DNA of 44,315 nt, taken from the NCBI RefSeq assembly GCF_003149025.1, contig NZ_QGDV01000020.1, positions 1 to 44,315 on the forward strand, given 5' to 3'. This document shows, piece after piece, positions 1-44,315 of the stretch; the stretch's first letter is position 1; the number at the start of each line of letters is the position of its first letter. This DNA is from Rathayibacter iranicus NCPPB 2253 = VKM Ac-1602. Its GTDB lineage: Bacteria > Actinomycetota > Actinomycetes > Actinomycetales > Microbacteriaceae. The position numbers were made by a program, and so were the translations under genes. Under the pieces are notes generated by a model. The model did no database searches. It was not told the DNA's origin and worked only from the letters and a program-made list of their open reading frames with translations.

Positions 1-636
1 GAGGACCGCATCGTGACCGCGTTCGTCGGCCTCATGCACCGCGACGGCCAGGTCCTGAAGAAGAAGTCCTGGCTTATCCGCCCGGGCATCCCCATCCCAG
101 AGCAGGCCACCGCAGTGCACGGCGTCACCACCACCCACACGGACGAGCATGGCCAGGACCCCGCCGTCGCCGTCGCCGACATCGCCCGGGTTCTGCGCGA
201 TCTCGCAGGCGCGGGTGTGCCCCTCGTGGCCTACAACGGCCGGTTCGACTTCACGCTCCTGCACCGGGAGTGCCTCCGGCACCGCATCTCGCCGCTCGAG
301 GCTGACGACATCATCGTGTTCGACCCATACGTCATCGACAAGCAGCTCAGCCCGTACCGCAGGGGCAAGCGCACGCTGACCGCGACCGCCGAGCATCTGG
401 GCGTCACCCTTAACGGAGCACACGACGCGGAAGCGGACGCGACGGCGACCGGCGGGGTTCTCTGGAAGCTGCTCACCCAGCTGCAAAAGCAGTCGACGGC
501 CGCGAAGCTCTACACCGACCAGAAGATTTGGGCGCTCGCGCAGGCGGTGAGCCTTGAGGCTTACCTCCGCCTTAAGGAGCCGAGCGTGGTCGTCGAAGGC
601 GCGTGGCCCATCGTTCCTGCCCCGGTGGTGCAATGA
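1..636 (+). CDS. DEDD-type 3'-5' exonuclease, 5' end missing
   Basis: C-terminal part of a DnaQ/epsilon-like 3'-5' exonuclease, which removes nucleotides from DNA or RNA 3' ends with two metal ions. The frame is open from base 1 (GAG GAC CGC ATC GTG), and the first residues resemble the stretch that follows the D-x-E motif in this family, so the real start and Exo I motif lie upstream of the window; GTG 13 is only an internal codon. Exo II is visible as YNGRFDF and Exo III as HDAEADA (H-x4-D), making it the DEDDh branch. The stop overlaps the start of the J-domain gene (ATGA). It is one of three DEDD exonucleases in the window, so a role in DNA processing on this element is likely, but the substrate is unknown. 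Confidence 0.8.
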   Translation, partial: EDRIVTAFVGLMHRDGQVLKKKSWLIRPGIPIPEQATAVHGVTTTHTDEHGQDPAVAVADIARVLRDLAGAGVPLVAYNGRFDFTLLHRECLRHRISPLEADDIIVFDPYVIDKQLSPYRRGKRTLTATAEHLGVTLNGAHDAEADATATGGVLWKLLTQLQKQSTAAKLYTDQKIWALAQAVSLEAYLRLKEPSVVVEGAWPIVPAPVVQ

Positions 637-1631
637 CCACGCACTACAACACCCTCGGCGTCACCGAGGACGCGAGCGAAGCGGACATCACGTACGCGTA
701 CCGCACGCTGATGCGCAAGACCCACCCTGATCTCCACCGCGACGGAGCGGCCGTCGCCGGTGCCGTCAACGAGGCGTTCGACGTCCTCCGCGACCCCGTC
801 CGCCGCCGGGACTACGACCGCACCCTGGCTCCCGCGACCTCGACCTCGGCCGCGGAGCCGCCGTCCGGCAGGGCCCGACGACCCGCCGCGCCGCCGCAGC
901 GCACCACCTCGGCGCCCACCTCACCTGCACCGCCGCGGGCCGCGGAATGGTCAGAGCCCGCGGACAGGCCTCTCCCGCACGCGCGCGCTCACGTCATCTC
1001 TGCAAGCGTCAGCGCCGCCAGCGTCGTCGTCGGCGGGACCGTGATGGCGGTCACTGCTCTCCGCAGCACCTCCACACCCGAGAGCGGGTGGGCTCCGGCA
1101 GCTGCCGCGTTCCTGGCCGGAGCGCTCGCGCACCTGATCGGCAGCCGCCGGTGGTGGCTGCTGGCACTGCCGACCGGAGGCCCGGCGCTCTGGGCGGCCA
1201 CGCTCGTGCTGGGCTGGCCGATTGCGGATCGGTTCCCCGGGTGGTTCCTTGTCGCCGACGCGGTGGCCAGCGTCGGCGTTGTCATCCTCGCCAGATCGGT
1301 GATCGCGTGGCGTCGTCACCGGAAGGCCCTCCGCGGAGCGCGCGCGTGGGCGGGCGCGGCGATCAACGCTGCTCAGATCCCGGGCGCGGCGATGTACTTC
1401 GTCGCCGCCGTCGACCCGGGCGGCGCTGGCGGACGCTTCACCGTTCTCGCGGAGCCGTTGGAGCCGGGGGAGGACGAGCAGGTGAACCTGTCCCTGTGGT
1501 CGGCGCCGCGGCCCGGAACCTGGGTCACGGTGAACCGCGCCGGCCAGGTGCTCGATACTGTCGAGGACGCCGCCGCCGCCGCATGGCTGCGGTTCAGGGC
1601 AGCGGACGAGGCGACCGCCGCATCCAGTTGA
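633..1631 (+). CDS. Membrane-anchored J-domain protein
   Basis: 332 aa. Residues 1-65 are a J domain with the diagnostic HPD at residues 31-33, which in this family stimulates Hsp70 (DnaK) ATPase activity. A Pro/Ala-rich linker follows, then about four hydrophobic segments (near residues 120-145, 153-171, 174-196 and 204-226) and a soluble C-terminal domain of about 100 residues that I do not recognise. There is no Gly/Phe region or zinc finger, so this is a class C J protein that may bring host DnaK to the membrane. ATG 633 is chosen because it forms an ATGA overlap with the exonuclease stop; an in-frame upstream start at 603 would add an unconvincing extension. Its 3' end overlaps the convergent GNAT gene by 38 nt. 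Confidence 0.75.
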   Translation: MTTHYNTLGVTEDASEADITYAYRTLMRKTHPDLHRDGAAVAGAVNEAFDVLRDPVRRRDYDRTLAPATSTSAAEPPSGRARRPAAPPQRTTSAPTSPAPPRAAEWSEPADRPLPHARAHVISASVSAASVVVGGTVMAVTALRSTSTPESGWAPAAAAFLAGALAHLIGSRRWWLLALPTGGPALWAATLVLGWPIADRFPGWFLVADAVASVGVVILARSVIAWRRHRKALRGARAWAGAAINAAQIPGAAMYFVAAVDPGGAGGRFTVLAEPLEPGEDEQVNLSLWSAPRPGTWVTVNRAGQVLDTVEDAAAAAWLRFRAADEATAASS

Positions 1632-1965
1632 CGTCGCTGAGGGTGCGCGGCGCACCGGTCAACACGAACCCGTTCCGGATGTACCAGCGCACCAGCTCCG
1701 CCTTGTCCGAACCCCATGCGTCGGAGACCTGCAACGCAGCCGCCCAACCGGCGAGATCAAGAAGAGAGCAGACCACCTCGAGCGCAGCTCTCGCGAGGCC
1801 TCGACGTCGGTAGTCCGATGGGACGTAGATGTGCTCGACGAGCACGTCGTCATCACGCCAGCGCAGCATCACGTTCACGTGGATGCCGCACGCGCGGCAG
1901 ATCTCGGCGGCGATGTCCTCGAGGTTCTGCGGCGCGCGCAGGGCGACGTCAACCGCGCGGGTCAT
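1594..1965 (-). CDS. GNAT-family N-acetyltransferase
   Basis: 123 aa. The acetyl-CoA-binding motif A of GNAT enzymes is seen as IYVPSDYRRRGLARAAL (the R/Q-x-x-G-x-A/G pattern), followed by an alpha/beta pattern and WYIRNGFVLTG, the typical C-terminal motif. It would transfer acetyl from acetyl-CoA to an amine; the acceptor is unknown. The start overlaps the end of the upstream 67-aa gene by 17 nt, so the two are probably co-transcribed from the CATAGA promoter at 2159-2167. At 123 aa it is short for the family, with a reduced N-terminal half. Confidence 0.72.
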   Translation of the reverse strand: MTRAVDVALRAPQNLEDIAAEICRACGIHVNVMLRWRDDDVLVEHIYVPSDYRRRGLARAALEVVCSLLDLAGWAAALQVSDAWGSDKAELVRWYIRNGFVLTGAPRTLSDVNWMRRSPRPLP

Positions 1966-2152
1966 CGTCGGTCCGATCGGACGGGTGGCCGTTCAGGTGC
2001 TCCAACAGGGCGGTCCGCGCGGCCGCCGCCGCAGCCCTCCATCGATGATTCACGCTCCACTCCGGTACGTTCTCGGCGAGCTTCTCCGCCTGGCGCCATC
2101 GGCGGCGCAGTGAGATGAGGTCAACGGCCATGGCCGGAGCAGCGGTGGTCAT
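1949..2152 (-). CDS. Small unknown protein (67 aa), leaderless
   Basis: 67 aa, basic in the middle (ISLRRRWRQAEKLAEN) and predicted helical; no family recognised. ATG 2152 is chosen over an in-frame ATG 15 nt upstream because a CATAGA hexamer ends exactly 6 nt before it, the same arrangement as at many starts in this window; there is no Shine-Dalgarno sequence. It heads a two-gene minus-strand unit with the GNAT gene. The Arg/Trp-rich helix could bind nucleic acid, but that is only a guess. Confidence 0.5.
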   Translation of the reverse strand: MTTAAPAMAVDLISLRRRWRQAEKLAENVPEWSVNHRWRAAAAAARTALLEHLNGHPSDRTDDDPRG

Positions 2153-2158
2153 AACCCT

Positions 2159-2167
2159 TCTATGCAT
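2159..2167 (-). promoter_or_regulatory. CATAGA motif, leaderless promoter for the 67-aa gene
   Basis: On the minus strand TGCATAGA is followed by AGGGTT and then the ATG at 2152: 6 nt between hexamer and start codon. The bases before the hexamer differ slightly from the usual GCG. Confidence 0.55.
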
Positions 2168-2201
2168 CCACGCCCGCGCGGATGCACTAGTGGTGACCCG
2201 A

Positions 2202-2210
2202 GCGCATTGG
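2202..2210 (+). promoter_or_regulatory. Degenerate GCGCATAGA motif
   Basis: GCGCATTGG lies 7 nt before the ATG at 2218. It differs from the consensus at two positions and precedes a broken gene, so it may be a decayed copy of the element promoter. It would form a divergent pair with the motif at 2159-2167. Confidence 0.3.
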
Positions 2211-2217
2211 TGAGGGT

Positions 2218-2470
2218 ATGACCGACTTGATTCAGACCCGATCCAGCCTCATCACGGTGACCGAGTTCGAGCTCGCAGGCGCCCTCGACACTGATTAGGC
2301 GATGCCGTCCGGCTCCTGCTCCTTCGACGACGCCGCGACCGCTCATCGCCTACGGCGACCACCACCTTCACATCGACGTCGATGACCTCGACCTGCTCGA
2401 GACACTGATCGTCGCGATGAAGACCCACCGTGACGCTCTCCGCCCGACCCCGACGAAGCGGTCGTCATGA
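2218..2470 (+). pseudogene. Broken small gene (frameshift near 2298)
   Basis: ATG 2218 opens a 26-codon frame (MTDLIQTRSS... ending LAGALDTD) that stops at 2296-2298. The next frame continues with a sensible protein segment (LIAYGDHHLHIDVDDLDLLE, then a Lys/Arg-containing helix) up to a TGA at 2468-2470, but has no start of its own. That TGA overlaps the ATG of the next broken gene (ATGA), as is usual between intact genes here. Joined, the two parts would give a protein of about 84 aa. I infer one ancestral small gene split by a frameshift; a sequencing error is equally possible. No family recognised. Confidence 0.4.
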
Positions 2471-3037
2471 CCCTCCGGACGGGACGTCCCCGACGTGCCG
2501 TCGAGCGGACGTCCGTACCCGCGCCCACTGTTGGGAGGAGCGCCCGAGGTTGGGACGAGGAATTCGTCTGGGGCGAGAACGTCACCCCGGCGTAGCTCGA
2601 CATCATCGTCAGCTTTGGCGACGACCAGATGCGCGCCCGCGCCGCCGCCGCGCCGAACATCAGCCAGTCGCAGCTGCTCGCGCTCAGCCGGATCGGGGGT
2701 GAGGAGACAGCTTTCGCGATCGCGTCCGGCACTGCCCTGCGGGACCCGGGTGAGTTCGTGCTCCTGGCCATCCACCGTTCCCGGGCCGTGCGCCGAGCCG
2801 TGCGGCAAAACCCCGAACACGAAGGCCAGCAGTGCCAGCAAACTCGTCGCTCGCCGCTCTGCCGCCCGCGCAAACAAGCACAGCCGCCGCGCCGCCCGCG
2901 CGCTCGCCCGGGAGGCGGAGGCGATGCCCACCCGCGACACCGCTGCGGCCGGGCCGCAGCGGACCGGTGAGACGCCCGCGATTGAGCCGGACACGGGCCG
3001 ATCGCTGACCCGCCGGGATCTGCGCGGGCGGCACTGA
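2467..3037 (+). pseudogene. Broken gene resembling LRV-repeat proteins
   Basis: ATG 2467 opens a frame that ends at an in-frame TAG (2593-2595) after 42 codons. The same frame continues straight afterwards (LDIIVSFGDDQMRARAAAAP) to a segment ending VRRAVRQNP. At the run AAAACCCC (2807-2814) the coherent protein moves to another frame, reading NTKASSASKLVARRSAARAN and onwards to a TGA at 3035-3037. The joined text VRRAVRQ-NPNT...L...AARAN follows the periodicity of leucine-rich-repeat-variant (LRV) proteins. So one stop and one frameshift interrupt a protein of about 190 aa. It could be real decay or base-calling errors at the homopolymers. Confidence 0.42.
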
Positions 3038-3054
3038 CACCGGTGCATCCCTGC

Positions 3055-3063
3055 GCGCATAGA
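3055..3063 (+). promoter_or_regulatory. GCGCATAGA promoter for the 3070 gene
   Basis: GCGCATAGA then CCGGGC then ATG 3070: exact 6-nt spacing. A TGACAC 17 nt upstream of the hexamer is a possible -35, but this is not conserved among the copies. Confidence 0.6.
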
Positions 3064-3069
3064 CCGGGC

Positions 3070-3222
3070 ATGGAACTCGACACCGCGTTCACCCCCGTTA
3101 ACCTCAACGCGCGCGAGCGGGAGGAAAGCACCAACGCCGTCTGCGGCACCCTCCGGTGCGTCCTGCTCGTCGGCTTCGTCGTCCGTTGCATGGCTTTCGT
3201 CCAGGCGGCGATTCGCTCTTGA
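3070..3222 (+). CDS. Small protein with hydrophobic C-terminal half (50 aa)
   Basis: 50 aa: a polar N-terminal half (MELDTAFTPVNLNARERE) and a hydrophobic, Cys-containing segment (CVLLVGFVVRCMAFV) that could be a short membrane helix. The evidence that it is real is the perfect CATAGA-N6-ATG arrangement upstream and the overlap of its stop with the next small frame (TTGA at 3219-3222). No family recognised. It heads the operon containing the RusA-like gene. Confidence 0.45.
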   Translation: MELDTAFTPVNLNAREREESTNAVCGTLRCVLLVGFVVRCMAFVQAAIRS

Positions 3223-3317
3223 GCACCGCCGCCATCGAAGGACCGATGCGAGGCGGCCCCGTCGAGTGGGCGTCGGCTCTTCCTTTGGCCTTGACGATCC
3301 TGCTCGGGTTCGCCTGA
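3219..3317 (+). CDS. Tiny membrane-type ORF (32 aa), TTG start
   Basis: TTG 3219 overlaps the preceding stop (TTGA), and its own TGA (3315-3317) overlaps the ATG of the resolvase gene (TGATG). The product of about 32 aa ends in one hydrophobic stretch (WASALPLALTILLGFA). The perfect tail-to-head packing suggests it is translated, at least to carry ribosomes to the resolvase start. The TTG start and very short length keep confidence low. Confidence 0.3.
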   Translation: MSTAAIEGPMRGGPVEWASALPLALTILLGFA

Positions 3318-4486
3318 TGCCCGCGGCGCCCGGCTTGCCGGTGATCTGGTTCACCGTTCACGGGCTCCCGGGCCCGCAGGGGTCCAAACGGCACGTCGGC
3401 GGCGGGCGTCTCATTGAGTCGTCCACAAAGGTGAAACCGTGGCGCGCCGCGGTGGAGGCGGCCGCCCGTGAAGCGCAGGGCGACGGGTGGACTCCCGTGG
3501 ACGGTGCGCTGCACCTCGTGGTCGAGTTCTACATGCCCCGGCCGAAAGGCCACCCGAGGACGCGCCGCACGGTCCCGTCGACGACGCCGGACCTGTCCAA
3601 GCTCATCCGCGCCACCGAGGACGCGCTGACTACGGCCGGCACCTATGTCGACGACGCCCGCATCGTCGACCACACTCTCCGCGAGAGGTACGCGACCGAG
3701 CAGGAGAGCATCCGGCTCGCCCACGAGATGCGCACCACCGGCGCCAAGATCGCCCTCTACCGCGTGGACGTCCCCACCACGATGACGGAGCGACCTCTCA
3801 TCGACTTCGGCGACTACCTCGACCAGACTCGCCGCCTCGTCGCCGACCACGACAACCCGCCAGTCACCACCCTCGAACGCGTCGGCGTCACCGTGCGCAG
3901 CGGCGCCATGATGCCCGCTCTCGCCGAGCTCGCCGACGCGAGGTTCACAGTAGCGGTGGGCAGCGAGGCCGTGACCTGCGCCCTCACTGACGCCGAGGCG
4001 GCCGACACCCTGCACCGTTGGGCGACAGGCGATTGCAACTACCTGCCGCCGAACCGCTCGACGACCGAGCTGCCGCCGACACCGGCCGTGTTCGACGAGG
4101 TGCGCCGACTCCTCCGCCCGGGCCACCCTGTGCTGATCCCCGTGGAGCCGGGTATCGCCTCCACCCTCCTTGACGTCGCCGCCCGTCTCGCCGGCCTCCG
4201 GGACGCCCGCTTCCACGACCGGTCTGGCACCCTTACCTTCATCGCACGGACGCCCGGGCCCGCCGGCGAGCCGACGACCGCGGTCCATCCGAGCATCGCC
4301 CTGGACGAAACCGGTGACGGGGAGGTGCTAATCCCTTGGACCGGCGACGGGCAGAGCGTCATCGACGCGGCCACCCGGGGCCGGCAGGTCGTCGCGCTCG
4401 GGGCCAGCGCAGCAGTCGTCGCGGCCATCGACCACGCCCTCAGCCGCCTCCCGGCCAGTGCCACCTCACCGGTGCCGGGCGCATAG
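3317..4486 (+). CDS. RusA-like Holliday junction resolvase with extra C-terminal domain
   Basis: 389 aa. Residues 1-150 match RusA-type crossover junction endonucleases, which cut Holliday junctions with metal-bound aspartates: an early GxQGSKRH, then PDLSKLIRATEDAL (residues 91-104) and YVDDARIVD (D112, D113). The usual pattern is D-x-D-K-L; here the second acidic residue is Ser94 while D92 remains. After residue 155 there is a second region of about 235 aa that RusA proteins (about 120-150 aa) lack and that I cannot assign. ATG 3317 is chosen for the TGATG overlap with the 32-aa ORF. The last codons GCA TAG form part of the next gene's promoter. Confidence 0.72.
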   Translation: MPAAPGLPVIWFTVHGLPGPQGSKRHVGGGRLIESSTKVKPWRAAVEAAAREAQGDGWTPVDGALHLVVEFYMPRPKGHPRTRRTVPSTTPDLSKLIRATEDALTTAGTYVDDARIVDHTLRERYATEQESIRLAHEMRTTGAKIALYRVDVPTTMTERPLIDFGDYLDQTRRLVADHDNPPVTTLERVGVTVRSGAMMPALAELADARFTVAVGSEAVTCALTDAEAADTLHRWATGDCNYLPPNRSTTELPPTPAVFDEVRRLLRPGHPVLIPVEPGIASTLLDVAARLAGLRDARFHDRSGTLTFIARTPGPAGEPTTAVHPSIALDETGDGEVLIPWTGDGQSVIDAATRGRQVVALGASAAVVAAIDHALSRLPASATSPVPGA

Positions 4487-4487
4487 A
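4479..4487 (+). promoter_or_regulatory. GCGCATAGA promoter for the 4494 gene
   Basis: GCGCATAGA, CCGGCC, ATG 4494: exact 6-nt spacing. The stop TAG of the resolvase gene (4484-4486) lies inside the motif. The upstream GCCACCTC is shared with the copy at 4941. Confidence 0.62.
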
Positions 4488-4493
4488 CCGGCC

Positions 4494-4901
4494 ATGACCA
4501 CTGCCAAGCGCATCTCCAAGATCCTCGAACCGCATGGATTCATGCAGCATCAGGAACCCGGCTTCGTCGGGTGGCACCGCACCCACGAAGACGGGCGGAG
4601 ACAGGTGCTGCACGTCTTCTTCTGGTCGAACCCGAAGTACGCTGCAGGCGTAGGCATCCCACACGCCTACATCGTTGTCGTCCCCACGATCGACGCGAAG
4701 ACGGTCCCGGGCGACGATAGGTGCGCCCGCCACGAAGACGGGCGGTTCATCATCCCCACCATCGACAGGGAGGGCCAGAGAATCGCCTGGGACGTGGCCG
4801 GGACTCAATTCCAGAACATTGTTTCGCCGCTCTTTGACGCTCCCGTAGAGATCGGGCGCGCGCTCGTGAGAGAGGCCATCACCACGAACCTATTGACGTG
4901 A
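4494..4901 (+). CDS. Unknown protein (135 aa), leaderless
   Basis: 135 aa, soluble, mixed alpha/beta, starting MTTAKRISKILEPHGF with a central segment HVFFWSNPKYAAGVGI. No family recognised. ATG 4494 is preferred to an in-frame ATG at 4458 because it sits 6 nt after the CATAGA hexamer and the upstream part overlaps the resolvase gene. It is a single-gene unit, followed by an inverted repeat at 4905-4921. Confidence 0.6.
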   Translation: MTTAKRISKILEPHGFMQHQEPGFVGWHRTHEDGRRQVLHVFFWSNPKYAAGVGIPHAYIVVVPTIDAKTVPGDDRCARHEDGRFIIPTIDREGQRIAWDVAGTQFQNIVSPLFDAPVEIGRALVREAITTNLLT

Positions 4902-4904
4902 TCA

Positions 4905-4921
4905 GCCGGGATCATCCCGGC
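4905..4921. promoter_or_regulatory. Inverted repeat GCCGGGA-TCA-TCCCGGC
   Basis: Perfect palindrome (7-nt arms, 3-nt loop; arms extendable to 8 around a single base) 3 nt after the stop at 4901. A second CGCCGGGATGAG lies at 4928-4939, just before the next promoter. It could be a short terminator without a U-run, or an operator with a repeated half-site. Confidence 0.4.
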
Positions 4922-4940
4922 GCCACCTCGCCGGGATGAG

Positions 4941-4949
4941 GCGCATAGA
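4941..4949 (+). promoter_or_regulatory. GCGCATAGA promoter for the dNMP kinase operon
   Basis: GCGCATAGA, CCGGCC, ATG 4956. From hexamer to start codon it is identical to the copy at 4479. Confidence 0.62.
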
Positions 4950-4955
4950 CCGGCC

Positions 4956-5630
4956 ATGACCGTCATCTCACCACCTCTGCTCGTCGGCCTCGGCGGCGCG
5001 CTCCGCTCTGGCAAGGACACGTTCGCCGACCACCTCGTCGCCGAGCACAATTTCGTGAAAATCGGCATCAGCGACCCGCTGAGGCTCGCTCTGCTCACCC
5101 TCGACCCGCTCATCCCTGTCGAGACGTCGGCCCCGCGCATGATCGTCGAGACACTGCTGCGGCGCCGGACCCGCACCAGGAGAGATCACATCCGGTACTC
5201 GGAGCTGCACACGAATGTCGGCTACACCGACGCGAAACGGAACCCGGAGGTGCGCGGCCTCCTGCAGCGGCTGGGTGACGACGTCGGCCGTACGCTCCTC
5301 GACGAGAGCGTGTGGGTGAACATCGCCGAGCGGACCATCCGCGAGCACCATGCGAACGGGAAGAACGTCGTCATCACCGCCCTGCGGTGCCCGAACGAGG
5401 TCGAGCTACTCGAACGTCTCGGCGGGCACAGCTACTGGATCGCTCGCGGGGCCGTCGACGAGGGCGCGACCGCCGTCGACTCGCGTCACCGGAGCGAGAC
5501 ATCGGTCACGGCCACGCGCTTCTCGCGCGTCATCCGCAATGACGGGACGGTCGCCGCGCTCCACCATCGCGCGGACTACGCCATCGCCGACCTCCGCGGC
5601 ACCTTCAAACTCAGCGACCCGCGCCGGTGA
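4956..5630 (+). CDS. Deoxynucleoside monophosphate kinase-like P-loop protein
   Basis: 224 aa. A P-loop near the N terminus (G13-G-A-L-R-S-G-K20-D-T22), a C-terminal region with Arg-rich lid residues and the overall length fit phage-type dNMP kinases (T4 gp1-like), which phosphorylate dNMPs to dNDPs for replication. The K-D-T after the P-loop is typical of that group. ATG 4956 is set by CATAGA with 6-nt spacing. It overlaps the methyltransferase gene (GTGA), so nucleotide supply and DNA modification are translationally coupled. Another P-loop nucleotide kinase is the main alternative. Confidence 0.68.
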   Translation: MTVISPPLLVGLGGALRSGKDTFADHLVAEHNFVKIGISDPLRLALLTLDPLIPVETSAPRMIVETLLRRRTRTRRDHIRYSELHTNVGYTDAKRNPEVRGLLQRLGDDVGRTLLDESVWVNIAERTIREHHANGKNVVITALRCPNEVELLERLGGHSYWIARGAVDEGATAVDSRHRSETSVTATRFSRVIRNDGTVAALHHRADYAIADLRGTFKLSDPRR

Positions 5631-6748
5631 CCGTGCTGACCCCGTACCGGATGAGCGACGGAGCGACCGTCTACGCCGGGGACTCACTCGACGTGCTCCG
5701 CACCCTCGCATCGAACAGCGTCGACGCGGTCGTCACCGACCCGCCCTACGGGCTCGCATCGCTGCCCCAGTCGAAGATCATCACCACCCTGACAGCGTGG
5801 CTGACCAGCGACACCAACTACGTCCCCGCCACTGGCCGCGGCTTCCAAGGGATGGCGTGGGACCGGTTCGTGCCGCCGCCCGCACTGTGGGCGGAGGCGC
5901 TGCGTGTGCTGAAACCCGGCGCGTACCTCGCCACCTTCGCCGGAACACGCACCCAGGACCTGATGGGCCTGTCCGTCCGCCTCTCCGGGTTCCGCCTCGT
6001 CGACCAGCTGCATTGGATCCGCGCCGACAGTTTCGCCAAGACCCGCCACTCCACAAAACCCGGGTACGAGCCGATCATCCTCGCGCAGAAGCCGACGGAG
6101 GGGACGATCGCCGCGAACCTCGCACGATGGGGCACGGGCGGGCTGAACATCGAGGCCTGCCGCGTCCCGTTCGCCTCTGACGCTGACGAGCGCGAGTCGA
6201 AGACGAAGAACCAGCACGCCGACTTCGGCACGCCCCAGGGCGGCAATACTGTGTACGGGCGGTTCACGAACGGCACCGTCAAAACCAACTACGACGCACC
6301 GGGTCGCTGGCCGACGAACCTGCTCCTGGACCCGGACGCCGCCGTCGAGCTCGACGCCCACAACCCGCGTTCGACCTCCCGAAGATCCGCCGCTCGTCAG
6401 GGCGCGGCCGGCGCAGACTGGAGGACAACCCACTCGGGCGCGGAATACGACGATGAGGGTGGCCCGAGCCGGTTCTACCCGAAGGTGTTCTACGCTGGCC
6501 GCGCGAGCACGAAGGAACGCCCCGTCGCCCCAGACGGCACGACCCATCCGACTCCGAAGCCACTTTCTGTCATGGACTGGCTCATTACCCTCGTCACCCC
6601 TGCCGACGGCACCGTCCTCGACCCATTCCTCGGCAGCGGGTCCACAGCCGAGGCCGCGCGAGCCGCAGGATTCACCGTGATCGGCGTCGAAGGCCACCTG
6701 CCGTACCTCCCGCTCATCGACGTGCGCCTGGACAGGAGGCTGACGTGA
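5627..6748 (+). CDS. DNA methyltransferase (beta-type, N4-cytosine or N6-adenine)
   Basis: 373 aa. The catalytic motif IV is DAVVTDPPYG near residue 38, and the SAM-binding motif I comes late as DPFLGSGSTAEAARAAGF; that order (IV, recognition region, I) defines beta-class amino-methyltransferases. The region between carries the target recognition sequence. DPPY fits N6-adenine or N4-cytosine methylation of DNA. GTG 5627 overlaps the kinase stop (GTGA). No partner endonuclease is nearby, so it is a solitary enzyme that could protect the element from host restriction or mark its DNA. Confidence 0.82.
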   Translation: MTVLTPYRMSDGATVYAGDSLDVLRTLASNSVDAVVTDPPYGLASLPQSKIITTLTAWLTSDTNYVPATGRGFQGMAWDRFVPPPALWAEALRVLKPGAYLATFAGTRTQDLMGLSVRLSGFRLVDQLHWIRADSFAKTRHSTKPGYEPIILAQKPTEGTIAANLARWGTGGLNIEACRVPFASDADERESKTKNQHADFGTPQGGNTVYGRFTNGTVKTNYDAPGRWPTNLLLDPDAAVELDAHNPRSTSRRSAARQGAAGADWRTTHSGAEYDDEGGPSRFYPKVFYAGRASTKERPVAPDGTTHPTPKPLSVMDWLITLVTPADGTVLDPFLGSGSTAEAARAAGFTVIGVEGHLPYLPLIDVRLDRRLT

Positions 6749-7092
6749 GCAAGCTCGTGCGCGACTTCGTACCAGCGATAGTGGGCGCGTCCGGTGGCGT
6801 CCTAGACGTGCGCGGAGCCCTCGACGACGACGAGGTCATGCGGGCGCTCGACGCGAAGCTGGTTAAGGAGGCGCTCGAAGTTGGCGCGACTGCCGGTCGA
6901 GAGGAAGCCCTCGGCGAGCTCGCGGATCTCCTCGGCGTCCTCCGCGAACGAGTTCGGCTGCTAGACATCACCGAAGCGGAATTGGAAGCGGCCGTCGACC
7001 GGAAGCGGAGGCACGCAAACGGGTTCGATGCCCGCCTCATCTCCATTCGGTACGTGTCACCGCCCACGCTGGACATGGCGGACGTGCAGTGA
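6745..7092 (+). CDS. MazG-like NTP pyrophosphohydrolase
   Basis: 115 aa. It starts MSKLVRDFVPAIV, matching the KLVRDKIPE opening of MazG-related (phosphoribosyl-ATP pyrophosphohydrolase-like) proteins, and has EALEVG and EEALGELADLLGVL, the acidic helices that bind Mg2+ in this all-alpha fold. Members hydrolyse NTPs or dNTPs to monophosphates and clean nucleotide pools. GTG 6745 overlaps the methyltransferase stop (GTGA). With the dNMP kinase two genes upstream this suggests control of dNTP pools. Confidence 0.65.
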   Translation: MSKLVRDFVPAIVGASGGVLDVRGALDDDEVMRALDAKLVKEALEVGATAGREEALGELADLLGVLRERVRLLDITEAELEAAVDRKRRHANGFDARLISIRYVSPPTLDMADVQ

Positions 7093-7100
7093 CGATACGA

Positions 7101-7115
7101 GACTGTCGGACAGTC
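7101..7115. promoter_or_regulatory. Palindrome GACTGTC-G-GACAGTC
   Basis: Perfect inverted repeat with 7-nt arms around one base, in the 111-nt gap between the MazG-like gene and sbcD, about 75 nt upstream of the sbcD promoter motif. The single-base centre suits a dimeric repressor operator better than a terminator. Confidence 0.4.
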
Positions 7116-7188
7116 CGGAGCGGGCCGACGGCGCTGGACTCAACCCTCGAAGGCGCGTTCGGTACGGCACCGATCCGCGTGACCCACC

Positions 7189-7197
7189 GCGCATAGA
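7189..7197 (+). promoter_or_regulatory. GCGCATAGA promoter for sbcDC
   Basis: GCGCATAGA, GGGTAC, ATG 7204: exact 6-nt spacing, no Shine-Dalgarno. Confidence 0.6.
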
Positions 7198-7203
7198 GGG
7201 TAC

Positions 7204-8403
7204 ATGCCCACCACTTTCATGCATGTCAGCGACGAGCACCTCGACGAGGTCACGCACAGCTCCTTGAACGCTGCGACCGGCCGGCATCTGCTCTGGGAGT
7301 CGAACTTTCGTGTCCTGCGATTCCTCGCTGACACGGCCGTGGAACGCGGCGTCGACGCGTTCGTCAGCGCCGGAGACAACTTCCGCGACGGCAGGCCATC
7401 CGCGGAGGCGTACAGGCTCTTCGCCGACGCCCTCCGTCCCGTCGCCGAAGCGGGCATCCCGATCGTCCTCCTCGACGGCAACCACCACCTCACCGGCGTC
7501 CCCACGGACCACGCGACCGTCATCCACGTCGTTGCCGGGCTCCTGCGCGGCATGGGCGGCACCGTCCACGTCGCCTCCGGCCCAAAACTTATCCGCCTCG
7601 ACACCGGCTTACAGGTCGCGGCGCTCCCATGGCTGTCGAAGAACCGGGTCCTCCACCAGCTCGGGGAGACCGACCTGACCCCGACTGCCGGAGACCAGCT
7701 TGTCACCCGCTTCGGCATCGACCAGCTCACCGCCCTCGCCAGCGCTGCCGATCCGACCGTGCCGCTGATCATGGCATCGCACGTGACCGTCGACCGGCTG
7801 CGCATCGACGCTGTCGCCGACGGTTTCAGCCGCGGTTCTGAGCTTGACCTGTCCTCGTTCTTCTCCGAGCCGGTCCTGCCCATCCGCGAGCTCGAGCAGC
7901 TGCCGTTCCGATACGGAGCGCTCGGCCACATCCACACCCCGCAGAAAATGGGGGATAGGTATTACTACGCCGGATCCCCAAACCGTCTCACCTTCACTGA
8001 CAGGCGCGACGCGAAGGGCGGCAACCTCGTCACCCTCGCCGCCGGCGGCACATTCACCGTCGAACGCATCCTCACTCCCGCGCGCATCATGACCGAACTC
8101 GACCTCGAGCGGCCGGACACCGCCGACCGTGTCGCCGCGCTGGCACCCGGAACCCTCGTGCAGGTGCGGCTCGTCACCGGGGAGCCGGAACTGCCGCGCG
8201 AGCTGCGCCAGGCGATCACGAAGGCGGGTGCGACACTCGCGAACGTCATCGCCCGCGCCGTGGAACGTCCCGCCCCCGACCGCCCCACACTCCCCGAGAA
8301 GGTCGACCCCGTGACCGCACTGCGCGCGTGGGCCGAGGCCCACCCGACCGCGCATATCACTACTGCCGCGCTCATCAGCGCTGCCGAGAAGCTGGAGGGC
8401 TGA
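7204..8403 (+). CDS. sbcD: SbcD-type DNA repair exonuclease subunit
   Basis: 399 aa metallophosphoesterase of the SbcD/Mre11 family, the nuclease subunit that with SbcC opens hairpins and degrades DNA ends. Metal-site motifs appear in order: H7-V-S-D10-E-H12, GDN near residue 58, GNHH near 92-95 (the family usually has GNHD or GNHE), SHVTV near 190, and G241-H-I-H244. The C-terminal part forms the capping domain. ATG 7204 is set by the CATAGA promoter. The sbcC gene follows after 4 nt. Unlike most copies it belongs to a mobile element, as in several large phages. Confidence 0.88.
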   Translation: MPTTFMHVSDEHLDEVTHSSLNAATGRHLLWESNFRVLRFLADTAVERGVDAFVSAGDNFRDGRPSAEAYRLFADALRPVAEAGIPIVLLDGNHHLTGVPTDHATVIHVVAGLLRGMGGTVHVASGPKLIRLDTGLQVAALPWLSKNRVLHQLGETDLTPTAGDQLVTRFGIDQLTALASAADPTVPLIMASHVTVDRLRIDAVADGFSRGSELDLSSFFSEPVLPIRELEQLPFRYGALGHIHTPQKMGDRYYYAGSPNRLTFTDRRDAKGGNLVTLAAGGTFTVERILTPARIMTELDLERPDTADRVAALAPGTLVQVRLVTGEPELPRELRQAITKAGATLANVIARAVERPAPDRPTLPEKVDPVTALRAWAEAHPTAHITTAALISAAEKLEG

Positions 8404-8407
8404 ACCC

Positions 8408-10840
8408 ATGAAGATCATGTCCATCGACATCCAAGGTTTCGGCTCGTTCCGGGACCACCAGCGGGTCGACCTCGACGGGCTCGACCTCGTCATCGGCGTC
8501 GGTGAGAACGGCGCCGGCAAGTCCACGCTCCTCGTGCAGGCGGTGCTCATAGCCTTCTACGGCAAGTTCCAGAGCGCCACCATCGCCGAGTCCATCACCA
8601 CCGGGGCGAAATTCGGCAGCGTCAGCGTCGAGTTCACCCTCCACGGCGACCGCTACCGGGTGCAGCGCACCTACATGCGAGCCGGCTCCTCCACCGCCGC
8701 CGTGCATGTGCAGGACTCCTCCCAGCCGCTCGGGTGGCGCGCGATCACCGAGAAGGGCGCCCGTCAGGTCACCGAGACCATGACGACTCTCATCGGCATG
8801 GACTACAGCACCGCGGCGATGACCTGGATCGCCGAGCAAGGCCAGTACGGCAAGTTCTCCGCGTCGCAGCCGTCCCAGCGGTTCGAGCTCCTCTCCGGCG
8901 TCTTCGGCCTTGACATATACGCCTCCCTCGCCAAGAAGGCGAAGGCGAAGGCGGAGGCCGCTGCAAACCGTGTGGCCACCATCGACGGGCGCGTCACCGA
9001 GCTCACCGATGCGCACCTCACTGACGACAGCGACGGCACCGGAACCGTGACCGACGCGGACCTCACCGCGCAGCAGACAATCGCGCAGACGACCATCGAC
9101 GCGCTCACCGAGCAACTCGCCGAGCTGAACGCCGCCGATCCGCAGCAGCAGGTCACCACCCTGCAGGCTGCTCTCAGCCACGCAAGCACCGCCCGCACGA
9201 CCGCTCTCGCCGCCGCTACCGCGACGGTGGCCCGAGCGAACGCCGCCCTCTCCTCGGCGACCGCTCGGGCGGCCTCGGCGCGAGCGGACACGGACGGGCG
9301 CTGGGAGCGCGCGTCCGCTGCCCTCACCGCTCGCGCGAACGCTGACATCGTCGCCGCTCAGGGGTCCGCTGCCGCCGCCCGCACCGCGCTGGACACCATC
9401 ACCGCCGCGCAGGCGCGCATCGTTGAACTGACCGAGCTGATCGAAGAGCGCGAGACGTCCGCCACCGCTGCAGCGAACCGCGCGGAAGAGCAGCGCGGCG
9501 TCCTCGCTGACCTCGCAGGCAAGCGCGGCCAACTCCTGGGTGAGTTCCAGAACCTCGCCGTCCTGATCACCGACAACACCGCCCGGGTGCAAGCCCTGAC
9601 CGCGTCCATCGAGTCGGCAACCGTCGACCCGAGCTGCTATGCCTGCGGTCAGCACCTGAACCCCGAGGACGCGCGGCTGCTCATGCATACGCTCACCGCG
9701 CAGACTGCCACGCACCGGCAGCGTCAGAACGCGATCAACGCCGAGGGGAAGGCGGGGAACGCTTTCGCTGACCTCGCCCGAGCCGAGCAGGCCGACGCGA
9801 CCGTCGAGGAGCAGGAATACCGCCGCGCCATCGCCGACCACATCGCTGAGCGCGCACGCGCCGATGCGCACGTGAACGCGAAGCCCACCCACGAGCGGGC
9901 GATCCTCGACGCGGCGAGCACGGAGCAAGCCGCCTGGGCCGCGCGCGCCGCCGGGGTTGCTGAGGCGCAGGCGGATCGCACCACGGCGCACGGGCGCATC
10001 ACCGCGGAAGAAACCGCCGCCACCGCGCAAGCCCTCGCAGATAGCGCCGACGCGGAGCAGGCGATCCTGCGGCACCAAAACCCCGACGCCGAGGAGGTTC
10101 GCCTCACCACGGAGCTCGCGGCCGTCCAGGCGCGGGCCAGCGCCGACGCCGCTGCGACAGTCGCGCGACGCGCTGAGCTGACCGCCCAACGGGAGACGCA
10201 GCGGCAGGTCTCCGCGACTGTTACCCAGGAGCTGTTCGCCCGGGCCGCCCGCGCGGCCGCTCGCGCGCGCCAGGAGGTCCGACTCGTTACCGCGAAGGCC
10301 GAGCTCGCGACAGCGAAGCAGCAGCACGTCGAGTTCTCGACGCTGTTCAAGGCGTACTCACCAACGGGCATCCCAGCCATGATCCTCGGCGGTGTGCTCG
10401 CTGACCTCAACGACGCGATCAATCATGCGCTCAGCCGCCTGTCCCGCGGCGAACTCACCGTGCAGTTGCGCACCTCTCGCGACACCGGGTCCGCCGGCGA
10501 CAACAAGATCCACGTGTACGTTCAGACCCGTGACGATCTCCGCTCTTACGAGACCCTCTCCGGAGGTCAAGCTTTTCGCGTGGACGTCGCCATCCGCATC
10601 GGCCTTGCCGACATCATTGCCCGCGGAACCGGCACCCCGGTGGAGACGTTCGTTTTCGACGAGGGCTGGGGGTCGCTCGACGCGAAGGGCATCGCCTCGA
10701 CCGCGAGCGTTCTCGACACGCTGAGCAGGACCACGAAGGTCATCACCGTCTCCCACATCGAAGGGGTTCAGGCACGATTCGCGTCGACCGTGGACGTGAG
10801 CCTCGCGAGCGGCACGAGCCTCGCGACGGTGAATCGGTGA
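8408..10840 (+). CDS. sbcC: SbcC-type SMC-like ATPase
   Basis: 810 aa, shorter than E. coli SbcC (about 1,050 aa). Walker A is G32-x4-GK38-S-T40, the ABC signature LSGGQ is at 717-721 and Walker B ends in FVFDE with D751-E752. Between them lie long Ala/Glu/Arg-rich coiled coils with a zinc hook C410-Y-A-C413 at the apex. The family uses ATP to clamp DNA ends for SbcD. Walker B runs on into GWGSLD, the D-loop. ATG 8408 follows a GGAGGG Shine-Dalgarno sequence. The shortened coiled coils are the only unusual point. Confidence 0.9.
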   Translation: MKIMSIDIQGFGSFRDHQRVDLDGLDLVIGVGENGAGKSTLLVQAVLIAFYGKFQSATIAESITTGAKFGSVSVEFTLHGDRYRVQRTYMRAGSSTAAVHVQDSSQPLGWRAITEKGARQVTETMTTLIGMDYSTAAMTWIAEQGQYGKFSASQPSQRFELLSGVFGLDIYASLAKKAKAKAEAAANRVATIDGRVTELTDAHLTDDSDGTGTVTDADLTAQQTIAQTTIDALTEQLAELNAADPQQQVTTLQAALSHASTARTTALAAATATVARANAALSSATARAASARADTDGRWERASAALTARANADIVAAQGSAAAARTALDTITAAQARIVELTELIEERETSATAAANRAEEQRGVLADLAGKRGQLLGEFQNLAVLITDNTARVQALTASIESATVDPSCYACGQHLNPEDARLLMHTLTAQTATHRQRQNAINAEGKAGNAFADLARAEQADATVEEQEYRRAIADHIAERARADAHVNAKPTHERAILDAASTEQAAWAARAAGVAEAQADRTTAHGRITAEETAATAQALADSADAEQAILRHQNPDAEEVRLTTELAAVQARASADAAATVARRAELTAQRETQRQVSATVTQELFARAARAAARARQEVRLVTAKAELATAKQQHVEFSTLFKAYSPTGIPAMILGGVLADLNDAINHALSRLSRGELTVQLRTSRDTGSAGDNKIHVYVQTRDDLRSYETLSGGQAFRVDVAIRIGLADIIARGTGTPVETFVFDEGWGSLDAKGIASTASVLDTLSRTTKVITVSHIEGVQARFASTVDVSLASGTSLATVNR

Positions 10841-10864
10841 TGACCGGTGTCCCGTCGCGGGTCC

Positions 10865-10884
10865 GCAGGCGTGAGTGAGCCTGC
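10865..10884. terminator. Hairpin after sbcC
   Basis: GCAGGC, GTGAGTGA, GCCTGC: 6-bp stem in the gap between the convergent sbcC and GNAT genes. No T-run follows. The 237-nt gap (10841-11077) holds no convincing gene. Confidence 0.4.
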
Positions 10885-11077
10885 CGCAGCGGCCCTGGCG
10901 CATCGCGGGATTCCTGTCTGCGTGGGCCAACCCAAGCTGCTGCTCGATCGCTAGCAGCCCGGAACCCTGCCTAGCGCCTTGAGCCGAGGCCGGGGCGTTC
11001 GCCTTGCCTCTCGGACCCACAAACATCGAAGGTCCCCGACGACCACGTCGTGGCGGAGCCTGAGGGGCCGAAGCTGT

Positions 11078-11560
11078 TCACATCGCGCCCGGCCGCTCGA
11101 TGACGAATTCCCAGAGCTCGAGGTCATCCACTGCATCGCGAATCCTCTCGAACCTCATCCGCTGGAAGAGCGCGCGGCTCGGTCCATTTCGATGATCAAT
11201 TCGTGCGATCGTGGACCAGGCGCGTTCCGGTTGTTGCTCCGCGGTCTGCCGGATCGTTTCAAGCGCCAGGCTGAGGATGCGCTGCCCCAGGCCTCGATGT
11301 GTGTGGTCGGGTGCGACGGCGAGAGCGAAGATGATGAAATCCTTCCCCTCGTCGTCGAAGCCGTAGTGGCATGCCGCAACGACGTCGTCGTTGTCGGCAA
11401 TGCACAGCAGCAGATTCTCGGACTGGCTCAGCGGGAGGCGAAGATCGCGCAGGTGCGCTTGAACGTCCAACTCCCATGGTCGGGGGTGACGCCTGCCGAA
11501 GCCCGGTTCGTAGACTCTCCTCGGTGGGTCAGTGCAGATGAATCGTTGGAGGTGAGTCAC
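11078..11560 (-). CDS. GNAT-family N-acetyltransferase
   Basis: 160 aa. Motif A of GNAT enzymes is clear as LAVAPDHTHRGLGQRIL, with the acetyl-CoA-binding R-G-x-G-x-R pattern, and a C-terminal ALFQRMRFERI matches motif B. It acetylates an unknown amine or protein. The start is GTG 11560; a CATAGC promoter-like motif lies 31 nt upstream (11592-11600), leaving a leader containing GGGCGTCGAG. It is convergent with sbcC and last in a minus-strand cluster. Confidence 0.75.
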   Translation of the reverse strand: MTHLQRFICTDPPRRVYEPGFGRRHPRPWELDVQAHLRDLRLPLSQSENLLLCIADNDDVVAACHYGFDDEGKDFIIFALAVAPDHTHRGLGQRILSLALETIRQTAEQQPERAWSTIARIDHRNGPSRALFQRMRFERIRDAVDDLELWEFVIERPGAM

Positions 11561-11591
11561 ATGCTCGACGCCCGCTGAAACCCACTCGTAC

Positions 11592-11600
11592 GCTATGCGC
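11592..11600 (-). promoter_or_regulatory. GCGCATAGC motif before the GNAT gene
   Basis: Minus-strand GCGCATAGC, 31 nt before GTG 11560. The TAG stop of the 63-aa gene lies inside it. The spacing predicts a short leader rather than a leaderless mRNA. Confidence 0.4.
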
Positions 11601-11784
11601 TGCTGGCGCGCTGAGCGCGCGCTGATTCGATGGCGGCGCGCTCAGACGGTGAGATGCGGCGCGAACCTGCTTCGAATCGGTACTTGCGCGCCAGGGCGCT
11701 TCGTTCCGAGTTGGTGAGGCCGTCATTGCCCACCTCAGCGGCACGCGTCACGGACGGGCGCTGGAGGGTGGGAATGGGAGCCAT
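11593..11784 (-). CDS. Small basic protein (63 aa)
   Basis: 63 aa, rich in Arg and Ser (LTNSERSALARKYRFEAG, RRISPSERAAIESARAQR), predicted helical and soluble; no family recognised. ATG 11784 is chosen because a housekeeping-like TATCCT lies 8 nt before it, which would also give a leaderless or very short leader; longer in-frame extensions overlap the exonuclease gene. It may be a small nucleic-acid-binding protein, which is a guess from charge alone. Confidence 0.5.
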   Translation of the reverse strand: MAPIPTLQRPSVTRAAEVGNDGLTNSERSALARKYRFEAGSRRISPSERAAIESARAQRASSA

Positions 11785-11840
11785 GCGAGCAGGATACCGG
11801 ATCTGTCTCGAAACTGCTCTGAGAACCTCGCGGTCTCGGT

Positions 11841-12401
11841 CTACGTGCGCGGCATCAGCCAGTTGACAGGCATCGCGCGCACGTCGTCGACTCCCCACCC
11901 GCGGGCGATGTTCAGCACGAGGTTCGCGCAGGCGACGGCGTCCGCGGCCGCGTTGTGGTGCGCGAATGACGGCAGCCCGATTCGGGCGCTGAGGATGGCG
12001 AGGCTGTGGCTCTTCTCCTCCCGGTAGGCGCCGCGAGCGAGTTTCAGGGAGCAGAAGTAGTCGAACGCTGGCGGAACGAGCCCGTGCGCCTCGGACGCTT
12101 GCTCGACGACTGAGCGTTCCATCTGCGCGTTGTGGGCGACGATCGGCAGGCCATCGGCGAACCGGACGAGCCGTTCCAGGATGCTCGGCCAGTCCGGCGC
12201 GCCGATGAGCTGCTCGGGGAGCATCCCGTGCACGGCGGAGTTCCGGGGCGCGAACTGGCCCATACCGGGCGGCGGGGTCACGAACGAAGCGAACGGGGTG
12301 AGCACTCGACCGTCGATGACGCGGACGACCCCGATCTGAATCACCGAGCCGCGTTTCGCGTTCGCGGTCTCGAAGTCCAGGGATACAAAGTTGAGAGACA
12401 T
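11841..12401 (-). CDS. DEDDh exonuclease (DnaQ/epsilon-like)
   Basis: 186 aa 3'-5' exonuclease. Exo I is SLDFETANAKRGS (D-x-E), Exo II is VAHNAQMERSVV, and Exo III ends HHNAAADAVA (H-x4-D). The FASFVTPPP and NSAVHGM segments are typical of the DnaQ-like 'exonuclease domain' proteins of actinobacteria. It is complete, unlike the copy at position 1, and could act as proofreading partner of the DnaE-type polymerase encoded here, which has no exonuclease of its own; that link is inference. It sits between the 20-aa peptide and the 63-aa gene on the minus strand. Confidence 0.82.
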   Translation of the reverse strand: MSLNFVSLDFETANAKRGSVIQIGVVRVIDGRVLTPFASFVTPPPGMGQFAPRNSAVHGMLPEQLIGAPDWPSILERLVRFADGLPIVAHNAQMERSVVEQASEAHGLVPPAFDYFCSLKLARGAYREEKSHSLAILSARIGLPSFAHHNAAADAVACANLVLNIARGWGVDDVRAMPVNWLMPRT

Positions 12402-12422
12402 CCTTTGAACTCTGCGCGCCGG

Positions 12423-12485
12423 TCAGCTGAGAGGGCCCAGTACGGACGCGACGAAGATGAGAGAGGAGACCAGGAAGTACTTCAT
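12423..12485 (-). CDS. Very small hydrophobic peptide (20 aa)
   Basis: A 20-aa frame, MKYFLVSSLIFVASVLGPLS, lies in the 167-nt gap between helicase and exonuclease genes. It has a Lys-Tyr start and one hydrophobic helix, as in small membrane peptides. There is no CATAGA motif and only weak Shine-Dalgarno similarity, so it rests on composition alone and may not be expressed. Confidence 0.28.
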   Translation of the reverse strand: MKYFLVSSLIFVASVLGPLS

Positions 12486-12568
12486 GTCTGTCCGGCCCGG
12501 GTTGAGGGTGGTCCTGGGGCCCTGTGGTGTCGTGGGATTGGGGGAGGTGGGGTGCGGGCGTGAGTTTG

Positions 12569-14089
12569 TCAGTCGGTGATGCCGCCCTCGAACGTCTTCG
12601 CCCAGTCGATGTGGTGGGGGTCGAGGTGGCGCTGCGCACGGGTGACGCCGACGTAGAGCAGGCGGGCTTCCGCGCGGGTGAGCGGCTTCTGCTGCCCGTC
12701 GTCGTCCTTGCCGGGCTCGTAGAAGTCCGGGCCGATTTTCACGTGGAAGAACTCGAGACCCTTCGCGACGTGCATCGTCGAGACGACGGTGCGCGCCTGC
12801 TCGACCGGGACGGTCGCTTCGACCGCTTCGACGATGCGCTCGGGGCCGTAGTCGTCGATGACCTTGACGAGCGCGGCGATGTCGCCGACGTCGTCCTCGT
12901 TGGCGAAGTCGACGACCTCCTGCCAGGAGTTGAAGAAGTCAAGGTCGCGGTGGTTCGTGTGGCCCTTTTCTCGGAGCTCCATCGCGGCCTTGCCGAGGAA
13001 GAGAAGTTCCTTGGCCTTCGTGGTCCCTGCGATGCCGACTTTGACGTCACGCTCCTGCGAGTCGATGACCGCCCGGATGGCGCCCATATTCGTGCGCGTG
13101 AGGATCGCTTCCGGCTGCCGTTCCGACTTCCAGACGCTGGACGCGGCGCCCGCCATCCCGCGCAGGCGCATGTCGGAGCCGAGCATGTCGAGCCAGAAGT
13201 TGGCCTCGTCGGCGATCGCCTGACCGAAGCGGAAGGACTGGGTCAGGTGCGTCCTCACCCCGCCGAAGGCATTCATGGAGTCGACGGCTCCGCGCCAGCC
13301 GTAGATCCCTTGATTTTCGTCGCCAACCGCCACGACCTGAGTGTTGGTCTGCTTCCGTACGACGTCCGTCATGATCTCGTCGGCGTCCTGAGCCTCGTCG
13401 AACAGGACGAAGTCGGTTTGCAGGTCGGGCCCGGACATCTGCCACCGCTTCAGGTAGTAGTCGTGCTTGTACGAGATCTGACCGGCCGGGGTGGACAGGT
13501 CCTCCCACGCCTTCCGGGCGTAGCCGGCGATGAACTCCTGCATGTGCAGCGCGGCTCCGGCCGGGCCGTCGGTGAACGCCAGGCCCTCGGGGACGGGGAC
13601 GAGGGTGGCGGTGATCTCGAGGGCGGCCGACTTGCAGAACGCGTCGACGGTCTCCATCACGAGGCGCACGATGGTCTGCCTGGACATAAAGCGGGGCTTG
13701 ACGCCCTCGCCGAGGTCGAAGCGCTCGCGGATGCCGAGGATCTCGGACTTGACCGTCCAGAACTGGTACCGGCCGTCCAGGCGCTCCTGAAAGGGGCGCC
13801 CGAAGTCGCGGTACGCGAGGCTGTGCACGGTGCGCGATACGACACCCGTGCCCTGGAACTTCTTAGCCGCCTCGGTGGCGATTGCCTTGTTGAAGGCGAG
13901 GTAGAGGCCCCTCCGCTGCGGCTGGTCGTGAGCGAGCAGCTGTAGCGTGCTCGTCTTCCCAGTTCCGGCGCCGGCCTTGATGATGATGTTCTCACCAGTC
14001 TTATAGGCGTGCAGAGCAGCCATCTGCTCGTCGGTCGCGGTGAATACCACGGTGTCTCCTCGAATCTGTCGGACGCTCGGTCGGCCCAT
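12569..14089 (-). CDS. UvrD/Rep-like superfamily 1 DNA helicase
   Basis: 506 aa. SF1A helicase motifs appear in order: Walker A G40-A-G-T-G-K-T46, motif II LFDEAQD near residue 230, motif III VAVGDENQGIYGWRG, motif IV LTQSFRFG, motif V TMHVAKGLEF and motif VI LLYVGVTRAQ. Such enzymes unwind DNA 3'-5' using ATP in repair and plasmid or phage replication. It is shorter than UvrD (about 700 aa), with reduced 1B/2B subdomains. ATG 14089 is chosen because CATAGA ends 6 nt before it, although the frame stays open upstream. It is divergent from the 14203 gene. Confidence 0.85.
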   Translation of the reverse strand: MGRPSVRQIRGDTVVFTATDEQMAALHAYKTGENIIIKAGAGTGKTSTLQLLAHDQPQRRGLYLAFNKAIATEAAKKFQGTGVVSRTVHSLAYRDFGRPFQERLDGRYQFWTVKSEILGIRERFDLGEGVKPRFMSRQTIVRLVMETVDAFCKSAALEITATLVPVPEGLAFTDGPAGAALHMQEFIAGYARKAWEDLSTPAGQISYKHDYYLKRWQMSGPDLQTDFVLFDEAQDADEIMTDVVRKQTNTQVVAVGDENQGIYGWRGAVDSMNAFGGVRTHLTQSFRFGQAIADEANFWLDMLGSDMRLRGMAGAASSVWKSERQPEAILTRTNMGAIRAVIDSQERDVKVGIAGTTKAKELLFLGKAAMELREKGHTNHRDLDFFNSWQEVVDFANEDDVGDIAALVKVIDDYGPERIVEAVEATVPVEQARTVVSTMHVAKGLEFFHVKIGPDFYEPGKDDDGQQKPLTRAEARLLYVGVTRAQRHLDPHHIDWAKTFEGGITD

Positions 14090-14095
14090 GCAGCG

Positions 14096-14104
14096 TCTAT
14101 GCGC
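14096..14104 (-). promoter_or_regulatory. GCGCATAGA promoter for the helicase
   Basis: Minus-strand GCGCATAGA, CGCTGC, ATG 14089: exact 6-nt spacing. It forms a divergent pair with the copy at 14148. Confidence 0.62.
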
Positions 14105-14147
14105 GGTGCCTGCCGGAGCCGGGACAGCCACGGCAGCAGCGACCGCC

Positions 14148-14156
14148 GCGCATAGA
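14148..14156 (+). promoter_or_regulatory. GCGCATAGA motif with a leader, before the 14203 gene
   Basis: 46 nt separate the hexamer from ATG 14203. The leader has a GCGCGC-CC-GCGCGC hairpin (14169-14182) and a CGGAG ribosome-binding site, so this copy drives a conventional mRNA. Confidence 0.5.
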
Positions 14157-14202
14157 GACGAGGCCGACGCGCGCCCGCGCGCCACAGACGATCGGAGACC
14201 CG

Positions 14203-14703
14203 ATGGAATCCAGCCCCACATCCTTGGACGCCACCGAGCGAGTTCTCGCCTTGCTCGCGCTGCGTGACGCCGTCGCGGCGGAGCTGAAGGTCGCGCAGCG
14301 ACAGCTCGTCCGCACCGTCACCGCCAGCGGGGCGACGACAGTGGACACCCCGGCCGGCGCGGCTGCGGTCGTCACCGGCCCGCCGCCGCTGAGCATCGAC
14401 GACGCGGCGCTGCTCGATTGGGTCCGTGAGAACGCCCCTGAGTTCGTCGAGACGGTCGAGCGGGTTCCCGACTGGTACGCCGCCCAGTTGACCGACCCGG
14501 CAACGGTGACAGTGACGGACGGGCAGGCGTTGGACGGCACCGGCAGGACCGTAGCCTACGCGCGAGCCACCGGCACCGGGGCGACGTTCGTCCGCTGGCC
14601 GGAGCAGCTTCGGGGGCGAGCCGCCCGGGACCGTGCGCTCCCCGCGGTGCTCGCCGCCGTTGCCGCGATCACCCTCGAGGCGAGCGACGCAGTCGATGGC
14701 TGA
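14203..14703 (+). CDS. Unknown protein (166 aa)
   Basis: 166 aa with an N-terminal helical segment (LLALRDAVAAELKVAQRQLV) followed by beta-rich text with repeated TVT and VVTG, then DWVRENAPEFVETV. The layout recalls small actinophage or plasmid proteins of unknown function with an N-terminal coiled coil; I cannot assign a family. It overlaps the start of the DUF2637 membrane protein gene by 8 nt, so the two are translationally coupled. Confidence 0.6.
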   Translation: MESSPTSLDATERVLALLALRDAVAAELKVAQRQLVRTVTASGATTVDTPAGAAAVVTGPPPLSIDDAALLDWVRENAPEFVETVERVPDWYAAQLTDPATVTVTDGQALDGTGRTVAYARATGTGATFVRWPEQLRGRAARDRALPAVLAAVAAITLEASDAVDG

Positions 14704-15484
14704 GTCTCGCCGCACCGCAACGATCAGCCCGGACCGGTGGTACGTCGGCGTCTCCGCGATTGTCCTCGTCGGATTGATCATGGCAGCGTCCTACGTCTTC
14801 AGCTTCACCGCCATCACCGAAGCGGCTGTGTGGACCGGCAACCCCGCGCCGACCCACTGGCTCGCCGCGGTCTTCATCGACGGCGCGATCGTCACCTACA
14901 CGATCACCTACGCCGTGTTCCGTTCCCGCGGCGAGCACGCTCGACGATCACTGTTCTTCCTCTACCTGTTCACCGCGGTCTCCGTAGCTGTGAACGCCGC
15001 TCACTCGGCGTCGTTCTGGGACTGGGACTTCGCAGAGCCGCAGGCTCAGTTCGGCGTGCTCATCGCGGTCGCCGCGCCTGTCGCAGCACTCCTGGCCAGC
15101 GAGGAGGTCGTCCGCCTCGCCTTCCAGCGGCCGCTTTCGAAGGCGGGCCCGGCCGTCATCCTGGCGTCGGAGTCAGCGCCCGAGACCGACGCCCGCCCGT
15201 CCGTGCAGGACAGCTCCGCCGTCTCAGCGCTCGAGCCGACCCTCGAGCCTGTCGTCGTACCAAACGCCACCGCCACATGCGCCGGGATCGACGGTGACGA
15301 TGGTTGGCCGCCTAGCCTGATCGACCAGGTCGCCCCCGACGCAGGCACCGTCCGCGAGCAGATGGTCTCGGCCGAGGGGCTCGACGCCCCGGTGACAGAG
15401 ACGCCCACGGACGTGCAACCCTCGTCCCTTCGACCCACGCAGGAGGACGCTGACGTGTTCTACGGCCTGCACTCCTACTCATGA
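14696..15484 (+). CDS. DUF2637-type four-helix membrane protein
   Basis: 262 aa. Four hydrophobic segments fill residues 14-145 (IVLVGLIMAASYVFSF; WLAAVFIDGAIVTYTITYAV; LFFLYLFTAVSVAVNA; FGVLIAVAAPVAALLA). The helix-2 FIDGAIV, resembling the P-L-I-V-D-G of the family, and the overall pattern match DUF2637 proteins, common on actinobacterial plasmids and phages and related to Streptomyces plasmid spread (Spd) proteins. The C-terminal 115 residues are polar and acidic, probably cytoplasmic. ATG 14696 overlaps the preceding gene; its stop overlaps the next ATG (ATGA). Confidence 0.68.
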   Translation: MAESRRTATISPDRWYVGVSAIVLVGLIMAASYVFSFTAITEAAVWTGNPAPTHWLAAVFIDGAIVTYTITYAVFRSRGEHARRSLFFLYLFTAVSVAVNAAHSASFWDWDFAEPQAQFGVLIAVAAPVAALLASEEVVRLAFQRPLSKAGPAVILASESAPETDARPSVQDSSAVSALEPTLEPVVVPNATATCAGIDGDDGWPPSLIDQVAPDAGTVREQMVSAEGLDAPVTETPTDVQPSSLRPTQEDADVFYGLHSYS

Positions 15485-15927
15485 TCTCTCAGAACAGGAA
15501 CACGATGAAGCCCACCCGAGCGGACGTCGTCCGCGCCATCATGGACCGCGGCGAGCGCACCCACGCGCCGCTGCCGCTCCCGGCGGAGCACCTCGTCGAG
15601 TTCATCGTCGGCCGTTACCCGACCGTGGACGTCGCCATCATTGAGCACGCCTGCCAGGCTTTCATCGGCGCGTTCGAGGATCCGGTCGCCGCGGCGAAGG
15701 GGTACGCAGCCGACGCATACCCGCCACCGGAGTCCAGCCACGCGGAGGCATTCGCGTGCATCGACTGGGACAGCTGGCCGTTCAACCACATCAACTGGCC
15801 GGCCGCGGCCGCTCAGCTCGCCGAATCCGTCGACCGGGGCACGATCACCGTGGTCGACGGACTGTACTGGTTCGAGACGAGCGCCCCGGTCGACGCGCAT
15901 GCGCTCGATCGGACGGAACCGATCTAG
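15481..15927 (+). CDS. Unknown protein (148 or 140 aa)
   Basis: Soluble, acidic, ending with a Trp/Phe-rich segment (DWDSWPFNHINWPAAA ... GLYWFET). No family recognised. Two starts are possible: ATG 15481 in an ATGA overlap with the membrane protein gene, or ATG 15505 preceded by AGGA at good spacing; the second gives 140 aa and is the better ribosome-binding site. The TAG stop is part of CTAG at 15924-15927, which is also the stop of the convergent sigma-like gene. Confidence 0.6.
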   Translation: MISQNRNTMKPTRADVVRAIMDRGERTHAPLPLPAEHLVEFIVGRYPTVDVAIIEHACQAFIGAFEDPVAAAKGYAADAYPPPESSHAEAFACIDWDSWPFNHINWPAAAAQLAESVDRGTITVVDGLYWFETSAPVDAHALDRTEPI

Positions 15928-16772
15928 GCGGCGTCCTGGCTGCGCATCACGTCCAGGACACTCTCCAACCGCTGCAACAGATCGCGCGCGGCCTTCCGGG
16001 ACGCGCCGGTCGCGTTCGCCACCCGGATGGCGCTGACGCGCTCCCCGGTCAGGTGCAGATGCATCCAGAACCGGGCGACCTCCGGCAGGCGCGCGTCGCG
16101 CGGGAACAGCCGCCGGCACTCACGGATCAGGTTCTGCGCGGCGAAGGCTGCCTCCACCTGCACCTCCATCTGGTTCGTCTCGTCGGCGAGGTCCAAGCCC
16201 CACTCGGAGTACATGTCCAACGACAGCGCGCCGGTGGACGCGGCGCCGAAATCGGCCTCGGTGATGAGCGCTCCCTGCCGCTGCGGGTTCTTCCGGCTCT
16301 CGTACAGGTAGGTGTTCGCGTGCGCGATGATCTCCGCCTGGCTGGGCTCACGCTGCAAGCTGGCCAGCAGATCCCGATGGGCGATGTTCACCGTCGTCGC
16401 CCGTCGCTGAACGCCGCTCATCCCGGACGCTGCAGTCAGAGCTCGAGAGGCGACGTAGTCACGGACGGCGTTCTTCGACTGGCCGTGCAGGTGCCTGGAC
16501 CAGTCCCGCACCCGGTCCACGTCTGTGGAGGTGATGTGCAGCAGCGCCCTGAAAACCTTCTCCGTGACAATCGACTCGATGTCCTCCCGGGTGTGCGGGT
16601 CCCGGATGCCTCGGTGGCTCGCGAGCTCCATCGCCCACTTGTGTAGCGTCTGCGTGCGGCTGAGCTCCTCAAACGCAGCGGTGATCGAGGGGAGCCGGTC
16701 GGCGCCGACGCCGCGGCCTGCGACCGCGGCGACGAGGTCGTTGAAGCGGTTGTTGTCGAGGTTGCTAGTCAT
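15924..16772 (-). CDS. Divergent sigma-70-like factor
   Basis: 282 aa. Order and spacing suggest a sigma factor that directs RNA polymerase to special promoters: a region 2.2-like helix THREDIESIVTEKVFRALL (near residues 60-80), a region 2.4-3.0-like AVRDYVASRALTAA and SGVQRRAT, a region 3-like LQREPSQAEIIAHANTYLYE, a LSLDMYSEWGLDLADE linker, and a C-terminal helix-turn-helix-like GASRKAARDLLQRLESVL like region 4. None is close to the housekeeping consensus. ATG 16772 has AGAAGGGGG upstream and overlaps the previous gene by 8 nt. It is last in the ParA-like operon, which is itself under a GCGCATAGA promoter, so autoregulation is conceivable. Confidence 0.58.
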   Translation of the reverse strand: MTSNLDNNRFNDLVAAVAGRGVGADRLPSITAAFEELSRTQTLHKWAMELASHRGIRDPHTREDIESIVTEKVFRALLHITSTDVDRVRDWSRHLHGQSKNAVRDYVASRALTAASGMSGVQRRATTVNIAHRDLLASLQREPSQAEIIAHANTYLYESRKNPQRQGALITEADFGAASTGALSLDMYSEWGLDLADETNQMEVQVEAAFAAQNLIRECRRLFPRDARLPEVARFWMHLHLTGERVSAIRVANATGASRKAARDLLQRLESVLDVMRSQDAA

Positions 16773-17169
16773 CAGCGCCCCCTTCTGGTGCGGGGGTGAA
16801 CGGGAAACCGTCGAAGGGGATGACGCGCGGGGCGAGGGCGTCCTCAAACACCTGCAGACGCCGTCCGCCGGCGCGCGCGTCGAGGAGCCAGGCGACCGTC
16901 ATCCGCTTCGGGGCGATGGTCAATTCACCGAGCACGCGGCGCAGGTGCGTGATCACTCGGCCGCTGCGGGCGTCGCCCCAGCTGGGCTGGTGGCTGAGGA
17001 TCTGATGCAGCGTTAGCCGACGGAGGGGAGCGCCCTCGGGTGTGCTCGCGACGGTGAGCACGTCCGTGGTGGTGACGTAGCCGGCCGCGATCGAGTACAG
17101 CCATTCCGCGCGCATCTGATTCGCGGCTTTCTTTGCGGCGTTCGGGAGCCGCATGACGTCGGCGCTCAC
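16765..17169 (-). CDS. Putative mIHF-like nucleoid protein
   Basis: 134 aa. Residues 15-80 (RAEWLYSIAAGYVTTTDVLT, then LHQILSHQPSWGDARSGRVI and LRRVLGEL) follow the pattern of the actinobacterial integration host factor mIHF: R-A-E-L, a loop before 'DVL', a leucine helix ending L-x-x-x-P, G-x2-R-x3-V and a final leucine helix (H2TH fold). mIHF binds and bends DNA and assists site-specific recombination and replication. The C-terminal 50 residues have no counterpart. GTG 17169 overlaps the preceding stop (GTGA). The match is by pattern only. Confidence 0.42.
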   Translation of the reverse strand: MSADVMRLPNAAKKAANQMRAEWLYSIAAGYVTTTDVLTVASTPEGAPLRRLTLHQILSHQPSWGDARSGRVITHLRRVLGELTIAPKRMTVAWLLDARAGGRRLQVFEDALAPRVIPFDGFPFTPAPEGGADD

Positions 17170-18215
17170 GCGGCGGCCTCCTTGTCGGGGCCGACCTCGT
17201 TCAGCTCGAGCGGTTCTTCCTCGTCGTGGTCGTGTCGTGTCGCTCGAGCGAACGAGTGGTCCTCCTCGAACAGCGGGTGCGTGACTGCGTTGACGGTGCG
17301 GCCCGCGGTGAGTGCACGTGTCGCGCGGCGGGGGCCGAGTTCGTCCTCCGGGTGGCGGCTGCGGTACGCGGCGATGAATGACGCCAGGTCGGTTGCTCGG
17401 TGCGTGGCTGCGAAGCGGCGGATCTTCGGGCCGATGTGCGGGTCACGTATTTCGGCGCGGATGGCTGACTCAGCGCGCGCGGAGATGTTCCGGTCGAGGT
17501 AGCTGACGATCGGCTGCTGGTTGATGGGCGTTGTCGCGATGCGGCGGACCATCGTGCGCACCGCCGACACCCCTGACCGGTTCGACGGCCCGCCCCAGAG
17601 CAGCTCGCCGGTGAGCTTCTCGAGGGTGATGTCGTCGAGGACGCCGAGGCGTTCCCCGCCTGTCCAGTCGTCGTCCTCGTCGAGGCCCTCAATCTCTCGG
17701 GCGACTCGCCGGTTGGCGAGGTCGAGCATGTGCGCGACGAACGCCTCCAGCGTCTGCACGAACGTCCACTCGGCGTTCTCACCGGCGCGCTGGAGGTTCC
17801 GGCGCAGGCGAGCGAGCGCCGAGCCGGACGTGACCCGGTGAACTTCCGGTTCTGCGGCATCCGCTGGGTACGGCCCGCTGCGCACGACGTCGTGGCCCTG
17901 GTCGACGCCGAAGATGACGGTGCCCGAGCGGGTGATGCCCCGTTCGACGACGCGCCAGGTCGCCTCGACGGGATCATGTCCGCGAGGGATCGTCAGTACC
18001 GGCCCGGTGGACCAGTTGATGAACACCGGCAGTTGCCGCGGGCCCTTGCGGGTCTCGGTGTGCAGCTTCCCCTGGGTCGGCAGGAGGATGACGATGTGGC
18101 CGCCAGCGCCGTCGAGGTCGGCGAGCACGTGTTCGCCGGTGGCCCAGGCGATCGTCGCCGCGAATGCGCGCATCTGCGGGTAGCTCGGTAGCTTCCGAGC
18201 GGCGCTGGCCCTCAT
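17166..18215 (-). CDS. Unknown protein between ParA-like and mIHF-like genes (349 aa)
   Basis: 349 aa, soluble, with a beta-rich N-terminal third (GGHIVILLPTQGKLH, GTVIFGVDQGHDVV) and a helical remainder; the C-terminal tail is strongly acidic and His-rich (RHDHDEEEPLELNEVG). No family recognised. ATG 18215 overlaps the ParA-like stop (ATGA), which favours it over an in-frame ATG at 18242. Its place directly after a ParA-like ATPase raises the chance of a partition or anchoring partner, but no DNA-binding motif is evident. Confidence 0.6.
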   Translation of the reverse strand: MRASAARKLPSYPQMRAFAATIAWATGEHVLADLDGAGGHIVILLPTQGKLHTETRKGPRQLPVFINWSTGPVLTIPRGHDPVEATWRVVERGITRSGTVIFGVDQGHDVVRSGPYPADAAEPEVHRVTSGSALARLRRNLQRAGENAEWTFVQTLEAFVAHMLDLANRRVAREIEGLDEDDDWTGGERLGVLDDITLEKLTGELLWGGPSNRSGVSAVRTMVRRIATTPINQQPIVSYLDRNISARAESAIRAEIRDPHIGPKIRRFAATHRATDLASFIAAYRSRHPEDELGPRRATRALTAGRTVNAVTHPLFEEDHSFARATRHDHDEEEPLELNEVGPDKEAAA

Positions 18216-19888
18216 CGGTGCACCCGCCTGAACGGGTTCCACGGCCGCTTCGCGATCTCGACCGGACGGACGTCGAACACGGGGTCGCCGGTGACGCGGC
18301 TGAGGATCGCATTGATGGCGGGAGCGATCGACGGCGAGTCGTGCAGCAGGACGCCGACGTTCATCTGCGCCCGGACGGCGGAGTCGAGCCCGGCCGAGCC
18401 TACGAAGGTGCCGAACTGGCCGTACTTGCGGGTGATGCCCTGCTGGGTGCGCTCGTCGAAGGTCTCGTACATTGACGCGAGCACGAGGGTTCGGGCGTTC
18501 GTCACTCCCCGTCGAGCGAGCTCACCCAGCCGGCTCAGCAGGTTGTCGACGCCGGCGCGGGAATCGTTGACGATCGCGACCGTCCACGCGCCGGACACCA
18601 TCGTGGGGATCACGAACCGTTCGAAGAGTGCGGTCTTGTGCGCCTCGTCCGTCTGTGTATCCACGATGACGAGGTCGGCCTGTGTCCGCGCGTAGTCGAG
18701 GACGGCGGCATACGCCTCGGCCGACACATGTTCGGGGGAAGCGTGCTCGGCCGGTGGGCCCAGCACGACGGCGAAACTGAGAGGGGCGAGTCGGGGCCGG
18801 TGGGCGTTGTAGATGCCGGGCGTGACGATTGCGGTTGCCGGATCGCGGGAGCGCACGGCGTCCCAGATGGTCGGGACCGCGCCGACCTTCAGGCGCATGT
18901 TGATCTGCACGTCCGCCTGGCCCGGGTTGGCGTCGATGACGATGACCCGCTTGCCGGCCTCCGCGGCTGTCGTGGCGAGCATGAGCGTCGTGGTCGATTT
19001 GCCGACCCCGCCTTTGCCCGCGAAGACGAAGATGACCTCGCCGCCGGCTGTCCCGTCCGAGGTGCGCTGCACGCGCAGGTTGCCGCTCGGGGTGACGGGC
19101 GCGGCGAAAATATCGTCCTCGTTCTCGTCCTCGTCGTCCGCGGTGGCGATTGTGGCGGGCGCCGTCTGCGGCGCGGGCTCGTACGGAGGTGTCGGCTCGT
19201 ACTGGCGTGCGAGTTCCGGCTGCCAGGCCGGGGCGACCGGTTCCGGGGTGGGCGCAGGCTGGGGTGTCGGTACTACTTGCGGGCTCGGTACGGGCTCGGG
19301 TGTCGGCGCCGCCTGCGGGACCGGTGTGGGCGGTGTGGGCTGCGCGGTGGTGAACAGCTGAGCGAGGTATTTGCCCTCGGCGAGCGTCGCTGGGGCTGCC
19401 GCGGCAGGAACGGTCGCGGGCGCCGGGGTCGGGGTCGGTACGGGCGCGGGCTCCACTCGAGGCAGGGGGAGGGGCCGCGGAAGCGGCTGCGCGGCGGTAG
19501 GAAGAGGTGCCGAGGTCTGGTCGATGATCTGAACGGCGCCGTGCACGGAACCCGAGGCCATGTAGCCAACGAGCGGCAGCAGGTCGTCCACGGTCGCGGG
19601 GAGTTCGAGACGTTTGCCACCTGTGATGAGCAGCTGTAGGTCAGGCCGTGTGCCGATCACGACGAGCAGTGTCTTCGCCGCCGTGCTGGACGCCCACGGA
19701 CTCACGCCCGGCCCGGACGACTCCGCGAGCACGACGGGGAACACCCCGTCGTTGAGGGCGTTGCTGACCGCGGTTGCCGCGTCACGGAAGGTGTCCCCGG
19801 TGAGGACCCGGAAGCCCAGCTGCCGGAACGCGTCGGCGACCTCGGGGGCATTGATGACGCCGATGGTTGGGTGAGTTATATCTGCCAC
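18212..19888 (-). CDS. ParA/MinD-like ATPase with long Pro-rich linker
   Basis: 558 aa. Residues 1-130 form an N-terminal receiver-like domain (IGVINAPEVADAFRQLGFRV), residues 150-270 are a Pro/Ala/Thr repeat linker, and residues 280-558 are a deviant Walker ATPase with G288-K-G-G-V-G-K-S295, VIVIDANPGQADV and LVIVDTQTDE. The arrangement (receiver-like domain, then ParA-fold ATPase) resembles the TadZ/CpaE and actinobacterial septum-site families; partition or polar positioning of a DNA or secretion complex is the likely role. Start GTG 19888 is set by CATAGA with 6-nt spacing. First gene of a four-gene overlapping operon. Confidence 0.75.
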   Translation of the reverse strand: MADITHPTIGVINAPEVADAFRQLGFRVLTGDTFRDAATAVSNALNDGVFPVVLAESSGPGVSPWASSTAAKTLLVVIGTRPDLQLLITGGKRLELPATVDDLLPLVGYMASGSVHGAVQIIDQTSAPLPTAAQPLPRPLPLPRVEPAPVPTPTPAPATVPAAAAPATLAEGKYLAQLFTTAQPTPPTPVPQAAPTPEPVPSPQVVPTPQPAPTPEPVAPAWQPELARQYEPTPPYEPAPQTAPATIATADDEDENEDDIFAAPVTPSGNLRVQRTSDGTAGGEVIFVFAGKGGVGKSTTTLMLATTAAEAGKRVIVIDANPGQADVQINMRLKVGAVPTIWDAVRSRDPATAIVTPGIYNAHRPRLAPLSFAVVLGPPAEHASPEHVSAEAYAAVLDYARTQADLVIVDTQTDEAHKTALFERFVIPTMVSGAWTVAIVNDSRAGVDNLLSRLGELARRGVTNARTLVLASMYETFDERTQQGITRKYGQFGTFVGSAGLDSAVRAQMNVGVLLHDSPSIAPAINAILSRVTGDPVFDVRPVEIAKRPWNPFRRVHR

Positions 19889-19894
19889 GGCGCG

Positions 19895-19903
19895 TCTATG
19901 CGC
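19895..19903 (-). promoter_or_regulatory. GCGCATAGA promoter for the ParA-like operon
   Basis: Minus-strand GCGCATAGA, CGCGCC, GTG 19888: exact 6-nt spacing even with a GTG start. Divergent from the copy at 19958. Confidence 0.62.
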
Positions 19904-19957
19904 CCAGCACAGAGGAGGTGTGCAGAACGGCGGACTGCGACATCTCGTCCGGCTTCT

Positions 19958-19966
19958 GCGCATAGC
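19958..19966 (+). promoter_or_regulatory. GCGCATAGC promoter for the primase-helicase
   Basis: GCGCATAGC, GGGGGAC, ATG 19974: 7-nt spacing and C in the last hexamer position. Confidence 0.52.
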
Positions 19967-19973
19967 GGGGGAC

Positions 19974-22900
19974 ATGACTTCACGCCCCACTCGCACGCCC
20001 TGGAACTCGGCGGACTACTCGCCCGTGGTCACCGGTTCAGGCGCCATCAAACTCGCCGATTCCGGGGTCGCGCCCCTGGTCGCGATCGCGCGCGGCTATT
20101 CCTCAATGGACGACAAGGACGGCGCCCGGACCATCGCGCAGCGCAGCTCCGACACGACGGGCACGAGCATCATCCGCCGCCTCAACCAGATGGTCGTCGA
20201 GGACGAGGACGCCCTCGTCATCCCCTGGTTCCGCGCGACCGACGTCACCGAGCGCGGCCCGGACGCGAAGTCCCGCACCCTGCAGATGCGACCGTCTCGT
20301 CCTCTCCGGAACAAGAGCGGGAAGACCGCGAAGTATGAGTTCCTCAGCGGTGAGGGCACCACCCTGGACCTCAACCCCGCCACGCCAGGGGAGTGGATCA
20401 ACGGTTCCTTCACGATCCTGATGACGGAGGGGGCGATCAAGGGTGACTCCGCGCTGACCGGGCAGCTTCGCGCCGCAGGCATCACCGACGAGCAGCTGTC
20501 CCAGGTGCCGCCGTCCGCCGCGCAGGCGCGCGCGATCCTCTCAACACTGATGACCGCGGTGCCGCAGGACCAGCGGGTGACGATCCTGTCGTTCGCCGGG
20601 GTCGCCAACTGGCGCGACCAGCCGGACTGGCGGTCCATCAAACTGCAGGATCGCCGCGCGCTCGTCGCATTCGACGGCGATACGACTACGAACTGGCAGG
20701 TGTGGCGTCAGGCGCGAGCGCTGTTCGAGTTCATCGAGTACAAGCACGGCACCCCGTACCTGCTCAACCTCGGCAGCCCGGAAGCGGAACTGGCGAAGAT
20801 CCACGTGCCCGGCATGGCCGACGCGAAGCTTGGCATCGACGACTACCTCGCCCGCGTCGGCGACTGGGCCGAGGTGCTGTCCTACGCCCAGCCGGACCTG
20901 CCGCAGCAGCCGGAGCGTCCTGACGAGGTTCTCTACGCGATCGGTGACATGCGCGTGAGGCCGACGGAACCAACCATCGTCGAGGAGTTCACCCAGGAGA
21001 CGGCCGGCGACGGGACAAAGATGCCTCCGAGCTGGGTGCGTCGAGTCGGTATCGGTGGACGCCTGCGCAGCATGGAATCACGTCGTCGCCCGCACCCCTC
21101 GGAGATCGACTCCGGCGTTATCGACCACACCTTCGACGCCGAGCTCGGCGACTCCACCTGCACCATCGACCTCAGCTGGAAAGACGCGAACGGTGCCACG
21201 CAGACCGGTGTCGTGTCCGGGCCCGCGAACCTCCTTGCGCACAACGTGGCCGACTGGCCCCGACACGGGGCAATCATGCCAAACCCGCTGCTTGCGCTGC
21301 CGGAATGGCCGCCGAAGAAGGGCATCGAGTGGCTCAGCGCGATCAAGGCGAACCACGCTGAGGACGTCGCTCAGCTGAACTCCTGGGCGGTGATGGGGTG
21401 GGTTCCCGGCGAGCACGGCAACGCCGCTTTCATCGTCGGCAACCAGGTGCTTGCTCGAACTCGGGATGAGGAGGCGAACACCATCCCCGGTGTCACCGAC
21501 AGGGTCCTCGGCGGCGCCAGCTCTTTCGGGGTCATTGACCGCTATCACGAGCTCGACGACGTCGAAGCGTGGAAATCGGAGATCTGCAAAGACATGCGGA
21601 CGGTGCTGGAGACGTACATCGAATCCGGCGCGTGGAAGGAACGCTCGGCCGCGGTCACCGCCGTGGCAGGCATGTACCGACCGACGCTCCCGGTCCGCCC
21701 GTCCGTGACCATCTACATCTACGGACCGCCGCGCGCCGGCAAGACGTTCACCGCCGTGCACATGATGGGCGCCTGGCAGTCCTCCGTGGGCACGTGGACC
21801 ATCGGAAATCTCCCGGGCGCCGCCGGTGACACCGCCGCCGCGATGGAATACTCCATCGCGCGTAGCCCCATCTGGGTCGCTGACGACCTCGCCCCCACCG
21901 TCGACAAACGCCAGGCGGAGCAGCAGGAGGCCGCCGTCGGCAACATCATCCGCGCCGTCCACAACGGCTCCGGTCGACGCAAGATGGACGGTCGCACGAA
22001 CACCCAACGCGAGCAGAGCATGCCGACCGCGCTGCTCGTGATGACGGCGGAGAACGAACCGCAGGTCGCGTCCATCCGTGAGCGCATCGTCGCGATCAGC
22101 ACACCCAAGGACATGTTCTCCAACGGAGACGCGGTCGCGAAAGTCGACGCCTTGAACGCGACCGACGGCGCCCCCGCCCGCCTCACCGCCGCGCTTATCC
22201 GATTCTGGTTGAACGACGAGGACAACATTTACGGCACCGCCTGGCCGGAGAGACTCCGGGCACTCAAGGACAGTGTCCGCTCCCTCGCCGCGTTCGGGCA
22301 GACGGTCCTCTTGGAAGAGCACGGGATGTCGGCCGGGGAGGCCGCCCGTCATGCGGCGATCGCCGCCGACCTCGCGATCACGTTTGAGGTCTTGCGCGAG
22401 CTGGCGCTCTGGGCAGGATTCGACCCCGAGGACCCGCTCATCGACAAGCTCGGACGCGGGCCCGGCTCGTACATGCAGGAGCTGTTCGCTCAGGCGGCGA
22501 AGACCATCGAGCGTCAGCGCGAATCGACCCCGGGTGCCATGCTCGTTCAGACGCTGACGAAGCTGATGGCCTCCGGTCGCGCCCACATCGGCAACACTCA
22601 TGCGGTCGGCCAACCTCCGTACCCGGTGAACCCGGTTGACGGCGATGACGCTGCCGCGATAGCTGCGTCGGTGAATAGTGCGTTGGGGTGGACGAAGGAC
22701 TCCCAGGACGCGTGGGTGCCGAAAGGCTTGAAGATCGGCCACTTCGGCATGACCGCGAGCGGTAGGACGCCCGTCGTCGTTTTCGAGCACACCACCGCGT
22801 TCAACGAGGCGCAGAAGTTCTACCCGGGACGCATCCTGCACGGCGCGAACCCGACGGCCGCATGGTCGTCGGTGTGGTCGGAGGGACTGTGCGCGGAGTA

Positions 22901-23048
22901 CGCACGGACGGAGCAGATCTCGACCGTTCGCGTGGGGTTGACGAACCCGAAGAGCGGGCGGGCGCAGTACCTACGCGGCGTTCCTGTCCTCCTGTCCGCC
23001 CTGCTCGACGAGCAGCCGACCGCGGCGGAGGCCGGCACCGTCACGTAG
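19974..23048 (+). CDS. Replication primase-helicase (TOPRIM/DUF3854-like plus P-loop ATPase)
   Basis: 1,024 aa. Residues 110-300 look like a TOPRIM/DUF3854 module: LMTEGAIKGDSAL (E-G near 152), ALVAFDGDTTTNW (D-x-D near 235) and KLGIDDYLA near 286. Residues 560-760 are a P-loop ATPase (YGPPRAGKTF, 582-591; IWVADDLAP near 632-640; MPTALLVMTAENEP). This pairing is typical of primase-helicase or initiator proteins of actinobacterial plasmids and phages, so it probably starts or drives replication of this element. The start follows the CATAGC motif by 7 nt. A strong terminator lies just downstream at 23060. Confidence 0.68.
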   Translation: MTSRPTRTPWNSADYSPVVTGSGAIKLADSGVAPLVAIARGYSSMDDKDGARTIAQRSSDTTGTSIIRRLNQMVVEDEDALVIPWFRATDVTERGPDAKSRTLQMRPSRPLRNKSGKTAKYEFLSGEGTTLDLNPATPGEWINGSFTILMTEGAIKGDSALTGQLRAAGITDEQLSQVPPSAAQARAILSTLMTAVPQDQRVTILSFAGVANWRDQPDWRSIKLQDRRALVAFDGDTTTNWQVWRQARALFEFIEYKHGTPYLLNLGSPEAELAKIHVPGMADAKLGIDDYLARVGDWAEVLSYAQPDLPQQPERPDEVLYAIGDMRVRPTEPTIVEEFTQETAGDGTKMPPSWVRRVGIGGRLRSMESRRRPHPSEIDSGVIDHTFDAELGDSTCTIDLSWKDANGATQTGVVSGPANLLAHNVADWPRHGAIMPNPLLALPEWPPKKGIEWLSAIKANHAEDVAQLNSWAVMGWVPGEHGNAAFIVGNQVLARTRDEEANTIPGVTDRVLGGASSFGVIDRYHELDDVEAWKSEICKDMRTVLETYIESGAWKERSAAVTAVAGMYRPTLPVRPSVTIYIYGPPRAGKTFTAVHMMGAWQSSVGTWTIGNLPGAAGDTAAAMEYSIARSPIWVADDLAPTVDKRQAEQQEAAVGNIIRAVHNGSGRRKMDGRTNTQREQSMPTALLVMTAENEPQVASIRERIVAISTPKDMFSNGDAVAKVDALNATDGAPARLTAALIRFWLNDEDNIYGTAWPERLRALKDSVRSLAAFGQTVLLEEHGMSAGEAARHAAIAADLAITFEVLRELALWAGFDPEDPLIDKLGRGPGSYMQELFAQAAKTIERQRESTPGAMLVQTLTKLMASGRAHIGNTHAVGQPPYPVNPVDGDDAAAIAASVNSALGWTKDSQDAWVPKGLKIGHFGMTASGRTPVVVFEHTTAFNEAQKFYPGRILHGANPTAAWSSVWSEGLCAEYARTEQISTVRVGLTNPKSGRAQYLRGVPVLLSALLDEQPTAAEAGTVT

Positions 23049-23059
23049 GTGCTCGACGT

Positions 23060-23090
23060 GAACGCCCCAACCCTTCTGGTTGGGGCGTTC
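23060..23090. terminator. Strong hairpin terminator after the primase-helicase gene
   Basis: GAACGCCCCAACC and GGTTGGGGCGTTC form a perfect 13-bp stem around CTTCT. No T-run. Its position between primase-helicase and dnaE shows that dnaE needs its own promoter, which is found at 23111. Confidence 0.72.
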
Positions 23091-23110
23091 GCGCATCTGC
23101 CGGGCAGTGG

Positions 23111-23119
23111 GCGCATAGA
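23111..23119 (+). promoter_or_regulatory. GCGCATAGA promoter for dnaE
   Basis: GCGCATAGA, CCGTTC, ATG 23126: exact 6-nt spacing, just after a terminator. Confidence 0.65.
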
Positions 23120-23125
23120 CCGTTC

Positions 23126-26100
23126 ATGACCGACGCTGCCTCCCCGTCACGCTACGTGTCGTTGCACACCCACTCGGAGCACAGCGAACTCGACTCCCTC
23201 GCGAAGATCTCGGACCTGTTCGCGCGGACGGCCGCGCTCGGCCAGCCGGCGCTCGCGATCACCGACCACGGCACGCTCGGCGGTCTGTGGAAAGCGCAGA
23301 ACGCGGCGGACCTGCACGGCGTGAAGCTCATTCCCGGCATCGAGGCGTACCTCGCTATCGGCGACCGTTTCCAGCACAACCAGGTCGAACTCGCCGACGG
23401 CGAACTCGCGGACGACAGCGATGACAGCGCCGACGCTGATGACGAGGCGGGGGGCCTCGACGAGAACGGGGAGCCGAAACCGGCCAAGTCCAGGACCAAG
23501 ACCAAGAAGTACGAGCACCTGACGCTCCTCGCCGTCTCCGAGACCGGCTGGCGGAACCTCGTCCGCATCAACAACGCGGCACAGAAGACGAAATGGGGCA
23601 AATACGCCCGCATCGACTACGCCCTCGTGAAGCAGCACGCCGAAGGTGTCGTCATCCTTTCCGGCTGTCTCGGGGGGCCGATCCTCGGACCGCTGTCCCG
23701 CGGTGACTACTCGCAGGCGGAGGCGAATCTGCTCAAGATGATTGCCACCGTTGGTCGCGAGAACGTGTACGTCGAGGTGATGGAGCACGGCATCGAGTCG
23801 GAGTCGGCCCTTCTCCACCTTGCCGTGCAGCTCGCGCAGGAGCACGACATCCCACTCGTCGCCACGAACGACTCCCACCACACGCACGCCCACGATGCCG
23901 ACGCCCACGACGCCTGGCTGGCCGTGTCGACGAAGGCGCTCGTCTCCGACCAGAAGCGCTACCGCTTCTCCGGCACCGGCTACCACCACCGCAGCGAGGA
24001 GGAGATGCTCGATCTCCGTCCCGAGGCATGGTGGGCTGAGGCTGTCACGAACACCATGCTGGTCGCCGACCGAGTCGACGACCGGGTCCTCCCGCGCCCC
24101 GCGCCGAAGCTGCCAGCGTTCCCGACACCGGACGGCTTCTCGGACAACCTCCACTACTACCATCACCTCGTCACGCAGGGCGCGATCTCCCGGTACGGCG
24201 ACTTGACTCTCCGGCCGGACGTGCGCGCGCGCTTGAACGAGGAGCTCGCGATCATCCGCGACGCCGGGTTCATCGACTACTTCCTCATCGTCCATGACAT
24301 CGTCGCGTGGGCTCGCGCGAACAGCATCCTCGTAGGTCCCGGCCGCGGTTCCGGCGCCGGCTCCATCACCGCGTACTGCCTCGGCATCACGGGACTGTGC
24401 CCGCTGGAGAACAGCCTTCTTTTCGAGCGGTTCCTCGAGCCCGGGCGGCCGGACTTCCCGGACTTCGACGTCGACTTCGAGGCGCTCCGCCGCGCGGACA
24501 TCCTGGACTACCTGCAGCGCAAGTGGGGATCGCACTGCGTGGCTCTCATCGGAGCTTTCGGATCGGCGAAGACGAAGCAGGCGTTGAAGTCGGCCGCTCG
24601 AGTACTCGAAGCAGGCAGTGTCGGCGACAAGCTCGCGAAGGTGGTACCTATCGCTGGCGGCAACCCGTTCACCTTCGCCCAGCTCGAGGACCTCACCCTC
24701 GGCGAGGCCGACCCGTTCCGGGACCAACTGGCCAAGCTGGGGGAGAAAGGTGAGGAGGTCGTTGCTCTCGCCCGCCAATTCGCCGGCACCGTGTCCGGGG
24801 TCAGCATCCACGCGTGCGGCGTCATCGTCTCCGACCTCGACCTCACCGACCTCATCCCGCTGCGCATCGACAGCAAGACCGGCCGGTGGGTCTCCCAGTG
24901 GGACTCGAAAGACGCGGAAGCGTTTGGGCTCCTGAAGCTCGACATCCTGTCGCTGCGGAACCTCGACATCGCCCACCAGGCGATCACCTTCATCTACGAG
25001 CAGACCGGGGAGCAGCTCGACTTCGACCGGATGCCGCACCCGAACACGCAGGGCGACCCTCGTGTCGACGCGGCGTTCAGGACGATCCGGGAAGGACGAA
25101 CCTCAGGCCTGTTCCAGCTGGAGAGCCCGAAGATGACCGAGCTCGCTCAGGACGTCGGCCCGACCAACCTCCGTGACCTCTCCGCTCTCGTCGCGCTCTT
25201 TCGCCCCGGGCCCCTGTCCGCAGGCATGGATCAGCACTACGCACGCCGGAAGAACGGCCGTGAAGCCGTCGACTACAGCATCTTCACGAGTGACCCCAAC
25301 GAGCAGGCGGTGATCGCCTCCGTGCTCGGGGAAACGTTGGGTTCTCTCGTTTTTCAGGAGCAGCTCATGTCTCTGGGGCGCGTGATGGCCGGTTTCGACG
25401 TCGATGCCCGCGGGCTCCTGCGCCGCGCCGTCGGCAAGAAGGACAAGGTGAAAATGGCCAAGGTCGGCCAGATGTTCATCGCCGGCTGTGTGCAGGACTT
25501 CCGCGACCCGATCACCGGAAAGATCACGTCACCTGCGATGAGTGAGCGCACCGCCCTCGTCATGTGGGAGGCGATGAAGGGTTCCGGCGAGTACCTCTTC
25601 AACGCCTCCCACTCGGCCGCGTACGCGCAACTCGCGTACATCACCGCCTACCTGAAGGCGAACTGGCCAGCCGCGTACGGAGCCGCGATCCTCGCCGTGA
25701 CCGAGAAGCCGGAAAAGCGTCAGCAGGCGCTTCGGTCCCTGCCCGAGGAAGGCATCGAGGTTCTCGCCCCGGACGTCAACCGCTCCGGCGCGCATTCCCG
25801 CCCAGAAGGCCCGACGAGTGTGCGGCTGGGGCTGAAAGAGATCAAGGGCGTCGGCGACAGCGGAGAGCGCATCGCGCGCGTGCGCGAGGAGTCCGGCAAG
25901 CCGTTCACCTCCCTCGCCGACGTCGCCAACCGTGTCCGCCAGGGCGGGAGCGCCGCCGACGGGAGCGACAGCCTGAAGTACCTGCCGACGAACCACCTCG
26001 AAGGTCTCGTCGAAGCGGGCGCGCTAGACGAATTCGGACCTCGCATGGGTCAGCACGCGACCGCGCGCATCGCAAAGACTGGCAACGACATCGTGCCACC

Positions 26101-26971
26101 GCCCATCGAATGGGGCTACCTCGAACGCTCCGCGAGACAGCGTCAGCGCCTGCTCGTCAGCCTCGGCACGCACCCCCTCATCCAGCTGCACGACGAGGTG
26201 TCCGCGTGGCGCCACCACCGTGAGGCGGGCGGTCGATCGTTCCACATGCGCGCGTCCGCCGTCGAAGAGGTCCCGAACGAGGACGGCGCGTCTGTCACCG
26301 TGCTCGGGCTCCTCGGACGGTACGCGGAAAAGCCGTACCGCGGCGGTCAGATGGCCGGCCTCACCATCGAGGGCCCGCGAGCGAGCGTCGAAGCGGTCAT
26401 GTGGAACGACACGGTCGAGGCGACCAAGATGGCCGGCACGATGCCTAACATCGGCGGCGTCCTCGCCGTCAGCGCGCGAGTGAAGATCCGGGTATTCGAG
26501 TCGGAGGACGACGAAGACAACGTCGTCGAAACGACCGAGCATCAGCTGCAGGTGAACCAGGTGTATCCCGTCCCGGTGCATGACCCGGTGCAGGGTCACC
26601 TCCCGCCGACCGACATCCCGAGGATTGCGTTCGCCACCGTGCCCCGGCCGCAGGCATCGCGCACGACGGCGGCGAAGGCGCCCGCACCCGTTCCGGCGCA
26701 GGCGCAGCCTGCGCCGGAGCCCTCCCCATTGCCTGTCGTCGACTCGAGCCTGCGCGTGCTCGTCGCCCGCCCTTACGACGGGAGTACCGACATCGTCCGG
26801 CGCAACGGGCTGATGCCGACGTCGAAGCTCGCGCAGCGGGTGCTCGCGTTCACCGGCACTCAGCCGACCTTGAACACCTGGCCGTCGGAGCACGGCACCT
26901 CGTTCGCCGTCGTCGACACGGACCTCATCACGACGTTGGCCGTCATCGAGGTGGCCGCGGAAACTGGGTGA
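23126..26971 (+). CDS. dnaE: DNA polymerase III alpha subunit (DnaE-type)
   Basis: 1,281 aa family C polymerase. N-terminal PHP domain: HTHSEHSELD, AITDHG, IEAYL and VATNDSHHTH. The palm has FPDFDVDF with D448 and D450, and the third aspartate D606 in LLKLDILSLRNLDI; fingers show RRAVGKKDK and FNASHSAAYAQLAYITAYLK. After residue 1,000 come helix-hairpin-helix and OB-fold-like regions and a Pro-rich linker with an unrecognised C-terminal domain. The acidic insert near residues 90-125 (DDSDDSADADDE) is unusual. ATG 23126 is set by CATAGA. It replaces or supplements host polymerase on this element. Confidence 0.93.
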   Translation: MTDAASPSRYVSLHTHSEHSELDSLAKISDLFARTAALGQPALAITDHGTLGGLWKAQNAADLHGVKLIPGIEAYLAIGDRFQHNQVELADGELADDSDDSADADDEAGGLDENGEPKPAKSRTKTKKYEHLTLLAVSETGWRNLVRINNAAQKTKWGKYARIDYALVKQHAEGVVILSGCLGGPILGPLSRGDYSQAEANLLKMIATVGRENVYVEVMEHGIESESALLHLAVQLAQEHDIPLVATNDSHHTHAHDADAHDAWLAVSTKALVSDQKRYRFSGTGYHHRSEEEMLDLRPEAWWAEAVTNTMLVADRVDDRVLPRPAPKLPAFPTPDGFSDNLHYYHHLVTQGAISRYGDLTLRPDVRARLNEELAIIRDAGFIDYFLIVHDIVAWARANSILVGPGRGSGAGSITAYCLGITGLCPLENSLLFERFLEPGRPDFPDFDVDFEALRRADILDYLQRKWGSHCVALIGAFGSAKTKQALKSAARVLEAGSVGDKLAKVVPIAGGNPFTFAQLEDLTLGEADPFRDQLAKLGEKGEEVVALARQFAGTVSGVSIHACGVIVSDLDLTDLIPLRIDSKTGRWVSQWDSKDAEAFGLLKLDILSLRNLDIAHQAITFIYEQTGEQLDFDRMPHPNTQGDPRVDAAFRTIREGRTSGLFQLESPKMTELAQDVGPTNLRDLSALVALFRPGPLSAGMDQHYARRKNGREAVDYSIFTSDPNEQAVIASVLGETLGSLVFQEQLMSLGRVMAGFDVDARGLLRRAVGKKDKVKMAKVGQMFIAGCVQDFRDPITGKITSPAMSERTALVMWEAMKGSGEYLFNASHSAAYAQLAYITAYLKANWPAAYGAAILAVTEKPEKRQQALRSLPEEGIEVLAPDVNRSGAHSRPEGPTSVRLGLKEIKGVGDSGERIARVREESGKPFTSLADVANRVRQGGSAADGSDSLKYLPTNHLEGLVEAGALDEFGPRMGQHATARIAKTGNDIVPPPIEWGYLERSARQRQRLLVSLGTHPLIQLHDEVSAWRHHREAGGRSFHMRASAVEEVPNEDGASVTVLGLLGRYAEKPYRGGQMAGLTIEGPRASVEAVMWNDTVEATKMAGTMPNIGGVLAVSARVKIRVFESEDDEDNVVETTEHQLQVNQVYPVPVHDPVQGHLPPTDIPRIAFATVPRPQASRTTAAKAPAPVPAQAQPAPEPSPLPVVDSSLRVLVARPYDGSTDIVRRNGLMPTSKLAQRVLAFTGTQPTLNTWPSEHGTSFAVVDTDLITTLAVIEVAAETG

Positions 26972-26990
26972 GCAGCTTTGCTCGCGCGCC

Positions 26991-26999
26991 ACGTACATG
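26991..26999 (+). promoter_or_regulatory. TACATG promoter variant, KTSF-domain gene
   Basis: ACGTACATG, CGGAGC, ATG 27006: the hexamer TACATG is exactly 6 nt from the start codon, in the place CATAGA takes elsewhere. Confidence 0.45.
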
Positions 27000-27005
27000 C
27001 GGAGC

Positions 27006-28076
27006 ATGGTCAACAAATCTTCCTGGCGTGAGCAGGACGTCGTCCGCCGTCCCGCCGAGTCCCCGGCCGGTGGCGGCGGCCAGTTCCTCACTCACCTGCG
27101 CTCCGAGCCCGAGGTGAGCCTGACCGCGGTCTCCAACCCCGGCGACGTCGCCGTTCAGCTCCGCGCTCGTCGTCGGGCGTTACGAGAGGCGGGCTACGTC
27201 CGCGCCGGCAGCGGACCCGCCGACGGCACGCCCCGCCGCACAGACGGAATCAACCGGTGGTGGCAGTCGCACTTCAACCGCGCGGAGTTCGCGCCGAAGG
27301 CCAGCTACCACCAGATGCCGGACGACTACACCCCGGCGATGACGAACGGCCGCGCGCTCACCGAGCATCGCCGCACGCACCGGATGCTGTACAGGGGCGC
27401 CGGCGTCGCCGTGCGCATGCCGTCGGTCACGTCCATCAAGCGGTACGCGGAGGAAATCAATGGGCAGACGTTCGACGTGCCTGTCGAGGCCGAGTACCCC
27501 GGCGGAACGGTCTCCGGTTACGTCCGTGTCACGAAGGGCGTCGGCGGTGAGTGGTCAGTGTCCGGCCTCGAGATGCCGCCCGCGGCGGCCTCGTACGTGT
27601 CGGAGGCGGTGTCCGCCACGCTCGAGGACCGTCGCCCGTCCCGAGCGCTCGGCCAAGTGGAGGACCTGCTCGAGCGCCGGCGTCAGCGGTTCGCGGCCGG
27701 TGGCGTGAAGCTCGTGGAGACCCCTCAGTCCGACTGGATCCGCGGTGTCGGCTACAACGACGCCGCCCAGCAGATAGTGATCAGCCTGAACGGTCGGGTC
27801 TACGGCTACACCGTCGGCCGGGAGGAGTACGAACAGGTGCGCTTCTCAACGTCGCCGGGCGCCGTGTACAACCGCCTCATCAAGTACAAACGTGACCGGG
27901 TCGCCCTCGGCCGGCACGACGTCTGCGGTCGCTACTACGACGAGGCAAATGGCCACCGGTGCCCATCGGCGCACAAGAAGCCGACGACGACGGTGAAGCT
28001 GCACAACGTCCGCGTCCGCAAGGAGGTCATCGGGCGGACGGCCTCGCCCGCGCTGGCACTCACGCGCACCGCCTGA
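27006..28076 (+). CDS. KTSF-domain protein with GGQF-type N-terminal tag
   Basis: 356 aa. Residues 15-39 carry the tag shared with two other proteins here (RPAESPAGGGGQF ... PEVSL). Residues 233-300 fit the KTSF domain (VETPQSDWIRGVGYND, LNGRVYGYTVGREEYEQV, GAVYNRLIK), a short beta domain often found in phage or plasmid proteins and of unclear function. A Cys pair follows (DVCGRYYDEANGHRC), possibly metal-binding. The middle section is rich in basic residues. ATG 27006 is set by the TACATG motif; there is no good Shine-Dalgarno sequence. Function unknown. Confidence 0.6.
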   Translation: MVNKSSWREQDVVRRPAESPAGGGGQFLTHLRSEPEVSLTAVSNPGDVAVQLRARRRALREAGYVRAGSGPADGTPRRTDGINRWWQSHFNRAEFAPKASYHQMPDDYTPAMTNGRALTEHRRTHRMLYRGAGVAVRMPSVTSIKRYAEEINGQTFDVPVEAEYPGGTVSGYVRVTKGVGGEWSVSGLEMPPAAASYVSEAVSATLEDRRPSRALGQVEDLLERRRQRFAAGGVKLVETPQSDWIRGVGYNDAAQQIVISLNGRVYGYTVGREEYEQVRFSTSPGAVYNRLIKYKRDRVALGRHDVCGRYYDEANGHRCPSAHKKPTTTVKLHNVRVRKEVIGRTASPALALTRTA

Positions 28077-28083
28077 GGTCACC

Positions 28084-28092
28084 GCGCATAGA
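28084..28092 (+). promoter_or_regulatory. GCGCATAGA motif with a leader, Orn-like exonuclease
   Basis: The hexamer is 56 nt from GTG 28149. An out-of-frame ATG lies 4 nt after it (28097), so a short upstream ORF is possible. Confidence 0.45.
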
Positions 28093-28148
28093 AGCGATGT
28101 CGGGGCACCACGCTCCGGCATCACCGAGCACCCCTATCGAGAGACATC

Positions 28149-29027
28149 GTGACCTTGCAGAAGCCGCTCGCGCTCATTCACCTGGACTTCGAAGGAGTCA
28201 GCCTCGACTCCGACTCCGAGCTCTGGGAGGTCGGCGTCATCGCCACCGATGAGGAGTACACCGAGCTCGACGCGTTCGAGATGCTATTCGACCCCAGCCT
28301 GGACGGCATCCGTGTGGTCGAAGCGAACCCGACGGTACTTGCCATGCACACAGCGTCCGGTCTGCTCGACGACGTCCGAAACCCGTCCCTACCCAAGCAC
28401 ACCGTCCGTGACGCCGAGGACCGTATCCTCGAGATGATCGCGCGTTTCGAAGGCGCCCACGACATCGCCCTCGCCGGAAGCGGCGTCGGCCACTTCGACC
28501 GCCGGGTCGTCGCCGCTCAGATGCCGCGATTTGCCGCGCGCCTCACCTACTGGTCCGACGACGTCGGCGTGCAGGTCCGTGCGTACAAGCGGGCGACGAA
28601 GCTAGACATCCTCCCGCCACTTCCCGCGAAACCGCACCGGGCCATGCCCGACATCCGTGACCACCTCCGCCACGCTCGCGCGTTCCGGGAGGTGTACCTC
28701 GCCACGGCCGTTCCTGCCGACGAGAACGCGCTGGAACGCGCTTTGACCGGCCTCGCCGTCCTCGAGGCGTTCAGCTCCCACGACGTGTTCATCCAAGGCC
28801 GAGCGCAGGTGTTCACGCCCGAGACGGCCGAGGACATGCACGCGCTCCTGCGGACGACGAGCCACCAGAGCATCATCTTCGGTCTCGTCGACGTCGCGGC
28901 CACGCTCCTCAGCCAGGTCGCCGACGTAACAGGCCATCGCGAATCTACGGTGATCGCGCGTCTGCGCGGCACCGTCATCGACTCTCTCGCCAGCGCCACT
29001 GACAGCTCGCCAACGGACCGCGCATAG
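28149..29027 (+). CDS. Oligoribonuclease-like DEDDh exonuclease
   Basis: 292 aa. The N-terminal 190 residues match the oligoribonuclease/epsilon fold: HLDFEGVSLD (D-x-E) followed by LWEVGVIAT, GSGVGHFDRRVV (Exo II) and HRAMPDIRDHL (H-x4-D). Orn degrades 2-5-nt RNA or DNA to mononucleotides. The last 90 residues, helical, are not part of Orn (about 180-200 aa) and are unassigned. Start GTG 28149 lies behind a leader with CGAGAG as weak ribosome-binding site. Its terminal GCA TAG is inside the ssb promoter motif. Confidence 0.7.
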   Translation: MTLQKPLALIHLDFEGVSLDSDSELWEVGVIATDEEYTELDAFEMLFDPSLDGIRVVEANPTVLAMHTASGLLDDVRNPSLPKHTVRDAEDRILEMIARFEGAHDIALAGSGVGHFDRRVVAAQMPRFAARLTYWSDDVGVQVRAYKRATKLDILPPLPAKPHRAMPDIRDHLRHARAFREVYLATAVPADENALERALTGLAVLEAFSSHDVFIQGRAQVFTPETAEDMHALLRTTSHQSIIFGLVDVAATLLSQVADVTGHRESTVIARLRGTVIDSLASATDSSPTDRA

Positions 29028-29028
29028 A
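29020..29028 (+). promoter_or_regulatory. GCGCATAGA promoter for ssb
   Basis: Overlaps the exonuclease stop (TAG 29025-29027). The hexamer is 96 nt upstream of ATG 29125, so transcripts have a long leader. Confidence 0.55.
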
Positions 29029-29036
29029 GGAAACAA

Positions 29037-29102
29037 GCAGGCACCGACGGGCACTTCCGCCCAACAGGCCTGCACCCCCACCGAGGTGACGCCTGCGGTG
29101 GG
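29037..29102 (+). other. Two-hairpin structured leader of ssb
   Basis: Hairpin 1: GCAGGC (29037-29042) pairs with GCCTGC (29068-29073), with an inner GGGC/GCCC. Hairpin 2: CCCACCGAGG (29077-29086) pairs with CCTGCGGTGGG (29092-29102) with one bulge. A Shine-Dalgarno AAGGGA follows. The structure suggests translational or attenuation control, perhaps by SSB itself; no known riboswitch class recognised. Confidence 0.5.
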
Positions 29103-29124
29103 CGACAGTAAGGGACGAAACCAA

Positions 29125-29676
29125 ATGGCAAACAGCATCCCAGCGATCATCGTCGGCAACCTGACCGAGGACCCTGAGCTCAAGTACACCGAAAGCGGCG
29201 TCGCCGTGGTGAACTTCTCGGTCGCGCAGACCGAGCGCGTATTCGATCGAGCGACCAACGAGTGGAAGGACGGCGATGCGTTCTTCGCTCGCTGCTCCAT
29301 CTGGCGCTACGACGCGGAGCACCTCGCTGCGAGCGCGCGCAAGGGCCAGAGGGTCGTGGTCCAGGGCACCTGGAAGCAGCGGGGTTACGTCGATACGAAG
29401 ACCCAGGAGAATCGCGTCTCCGTTGAGGTCCAGGCCGATGAGGTCGCGATCTCACTGAAGTACGGCACCGCCGTCTACACGAAGGCGTCAGCCCGCCCGC
29501 AAGGCGCACCCGATTACGGGGTAACCACGGCGCCGCCGGTCGTCCCGCAGGTCGCCGCGCCTGCGGCTCCCGTGGCCGCTCCCGTGGCTCCCGTGGCGGC
29601 TCCCGCGGTCGCCCCCGTCACGACTCCGGTGCTCGTGCCCGTCGCGGGCGCGCCCGGCGCCGACGTGCAGTTCTAG
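29125..29676 (+). CDS. ssb: Single-stranded DNA-binding protein
   Basis: 183 aa. Residues 1-110 are an OB-fold SSB: IIVGNLTEDPELKYTESGVA, NFSVAQTERVFD, FFARCSIWRYDAEHLA, KGQRVVVQGTWKQRGY. The linker is Ala/Pro/Val repeats (VAAPVAPVAAPAVAPV), and the tail ends GADVQF, a reduced version of the acidic tip (DDDIPF) that contacts partner proteins. It coats single-stranded DNA during replication or transfer. ATG 29125 follows the AAGGGA ribosome-binding site. The strong hairpin at 29692 follows. Confidence 0.93.
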   Translation: MANSIPAIIVGNLTEDPELKYTESGVAVVNFSVAQTERVFDRATNEWKDGDAFFARCSIWRYDAEHLAASARKGQRVVVQGTWKQRGYVDTKTQENRVSVEVQADEVAISLKYGTAVYTKASARPQGAPDYGVTTAPPVVPQVAAPAAPVAAPVAPVAAPAVAPVTTPVLVPVAGAPGADVQF

Positions 29677-29691
29677 CTTCTAGGACACCTC

Positions 29692-29724
29692 TGGTGGGGT
29701 CGCGCACGCCGTGCGACCCCACCA
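29692..29724. terminator. Strong hairpin terminator after ssb
   Basis: TGGTGGGGTCGC (29692-29703) pairs with GCGACCCCACCA (29713-29724); the inner CAC/GTG can pair too. No T-run. It separates the replication region from the envelope/transfer region. Confidence 0.65.
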
Positions 29725-29755
29725 TCCCTCTGCCTCAACCCGAAGGGAGATCCTC

Positions 29756-30628
29756 ATGGGCCGTGACCGCCCTATCTCCCTGCTGCGTACCCGCCGAGCG
29801 ACCCTTCGCTGGTATCTGACCACCCGGGCGGCACGCGCGACCGGTGCCGTCCTCGTAGTCGTCGCGCTCGGCGCCGGGGCCGTCTGGCAATGGCCGGTCA
29901 TCAACTCCCTCGTCACCACGCTCGCCGAAGGCGTTGTCGGCCCAGCCCCGATCGTGACCCTCGCCCCGACGCCTGGCCCCAACGTTAAAAACATCCTGCG
30001 CACGCAGGCGGAGCTGAAAGACCAGCTTGAGGGGTCGAAGACCGTCTACGACGCGTCCGTGACCTGGATCCCCGAACCAGAACGAGCCGTGTTCGCCGAG
30101 CAGATATCCAAATGCTTTGGCGTCCTCGCTGATGAGAAGAGCGTCACCGACATGGCCGAGTGCGCATCCAAGCTCGGGACCGCGACAGCCACCGTCACCG
30201 CGAACACCCAGAACGCCCAGGCGGTGAAAGCCGCCGCCGACGACGCGGCTCGCGTCGCCGCGGAGCAGGTGGCAGCAGCGGAGGCCGCTCGCGTCGCCGC
30301 CGAGCAGGCCGCAGCAGCGGAAGCCGCCCGCATTGCCGCCAAGCAAGAGGCAGCGAACAGCGGGTCGCCGCCCGCCGCACCCGTGCCGGCACCCGAGCCG
30401 GAGGCGCCGGCGGCACAGGATTTCACCGCGTCTCTTACCGTCAGCTGCTCCAGTTCCGCGACCGTCACGTTCGCCTCGTCCGGGGCGATCTCCGTGTCAG
30501 GTGCTGGCTCCGGGTCCGGCAGCGGCTCTGTCACCGTGTCCGGCAAGGCCGGAACCTACTACGCCTCCGCGACCAGCGGAAGCGCCGTCAGTATTAGCGC
30601 GAGTTGGAGTGGGCAATGCACGCAGTAG
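29756..30628 (+). CDS. Membrane-anchored Ala-rich (TolA-like) protein
   Basis: 290 aa. A basic N terminus (RPISLLRTRRATLRW) and one transmembrane helix (GAVLVVVALGAGAVW, residues 31-45) anchor it. Outside, residues 150-205 repeat AARVAAEQ/AAAEAAR units as a charged helix, then a Pro-rich linker and a Ser/Gly-rich beta domain (SLTVSCSSSATVTFASSG, SGSGSGSVTVSG) with two Cys. It looks like a cell-surface protein with a helical stalk, possibly for mating contacts; no family recognised. ATG 29756 has GAAGGGAG upstream. Confidence 0.6.
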   Translation: MGRDRPISLLRTRRATLRWYLTTRAARATGAVLVVVALGAGAVWQWPVINSLVTTLAEGVVGPAPIVTLAPTPGPNVKNILRTQAELKDQLEGSKTVYDASVTWIPEPERAVFAEQISKCFGVLADEKSVTDMAECASKLGTATATVTANTQNAQAVKAAADDAARVAAEQVAAAEAARVAAEQAAAAEAARIAAKQEAANSGSPPAAPVPAPEPEAPAAQDFTASLTVSCSSSATVTFASSGAISVSGAGSGSGSGSVTVSGKAGTYYASATSGSAVSISASWSGQCTQ

Positions 30629-30780
30629 CAGCCGGCACCGTAGACCCGACCGCACAGCGGCTTCTCGCCACCGTCAACGTTCCCGAGGACGAACTCGCCG
30701 AGGAGTACGCGCCCACCTGGTTCGGTCAGATGACCCCGGAGGACTTTGCCGAGATGTTCGCGGAGATCACACCCTGCTAG
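30616..30780 (+). CDS. Small acidic protein (54 aa)
   Basis: 54 aa: MHAVAAGTVDPTAQRLLATV, then an acidic part (EDELAEEY ... MTPEDFAEMFAEITPC). ATG 30616 overlaps the end of the preceding gene by 13 nt. Acidic composition and normal codon use support it being real. No family recognised. Its stop (TAG 30778-30780) lies at the beginning of the HNH frame, which lacks a standard start. Confidence 0.5.
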   Translation: MHAVAAGTVDPTAQRLLATVNVPEDELAEEYAPTWFGQMTPEDFAEMFAEITPC

Positions 30781-31211
30781 ACGTTGTCGACACCCTGCTG
30801 ACCTGGGTCAGCCGGAACCCGGTACCCGCTCTGCTTCTGCCAGGCGTCGTCGTGCTGCTCGCGATCGTCGCTCGAGCTTCGCGAGGCAGCGCGTCCACCG
30901 ACCCGCAACGCGCCTTCACCGGTCCGCAGCGAACGACCGGGTTCGCTCGTGCTGACGGCAGGTGCGAGTTCGACGGCGCACTGTTCTTCCTCCGTTGCTC
31001 CCGCAACGCCCACCACGCGGACCACTTCTACCCGTGGTCGAAGGGCGGTGCCACGTCGATGCAGAACCTCGTCGCCGCCTGCGCCGCATGCAATCTCTCT
31101 AAAGGTCCGAAGATGCTCAGCGCCTTCTACCGCAAACGCATCGAACGTCGTCGGCGGAAGTACTTCACCGTGCGCATGAACCGCCTCGTCGGGGAATGGT
31201 ACGGACGCTGA
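30774..31211 (+). CDS. HNH endonuclease-like membrane protein, start uncertain
   Basis: About 145 aa if read from CTG 30774, or 119 aa from GTG 30852. The HNH domain is clear: CEFDGALFFLRC, ADHFYPWSKGG and LVAACAACNLSKG, giving two Cys pairs and the H-N-H metal site of beta-beta-alpha nucleases. Before it is a hydrophobic stretch (PALLLPGVVVLLAIVA) that looks like a membrane helix and would be cut by a GTG 30852 start. No ATG, GTG or TTG precedes it nearby in frame, so initiation at CTG or from the 54-aa gene is suspected. Its stop overlaps the next ATG (TGATG). Confidence 0.6.
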   Translation: MLDVVDTLLTWVSRNPVPALLLPGVVVLLAIVARASRGSASTDPQRAFTGPQRTTGFARADGRCEFDGALFFLRCSRNAHHADHFYPWSKGGATSMQNLVAACAACNLSKGPKMLSAFYRKRIERRRRKYFTVRMNRLVGEWYGR

Positions 31212-33130
31212 TGGCCGAGACCCCGAAGCTCCCCGAGAGCTCCCCGAAGATCCAGGCGCGTCCGAAACTGCGTGTGGACAGCCCGAAGCCGACTGGGCAG
31301 CCCTCTCTCACCGGCATCGCTCGCGGTATCGCGCAGCAGCGGTCGACGCCGGAACCCGAGACGAAAGTCGCCGCGGTGAAAGGCGTCGTCGGCGACATCG
31401 TCAAAGGTGCGGGGAAGGGCGCCGCCCAGTCGGCCGTTGCCGGTGCCGCCAGCGGCGGCACGGCGCTCGTGGCAGGGTCGGTGAAAGGCGCGGTCACGGC
31501 GCTTGTCAAGAACAGGACTGCCCGCCGCTGGATCATCGGCGCCGTCGTCTTCCTCGTCGTGACACTCGTCGCTATCCCGCTGTTCATCGCCACGACGGTC
31601 ATCTCCAGCATCGGGATGCTCGTCGACTCGAACAACGAGATCTCCGCCACCGCCGTGGAAGAGTCCGGCGTCGATCGGGAGACCGTCTACGACTTCATCA
31701 CCGGCACGAGCCGCGGTGAGGTGCCCTGGCAGGTAACTCTCGCAGTCAGCCAGAAGAAGAACGTGCCGTTGGACACCGACAAGCTCGTCGCCGAGGTTCG
31801 CAAAACCGACCCCAACCGGGAATTCCGCGACCTCGGAATCGGAACTGTCTTCAACGTCAGTGACAGCAACCGCACTGTTGGAACGAGCGACGCACACAAG
31901 GCAGCGGCGAAAGGCGTGAAAGACATGTACGTCGCGGCGCTGACCGCGTACGGGCTCAGCTCAGCGGAAGCCGGGCAGGTGTTCGACCAGGCGCTGAAGT
32001 GGTTCCTCGGCCAGGGGACGCTCACCTGTACCCCGGGCGGTGGCACGTCGACTCTGGGGGGCTCGGGAGCTCCTGGTGGGACCAATGTCGGCGAGTGGGC
32101 GTTCGACACCGAGCAGATGACCAACACCATCACCATCGTCGGCGTCGCCAAGTCCACGTTCGCGTCCGAATCGGACCAGAGACGAGCGGCGATCATCGCC
32201 GTCGCGACCGCGTACCAGGAATCCGGGATGCGCCGCATCGACTACGGCGACACGGCCGGTCCGGACAGCCGCGGATTGTTCCAGCAGCGCAAAGCGGGCT
32301 GGGGCTCGCTGGCCCTGCGGATGAGCGCGGACGGTGCCGCGGCAACGTTCCTCGGACGACTCGCCGGCGTCGCCGGCTGGCAGACAATGGTCCTCTCCGA
32401 AGCGGCCATCAACGTGCAGATCTACCAGGACGGGCTGCGGCCGCACTACGACAAGCACGAGCAGGCCGCGACCGCGTTCGTCAACGCGAACTTCGCCACA
32501 GCCCAAGTCGTCCCCATCCCCGCCGAGTCGACCCTAATCACCGGAGTCGGCAACGGCGGAGTGCCAGGCACACCCGGCACGACCCCCAGCACCGCCCCCG
32601 GCACGACCGGTAGCTGCGGCGGCGGCGGTTCCGGTCCCGGCATCGTCGGCGGATGGACGAGCCCCATCGCCATCGGCACTGCAGGCCTGAGCTACGTGGA
32701 CTTCTACGGGCCCCGCTTCGGGGTGCCCGGCGCTCGACCTTTCCATTACGGAATCGACCTCGCCGTCCCGATGAACACGCCGATCGTCGCTGTCGCGGGC
32801 GGGACTGTCGTCGAAGCCCAGCACTCCGGCTCGGGTGGCCTCGGCAACACGATCACCATCGAGCACGGCGACGGCTCCCACTCGCAGTACAACCACCTGA
32901 ACGTCGGCGGGGTCCTCGTCAACGTCGGCGACACCGTCACCGCCGGGCAGCACATCGGGAACTCCGGGATGACCGGTCTCGCCTACGGTCCGCACCTCGA
33001 CTTCCGCACCTTCGCTGGCGCCGTCGGCGACGCTTTCGGTCAGGACCCGATTTACTTCCTCCTCGCCAAGGGAATAGACCTTCGCGTCATCCCTGTCGGC
33101 AGCGACCTGTCCACCACCCCAACGTTCTGA
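31211..33130 (+). CDS. Bifunctional wall hydrolase: transglycosylase-like plus M23 peptidase
   Basis: 639 aa. A basic Pro/Ala-rich cytoplasmic part (1-105) precedes one transmembrane helix (RRWIIGAVVFLVVTLVAIPL). Residues 300-430 resemble VirB1/lysozyme-like transglycosylases (AYQESGMRRIDYGD, DSRGLFQQR, INVQIYQDGL). Residues 480-639 are an M23 peptidase: FHYGIDLAVP (H-x3-D), QYNHLN and GPHLDF. The last motif normally reads H-x-H; here the second ligand is Asp. Such two-domain hydrolases open peptidoglycan for type IV secretion channels in Gram-positive conjugative elements. ATG 31211 overlaps the preceding TGA. Confidence 0.8.
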   Translation: MAETPKLPESSPKIQARPKLRVDSPKPTGQPSLTGIARGIAQQRSTPEPETKVAAVKGVVGDIVKGAGKGAAQSAVAGAASGGTALVAGSVKGAVTALVKNRTARRWIIGAVVFLVVTLVAIPLFIATTVISSIGMLVDSNNEISATAVEESGVDRETVYDFITGTSRGEVPWQVTLAVSQKKNVPLDTDKLVAEVRKTDPNREFRDLGIGTVFNVSDSNRTVGTSDAHKAAAKGVKDMYVAALTAYGLSSAEAGQVFDQALKWFLGQGTLTCTPGGGTSTLGGSGAPGGTNVGEWAFDTEQMTNTITIVGVAKSTFASESDQRRAAIIAVATAYQESGMRRIDYGDTAGPDSRGLFQQRKAGWGSLALRMSADGAAATFLGRLAGVAGWQTMVLSEAAINVQIYQDGLRPHYDKHEQAATAFVNANFATAQVVPIPAESTLITGVGNGGVPGTPGTTPSTAPGTTGSCGGGGSGPGIVGGWTSPIAIGTAGLSYVDFYGPRFGVPGARPFHYGIDLAVPMNTPIVAVAGGTVVEAQHSGSGGLGNTITIEHGDGSHSQYNHLNVGGVLVNVGDTVTAGQHIGNSGMTGLAYGPHLDFRTFAGAVGDAFGQDPIYFLLAKGIDLRVIPVGSDLSTTPTF

Positions 33131-33137
33131 GGACCCG

Positions 33138-33797
33138 ATGTCACCACGCACCAGACTCATCCTGCTCGCCGCAGGCACCGTCACACTCGTCGCCGTCGCC
33201 CTCATCGCTGTCGTGGGGGCCTTGCGACCGGGCCCCGTAGCGCCCACCCCGACGCCGACGCCGACGTTCACGGCGCAGAGCAGCCCCGTCAACGACGACG
33301 TGGAACCACCGGAGGACGCTGAGGCGAACGTTGACATGCAGGAGAACCTCACGCACGGCGAACATGATCTCCTCCACCCTGCCGTCGACCTGTCCGCGTT
33401 TCGCGCCGAAGCGATCGCCGTCGTCCAGGCGTACGCGATGTTCGACTCGGCAGAGACAGCCGCCGACCGGGAAGCGCGACTGCTCGCCGCCGGAGCGAGC
33501 GCAGACGTCGCCGACGAGCTCACCGGGCTCGCGCTCGAGCGGCACGACGGCGAAGTCGACTGGGTCGCGAAGGGCGCCACGCACGGGGAACCGTACGCAG
33601 CGTTCGTGTCCCAGGAGCCGACGACGGTCACCTTCGACGTCATCGCCGACTACTGGGGCAGCTACGGAGAACCGGAACGCTACAGCCAGCAGCAACGCGG
33701 CATTTGGAACGTCACCATCGAATGGTCAGGTGATCCGAACACCCCGACCCTCGGTCAGGTCATCCGCATCGGCGAGCCGGACTACCCCCTGTCCTGA
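33138..33797 (+). CDS. Membrane-anchored extracytoplasmic protein, possibly VirB8-like
   Basis: 219 aa. One N-terminal transmembrane helix (LILLAAGTVTLVAVALIAVVGAL), a PTPTPTPT linker, and an outer domain of about 150 residues with an alpha-then-beta layout ending YWGSYGEPERYSQQQRGIWN and GQVIRIGEPDYPL. Length, single helix and position after the wall hydrolase suggest a VirB8/TcpC-like NTF2-fold transfer protein; sequence similarity is not strong enough to be sure. ATG 33138 has GAGGA at good spacing. Confidence 0.52.
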   Translation: MSPRTRLILLAAGTVTLVAVALIAVVGALRPGPVAPTPTPTPTFTAQSSPVNDDVEPPEDAEANVDMQENLTHGEHDLLHPAVDLSAFRAEAIAVVQAYAMFDSAETAADREARLLAAGASADVADELTGLALERHDGEVDWVAKGATHGEPYAAFVSQEPTTVTFDVIADYWGSYGEPERYSQQQRGIWNVTIEWSGDPNTPTLGQVIRIGEPDYPLS

Positions 33798-33821
33798 CCG
33801 TCCGCAACGCGTGCGCAGGCC

Positions 33822-33830
33822 GCGCATAGA
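33822..33830 (+). promoter_or_regulatory. GCGCATAGA promoter for the 33837 gene
   Basis: GCGCATAGA, CGGTCC, ATG 33837: exact 6-nt spacing. Confidence 0.62.
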
Positions 33831-33836
33831 CGGTCC

Positions 33837-34031
33837 ATGAACCCTGACGAACCTACGCTCCGTGAGACTCGGCTCGCCCGCCTCGGCTGGCTCCTCGTGG
33901 CTGTCGGTGCCGCCCTCGAGGTATTGCGCACTGTGCTCAACGACACCAGCCTCAACAGCCTCCTCGGCATGGCTGTCGTATCGACCGTCGCCGGTGTCGC
34001 CGCTCTTCTGCGCGCGGGACGTCACCTCTGA
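33837..34031 (+). CDS. Small two-helix membrane protein (64 aa)
   Basis: 64 aa: a charged N terminus (MNPDEPTLRETRLARL), then two hydrophobic segments (GWLLVAVGAALEVL; LGMAVVSTVAGVAALL) with a short polar turn, and a basic end. No family recognised. ATG 33837 is fixed by the CATAGA-N6 arrangement; the stop overlaps the next start (TGATG). It is leaderless and heads a two-gene unit. Confidence 0.58.
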   Translation: MNPDEPTLRETRLARLGWLLVAVGAALEVLRTVLNDTSLNSLLGMAVVSTVAGVAALLRAGRHL

Positions 34032-34633
34032 TGGCAGCACCGAAGCGGAAAGCTGACCGTCGCATCGTTCACATCCGGGACGCCCCCTCAGCCGTGCAGG
34101 CGGTCAACCTCGCGCTGCAAATCCTGAAGAATTCCGGCACCAACACCTGGCGGGACCTCGCCCGGCGTCCAGACGCCCATGAGCACATCATCCTCACCGA
34201 CGCGCAGCAGACTCTCCTCGACGAGCACATGGACGTGCTCCCGTACCTCAGCATCAAGCCGATGAGGACGATCTTCGCCTGCCGGGTCTGCGGCCGGTTC
34301 GCCTTTGCTGACGTGGCACCACCACCCGCACGCTGCACGATCACACTGGGCTGCGGAGGGCCGGTTGTGAAGGCGTCCGCCGTCGGGCCGAGAGCGACGA
34401 CTGTGCAGAAGGTCCTGCCGCCTGTCCTGCGGGCACCGGCGCCGTCAGATCCGATCGAACGGTCCGCCGAGCCCGTCACCGCCCCACCGCCCGCGCTGAG
34501 CGGCGAGCTTGCATACGTCACCCCGATCCAGCCGCCGCCTGTCGATGAGTCCTTCCCTGACCTCGACCGCGTGGACGTAATTCCGGATCGATTAACGGCC
34601 CACCACCACGTCCCGCCCGAGCGCACCTTCTGA
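34031..34633 (+). CDS. Zinc-ribbon-like protein (200 aa)
   Basis: 200 aa. A basic N terminus, then a helical region (AVQAVNLALQILKNSGTNTW), and near residues 84-113 a Cys set ACRVCG ... ARCTITLGCGG, which could bind zinc. The C-terminal third is Pro-rich and probably disordered. No catalytic motif is seen. Translationally coupled to the small membrane protein upstream. Role unknown; a nucleic-acid or protein adaptor is possible. Confidence 0.55.
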   Translation: MAAPKRKADRRIVHIRDAPSAVQAVNLALQILKNSGTNTWRDLARRPDAHEHIILTDAQQTLLDEHMDVLPYLSIKPMRTIFACRVCGRFAFADVAPPPARCTITLGCGGPVVKASAVGPRATTVQKVLPPVLRAPAPSDPIERSAEPVTAPPPALSGELAYVTPIQPPPVDESFPDLDRVDVIPDRLTAHHHVPPERTF

Positions 34634-34641
34634 GTGCCGCC

Positions 34642-34650
34642 GCTTACATC
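34642..34650 (+). promoter_or_regulatory. TACATC promoter variant, secreted nuclease gene
   Basis: CGCTTACATC, CCGGAC, ATG 34657: the hexamer TACATC is exactly 6 nt before the start codon. Confidence 0.42.
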
Positions 34651-34656
34651 CCGGAC

Positions 34657-35481
34657 ATGCGTACCTTCTTCAGACGTCTCGCCGTCGTCATCGTCGTGCT
34701 CGGACTCTTCTGTGGCTTCATCATCCAGCAGGGCAATTGGGATTCCGCGATCGTCACCCCAATCCGAGTGGCGCTCGGCGACGACACCGCGGACAACGTC
34801 GACGGATTCGGGCGCGCGTCACAACACGCCACCGACTCAGTCACCGACTTCGGTGACGACATCGCGGACGGCCTCGCCTCAGGTAGCAGAGGCGAGGGCG
34901 GAGGTGACGTCACCACCGCCAGCCAAGACGCTGCGGCGTACCTCGCCGCCCTCGAGACGCTGACGATCACGCCACAGATCCGGATCCCCATCTACGACCG
35001 GGCGAAGTTCGGCACCCCATGGGCGGACACGGACAAGAACGGTTGCGATAGCCGAAACGACATCCTCCACCGTGACCTCACCAACATCGTCTTCACCGCC
35101 GGCAATGACTGCAAGGTCGCCACCGGCACGCTCGCCGACCCCTACACCGGGAAGACGATCGAGTTCGTCCGCGGCGTGAAGACGAGCTCGGCAGTGCAGA
35201 TTGACCACATTGTGCCTCTGCTCAAAGCGTGGCAGTCGGGAGCCTGGAACTGGACCAACGAGCAGCGCCTCACCTACGCGAACGACCCGGTGGTCCTCCT
35301 CGCTGCAGACGGCCCCGCCAACGGCGCCAAGGGCGGCAAGGGCCCGTCCGAGTGGATGCCCTCCAACGCCGCCGATGCCTGCCACTACGTCGAATCGACG
35401 GTGACGGTGCTCACCAAGTACCAGCTCACGGTCTCCACAGCCGACAAGGCGAAGATCCAGGAGGTCCTTGCCGGCTGCTGA
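34657..35481 (+). CDS. Secreted DUF1524 (HNH-type) nuclease
   Basis: 274 aa. A signal-anchor (LAVVIVVLGLFCGFII, residues 8-23) leads to an acidic linker (to about 90) and then a DUF1524 domain: DKNGCDSRNDILHRDL, QIDHIVPLLKAW with the catalytic D-H, NEQRLTYANDPVVLLA, and EWMPSNAADACHYV. These enzymes are mostly secreted metal-dependent nucleases in actinobacteria. Paired Cys in the domain may form disulphides, fitting an extracellular place. Beside conjugation-type genes it may degrade foreign or free DNA, or process DNA at the surface. Confidence 0.8.
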   Translation: MRTFFRRLAVVIVVLGLFCGFIIQQGNWDSAIVTPIRVALGDDTADNVDGFGRASQHATDSVTDFGDDIADGLASGSRGEGGGDVTTASQDAAAYLAALETLTITPQIRIPIYDRAKFGTPWADTDKNGCDSRNDILHRDLTNIVFTAGNDCKVATGTLADPYTGKTIEFVRGVKTSSAVQIDHIVPLLKAWQSGAWNWTNEQRLTYANDPVVLLAADGPANGAKGGKGPSEWMPSNAADACHYVESTVTVLTKYQLTVSTADKAKIQEVLAGC

Positions 35482-35488
35482 CGCCGCC

Positions 35489-35497
35489 GCGCATAGA
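35489..35497 (+). promoter_or_regulatory. GCGCATAGA promoter for the 35505 gene
   Basis: GCGCATAGA, GGCCGGG, GTG 35505: 7-nt spacing, 8 nt after the previous stop. Confidence 0.5.
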
Positions 35498-35504
35498 GGC
35501 CGGG

Positions 35505-35957
35505 GTGACGTCCCTCCTGAATCTCGAAGCGCTCGACACGCTCATGACAATCCCGACGATCGCGCTGACCATCGTCTACTGCGCCGCCTCGATTTGCCGG
35601 GTACTGGCCGTGCCCGGAAGCGCCCAACGGTACCGGGCTGCGACCGTCCAACGCGGGGCACTGATGATGGTTGTCTGCGCCGACCTGCTGAACCTGATCG
35701 TCGAGGCCGCCACGGGCGACCACATGGGAGCGGCCGCATTCGTCGGAGCGGCCGTCTGGCTGATCGTCTTCGGCTGGCGCATCCTCGACGGCTCCAGGAA
35801 CCGGACCATCGTGCAGCGCCTCCGCGAGGAGCGGACCCTCACGGACGCCGCTGCCAGCGCCGACGGCGAGGAGCCTTGCAGCGGCGCCGAACCCCTGCAC
35901 ACCGCCCATGTCGCGCTCATCCGGCTTCCGCCAATCGCGCCACATGCGACCGCATGA
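35505..35957 (+). CDS. Three-helix membrane protein (150 aa)
   Basis: 150 aa. GTG 35505, leaderless after GCGCATAGA. Three hydrophobic segments (MTIPTIALTIVYCAASICRVLAV broken as residues 14-36; GALMMVVCADLLNLIVEA; AAAFVGAAVWLIVFGW) and a cytoplasmic tail with charged residues. No family recognised. Its stop overlaps the SNF2 helicase ATG (ATGA), so the helicase is translated from the same mRNA. Confidence 0.6.
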   Translation: MTSLLNLEALDTLMTIPTIALTIVYCAASICRVLAVPGSAQRYRAATVQRGALMMVVCADLLNLIVEAATGDHMGAAAFVGAAVWLIVFGWRILDGSRNRTIVQRLREERTLTDAAASADGEEPCSGAEPLHTAHVALIRLPPIAPHATA

Positions 35958-38167
35958 CTCTTTTCGCACTCACGCCAGCGGCCGTTGAGAATCAACCCAC
36001 CGGCTACGCCGAGCTCGATGGGACGATCGCGTACCCGCGCCTGCGGATGACCTTCACCGGCTTCATGCGCCACCACACCCAGACCCGGGTCACCATGCTC
36101 GACTGGGTCCGCGGTCTCCCCGGTCGCGCCTTCGACGTGAAGACGAAGAGCTGGACGGTCACCGGGCTCGGCGAGAACCCTGAGCAGATCCTCGTCGACG
36201 CCGGCGTGCAGGTCATCTATCCGACCGGGGACCACCCGCTCGCGATAGTCACCTCCATCAACCAGCTCGTCACACCGGTTGCGATGCTCGCGCCGAACCG
36301 GCGGACCGTCTGGGTGCGTCACCGGTTCCTCGGCTTCGACCTCACCCGGGAGCGTGTCGGCGTCGCCGCCACCTATGACAAGAAGTCCGGCCGGCTGAAC
36401 ATGCCCGTCGCTGACGTCCTCGACCGCGGTACCGTCCGCCGCGGCGTCAGTTTCCCGGAAAATGTCATCCAGCGAGCCATCGAGGTGCACAACGACTCGC
36501 CGGCGGTGCCCGGCGCCGAGCGGCTCGCTGCCACGCTCGGGTCGGCTGTTACGCAGGCGGACGTGCCCCAGGAAATCCGCGACGCGGCGTCCATCGTCGG
36601 CCACCTGCCGGCCTGGTTCGGAGTGACGCTGATGGGTCACCAGGTGCCCGGAACGCTCGCGGTCGCGGCGGGCCACACTGCATTGTGCGACTCACCCGGC
36701 GTAGGCAAGACCTATAGCTTCATCGCCGCTGCCGCTGTCCTCAGGTCGGAGCGGACCCTGGTCATCTGTCCTCCCGTCGTGCTGACCAACTGGGGCCGCG
36801 AGATCGAGATGACCGGGTTGGCTACGAGCGAGGAGATCGCGACGTTCCGCGCTGGTCGGAAAGAGCCGACCCTGGACGGCAAGAAGGTCGTCGTCGTCGC
36901 CGACTCGCTCCTGGCCAATCGTCCCACCGTCGTCGACCGTATCCGCGCGTGGGCGCCGACGATCGCCGGCTACGACGAGGCACATCGCGCGAAGACCATC
37001 GGCGGCAAACGATCCGAGGCTGTCCTCGACCTCGTCACCAGCGTCCCGGGCCTGCGCCGCGTCGCGATCACGGGCACCCCCATGCTCGCCGGCCCCCAGG
37101 ACCTCGTCCCCATCCTCGAGTTCACCGGTCACCTCACCAGCGTCTTCGGCGGGCCGTCCGCGTTCCTCAACCGTTACTGCAGGCAGGACCGATACGGCAC
37201 GTGGCACGCGCGCAAGCAGCACCTTCCCGAACTGCTAGACCTGCTCCGCAAGCACGTGTGGGTGCGACGCACGAAGGAGCGCGTGCTACCGGACCTGCCC
37301 CCTGTTAGTCGCCGCGCGATCCTGCTTGACGTCGACCTCAAGCCCTACCGGGCCGCGCACGCCGAGATCATCGAGACCATCACCAAATGGGTCGAGGAGT
37401 TCCATAGCACCTACAAGCGGCTGCCGTCCCATGTTGCTGTTCGCCCGGGGCAGGACGAGCCGGTCGACGAGATCGTCGAGTACGCCCAGGAGAGCCTGCG
37501 CTTCGTCTCCCTCCTCCTGCAAGCCGCTGGGCTCCTGAAGGTCCCGACCGCGGTCGAGCGCATCCTCGAGCACGTCGCCGTAGCAACCGTGTCCGGCCCC
37601 AACGGAAACCCGGTCTACTTGGAACCGCTGGTCGTCTGGATCCACCACAAGAACGTGCTGGACGCGATCACCACGGCGCTGACGGAGGCGAAAGTGCCGC
37701 ACGGAGTCATCGTCGGAGCCACGAGCGACAAGGACAAGAACCTCGCGTTGGACCGGTACCAGGCGGGGCAGCTACCCGTGCTCGTGTGCGGGATTACTGC
37801 GGCCGGTGTGGGCATCACCCTCACCAGAGGAGCCAACAGTTGCTTCGCCGAGCTCGCATGGACTCCCGCCCTCATCGGCCAGGCCATCGACCGTCAGCAC
37901 CGCATCGGTCAGCAGAATGCGATCACGGCGGACTTCCTCATCGCGCTCGGAACGATCGACGAGCACGTGCAGCGCGTCCTCGAGCGCAAGGGCGAGATCC
38001 TCACCGCGGCGATGGGCGACAGCACGGGCGAGCTGAACGTGATGAGCGAGACGGACAGTCTCGTCGGGCCGACCGACATCGTCGTCGAGCTGACGATCGA
38101 GGCGATTCAGACGTTCGCGCGTGCGAACGGGCTCGACTACCGCAGGCCGAGCGTGTCTCCGGGCTGA
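35954..38167 (+). CDS. SNF2-family DNA-dependent ATPase/helicase
   Basis: 737 aa. Helicase motifs: I is LCDSPGVGKTYS (residues 244-255; the family usually has DEMGLGKT), II is D341-E-A-H344, III is ITGTPM, and the C-terminal lobe has QAIDRQHRIGQQN (near 643-655), the SNF2 motif VI. N-terminal 200 residues (FTGFMRHHTQTRVTMLDWVR) probably bind DNA or a partner; this segment recalls HARP/SMARCAL1-like proteins. SNF2 ATPases move along duplex DNA and remodel protein-DNA complexes or forks. ATG 35954 is in an ATGA overlap. Confidence 0.85.
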   Translation: MTLFALTPAAVENQPTGYAELDGTIAYPRLRMTFTGFMRHHTQTRVTMLDWVRGLPGRAFDVKTKSWTVTGLGENPEQILVDAGVQVIYPTGDHPLAIVTSINQLVTPVAMLAPNRRTVWVRHRFLGFDLTRERVGVAATYDKKSGRLNMPVADVLDRGTVRRGVSFPENVIQRAIEVHNDSPAVPGAERLAATLGSAVTQADVPQEIRDAASIVGHLPAWFGVTLMGHQVPGTLAVAAGHTALCDSPGVGKTYSFIAAAAVLRSERTLVICPPVVLTNWGREIEMTGLATSEEIATFRAGRKEPTLDGKKVVVVADSLLANRPTVVDRIRAWAPTIAGYDEAHRAKTIGGKRSEAVLDLVTSVPGLRRVAITGTPMLAGPQDLVPILEFTGHLTSVFGGPSAFLNRYCRQDRYGTWHARKQHLPELLDLLRKHVWVRRTKERVLPDLPPVSRRAILLDVDLKPYRAAHAEIIETITKWVEEFHSTYKRLPSHVAVRPGQDEPVDEIVEYAQESLRFVSLLLQAAGLLKVPTAVERILEHVAVATVSGPNGNPVYLEPLVVWIHHKNVLDAITTALTEAKVPHGVIVGATSDKDKNLALDRYQAGQLPVLVCGITAAGVGITLTRGANSCFAELAWTPALIGQAIDRQHRIGQQNAITADFLIALGTIDEHVQRVLERKGEILTAAMGDSTGELNVMSETDSLVGPTDIVVELTIEAIQTFARANGLDYRRPSVSPG

Positions 38168-38201
38168 TCCGAAGACCGGCGTGCAACTTCGGCCGCGCGC
38201 C

Positions 38202-38210
38202 GCGTACATG
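38202..38210 (+). promoter_or_regulatory. TACATG promoter variant, second sigma-like gene
   Basis: CGCGTACATG, CCCACC, ATG 38217: the hexamer TACATG is exactly 6 nt before the start codon. Confidence 0.45.
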
Positions 38211-38216
38211 CCCACC

Positions 38217-39317
38217 ATGACCGACTGGAACGCCGACATGCACCCGCGCGGCCACCCGAACAACGCGGGCAGCTTCACGACTAAGCAGAACACCGATCCC
38301 GAGGCGAGCCTCAACTACGGGGCCGGCTCGCTGACGCCGCAGGGCGCCGGCTCGCTACTCGAAGGCACCCTCACGCAGACCAGCGAGCGCGCCGCGCGTC
38401 TCATCGACGACGCAGTCGGAGTTGCAGCCATTCAGCGGGCCGCCCGCCGGTTCGCATTCCGATACCAGATGAGCCCGGACACTCGCGATGACATCGCACA
38501 GGACACGATCGTCGACCTGCTCGCCCAGCAGCGGACGAACGGTCTCTCCGCCCTCCGTGACAATCCGGCGCTGCTGAACGCGGCCGCGCGGGCCGTCGCG
38601 TCCCGGTACCTCGACCCGAATGTACGCCACGAGGACCTCACCGGCCGGGCCCTGCTGAAGAAGACCCGCGCCGAGCAGGAGAAGGAACTCGGCCGGTCGA
38701 TGACCAGCGCCGAGTACAAGCGGCTCGCCGACCACATCCGTCTGACCGAGTTCAAGCCCGGCCGTCGCCCCGGCGCGCACTACTACCTCGAAAACAGGGA
38801 GACGTCCCTGAGCACGCCGCTCGGCGAGGAGTTCACCTTCGGGGACACTCTCGTCGCGGAGGAGACCGACGCCCCGTTTGCGAACGACACCTCGCCGCTC
38901 GCCGACATTGTCGACAGCCTCGAGCGTAAGAACACGCACGGGGACCTCGTCCTCGGCGACGGGACCGCCCTCCCCAAGCACACGCGCTCGTCTGTGAAGG
39001 CTGAGGCCTGGAACCACTTCGCTGACGTCTCCGACGCGCCCAAGGTGCAGCGCGGCACCCTCGACGCCGTCCGGGCGAAGGCTGCGGCTGCGGCAGTCGT
39101 AAGCCACCCGGGCGGCGTCGAGCAGCTCGCCCGCGACTGGGAGCGGGGAGAGACCACGGAGGCGCAGGACGCCGCCCTGTTCGCCCCGTTCGGCGACCTC
39201 AGCATGAGCGACCGGGAGCGCGCGGTCGGCCAGCTGCTCCGCCAGCCCAGCTACGCCGAGGACCTCTACGGATCCGCGCTGAGCATCGCGTCCAGCCGAG
39301 CCAAGACAGCGGCCTGA
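38217..39317 (+). CDS. Second divergent sigma-70-like factor, with N-terminal tag
   Basis: 366 aa. Residues 9-32 carry the shared tag (HPRGHPNNAGSF ... DPEASL). A sigma region 2-like helix is DTRDDIAQDTIVDLLAQQ (88-105), followed by ALLNAAARAVASRYLD, a region 3-like ELGRSMTSAEYKRLADHIR, and SLSTPLGEEFTFGDTL (198-213), the sigma signature before region 4. The C-terminal part has helices but no clear region 4 helix-turn-helix. ATG 38217 is set by TACATG with 6-nt spacing; an in-frame ATG at 38208 would leave the motif inside the gene. Presumed role: redirect RNA polymerase to element promoters. Confidence 0.55.
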   Translation: MTDWNADMHPRGHPNNAGSFTTKQNTDPEASLNYGAGSLTPQGAGSLLEGTLTQTSERAARLIDDAVGVAAIQRAARRFAFRYQMSPDTRDDIAQDTIVDLLAQQRTNGLSALRDNPALLNAAARAVASRYLDPNVRHEDLTGRALLKKTRAEQEKELGRSMTSAEYKRLADHIRLTEFKPGRRPGAHYYLENRETSLSTPLGEEFTFGDTLVAEETDAPFANDTSPLADIVDSLERKNTHGDLVLGDGTALPKHTRSSVKAEAWNHFADVSDAPKVQRGTLDAVRAKAAAAAVVSHPGGVEQLARDWERGETTEAQDAALFAPFGDLSMSDRERAVGQLLRQPSYAEDLYGSALSIASSRAKTAA

Positions 39318-39384
39318 CCCCCGCCGGATCGCCCGCCGCAGGGTACTGAACGAGGCGCCCCGCCGGGCCGAGTTGCCGCTGCAT

Positions 39385-39393
39385 GGCGATAGA
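39385..39393 (+). promoter_or_regulatory. GGCGATAGA motif before the transfer operon
   Basis: GGCGATAGA ends 26 nt before ATG 39420; an AAGGAAG Shine-Dalgarno lies between. One mismatch to CATAGA. It probably starts the operon 39420-44079. Confidence 0.42.
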
Positions 39394-39419
39394 CGCCGAC
39401 ACGAAACGAAGGAAGCACC

Positions 39420-39734
39420 ATGGAGAAGATCAACCTCGCCGCAGGCTGGGAGGCGCTCTGGCGCACGATCACCAGCAACACCACGGGCTTGAACGAAGCG
39501 CTCACAGTGATCGGTGTCGTCGTGCTCCTCGTCGGAGTGATCCCGTGGGCGTGGCAGAAGCGCAAGGGCGGAGGCGGAGGTGGCGCGCTGTCGGGCTTCC
39601 CCTGGTGGAGCGTCATCATTGCCGCGGTCTTCGCCGGCCCCGTCGTCGTGATCCCGCTGATCCTGAATCTGGTCAGCGTCATCATCAACGTCAGCATCAG
39701 CGTCTTCAGTTTCCTCATCGGCGTCATCAAGTAG
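39420..39734 (+). CDS. Small pilin/VirB2-like membrane protein
   Basis: 104 aa. Two hydrophobic segments (ALTVIGVVVLLVGVIPWAW; WWSVIIAAVFAGPVVVIPLILNLVSVII) separated by KRKGGGGGG. Size, two helices and first position before VirB3- and VirB6-like genes fit the VirB2/pilin-like components of Gram-positive type IV systems; there is no sequence signature. ATG 39420 has AAGGAAG upstream. Confidence 0.5.
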   Translation: MEKINLAAGWEALWRTITSNTTGLNEALTVIGVVVLLVGVIPWAWQKRKGGGGGGALSGFPWWSVIIAAVFAGPVVVIPLILNLVSVIINVSISVFSFLIGVIK

Positions 39735-39743
39735 GCGTACAGA

Positions 39744-40289
39744 ATGACGGAGACCGTGAGCTACGGCTACGCCTACGGGTTGACGTACCTAACCGGCAAA
39801 CGGCGAAACCTCGACCGTGAGGTGATCGTCGTGACGGTCGAACTCAACCGGTTCACCTTCATTGTCGTCGTGCTCTCCCTCGCCGCTTCCGTCCCCGCCG
39901 CACTCGTCGTCGCCGCCCTTCTCAGCGCCTTCAGCCTCTCGGCCGCATCGCTGATCGTCCCGGTCATCGGTGTGGCAGCCGGGCTGTTCCTCGTCGACCA
40001 GCGCAGCCGGCGCGGCCTCGGGCTTCGTCGATACGCGTCCATGTGGGACAGGCACCGCGGCAAGGCCGTCAACTCCACGGTGTTCGTCTGCTCAGAACCC
40101 GTTCTCGCCACCCAGCTTCACATCCTCGTGCCCTCCGTGATCCGGAACGAGGCCTACGACCCCACCGACCTCGACGACGCCGATGATCTCTTCGCCAGCG
40201 CCGACCACGGTCACCGAGCGGTGGCGCCCGGCATCGGCCGCGCGAACCCGCACGCCGACGACAGTCTGAAAGTGACGTACATCGAGTGA
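39744..40289 (+). CDS. VirB3/PrgI-like conjugation membrane protein
   Basis: 181 aa. A soluble N terminus (YGLTYLTGKRRNLDREV) precedes a hairpin of two helices (FIVVVLSLAASVPAALVVAALL; AASLIVPVIGVAAGLFLV) and a cytoplasmic C terminus. This fits PrgI/TcpE/VirB3 family proteins that sit beside the VirB6-like channel and VirB4 ATPase. GTGA overlap with the VirB6-like gene supports membership in one complex. Confidence 0.52.
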   Translation: MTETVSYGYAYGLTYLTGKRRNLDREVIVVTVELNRFTFIVVVLSLAASVPAALVVAALLSAFSLSAASLIVPVIGVAAGLFLVDQRSRRGLGLRRYASMWDRHRGKAVNSTVFVCSEPVLATQLHILVPSVIRNEAYDPTDLDDADDLFASADHGHRAVAPGIGRANPHADDSLKVTYIE

Positions 40290-43200
40290 GATTCAAGCGC
40301 ATCGCCTTCCTGCTCCTCGTAGCGGTCGCCGTCGTGGTCGGCAGCGCCGCACCCGCAGCTGCCGCTGTCCTTGCTGAGGGGCCGGCCGCGGACGCGGCCG
40401 GCTCCGCGCCGACCGTCTTTGTCGCCGCTGACAAGAACGGGAATAATTCCAGCGAGACTTTCATCAGGAACCCGTACCTCGCCATCAACCGCTGGTTCCT
40501 CTCCAGCATGTCGTTCCACGACAAGTTCTCCCCGAGCATCATGAGCGAGTTCGCGGAGAAGGTGTCGCGGAACACGAACCAGATCACGTCGATGACCGCC
40601 GGGAACACGATCTGGTATGTGAACGGTGAGATCTCCCGCACGGCCATCGAGTTCAACATCATGGACGTCGCCGGTGAATCCGTCGACAAAGCCGTCGGGC
40701 AGATGGGGACGCAGCTGTTCCCGACAGCGACGACGACCCCGAATCTCACCCTGGTGGGAATCCTGGCCACCGGGCTCGTGATCACCGTGGGTACGATGTA
40801 CTACCGCAGCCGGGCCCGCGGGGGAGCGGCTGTCCTCAAACGGGTCCTCAGCCTCGCTGTAGTCGTCGCTGTGCTGACGATCATGGCCGCCGGAGCCAGC
40901 CAGAGCACCACGTCAAACGGCAAGTACGTCCCCGGTCCAGGCTCACCGGGCTGGGTCGTCTCGAAGGTCAACGACGCCGTGTCCTTCGGCGGCAACGAGG
41001 CCGCTCAGGGCTTCATTTCCGTGCAGGACCAGGTTGTCAACGCGCAGGACACGCCGGGTGGCGCCGGGGAGTCGTTCTCCTGCGACGCATTCGAGAGCGG
41101 CCTCGACAACAGGTTGCAAGAGTACGACGCGGCGAACGTCTCCGCGACCAGCAGCAGTGGGATCACGAAGGTCATCAACAGCCTCTGGCGCGCCACCGGC
41201 ATCGAAGCGTGGAAGACCGCTCAATACGGGTCGGACAACCCGTACGGCGCGTACATGTGGTGTCGCGGCCTCGAGGTCAACTCTCCGACGATCACGGCCG
41301 AGGAGACCCAGAACATCTCCAAGCGCGGAAACCACCAGGTGATCGACAACGAGACTGCCCTGGCCGGCACATCCGGCAAAGCTGGGCCCGTGTTCACCGC
41401 GAGGAACAAGGATGAGGAGGATCGTTTCCTCATCGCCTGGGCGGCGTGCCGTGTGAGCAGCGACGGCACGAGCTTCACCGTCGCTGAGGGTTGGGGCGCC
41501 GCACGCCCCGACAACGGCAGGCCCCTCGTCACCGGGGACGACTGCCGGAACTGGTGGACCGGTGGGTCGGGTGAGTTCCCGGACAAGAGCTGGTGGACCG
41601 GCGGGGCTGGTCAGTTCCCGGACGCTTTCGACATCGGCGACACCGCGTCCGGCGACCTCGAGAAGAAATCCTCCGACCCGCGGGTGCTGAATTTCGTGAA
41701 GGCGCTGCACGGCACCGACACGTCCGTCGGTAACGTCGCGTCCATCACCTACGTGATCTCGGCCGTTCTGATGATGCTGGTGTTCGGCGCGATCGGGTTG
41801 CTCGTCATCGGCGCGAAGATCTTCCTCATCGGTTTCGTGCTCGCGCTGTTCGCGGTGACCCTGCTCGCCCTGTTCAACCGCAACGGCGCGACCGAGAAGA
41901 TCGTGCAGATGGCGCAGCACCTTCTCGGCGTCACGGTGTTCTCCGCCGGGGCGGTGCTCCTCTTCGGCCTCATCGCCATGTTCACGAAGATCATGGTCAC
42001 ATTCGGGCAGACCCTCTGGGGCGCAGGCACACCGATGGGCCTTCTCTGGTCCGGTCTCGCCCCCGTCATCGCGGTCGTGATGATCCATTACCTCTTCGTG
42101 AAGCTGTTCAAGCTTCCGTCACCAATGACACCCAAGGGCGCGTTCGCCTGGGGTGCAGCCGGCGGCGCAACCGGGTCCGCGGTGATGAGTTCCATCGCGA
42201 AGCGGGCCAAGTCGCGGGCGGTTGATGCTGCTCGCAGCGTCGGATCCGACATGGTCAGTCGCGCCACCGGAGGCAGGATCGGTAACCGCATCGGCAACCG
42301 GGGCGGCATGGACGGCGGCGTGCGCAACGCCGCCAACGCGTCGGCGAAGGAAGGGCAGAAGGACCTTCAGGCCGCCGCCGCCAAGGTGAACATGTCCACC
42401 CGTGAGCGGAAGGCCGAGGCGAAAACAGACCTCGCCGCCGCTCGCGGGCTCGACCGAGCCAACAACCCGGGAACCGCGAGTGCGCTTGGCGCGGGCGAAC
42501 GGGTCGCCCTCGCGGCCAGCAACACGGTTGGAGCGGTACGCGGAGCCGGCACGCTCGCGCGGAACGCCGGCGGCCGCGTGCTCAGCGGGGCTAAGACCAT
42601 CTACGGGGGAGCCCAGCAGGCGCTGGCGTACGCATCCTCCGACAAGGAGACCCGCACGCGAATGATGGGCGAGGCCAGAACGCGCGCCGCCGCCGGCGCG
42701 ACCACGTTCCTCACACAGGCGAAGGCGGCACGGTCCGACGCGTGGGCGAAACAGCGCGAGAGGTACGGGCTCACGACGCAGCAGCGCGAGCGCATCGACG
42801 CGACCCGGGAGCGCAACCTCGACCGTGTCGCGCTCGCGACGAGCAACGTCCCGGCGCGGGACGGCCAGACACCTGTCGCCAAATGGTCGATTGTCGCCAC
42901 CGCATCCCGCACGCGAGCGCTCGCCAGCAACGCGAGCGCCACCCTCGGCGCGCACGCCACCGCCGTCGGGGGCGGCCTCGGCCGCGACATCAAGAACACC
43001 GCCGCGTCGGCCGCCGCAGCAGCTCCCGCGCTTCGACGCGACATCAAGGCGGCCGTGACCTCCCGGCCAGTCCGCTACACCGCGGTCGCCGTCGCAGCAG
43101 CCACGATGCCGTTCGGCCAGGTCGCCGCGGCCAGCTACGTCGCCCACCGAATCGACAAGGCGGTCGGCACCCGAAAGACCGAACGCGCCCAGATGATCCA

Positions 43201-43408
43201 GCGGTACCGCGCTCACCAGGCGCAGGAGCAGGCGGCAGTGGCCAAGCGTGAGCAGGTGCAGCAGAGGGCGCGGGACAAGGCTGACCAGAAGGCGATGAAC
43301 CGTGTGGCGGAAGCGGCCGCTGGAGTCTCATCGAACAGTGAGCCGCCCCGCTCACCCGCTCCGGTCTCAACGTCGACGCCAACTACGATCAAGGGAGTAC
43401 GACAGTGA
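40286..43408 (+). CDS. VirB6/TrbL-like conjugation channel protein
   Basis: 1,040 aa. Signal peptide (residues 1-27, ending AAPAAAA), outer segment, two helices (near 152-175 and 187-207), a second outer loop to about 480 containing the tandem repeat WWTGGxGxFPD, five or so helices in 481-608 (VLMMLVFGAIGLLVIGAKIF; LIGFVLALFAVTLLALF; FSAGAVLLFGLIAMF; GLLWSGLAPVIAVVMIHYL), and a 430-residue cytoplasmic tail rich in Ala and Arg. This layout is that of the polytopic VirB6/TrbL-type components of Gram-positive type IV secretion. GTG 40286 overlaps the previous stop (GTGA). Confidence 0.75.
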   Translation: MRFKRIAFLLLVAVAVVVGSAAPAAAAVLAEGPAADAAGSAPTVFVAADKNGNNSSETFIRNPYLAINRWFLSSMSFHDKFSPSIMSEFAEKVSRNTNQITSMTAGNTIWYVNGEISRTAIEFNIMDVAGESVDKAVGQMGTQLFPTATTTPNLTLVGILATGLVITVGTMYYRSRARGGAAVLKRVLSLAVVVAVLTIMAAGASQSTTSNGKYVPGPGSPGWVVSKVNDAVSFGGNEAAQGFISVQDQVVNAQDTPGGAGESFSCDAFESGLDNRLQEYDAANVSATSSSGITKVINSLWRATGIEAWKTAQYGSDNPYGAYMWCRGLEVNSPTITAEETQNISKRGNHQVIDNETALAGTSGKAGPVFTARNKDEEDRFLIAWAACRVSSDGTSFTVAEGWGAARPDNGRPLVTGDDCRNWWTGGSGEFPDKSWWTGGAGQFPDAFDIGDTASGDLEKKSSDPRVLNFVKALHGTDTSVGNVASITYVISAVLMMLVFGAIGLLVIGAKIFLIGFVLALFAVTLLALFNRNGATEKIVQMAQHLLGVTVFSAGAVLLFGLIAMFTKIMVTFGQTLWGAGTPMGLLWSGLAPVIAVVMIHYLFVKLFKLPSPMTPKGAFAWGAAGGATGSAVMSSIAKRAKSRAVDAARSVGSDMVSRATGGRIGNRIGNRGGMDGGVRNAANASAKEGQKDLQAAAAKVNMSTRERKAEAKTDLAAARGLDRANNPGTASALGAGERVALAASNTVGAVRGAGTLARNAGGRVLSGAKTIYGGAQQALAYASSDKETRTRMMGEARTRAAAGATTFLTQAKAARSDAWAKQRERYGLTTQQRERIDATRERNLDRVALATSNVPARDGQTPVAKWSIVATASRTRALASNASATLGAHATAVGGGLGRDIKNTAASAAAAAPALRRDIKAAVTSRPVRYTAVAVAAATMPFGQVAAASYVAHRIDKAVGTRKTERAQMIQRYRAHQAQEQAAVAKREQVQQRARDKADQKAMNRVAEAAAGVSSNSEPPRSPAPVSTSTPTTIKGVRQ
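41549..41626 (+). repeat. Tandem 39-nt coding repeat
   Basis: Two in-frame copies encode NWWTGGSGEFPDK and SWWTGGAGQFPDA (residues 422-447 of the VirB6-like protein), in its predicted extracellular loop. Likely a recent duplication or a binding element. Confidence 0.7.
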
Positions 43409-44079
43409 CAATCACTCAGCCACAGCACCTCCCCAGCGGCAGCCCAGGAGGCGCCGGTGGACAGTTCGCGCCCCAGGCGGAGACACGACCGGAGGGCCAG
43501 TTGGCCGAGTCTGCTACAGGAAGCTTCCTATTCCCGCCCGTCGAGTACGACGGGGTCTCGGGGTACATCGACTTCTGGACGAAGACGCCCATTTCGGATC
43601 GAGTCCTGTCCAACTTTATGACGGCCTACAAGGCACGCCGTGCCGCGTGGATAGAAGAGGAGGTCGAGAAGTGGGGGCTGGAGAAGGATGCTGATCCCGA
43701 GTGGTCGCGTTGGGCGCTGAACCCGAAGACGACCAAGGCCGAGATGCAGGCGTCCTGGCGGGAAGCGCGCAGCGAGGAGATCCAACGGCTGGCGAGTCTT
43801 CGGCCGTGGAGAATCCCGAGTACTCAAGTTCGGGGCATCGCGATCGCTGCCCGGATGTACCTTTGTTGCACGTCCTTCTTGGATGAGGAGCAAGCGGCTA
43901 TCGAGAGCCACGAAATCACGTATGCCCGTGGCGTGGCGCCTAAGTCGGTCAAGGCGACCTTCGATGAGTGGCACCTGGACGAGTTCGCCGATGACGCGTT
44001 CGTCGATCAGGACGTCGCGGTGACGAAGCAGCTCGAGGAGCTGCAACGCTGTGTGGCTTCCCTGCTCGACAACGACTAG
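43405..44079 (+). CDS. Unknown protein with GGQF-type N-terminal tag
   Basis: 224 aa. Residues 8-33 carry the tag (HLPSGSPGGAGGQF ... RPEGQL). The rest is soluble and acidic (EEEVEKWGLEKDADPEW, SYLxx-free helices, ending KQLEELQRCVASLLDND); no family recognised. GTG 43405 is in a GTGA overlap with the VirB6-like gene, so it is co-expressed with the channel. Codon use seems a little less GC-biased than its neighbours (several TTC/GAG/ATA runs), a weak impression. Confidence 0.6.
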   Translation: MTITQPQHLPSGSPGGAGGQFAPQAETRPEGQLAESATGSFLFPPVEYDGVSGYIDFWTKTPISDRVLSNFMTAYKARRAAWIEEEVEKWGLEKDADPEWSRWALNPKTTKAEMQASWREARSEEIQRLASLRPWRIPSTQVRGIAIAARMYLCCTSFLDEEQAAIESHEITYARGVAPKSVKATFDEWHLDEFADDAFVDQDVAVTKQLEELQRCVASLLDND

Positions 44080-44092
44080 GAACTCGTCAACG

Positions 44093-44112
44093 CGCGCCGC
44101 CGTCCGGGCGCG
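44093..44112. terminator. Hairpin after the tagged protein gene
   Basis: CGCGCC (44093-44098) pairs with GGCGCG (44107-44112), 14 nt after the stop. No T-run. Confidence 0.38.
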
Positions 44113-44120
44113 AACGAACT

Positions 44121-44134
44121 CTACTGTGCAGTAG
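44121..44134. promoter_or_regulatory. Palindrome CTACTG-TG-CAGTAG
   Basis: Perfect inverted repeat overlapping the beginning of TAGTAGTCT, a possible -10, upstream of the last start in the window. It could be a repressor operator. Confidence 0.42.
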
Positions 44135-44169
44135 TAGTCTCCTCAGACCCACAGATCAGAGGAGTACTC

Positions 44170-44315
44170 ATGCAAACTGTCAGGCGCACGATGGGCCCTG
44201 GCAGGTCGACTACAAAGCGGAACGAGCGGGCGGCATTATCGACGGCTGGTTCAGCACCGAGACGTACGAGCAGAAGACATTCACGGCGGAACCGACCGCC
44301 ACCCTCGTTCTTTAC
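44170..44315 (+). CDS. Partial gene at the window edge, frame unclear
   Basis: ATG 44170 follows an excellent ribosome-binding site (CAGAGGAGTACTC) but its frame becomes Arg/Ser-rich and non-protein-like after about 11 codons. A neighbouring frame reads a convincing segment (WQVDYKAERAGGIIDGWFST, then EQKTFTAEPTATLVLY) to the edge but has no start codon. Either one base is missing between 44172 and 44208, or initiation is unusual. No GCGCATAGA motif here; the leader has a palindrome instead. The gene continues outside the window. Confidence 0.38.
   Translation, partial: MQTVRRTMGPGRSTTKRNERAALSTAGSAPRRTSRRHSRRNRPPPSFF

Follow-up and report, generated by a model that had tools for sequence, protein, structure and literature searches.

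A short motif recurs at a fixed distance before start codons within a 44,315-nt contig of Rathayibacter iranicus (the window, contig C20), which raises the question of what kind of signal it is and which factor reads it. The window contains 12 exact copies of GCGCATAGA against 0.2 expected (200 Markov shuffles, maximum 3), and these are co-oriented with genes. Together with two copies of GCGCATAGC and one TG-variant CATAGA they form the class A set (Table 1), in which 9 of 15 members end exactly 6 nt before a start codon; CATAG[AC]-N6-RTG was observed 10 times where 0.2 were expected (200 Markov shuffles, maximum 2). Inspection of the sequence recovered every copy listed in the initial annotation, along with its nine 6-nt and two 7-nt spacings (19974 and 35505). 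Its statement that all copies point into a gene is unsupported at 11592 on the minus strand, where the predicted start opens an ORF of just 18 codons.

Table 1. Class A and class B motif copies and associated genes in the window.
Feature	Position	Strand	Context
CATAGA (TG-variant)	2159..2164	-	6 nt before ATG 2152 (67 aa)
Class A GCGCATAGA	3055..3063	+	6 nt before ATG 3070 (50 aa)
Class A	4479..4487	+	6 nt before ATG 4494 (135 aa); upstream block CACCTC 4462-4467
Class A	4941..4949	+	6 nt before ATG 4956 (deoxynucleotide monophosphate kinase-like); CACCTC block 4924-4929
Class A	7189..7197	+	6 nt before ATG 7204 (calcineurin-like phosphoesterase; SbcD-like judged by neighbour)
Class A variant GCGCATAGC	11592..11600	-	6 nt before GTG (18-codon ORF)
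Class A	14096..14104	-	6 nt before ATG 14089 (UvrD-like helicase)
Class A	14148..14156	+	no abutting start; next gene at 14203
Class A	19895..19903	-	6 nt before GTG 19888 (ParA-domain protein); CACCTC upstream block
Class A variant GCGCATAGC	19958..19966	+	7 nt before ATG 19974 (1024 aa; homologues on eight plasmids)
Class A	23111..23119	+	6 nt before ATG 23126 (DnaE)
DnaE gene	23126..26971	+	neighbourhood similar on Micrococcaceae plasmids
Class B CGTACAT	26992..26998	+	7 nt before ATG 27006 (356 aa, N-terminal GGGGQF)
Class A	28084..28092	+	upstream of gene 28149, start not abutted
Class A	29020..29028	+	CAGCTC upstream block; SSB gene 29125 starts ~97 nt downstream, with an SD-like AAGGGA of its own
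Class A	33822..33830	+	6 nt before ATG 33837 (64 aa)
Class A	35489..35497	+	7 nt before GTG 35505 (150 aa)
Class B CGTACAT	38203..38209	+	7 nt before ATG 38217, predicted start of sigma-like gene
Very divergent sigma-70-like protein, 366 aa, N-terminal HPRGHPNNAGSF tag	38217..39317	+	proposed promoter reader

The initial annotation had asked for a comparison with the host chromosome, and class A proved to be concentrated on contigs C19, C20 and C24 and at background level on the other host contigs. The 29 copies of GCGCATAGA in the genome comprise 12 on C20, 6 on C19, 1 on C24 and 10 on all other contigs, and the backward-read control gave 14 genome-wide. GCGCATAGA-N6-RTG occurs 11 times (control 0), and the 10 matches listed all lie on C19 or C20. 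In a k-mer test, GCATAGA before starts on the three contigs reached P 5e-16; the best start k-mer in 200 kb of the other host contigs, taken as ten stretches each picked for holding a GCGCATAGA copy, reached P 7e-6. The source genome has the highest count of CGCATAG-N7-ATG (13 vs 2 backward) in a comparison of 396 genomes from its order. On C19, C20 and C24, 15 of 34 CGCATAG copies abut no start; for 7 of them a called gene begins 30-122 nt downstream. The reported scarcity of Shine-Dalgarno (SD) sequences was borne out, a match of at least 4 nt being found in 2 of the 19 start-type sites on these contigs.

Close equivalents of the signal occur on related plasmids. Two window proteins, the 1024-aa protein and a sigma-like protein, each match the same eight circular plasmids of 375-608 kb from the Arthrobacter group and Curtobacterium, and every one of these plasmids has CGCATAG or CGYRYACAT at a distance of 7 nt from ATG, in 29-80 copies (controls 0-1). 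CGCATAG-N7-ATG occurs 29, 53 and 50 times on the three Curtobacterium plasmids (controls 0), which also hold 23, 28 and 30 copies of CGYRYACAT-N7-ATG; the latter is found 80, 57, 74, 72 and 68 times on the five Micrococcaceae plasmids, with backward controls of 0 on all eight except for 1 on W02. In 367 kb of pACHL01, CG[CT]ACACAT lies 7 nt before ATG 80 times, 8 nt before it 9 times, and at any other distance from 0 to 15 at most 6 times.

These counts, like the 12 copies in the window, refute chance or the spread of a repeat, a reading to which we give practically no weight, even though the copies in the window alone are few and one further motif (class B, below) is no stronger on the own contigs than the best chance k-mer. 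A signal acting in the mRNA in place of SD would account for the fixed start-codon spacing and the few SD sequences at start-type sites. However, in 280 kb of pACHL01 with 130 signal sites (backward control 1), 79 lie 7-8 nt before starts, one of them with SD, and 43 lie at most 250 nt upstream of starts, 31 of these at 30-51 nt and 30 before an SD-led start; 6 are otherwise intergenic and 2 lie inside genes. Since the signal stands either at SD-less starts or upstream of SD-led ones, and copies away from starts retain the same second block, it is a promoter rather than a translation signal, the latter being very improbable.

That second block, CAnCTC, lies 12 nt upstream of CGCATAG and matches at four or more of five positions in 12 of the 19 start-type sites (P 8e-16). 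Defined on the start-type sites and then scored in the remaining ones, it recurs at the same spacing in 5 of 15 non-start-type sites of the own contigs (P 1.5e-5) and in 46 of 62 on pACHL01 (P 1e-54). The promoter is thus bipartite, and the earlier assertion that no -35 is shared was wrong. The block-to-(-10) spacing is 14 nt to CATAGA in the window element vs about 19-20 nt on pACHL01, neither of which is usual for sigma-70. The poor match to TANNNT was confirmed, as CATAGA, TACATG and CACATG do not fit it and the class A and B -10 elements are missing the T at one end or at both. The -10 element sits 6-7 nt before the start codon, as in the canonical actinobacterial leaderless promoter. Based on sequence evidence, the motif is almost certainly a promoter, and at the 6-7 nt sites transcription is predicted to start on the start codon. 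The proposal of an element-wide leaderless promoter is supported by the fixed geometry, the near absence from the other host contigs, the SD scarcity and the eight related plasmids; it needs amendment in that a promoter of this kind also precedes leadered SD genes on pACHL01 and is not a leaderless-only signal.

In Mycobacterium tuberculosis a quarter of genes are expressed from leaderless mRNAs, and the centre of the -10 lies 7-12 bp upstream of the transcription start (PMC3898074). That -10 is TANNNT with no conserved -35, whereas here it is CATAGA, TACATG or CACATG, preceded by a conserved GCG or GCA and an upstream block, and is mostly confined to one element type. Cluster K mycobacteriophages also have an element-specific motif directly upstream of many genes, mostly in one orientation and with an upstream extension in about half of the copies (PMC3203893). 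Their GGGATAGGAGCCC has an SD-like core, which the window motif lacks, and the passages considered describe neither leadered copies nor a sigma link.

The initial annotation had drawn a comparison with motifs of actinophages. No megablast match to window positions 15000-39000 was found among 50,697 phage records, nor any tblastn match of the sigma-like protein, and two window proteins match the eight large plasmids; within the range of these searches, the element resembles a large plasmid and not a phage. Circular plasmids bearing dnaE are found in Arthrobacter, Pseudarthrobacter, Paenarthrobacter and Curtobacterium (pACHL01, pYJN5-1, D40, pCPAA3 and others). The window places its replication and sigma-like genes in an arrangement resembling that of pACHL01, the A. 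caoxuetaonis plasmid and pYJN5-1, where the sigma-like gene is grouped with dnaE, SSB, a cell-wall peptidase and an SNF2-type helicase. Unlike these plasmids, it is known as a 44 kb contig and its proteins are 27-36% identical to theirs. The source element is spread over several contigs. Most likely, the window contig is a fragment of a member of this family of very large plasmids from actinobacteria.

The sigma-like gene is present on all eight plasmids, and its family is the only one of the sigma type seen on all of them and in the window; seven annotated plasmid records give it as a hypothetical protein. In the window protein Pfam Sigma70_r2 reaches 21.4 bits, short of the 24-bit cut-off; it matches five of eight members (E up to 1) and not the other three, with 23.5 bits for the W08 member (24.1 with neighbours). 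No Pfam region 4 match was found in any of the eight members scanned. A profile of 13 relatives against the PDB gave 14 matches at E up to 1, of which 13 are sigma factors and the best is SigR region 2 (E 4.9e-4), placing the protein in homology with region 2 of the sigma-70 family. By hhalign it aligns with group-3-like sigmas over columns 58-246 (E 1.5e-5, probability 80) and with SigA-like ones over only 91 columns (probability 10). The structure model is moderate (pLDDT 64.6, pTM 0.36), with a helical C-terminal half, and its Foldseek ranks 1-7 are all sigma entries (best E 0.055, TM about 0.2).

A second motif, class B (CGTACAT-N7-start), had gone unnoticed. In the own contigs alone, 8 of 19 CGTACAT copies lie at starts, with P 5e-6, which does not exceed the strength of the best chance k-mer from the chromosome stretches (P 7e-6). 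Class B marks genes of proteins with an N-terminal tag (HPRGHxxNAGxF and similar), the sigma-like one among them. Class B or a one-base variant precedes the sigma-like gene in the window and on 8 of 8 plasmids; on the five Micrococcaceae plasmids it reads CACACAC or CACACAG, one base off the consensus CACACAT. Having its own class B, the sigma-like gene is probably autoregulated.

Co-occurrence was also found in a genome picked purely by motif count: G212, with 6 copies on contig C5 (control 1), carries on that contig, as predicted, a sigma-like gene (E 4e-37) preceded by the contig's own class B. Three further genomes picked by CGCATAG counts (G650, G456, G402) gave no convincing sigma-like match; the best in G402 (E 8e-5) was rejected, being by eye an ordinary ECF-type sigma. 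G764 has 7 class-B-like sites within a 25 kb island and no listed sigma-like match, and matches in the 80 kb fetched are limited to the tag region of two proteins. Among eight other carriers, a start k-mer survives correction for k-mer number only in G653 and G521, is suggestive at best in G280, G656, G240 and G605, and is ambiguous in G688 and G421. The G653 k-mer, GCATAGG, differs from the sequence before its sigma-like gene, and no such motif was seen before those of G240 and G605.

Who reads the promoter is less settled than what it is. We think it somewhat probable that the motif is the -10 of a bipartite promoter of this plasmid family to which an element-encoded sigma directs RNA polymerase. 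Class A in the window element is CAnCTC-N12-CGCATAG[A], with the motif as its proposed -10 part; a copy 6-7 nt before the start codon would give an mRNA beginning on that codon, and a copy farther upstream an mRNA with a leader. The best candidate for the sigma directing polymerase to these promoters, and their likely reader, is the 366-aa protein, which might read class B only, or both A and B. Alternatively, the odd -10 may be this lineage's way of writing promoters for host SigA, another host sigma or another plasmid sigma, possibly aided by an activator that the element encodes and that acts at the upstream block. Host sigmas are plentiful (9 Sigma70_r2 genes), and most relatives have further bona fide plasmid sigmas (group-3-like on 6 of 8, SigA-like on 5 of 8). 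CGCATAG is constant in the three Curtobacterium plasmids, G212 and the window element and the sequence before the sigma-like gene varies, as would be expected if class A were read by a conserved factor; the G764 island, too, has its sites where no full sigma-like gene was found. Against this alternative stand the background level of class A on other host contigs, the missing T of TANNNT and the top rank of the source genome in its order; moreover, no canonical plasmid sigma was found on the fetched own contigs, which gave just weak profile matches of E 0.001-0.02. We regard reading by such other sigmas as a minority possibility.

An element-encoded regulator or nucleoid protein bound at gene starts would explain a bipartite, strongly conserved motif, and pACHL01 encodes Lsr2- and HU-family proteins. 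Against it stand the placement at exactly -12 to -7 relative to leaderless starts and the asymmetric, gene-co-oriented motif; in the aligned sites, the stretch from the motif to the start codon contains no further conserved -10. We consider this improbable.

Plasmids are usually seen as wholesale users of the host transcription machinery, and promoter-code insulation is known for some large phages; T4 gp55 and SPO1 gp28 belong to phage-encoded systems with their own promoter code. Phage AR9 likewise is a mobile element with its own consensus (late promoters AACA-N6-TA/G) at about a hundred genes; AR9 uses multisubunit polymerases and leaders of 26-491 nt, whereas here the element is of a plasmid type with a sigma-like candidate reader (PMC5312081).

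It is conceivable, if rather doubtful, that these are transcriptionally self-governed replicons in which an element-encoded, fast-diverging sigma reads a private promoter code for a large share of the genes of a 0.4-0.7 Mb plasmid. On that reading a second promoter class would be largely reserved, in the own element and on D40, for genes of tagged proteins, the sigma included, and the tag regulon would form a layer of its own; the tag might direct its proteins to a shared destination, perhaps even into a new host together with the DNA. The motif offers a route to re-annotating starts on these plasmids and a starting point for detecting such elements by sequence, one of four picks having succeeded, and the diverging sigma and promoter pairs would provide a natural series across plasmids. 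If the proposal is true, a megaplasmid family with about a hundred private promoters each and a matching sigma-like gene would clearly exemplify promoter-code insulation.

The initial annotation had described a short motif standing 6 nt ahead of start codons along the window and proposed an element-wide leaderless promoter; every copy that it listed was confirmed at its place. Across the 3.38-Mb genome (49 contigs, with the window, 44,315 bases, as contig C20), the full form of the motif, GCGCATAGA, occurs 29 times, against 14 for the backward-read control. Twelve copies are on C20 (0.2 expected in the window), six on C19 and one on C24, compared with ten on all remaining contigs pooled, which is the host comparison that the annotation had put forward. 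With the spacing included, CATAG[AC]-N6-RTG was observed ten times in the window (0.2 expected), and 12 of the 15 genome copies of CATAGA-N6-ATG fall on C20, C19 and C24. Because the copies concentrate on these contigs, C19, C20 and C24 at least are most likely fragments of one element to which the motif belongs; that element may also include C21 and the end of C8, both of which bear a second class of motif.

When all hexamers 6-7 nt ahead of ATG or GTG on C19, C20 and C24 (120 kb) were counted without bias, CATAGA ranked top (17 of 32 copies, P 2e-13). The best heptamer unrelated to CATAGA in the same count was CGTACAT (8 of 19, P 5e-6). Since this value is no better than that of the best heptamer in ten 20-kb stretches of other contigs (P 7e-6), support for this second class (class B; CGCATAG[A] being class A) comes from tagged genes, the sigma-like gene and related plasmids. 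On the three contigs there are 34 copies of CGCATAG and three of its backward control, none of the latter at a start. Nineteen copies abut a start, two of them with a Shine-Dalgarno (SD) match; seven have a gene starting within the next 250 nt (three with SD), seven are otherwise intergenic and one is intragenic, with ORFs shorter than 35 codons at motif starts excluded from these counts. The annotation had seen no shared upstream element, and here it missed a second block, C-A-n-C-T-C, that is common 18 to 13 nt before CGCATAG at start-type sites (16, 15, 18, 11 and 12 of 19 matching per position). At least four positions match at 12 of the 19 start-type sites (P 8e-16) and at 5 of the 15 non-abutting sites (P 1.5e-5), the block having been defined from the start-type sites only.

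Searched against 72,556 plasmid records, the 1024-aa and 366-aa proteins of the window (see table) both hit one and the same set of eight. These plasmids, from Pseudarthrobacter, Paenarthrobacter, Arthrobacter and Curtobacterium, are 375-608 kb long and circular according to the records individually opened; they include pACHL01 of Pseudarthrobacter chlorophenolicus A6 and the Curtobacterium plasmids D40 and pCPAA3. One neighbourhood of the window, with dnaE and genes for SSB, a cell-wall peptidase, a helicase of the SNF2 or DEAD/DEAH type and the sigma-like protein, recurs on pACHL01, pYJN5-1 and the A. caoxuetaonis plasmid. In the whole records, CGCATAG-N7-ATG has 29, 53 and 50 copies on the three Curtobacterium plasmids and 2-4 on each of the other five, and its controls have none. 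When class A sites on D40 were sorted against called genes, the backward pattern gave 39 sites, five of these at gap 7, and is not a clean control there. Counts of CGYRYACAT-N7-ATG are 57-80 per plasmid in the five Micrococcaceae members and 23-30 in those from Curtobacterium, against a single control copy, on W02. Among 396 genomes of the order, the own genome has the highest CGCATAG-N7-ATG count (13, versus 2 backward), and CGYACACAT-N7-ATG is present in 67, with at most seven copies each. A phage origin of the element was rejected: positions 15000-39000 of the window lack a near match in phage records, and the sigma-like protein has no relative in phage records or viral contigs. The window also holds a peptidase-domain protein with phage tape-measure similarity, and tRNA and Rfam scans of the window gave no match.

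Coordinates of features in the window, on related plasmids and in other contigs or genomes
Sequence	Coordinates	Feature	Description
Window	3317-29676	Gene group	SbcD-SbcC-like pair, RusA-domain protein, UvrD-like helicase, RNase_T-type exonuclease, N6/N4 DNA methylase, DnaE, SSB; together a fairly complete set for replication and repair
Window	19974-23048	1024-aa protein	
Window	31211-33130	639-aa protein	M23 peptidase domain; 320-residue similarity to phage tape-measure family
Window	38217-39317 (+)	366-aa protein	Sigma-like (predicted)
C24 (L004)	12090	HPRG-tag gene	CTG start by class B spacing
pACHL01	377249-380221 (L049:250-3222)	990-aa protein	ResIII, Helicase_C (SF2 helicase), sigma r1.2, r2, r3, r4, HA (helicase-associated domain)
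W04 (related plasmid)	45591-48560	Sigma-annotated gene	Size equal to the pACHL01 990-aa fusion
G764:C1	757837-783038 (L172, L173)	25-kb island	Seven CGYACACAT-N7-ATG

A motif at a fixed distance from start codons might act in translation rather than transcription, and counts on pACHL01 bear on this alternative. In 367 kb of this plasmid, CG[CT]ACACAT precedes ATG by 7 nt in 80 cases and by 8 nt in nine, any other distance from 0 to 15 nt being found at most six times. Genes called by a simple script in 280 kb, again leaving out ORFs of fewer than 35 codons at motif starts, place 79 of 130 sites at starts, one of these with SD. At another 43 sites a gene follows within 250 nt, at 30-51 nt in 31 cases and with SD in 30; six sites are otherwise intergenic and two intragenic, and the backward pattern has one site. 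Of all genes called there, 179 of 367 have an SD match. This plasmid has an upstream block of its own, CGGnGA, 16 nt before the motif; it is present at 71 of 95 sites of the start type and at 46 of the 62 others. Nor is the placement a product of our own gene calls alone, since deposited starts show it too: of 164 in four annotated stretches, 11 have GCATAG and 16 have [CT]ACAT at 7-8 nt. Since start-abutting sites without SD and upstream sites with SD-led genes coexist, a -10 element with an upstream block, predicted to serve both leaderless and leadered genes, would explain the pattern, and a translation signal would not fit. Judged from sequence, the motif is almost certainly a promoter. 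As the element's leaderless box, the host TANNNT was rejected: its excess 6 nt before ATG is modest on own chromosome stretches (12, versus 3-11 at other distances) and not clear on pACHL01. D40 may also use host-type leaderless promoters, because TANNNT is in modest excess at 6 nt there (31, versus 3-16). Further start-associated strings are, on pACHL01, CGCATGTT at 7 nt before ATG (7 of 27 copies) and TTTCCAT (11 of 29), and, ahead of three genes in an annotated stretch of D40, CCGCATCT.

The two classes differ in the proteins behind them. On the own element, the seven start-type class B sites whose ORF reaches 35 codons (one site with a 12-codon ORF being dropped) all precede proteins tagged near the N-terminus, five with HPRG, one with TRGQPQNAGSF and one with GGGGQF, whereas visual inspection of the first 30 residues showed no tag in any of the 19 class A proteins. 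Conversely, eight HPRG-tag genes were found on C20, C19, C24, C21 and the C8 end, every one of them behind CGTACAT-N7-start; a further HPRG match, on C13, does not begin such a gene and was left out. The tag, HPRGHxxNAGxF / RVPxGVPxGGQFAAT, recurs on otherwise different plasmid proteins (own contigs, D40, pACHL01), and the sigma-like protein itself bears it. Within the first 40 residues, [GNA]GxF occurs in 19 of 29 class B versus 6 of 103 class A proteins on D40, in 2 of 9 versus 0 of 5 in stretches of genome G212, and in 9 of 92 class B proteins on pACHL01, whose general promoter is class B; ORFs shorter than 35 codons were left out here too. By our own reading, GCG-CATAGA and GCG-TACATG are alike, with A at -11 and -9 and GCG ahead of the hexamer; because of this likeness, one broad sigma factor or two readers could serve both classes.

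The 366-aa protein is, from sequence and profile comparisons, a divergent sigma-70-like protein. Pfam region 2 scores below its cut-off in the window protein, and five of eight family members match it. A 13-member profile against PDB found SigR region 2 (E 4.9e-4), and sigma factors make up 13 of the 14 matches at E <=1. Aligned profile to profile, the family matches group-3-like sigmas over 169 columns (E 1.5e-5). Foldseek with a structure model of middling confidence ranked sigma entries 1-7, with weak E-values. Ahead of the gene stands CGTACAT in the window and CGCACACAT or CGCATACAT on the three plasmids from Curtobacterium, whereas the five from Micrococcaceae have CGCACACAC or CGCACACAG, each one base away from the consensus. 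In other genomes the gene follows CCGCACATCT (G656, Pseudactinotalea), CCGCACGTAT (G688, G421), GCACATAG (G521; the start k-mer of that element) and CCGCACACCTA (G212; one of its two start k-mers); no such motif was seen in the sequence inspected ahead of it in G653, G240 and G605.

Other plasmid sigma factors were considered as readers. The pACHL01 helicase-sigma fusion is encoded close to dnaE, and its sigma part is of primary type, 47% identical (query 455-811) to a SigA-type protein encoded on C2 of the own host. It was rejected as a general reader: the window's 1024-aa gene, first taken as its homologue, matches a different plasmid protein, and a search of the own genome with the fusion gave, as best match, the chromosomal gene of SigA type on C2 and nothing on C19, C20 or C24. 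A second, group-3-like family occurs on six plasmids (W02, W05, W07, W06, W08, W03; 39-80% mutual identity). Group-3-like and SigA-like sigmas were rejected as universal readers: they are absent from some plasmids and gave only weak profile matches on the own contigs examined. The sigma-like family is the only one found on all eight plasmids and the window, the others being patchy.

The sigma-like protein is present at E <=1e-5 in 9 of the 396 genomes, the own genome included. Among the eight other carriers, start k-mers are significant after correction for k-mer number in two (G653, GCATAGG; G521, ACATAG), suggestive at best in G280, G656, G240 and G605, and unclear in G688 and G421. G212 was flagged solely by six GCGCATAGA-N6-RTG on one contig, and the sigma-like protein was then found on that 701-kb contig, the only blind motif-to-sigma test that worked. 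G650, G456 and G402, likewise picked by motif counts, gave no convincing sigma-like match, and the G764 island, possibly an integrated plasmid fragment, matched the profile in the tag region only. On all this evidence, in which these four genomes count against it, we put the 366-aa protein as reader of the promoters at somewhat better than even odds.

Among the literature matches listed, with most subscription literature out of scope, nothing concerned the motifs as promoters, transcription in this plasmid family or the tag, and four tag strings were printed in none of the papers searched. The system falls within known kinds, namely element-encoded sigma factors with their promoters and leaderless promoters, and is not categorically new. 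The motif is real and well above chance, and the predicted promoter code spans an element family, more than the initial annotation saw, most likely served by a sigma factor that the element itself is predicted to encode.
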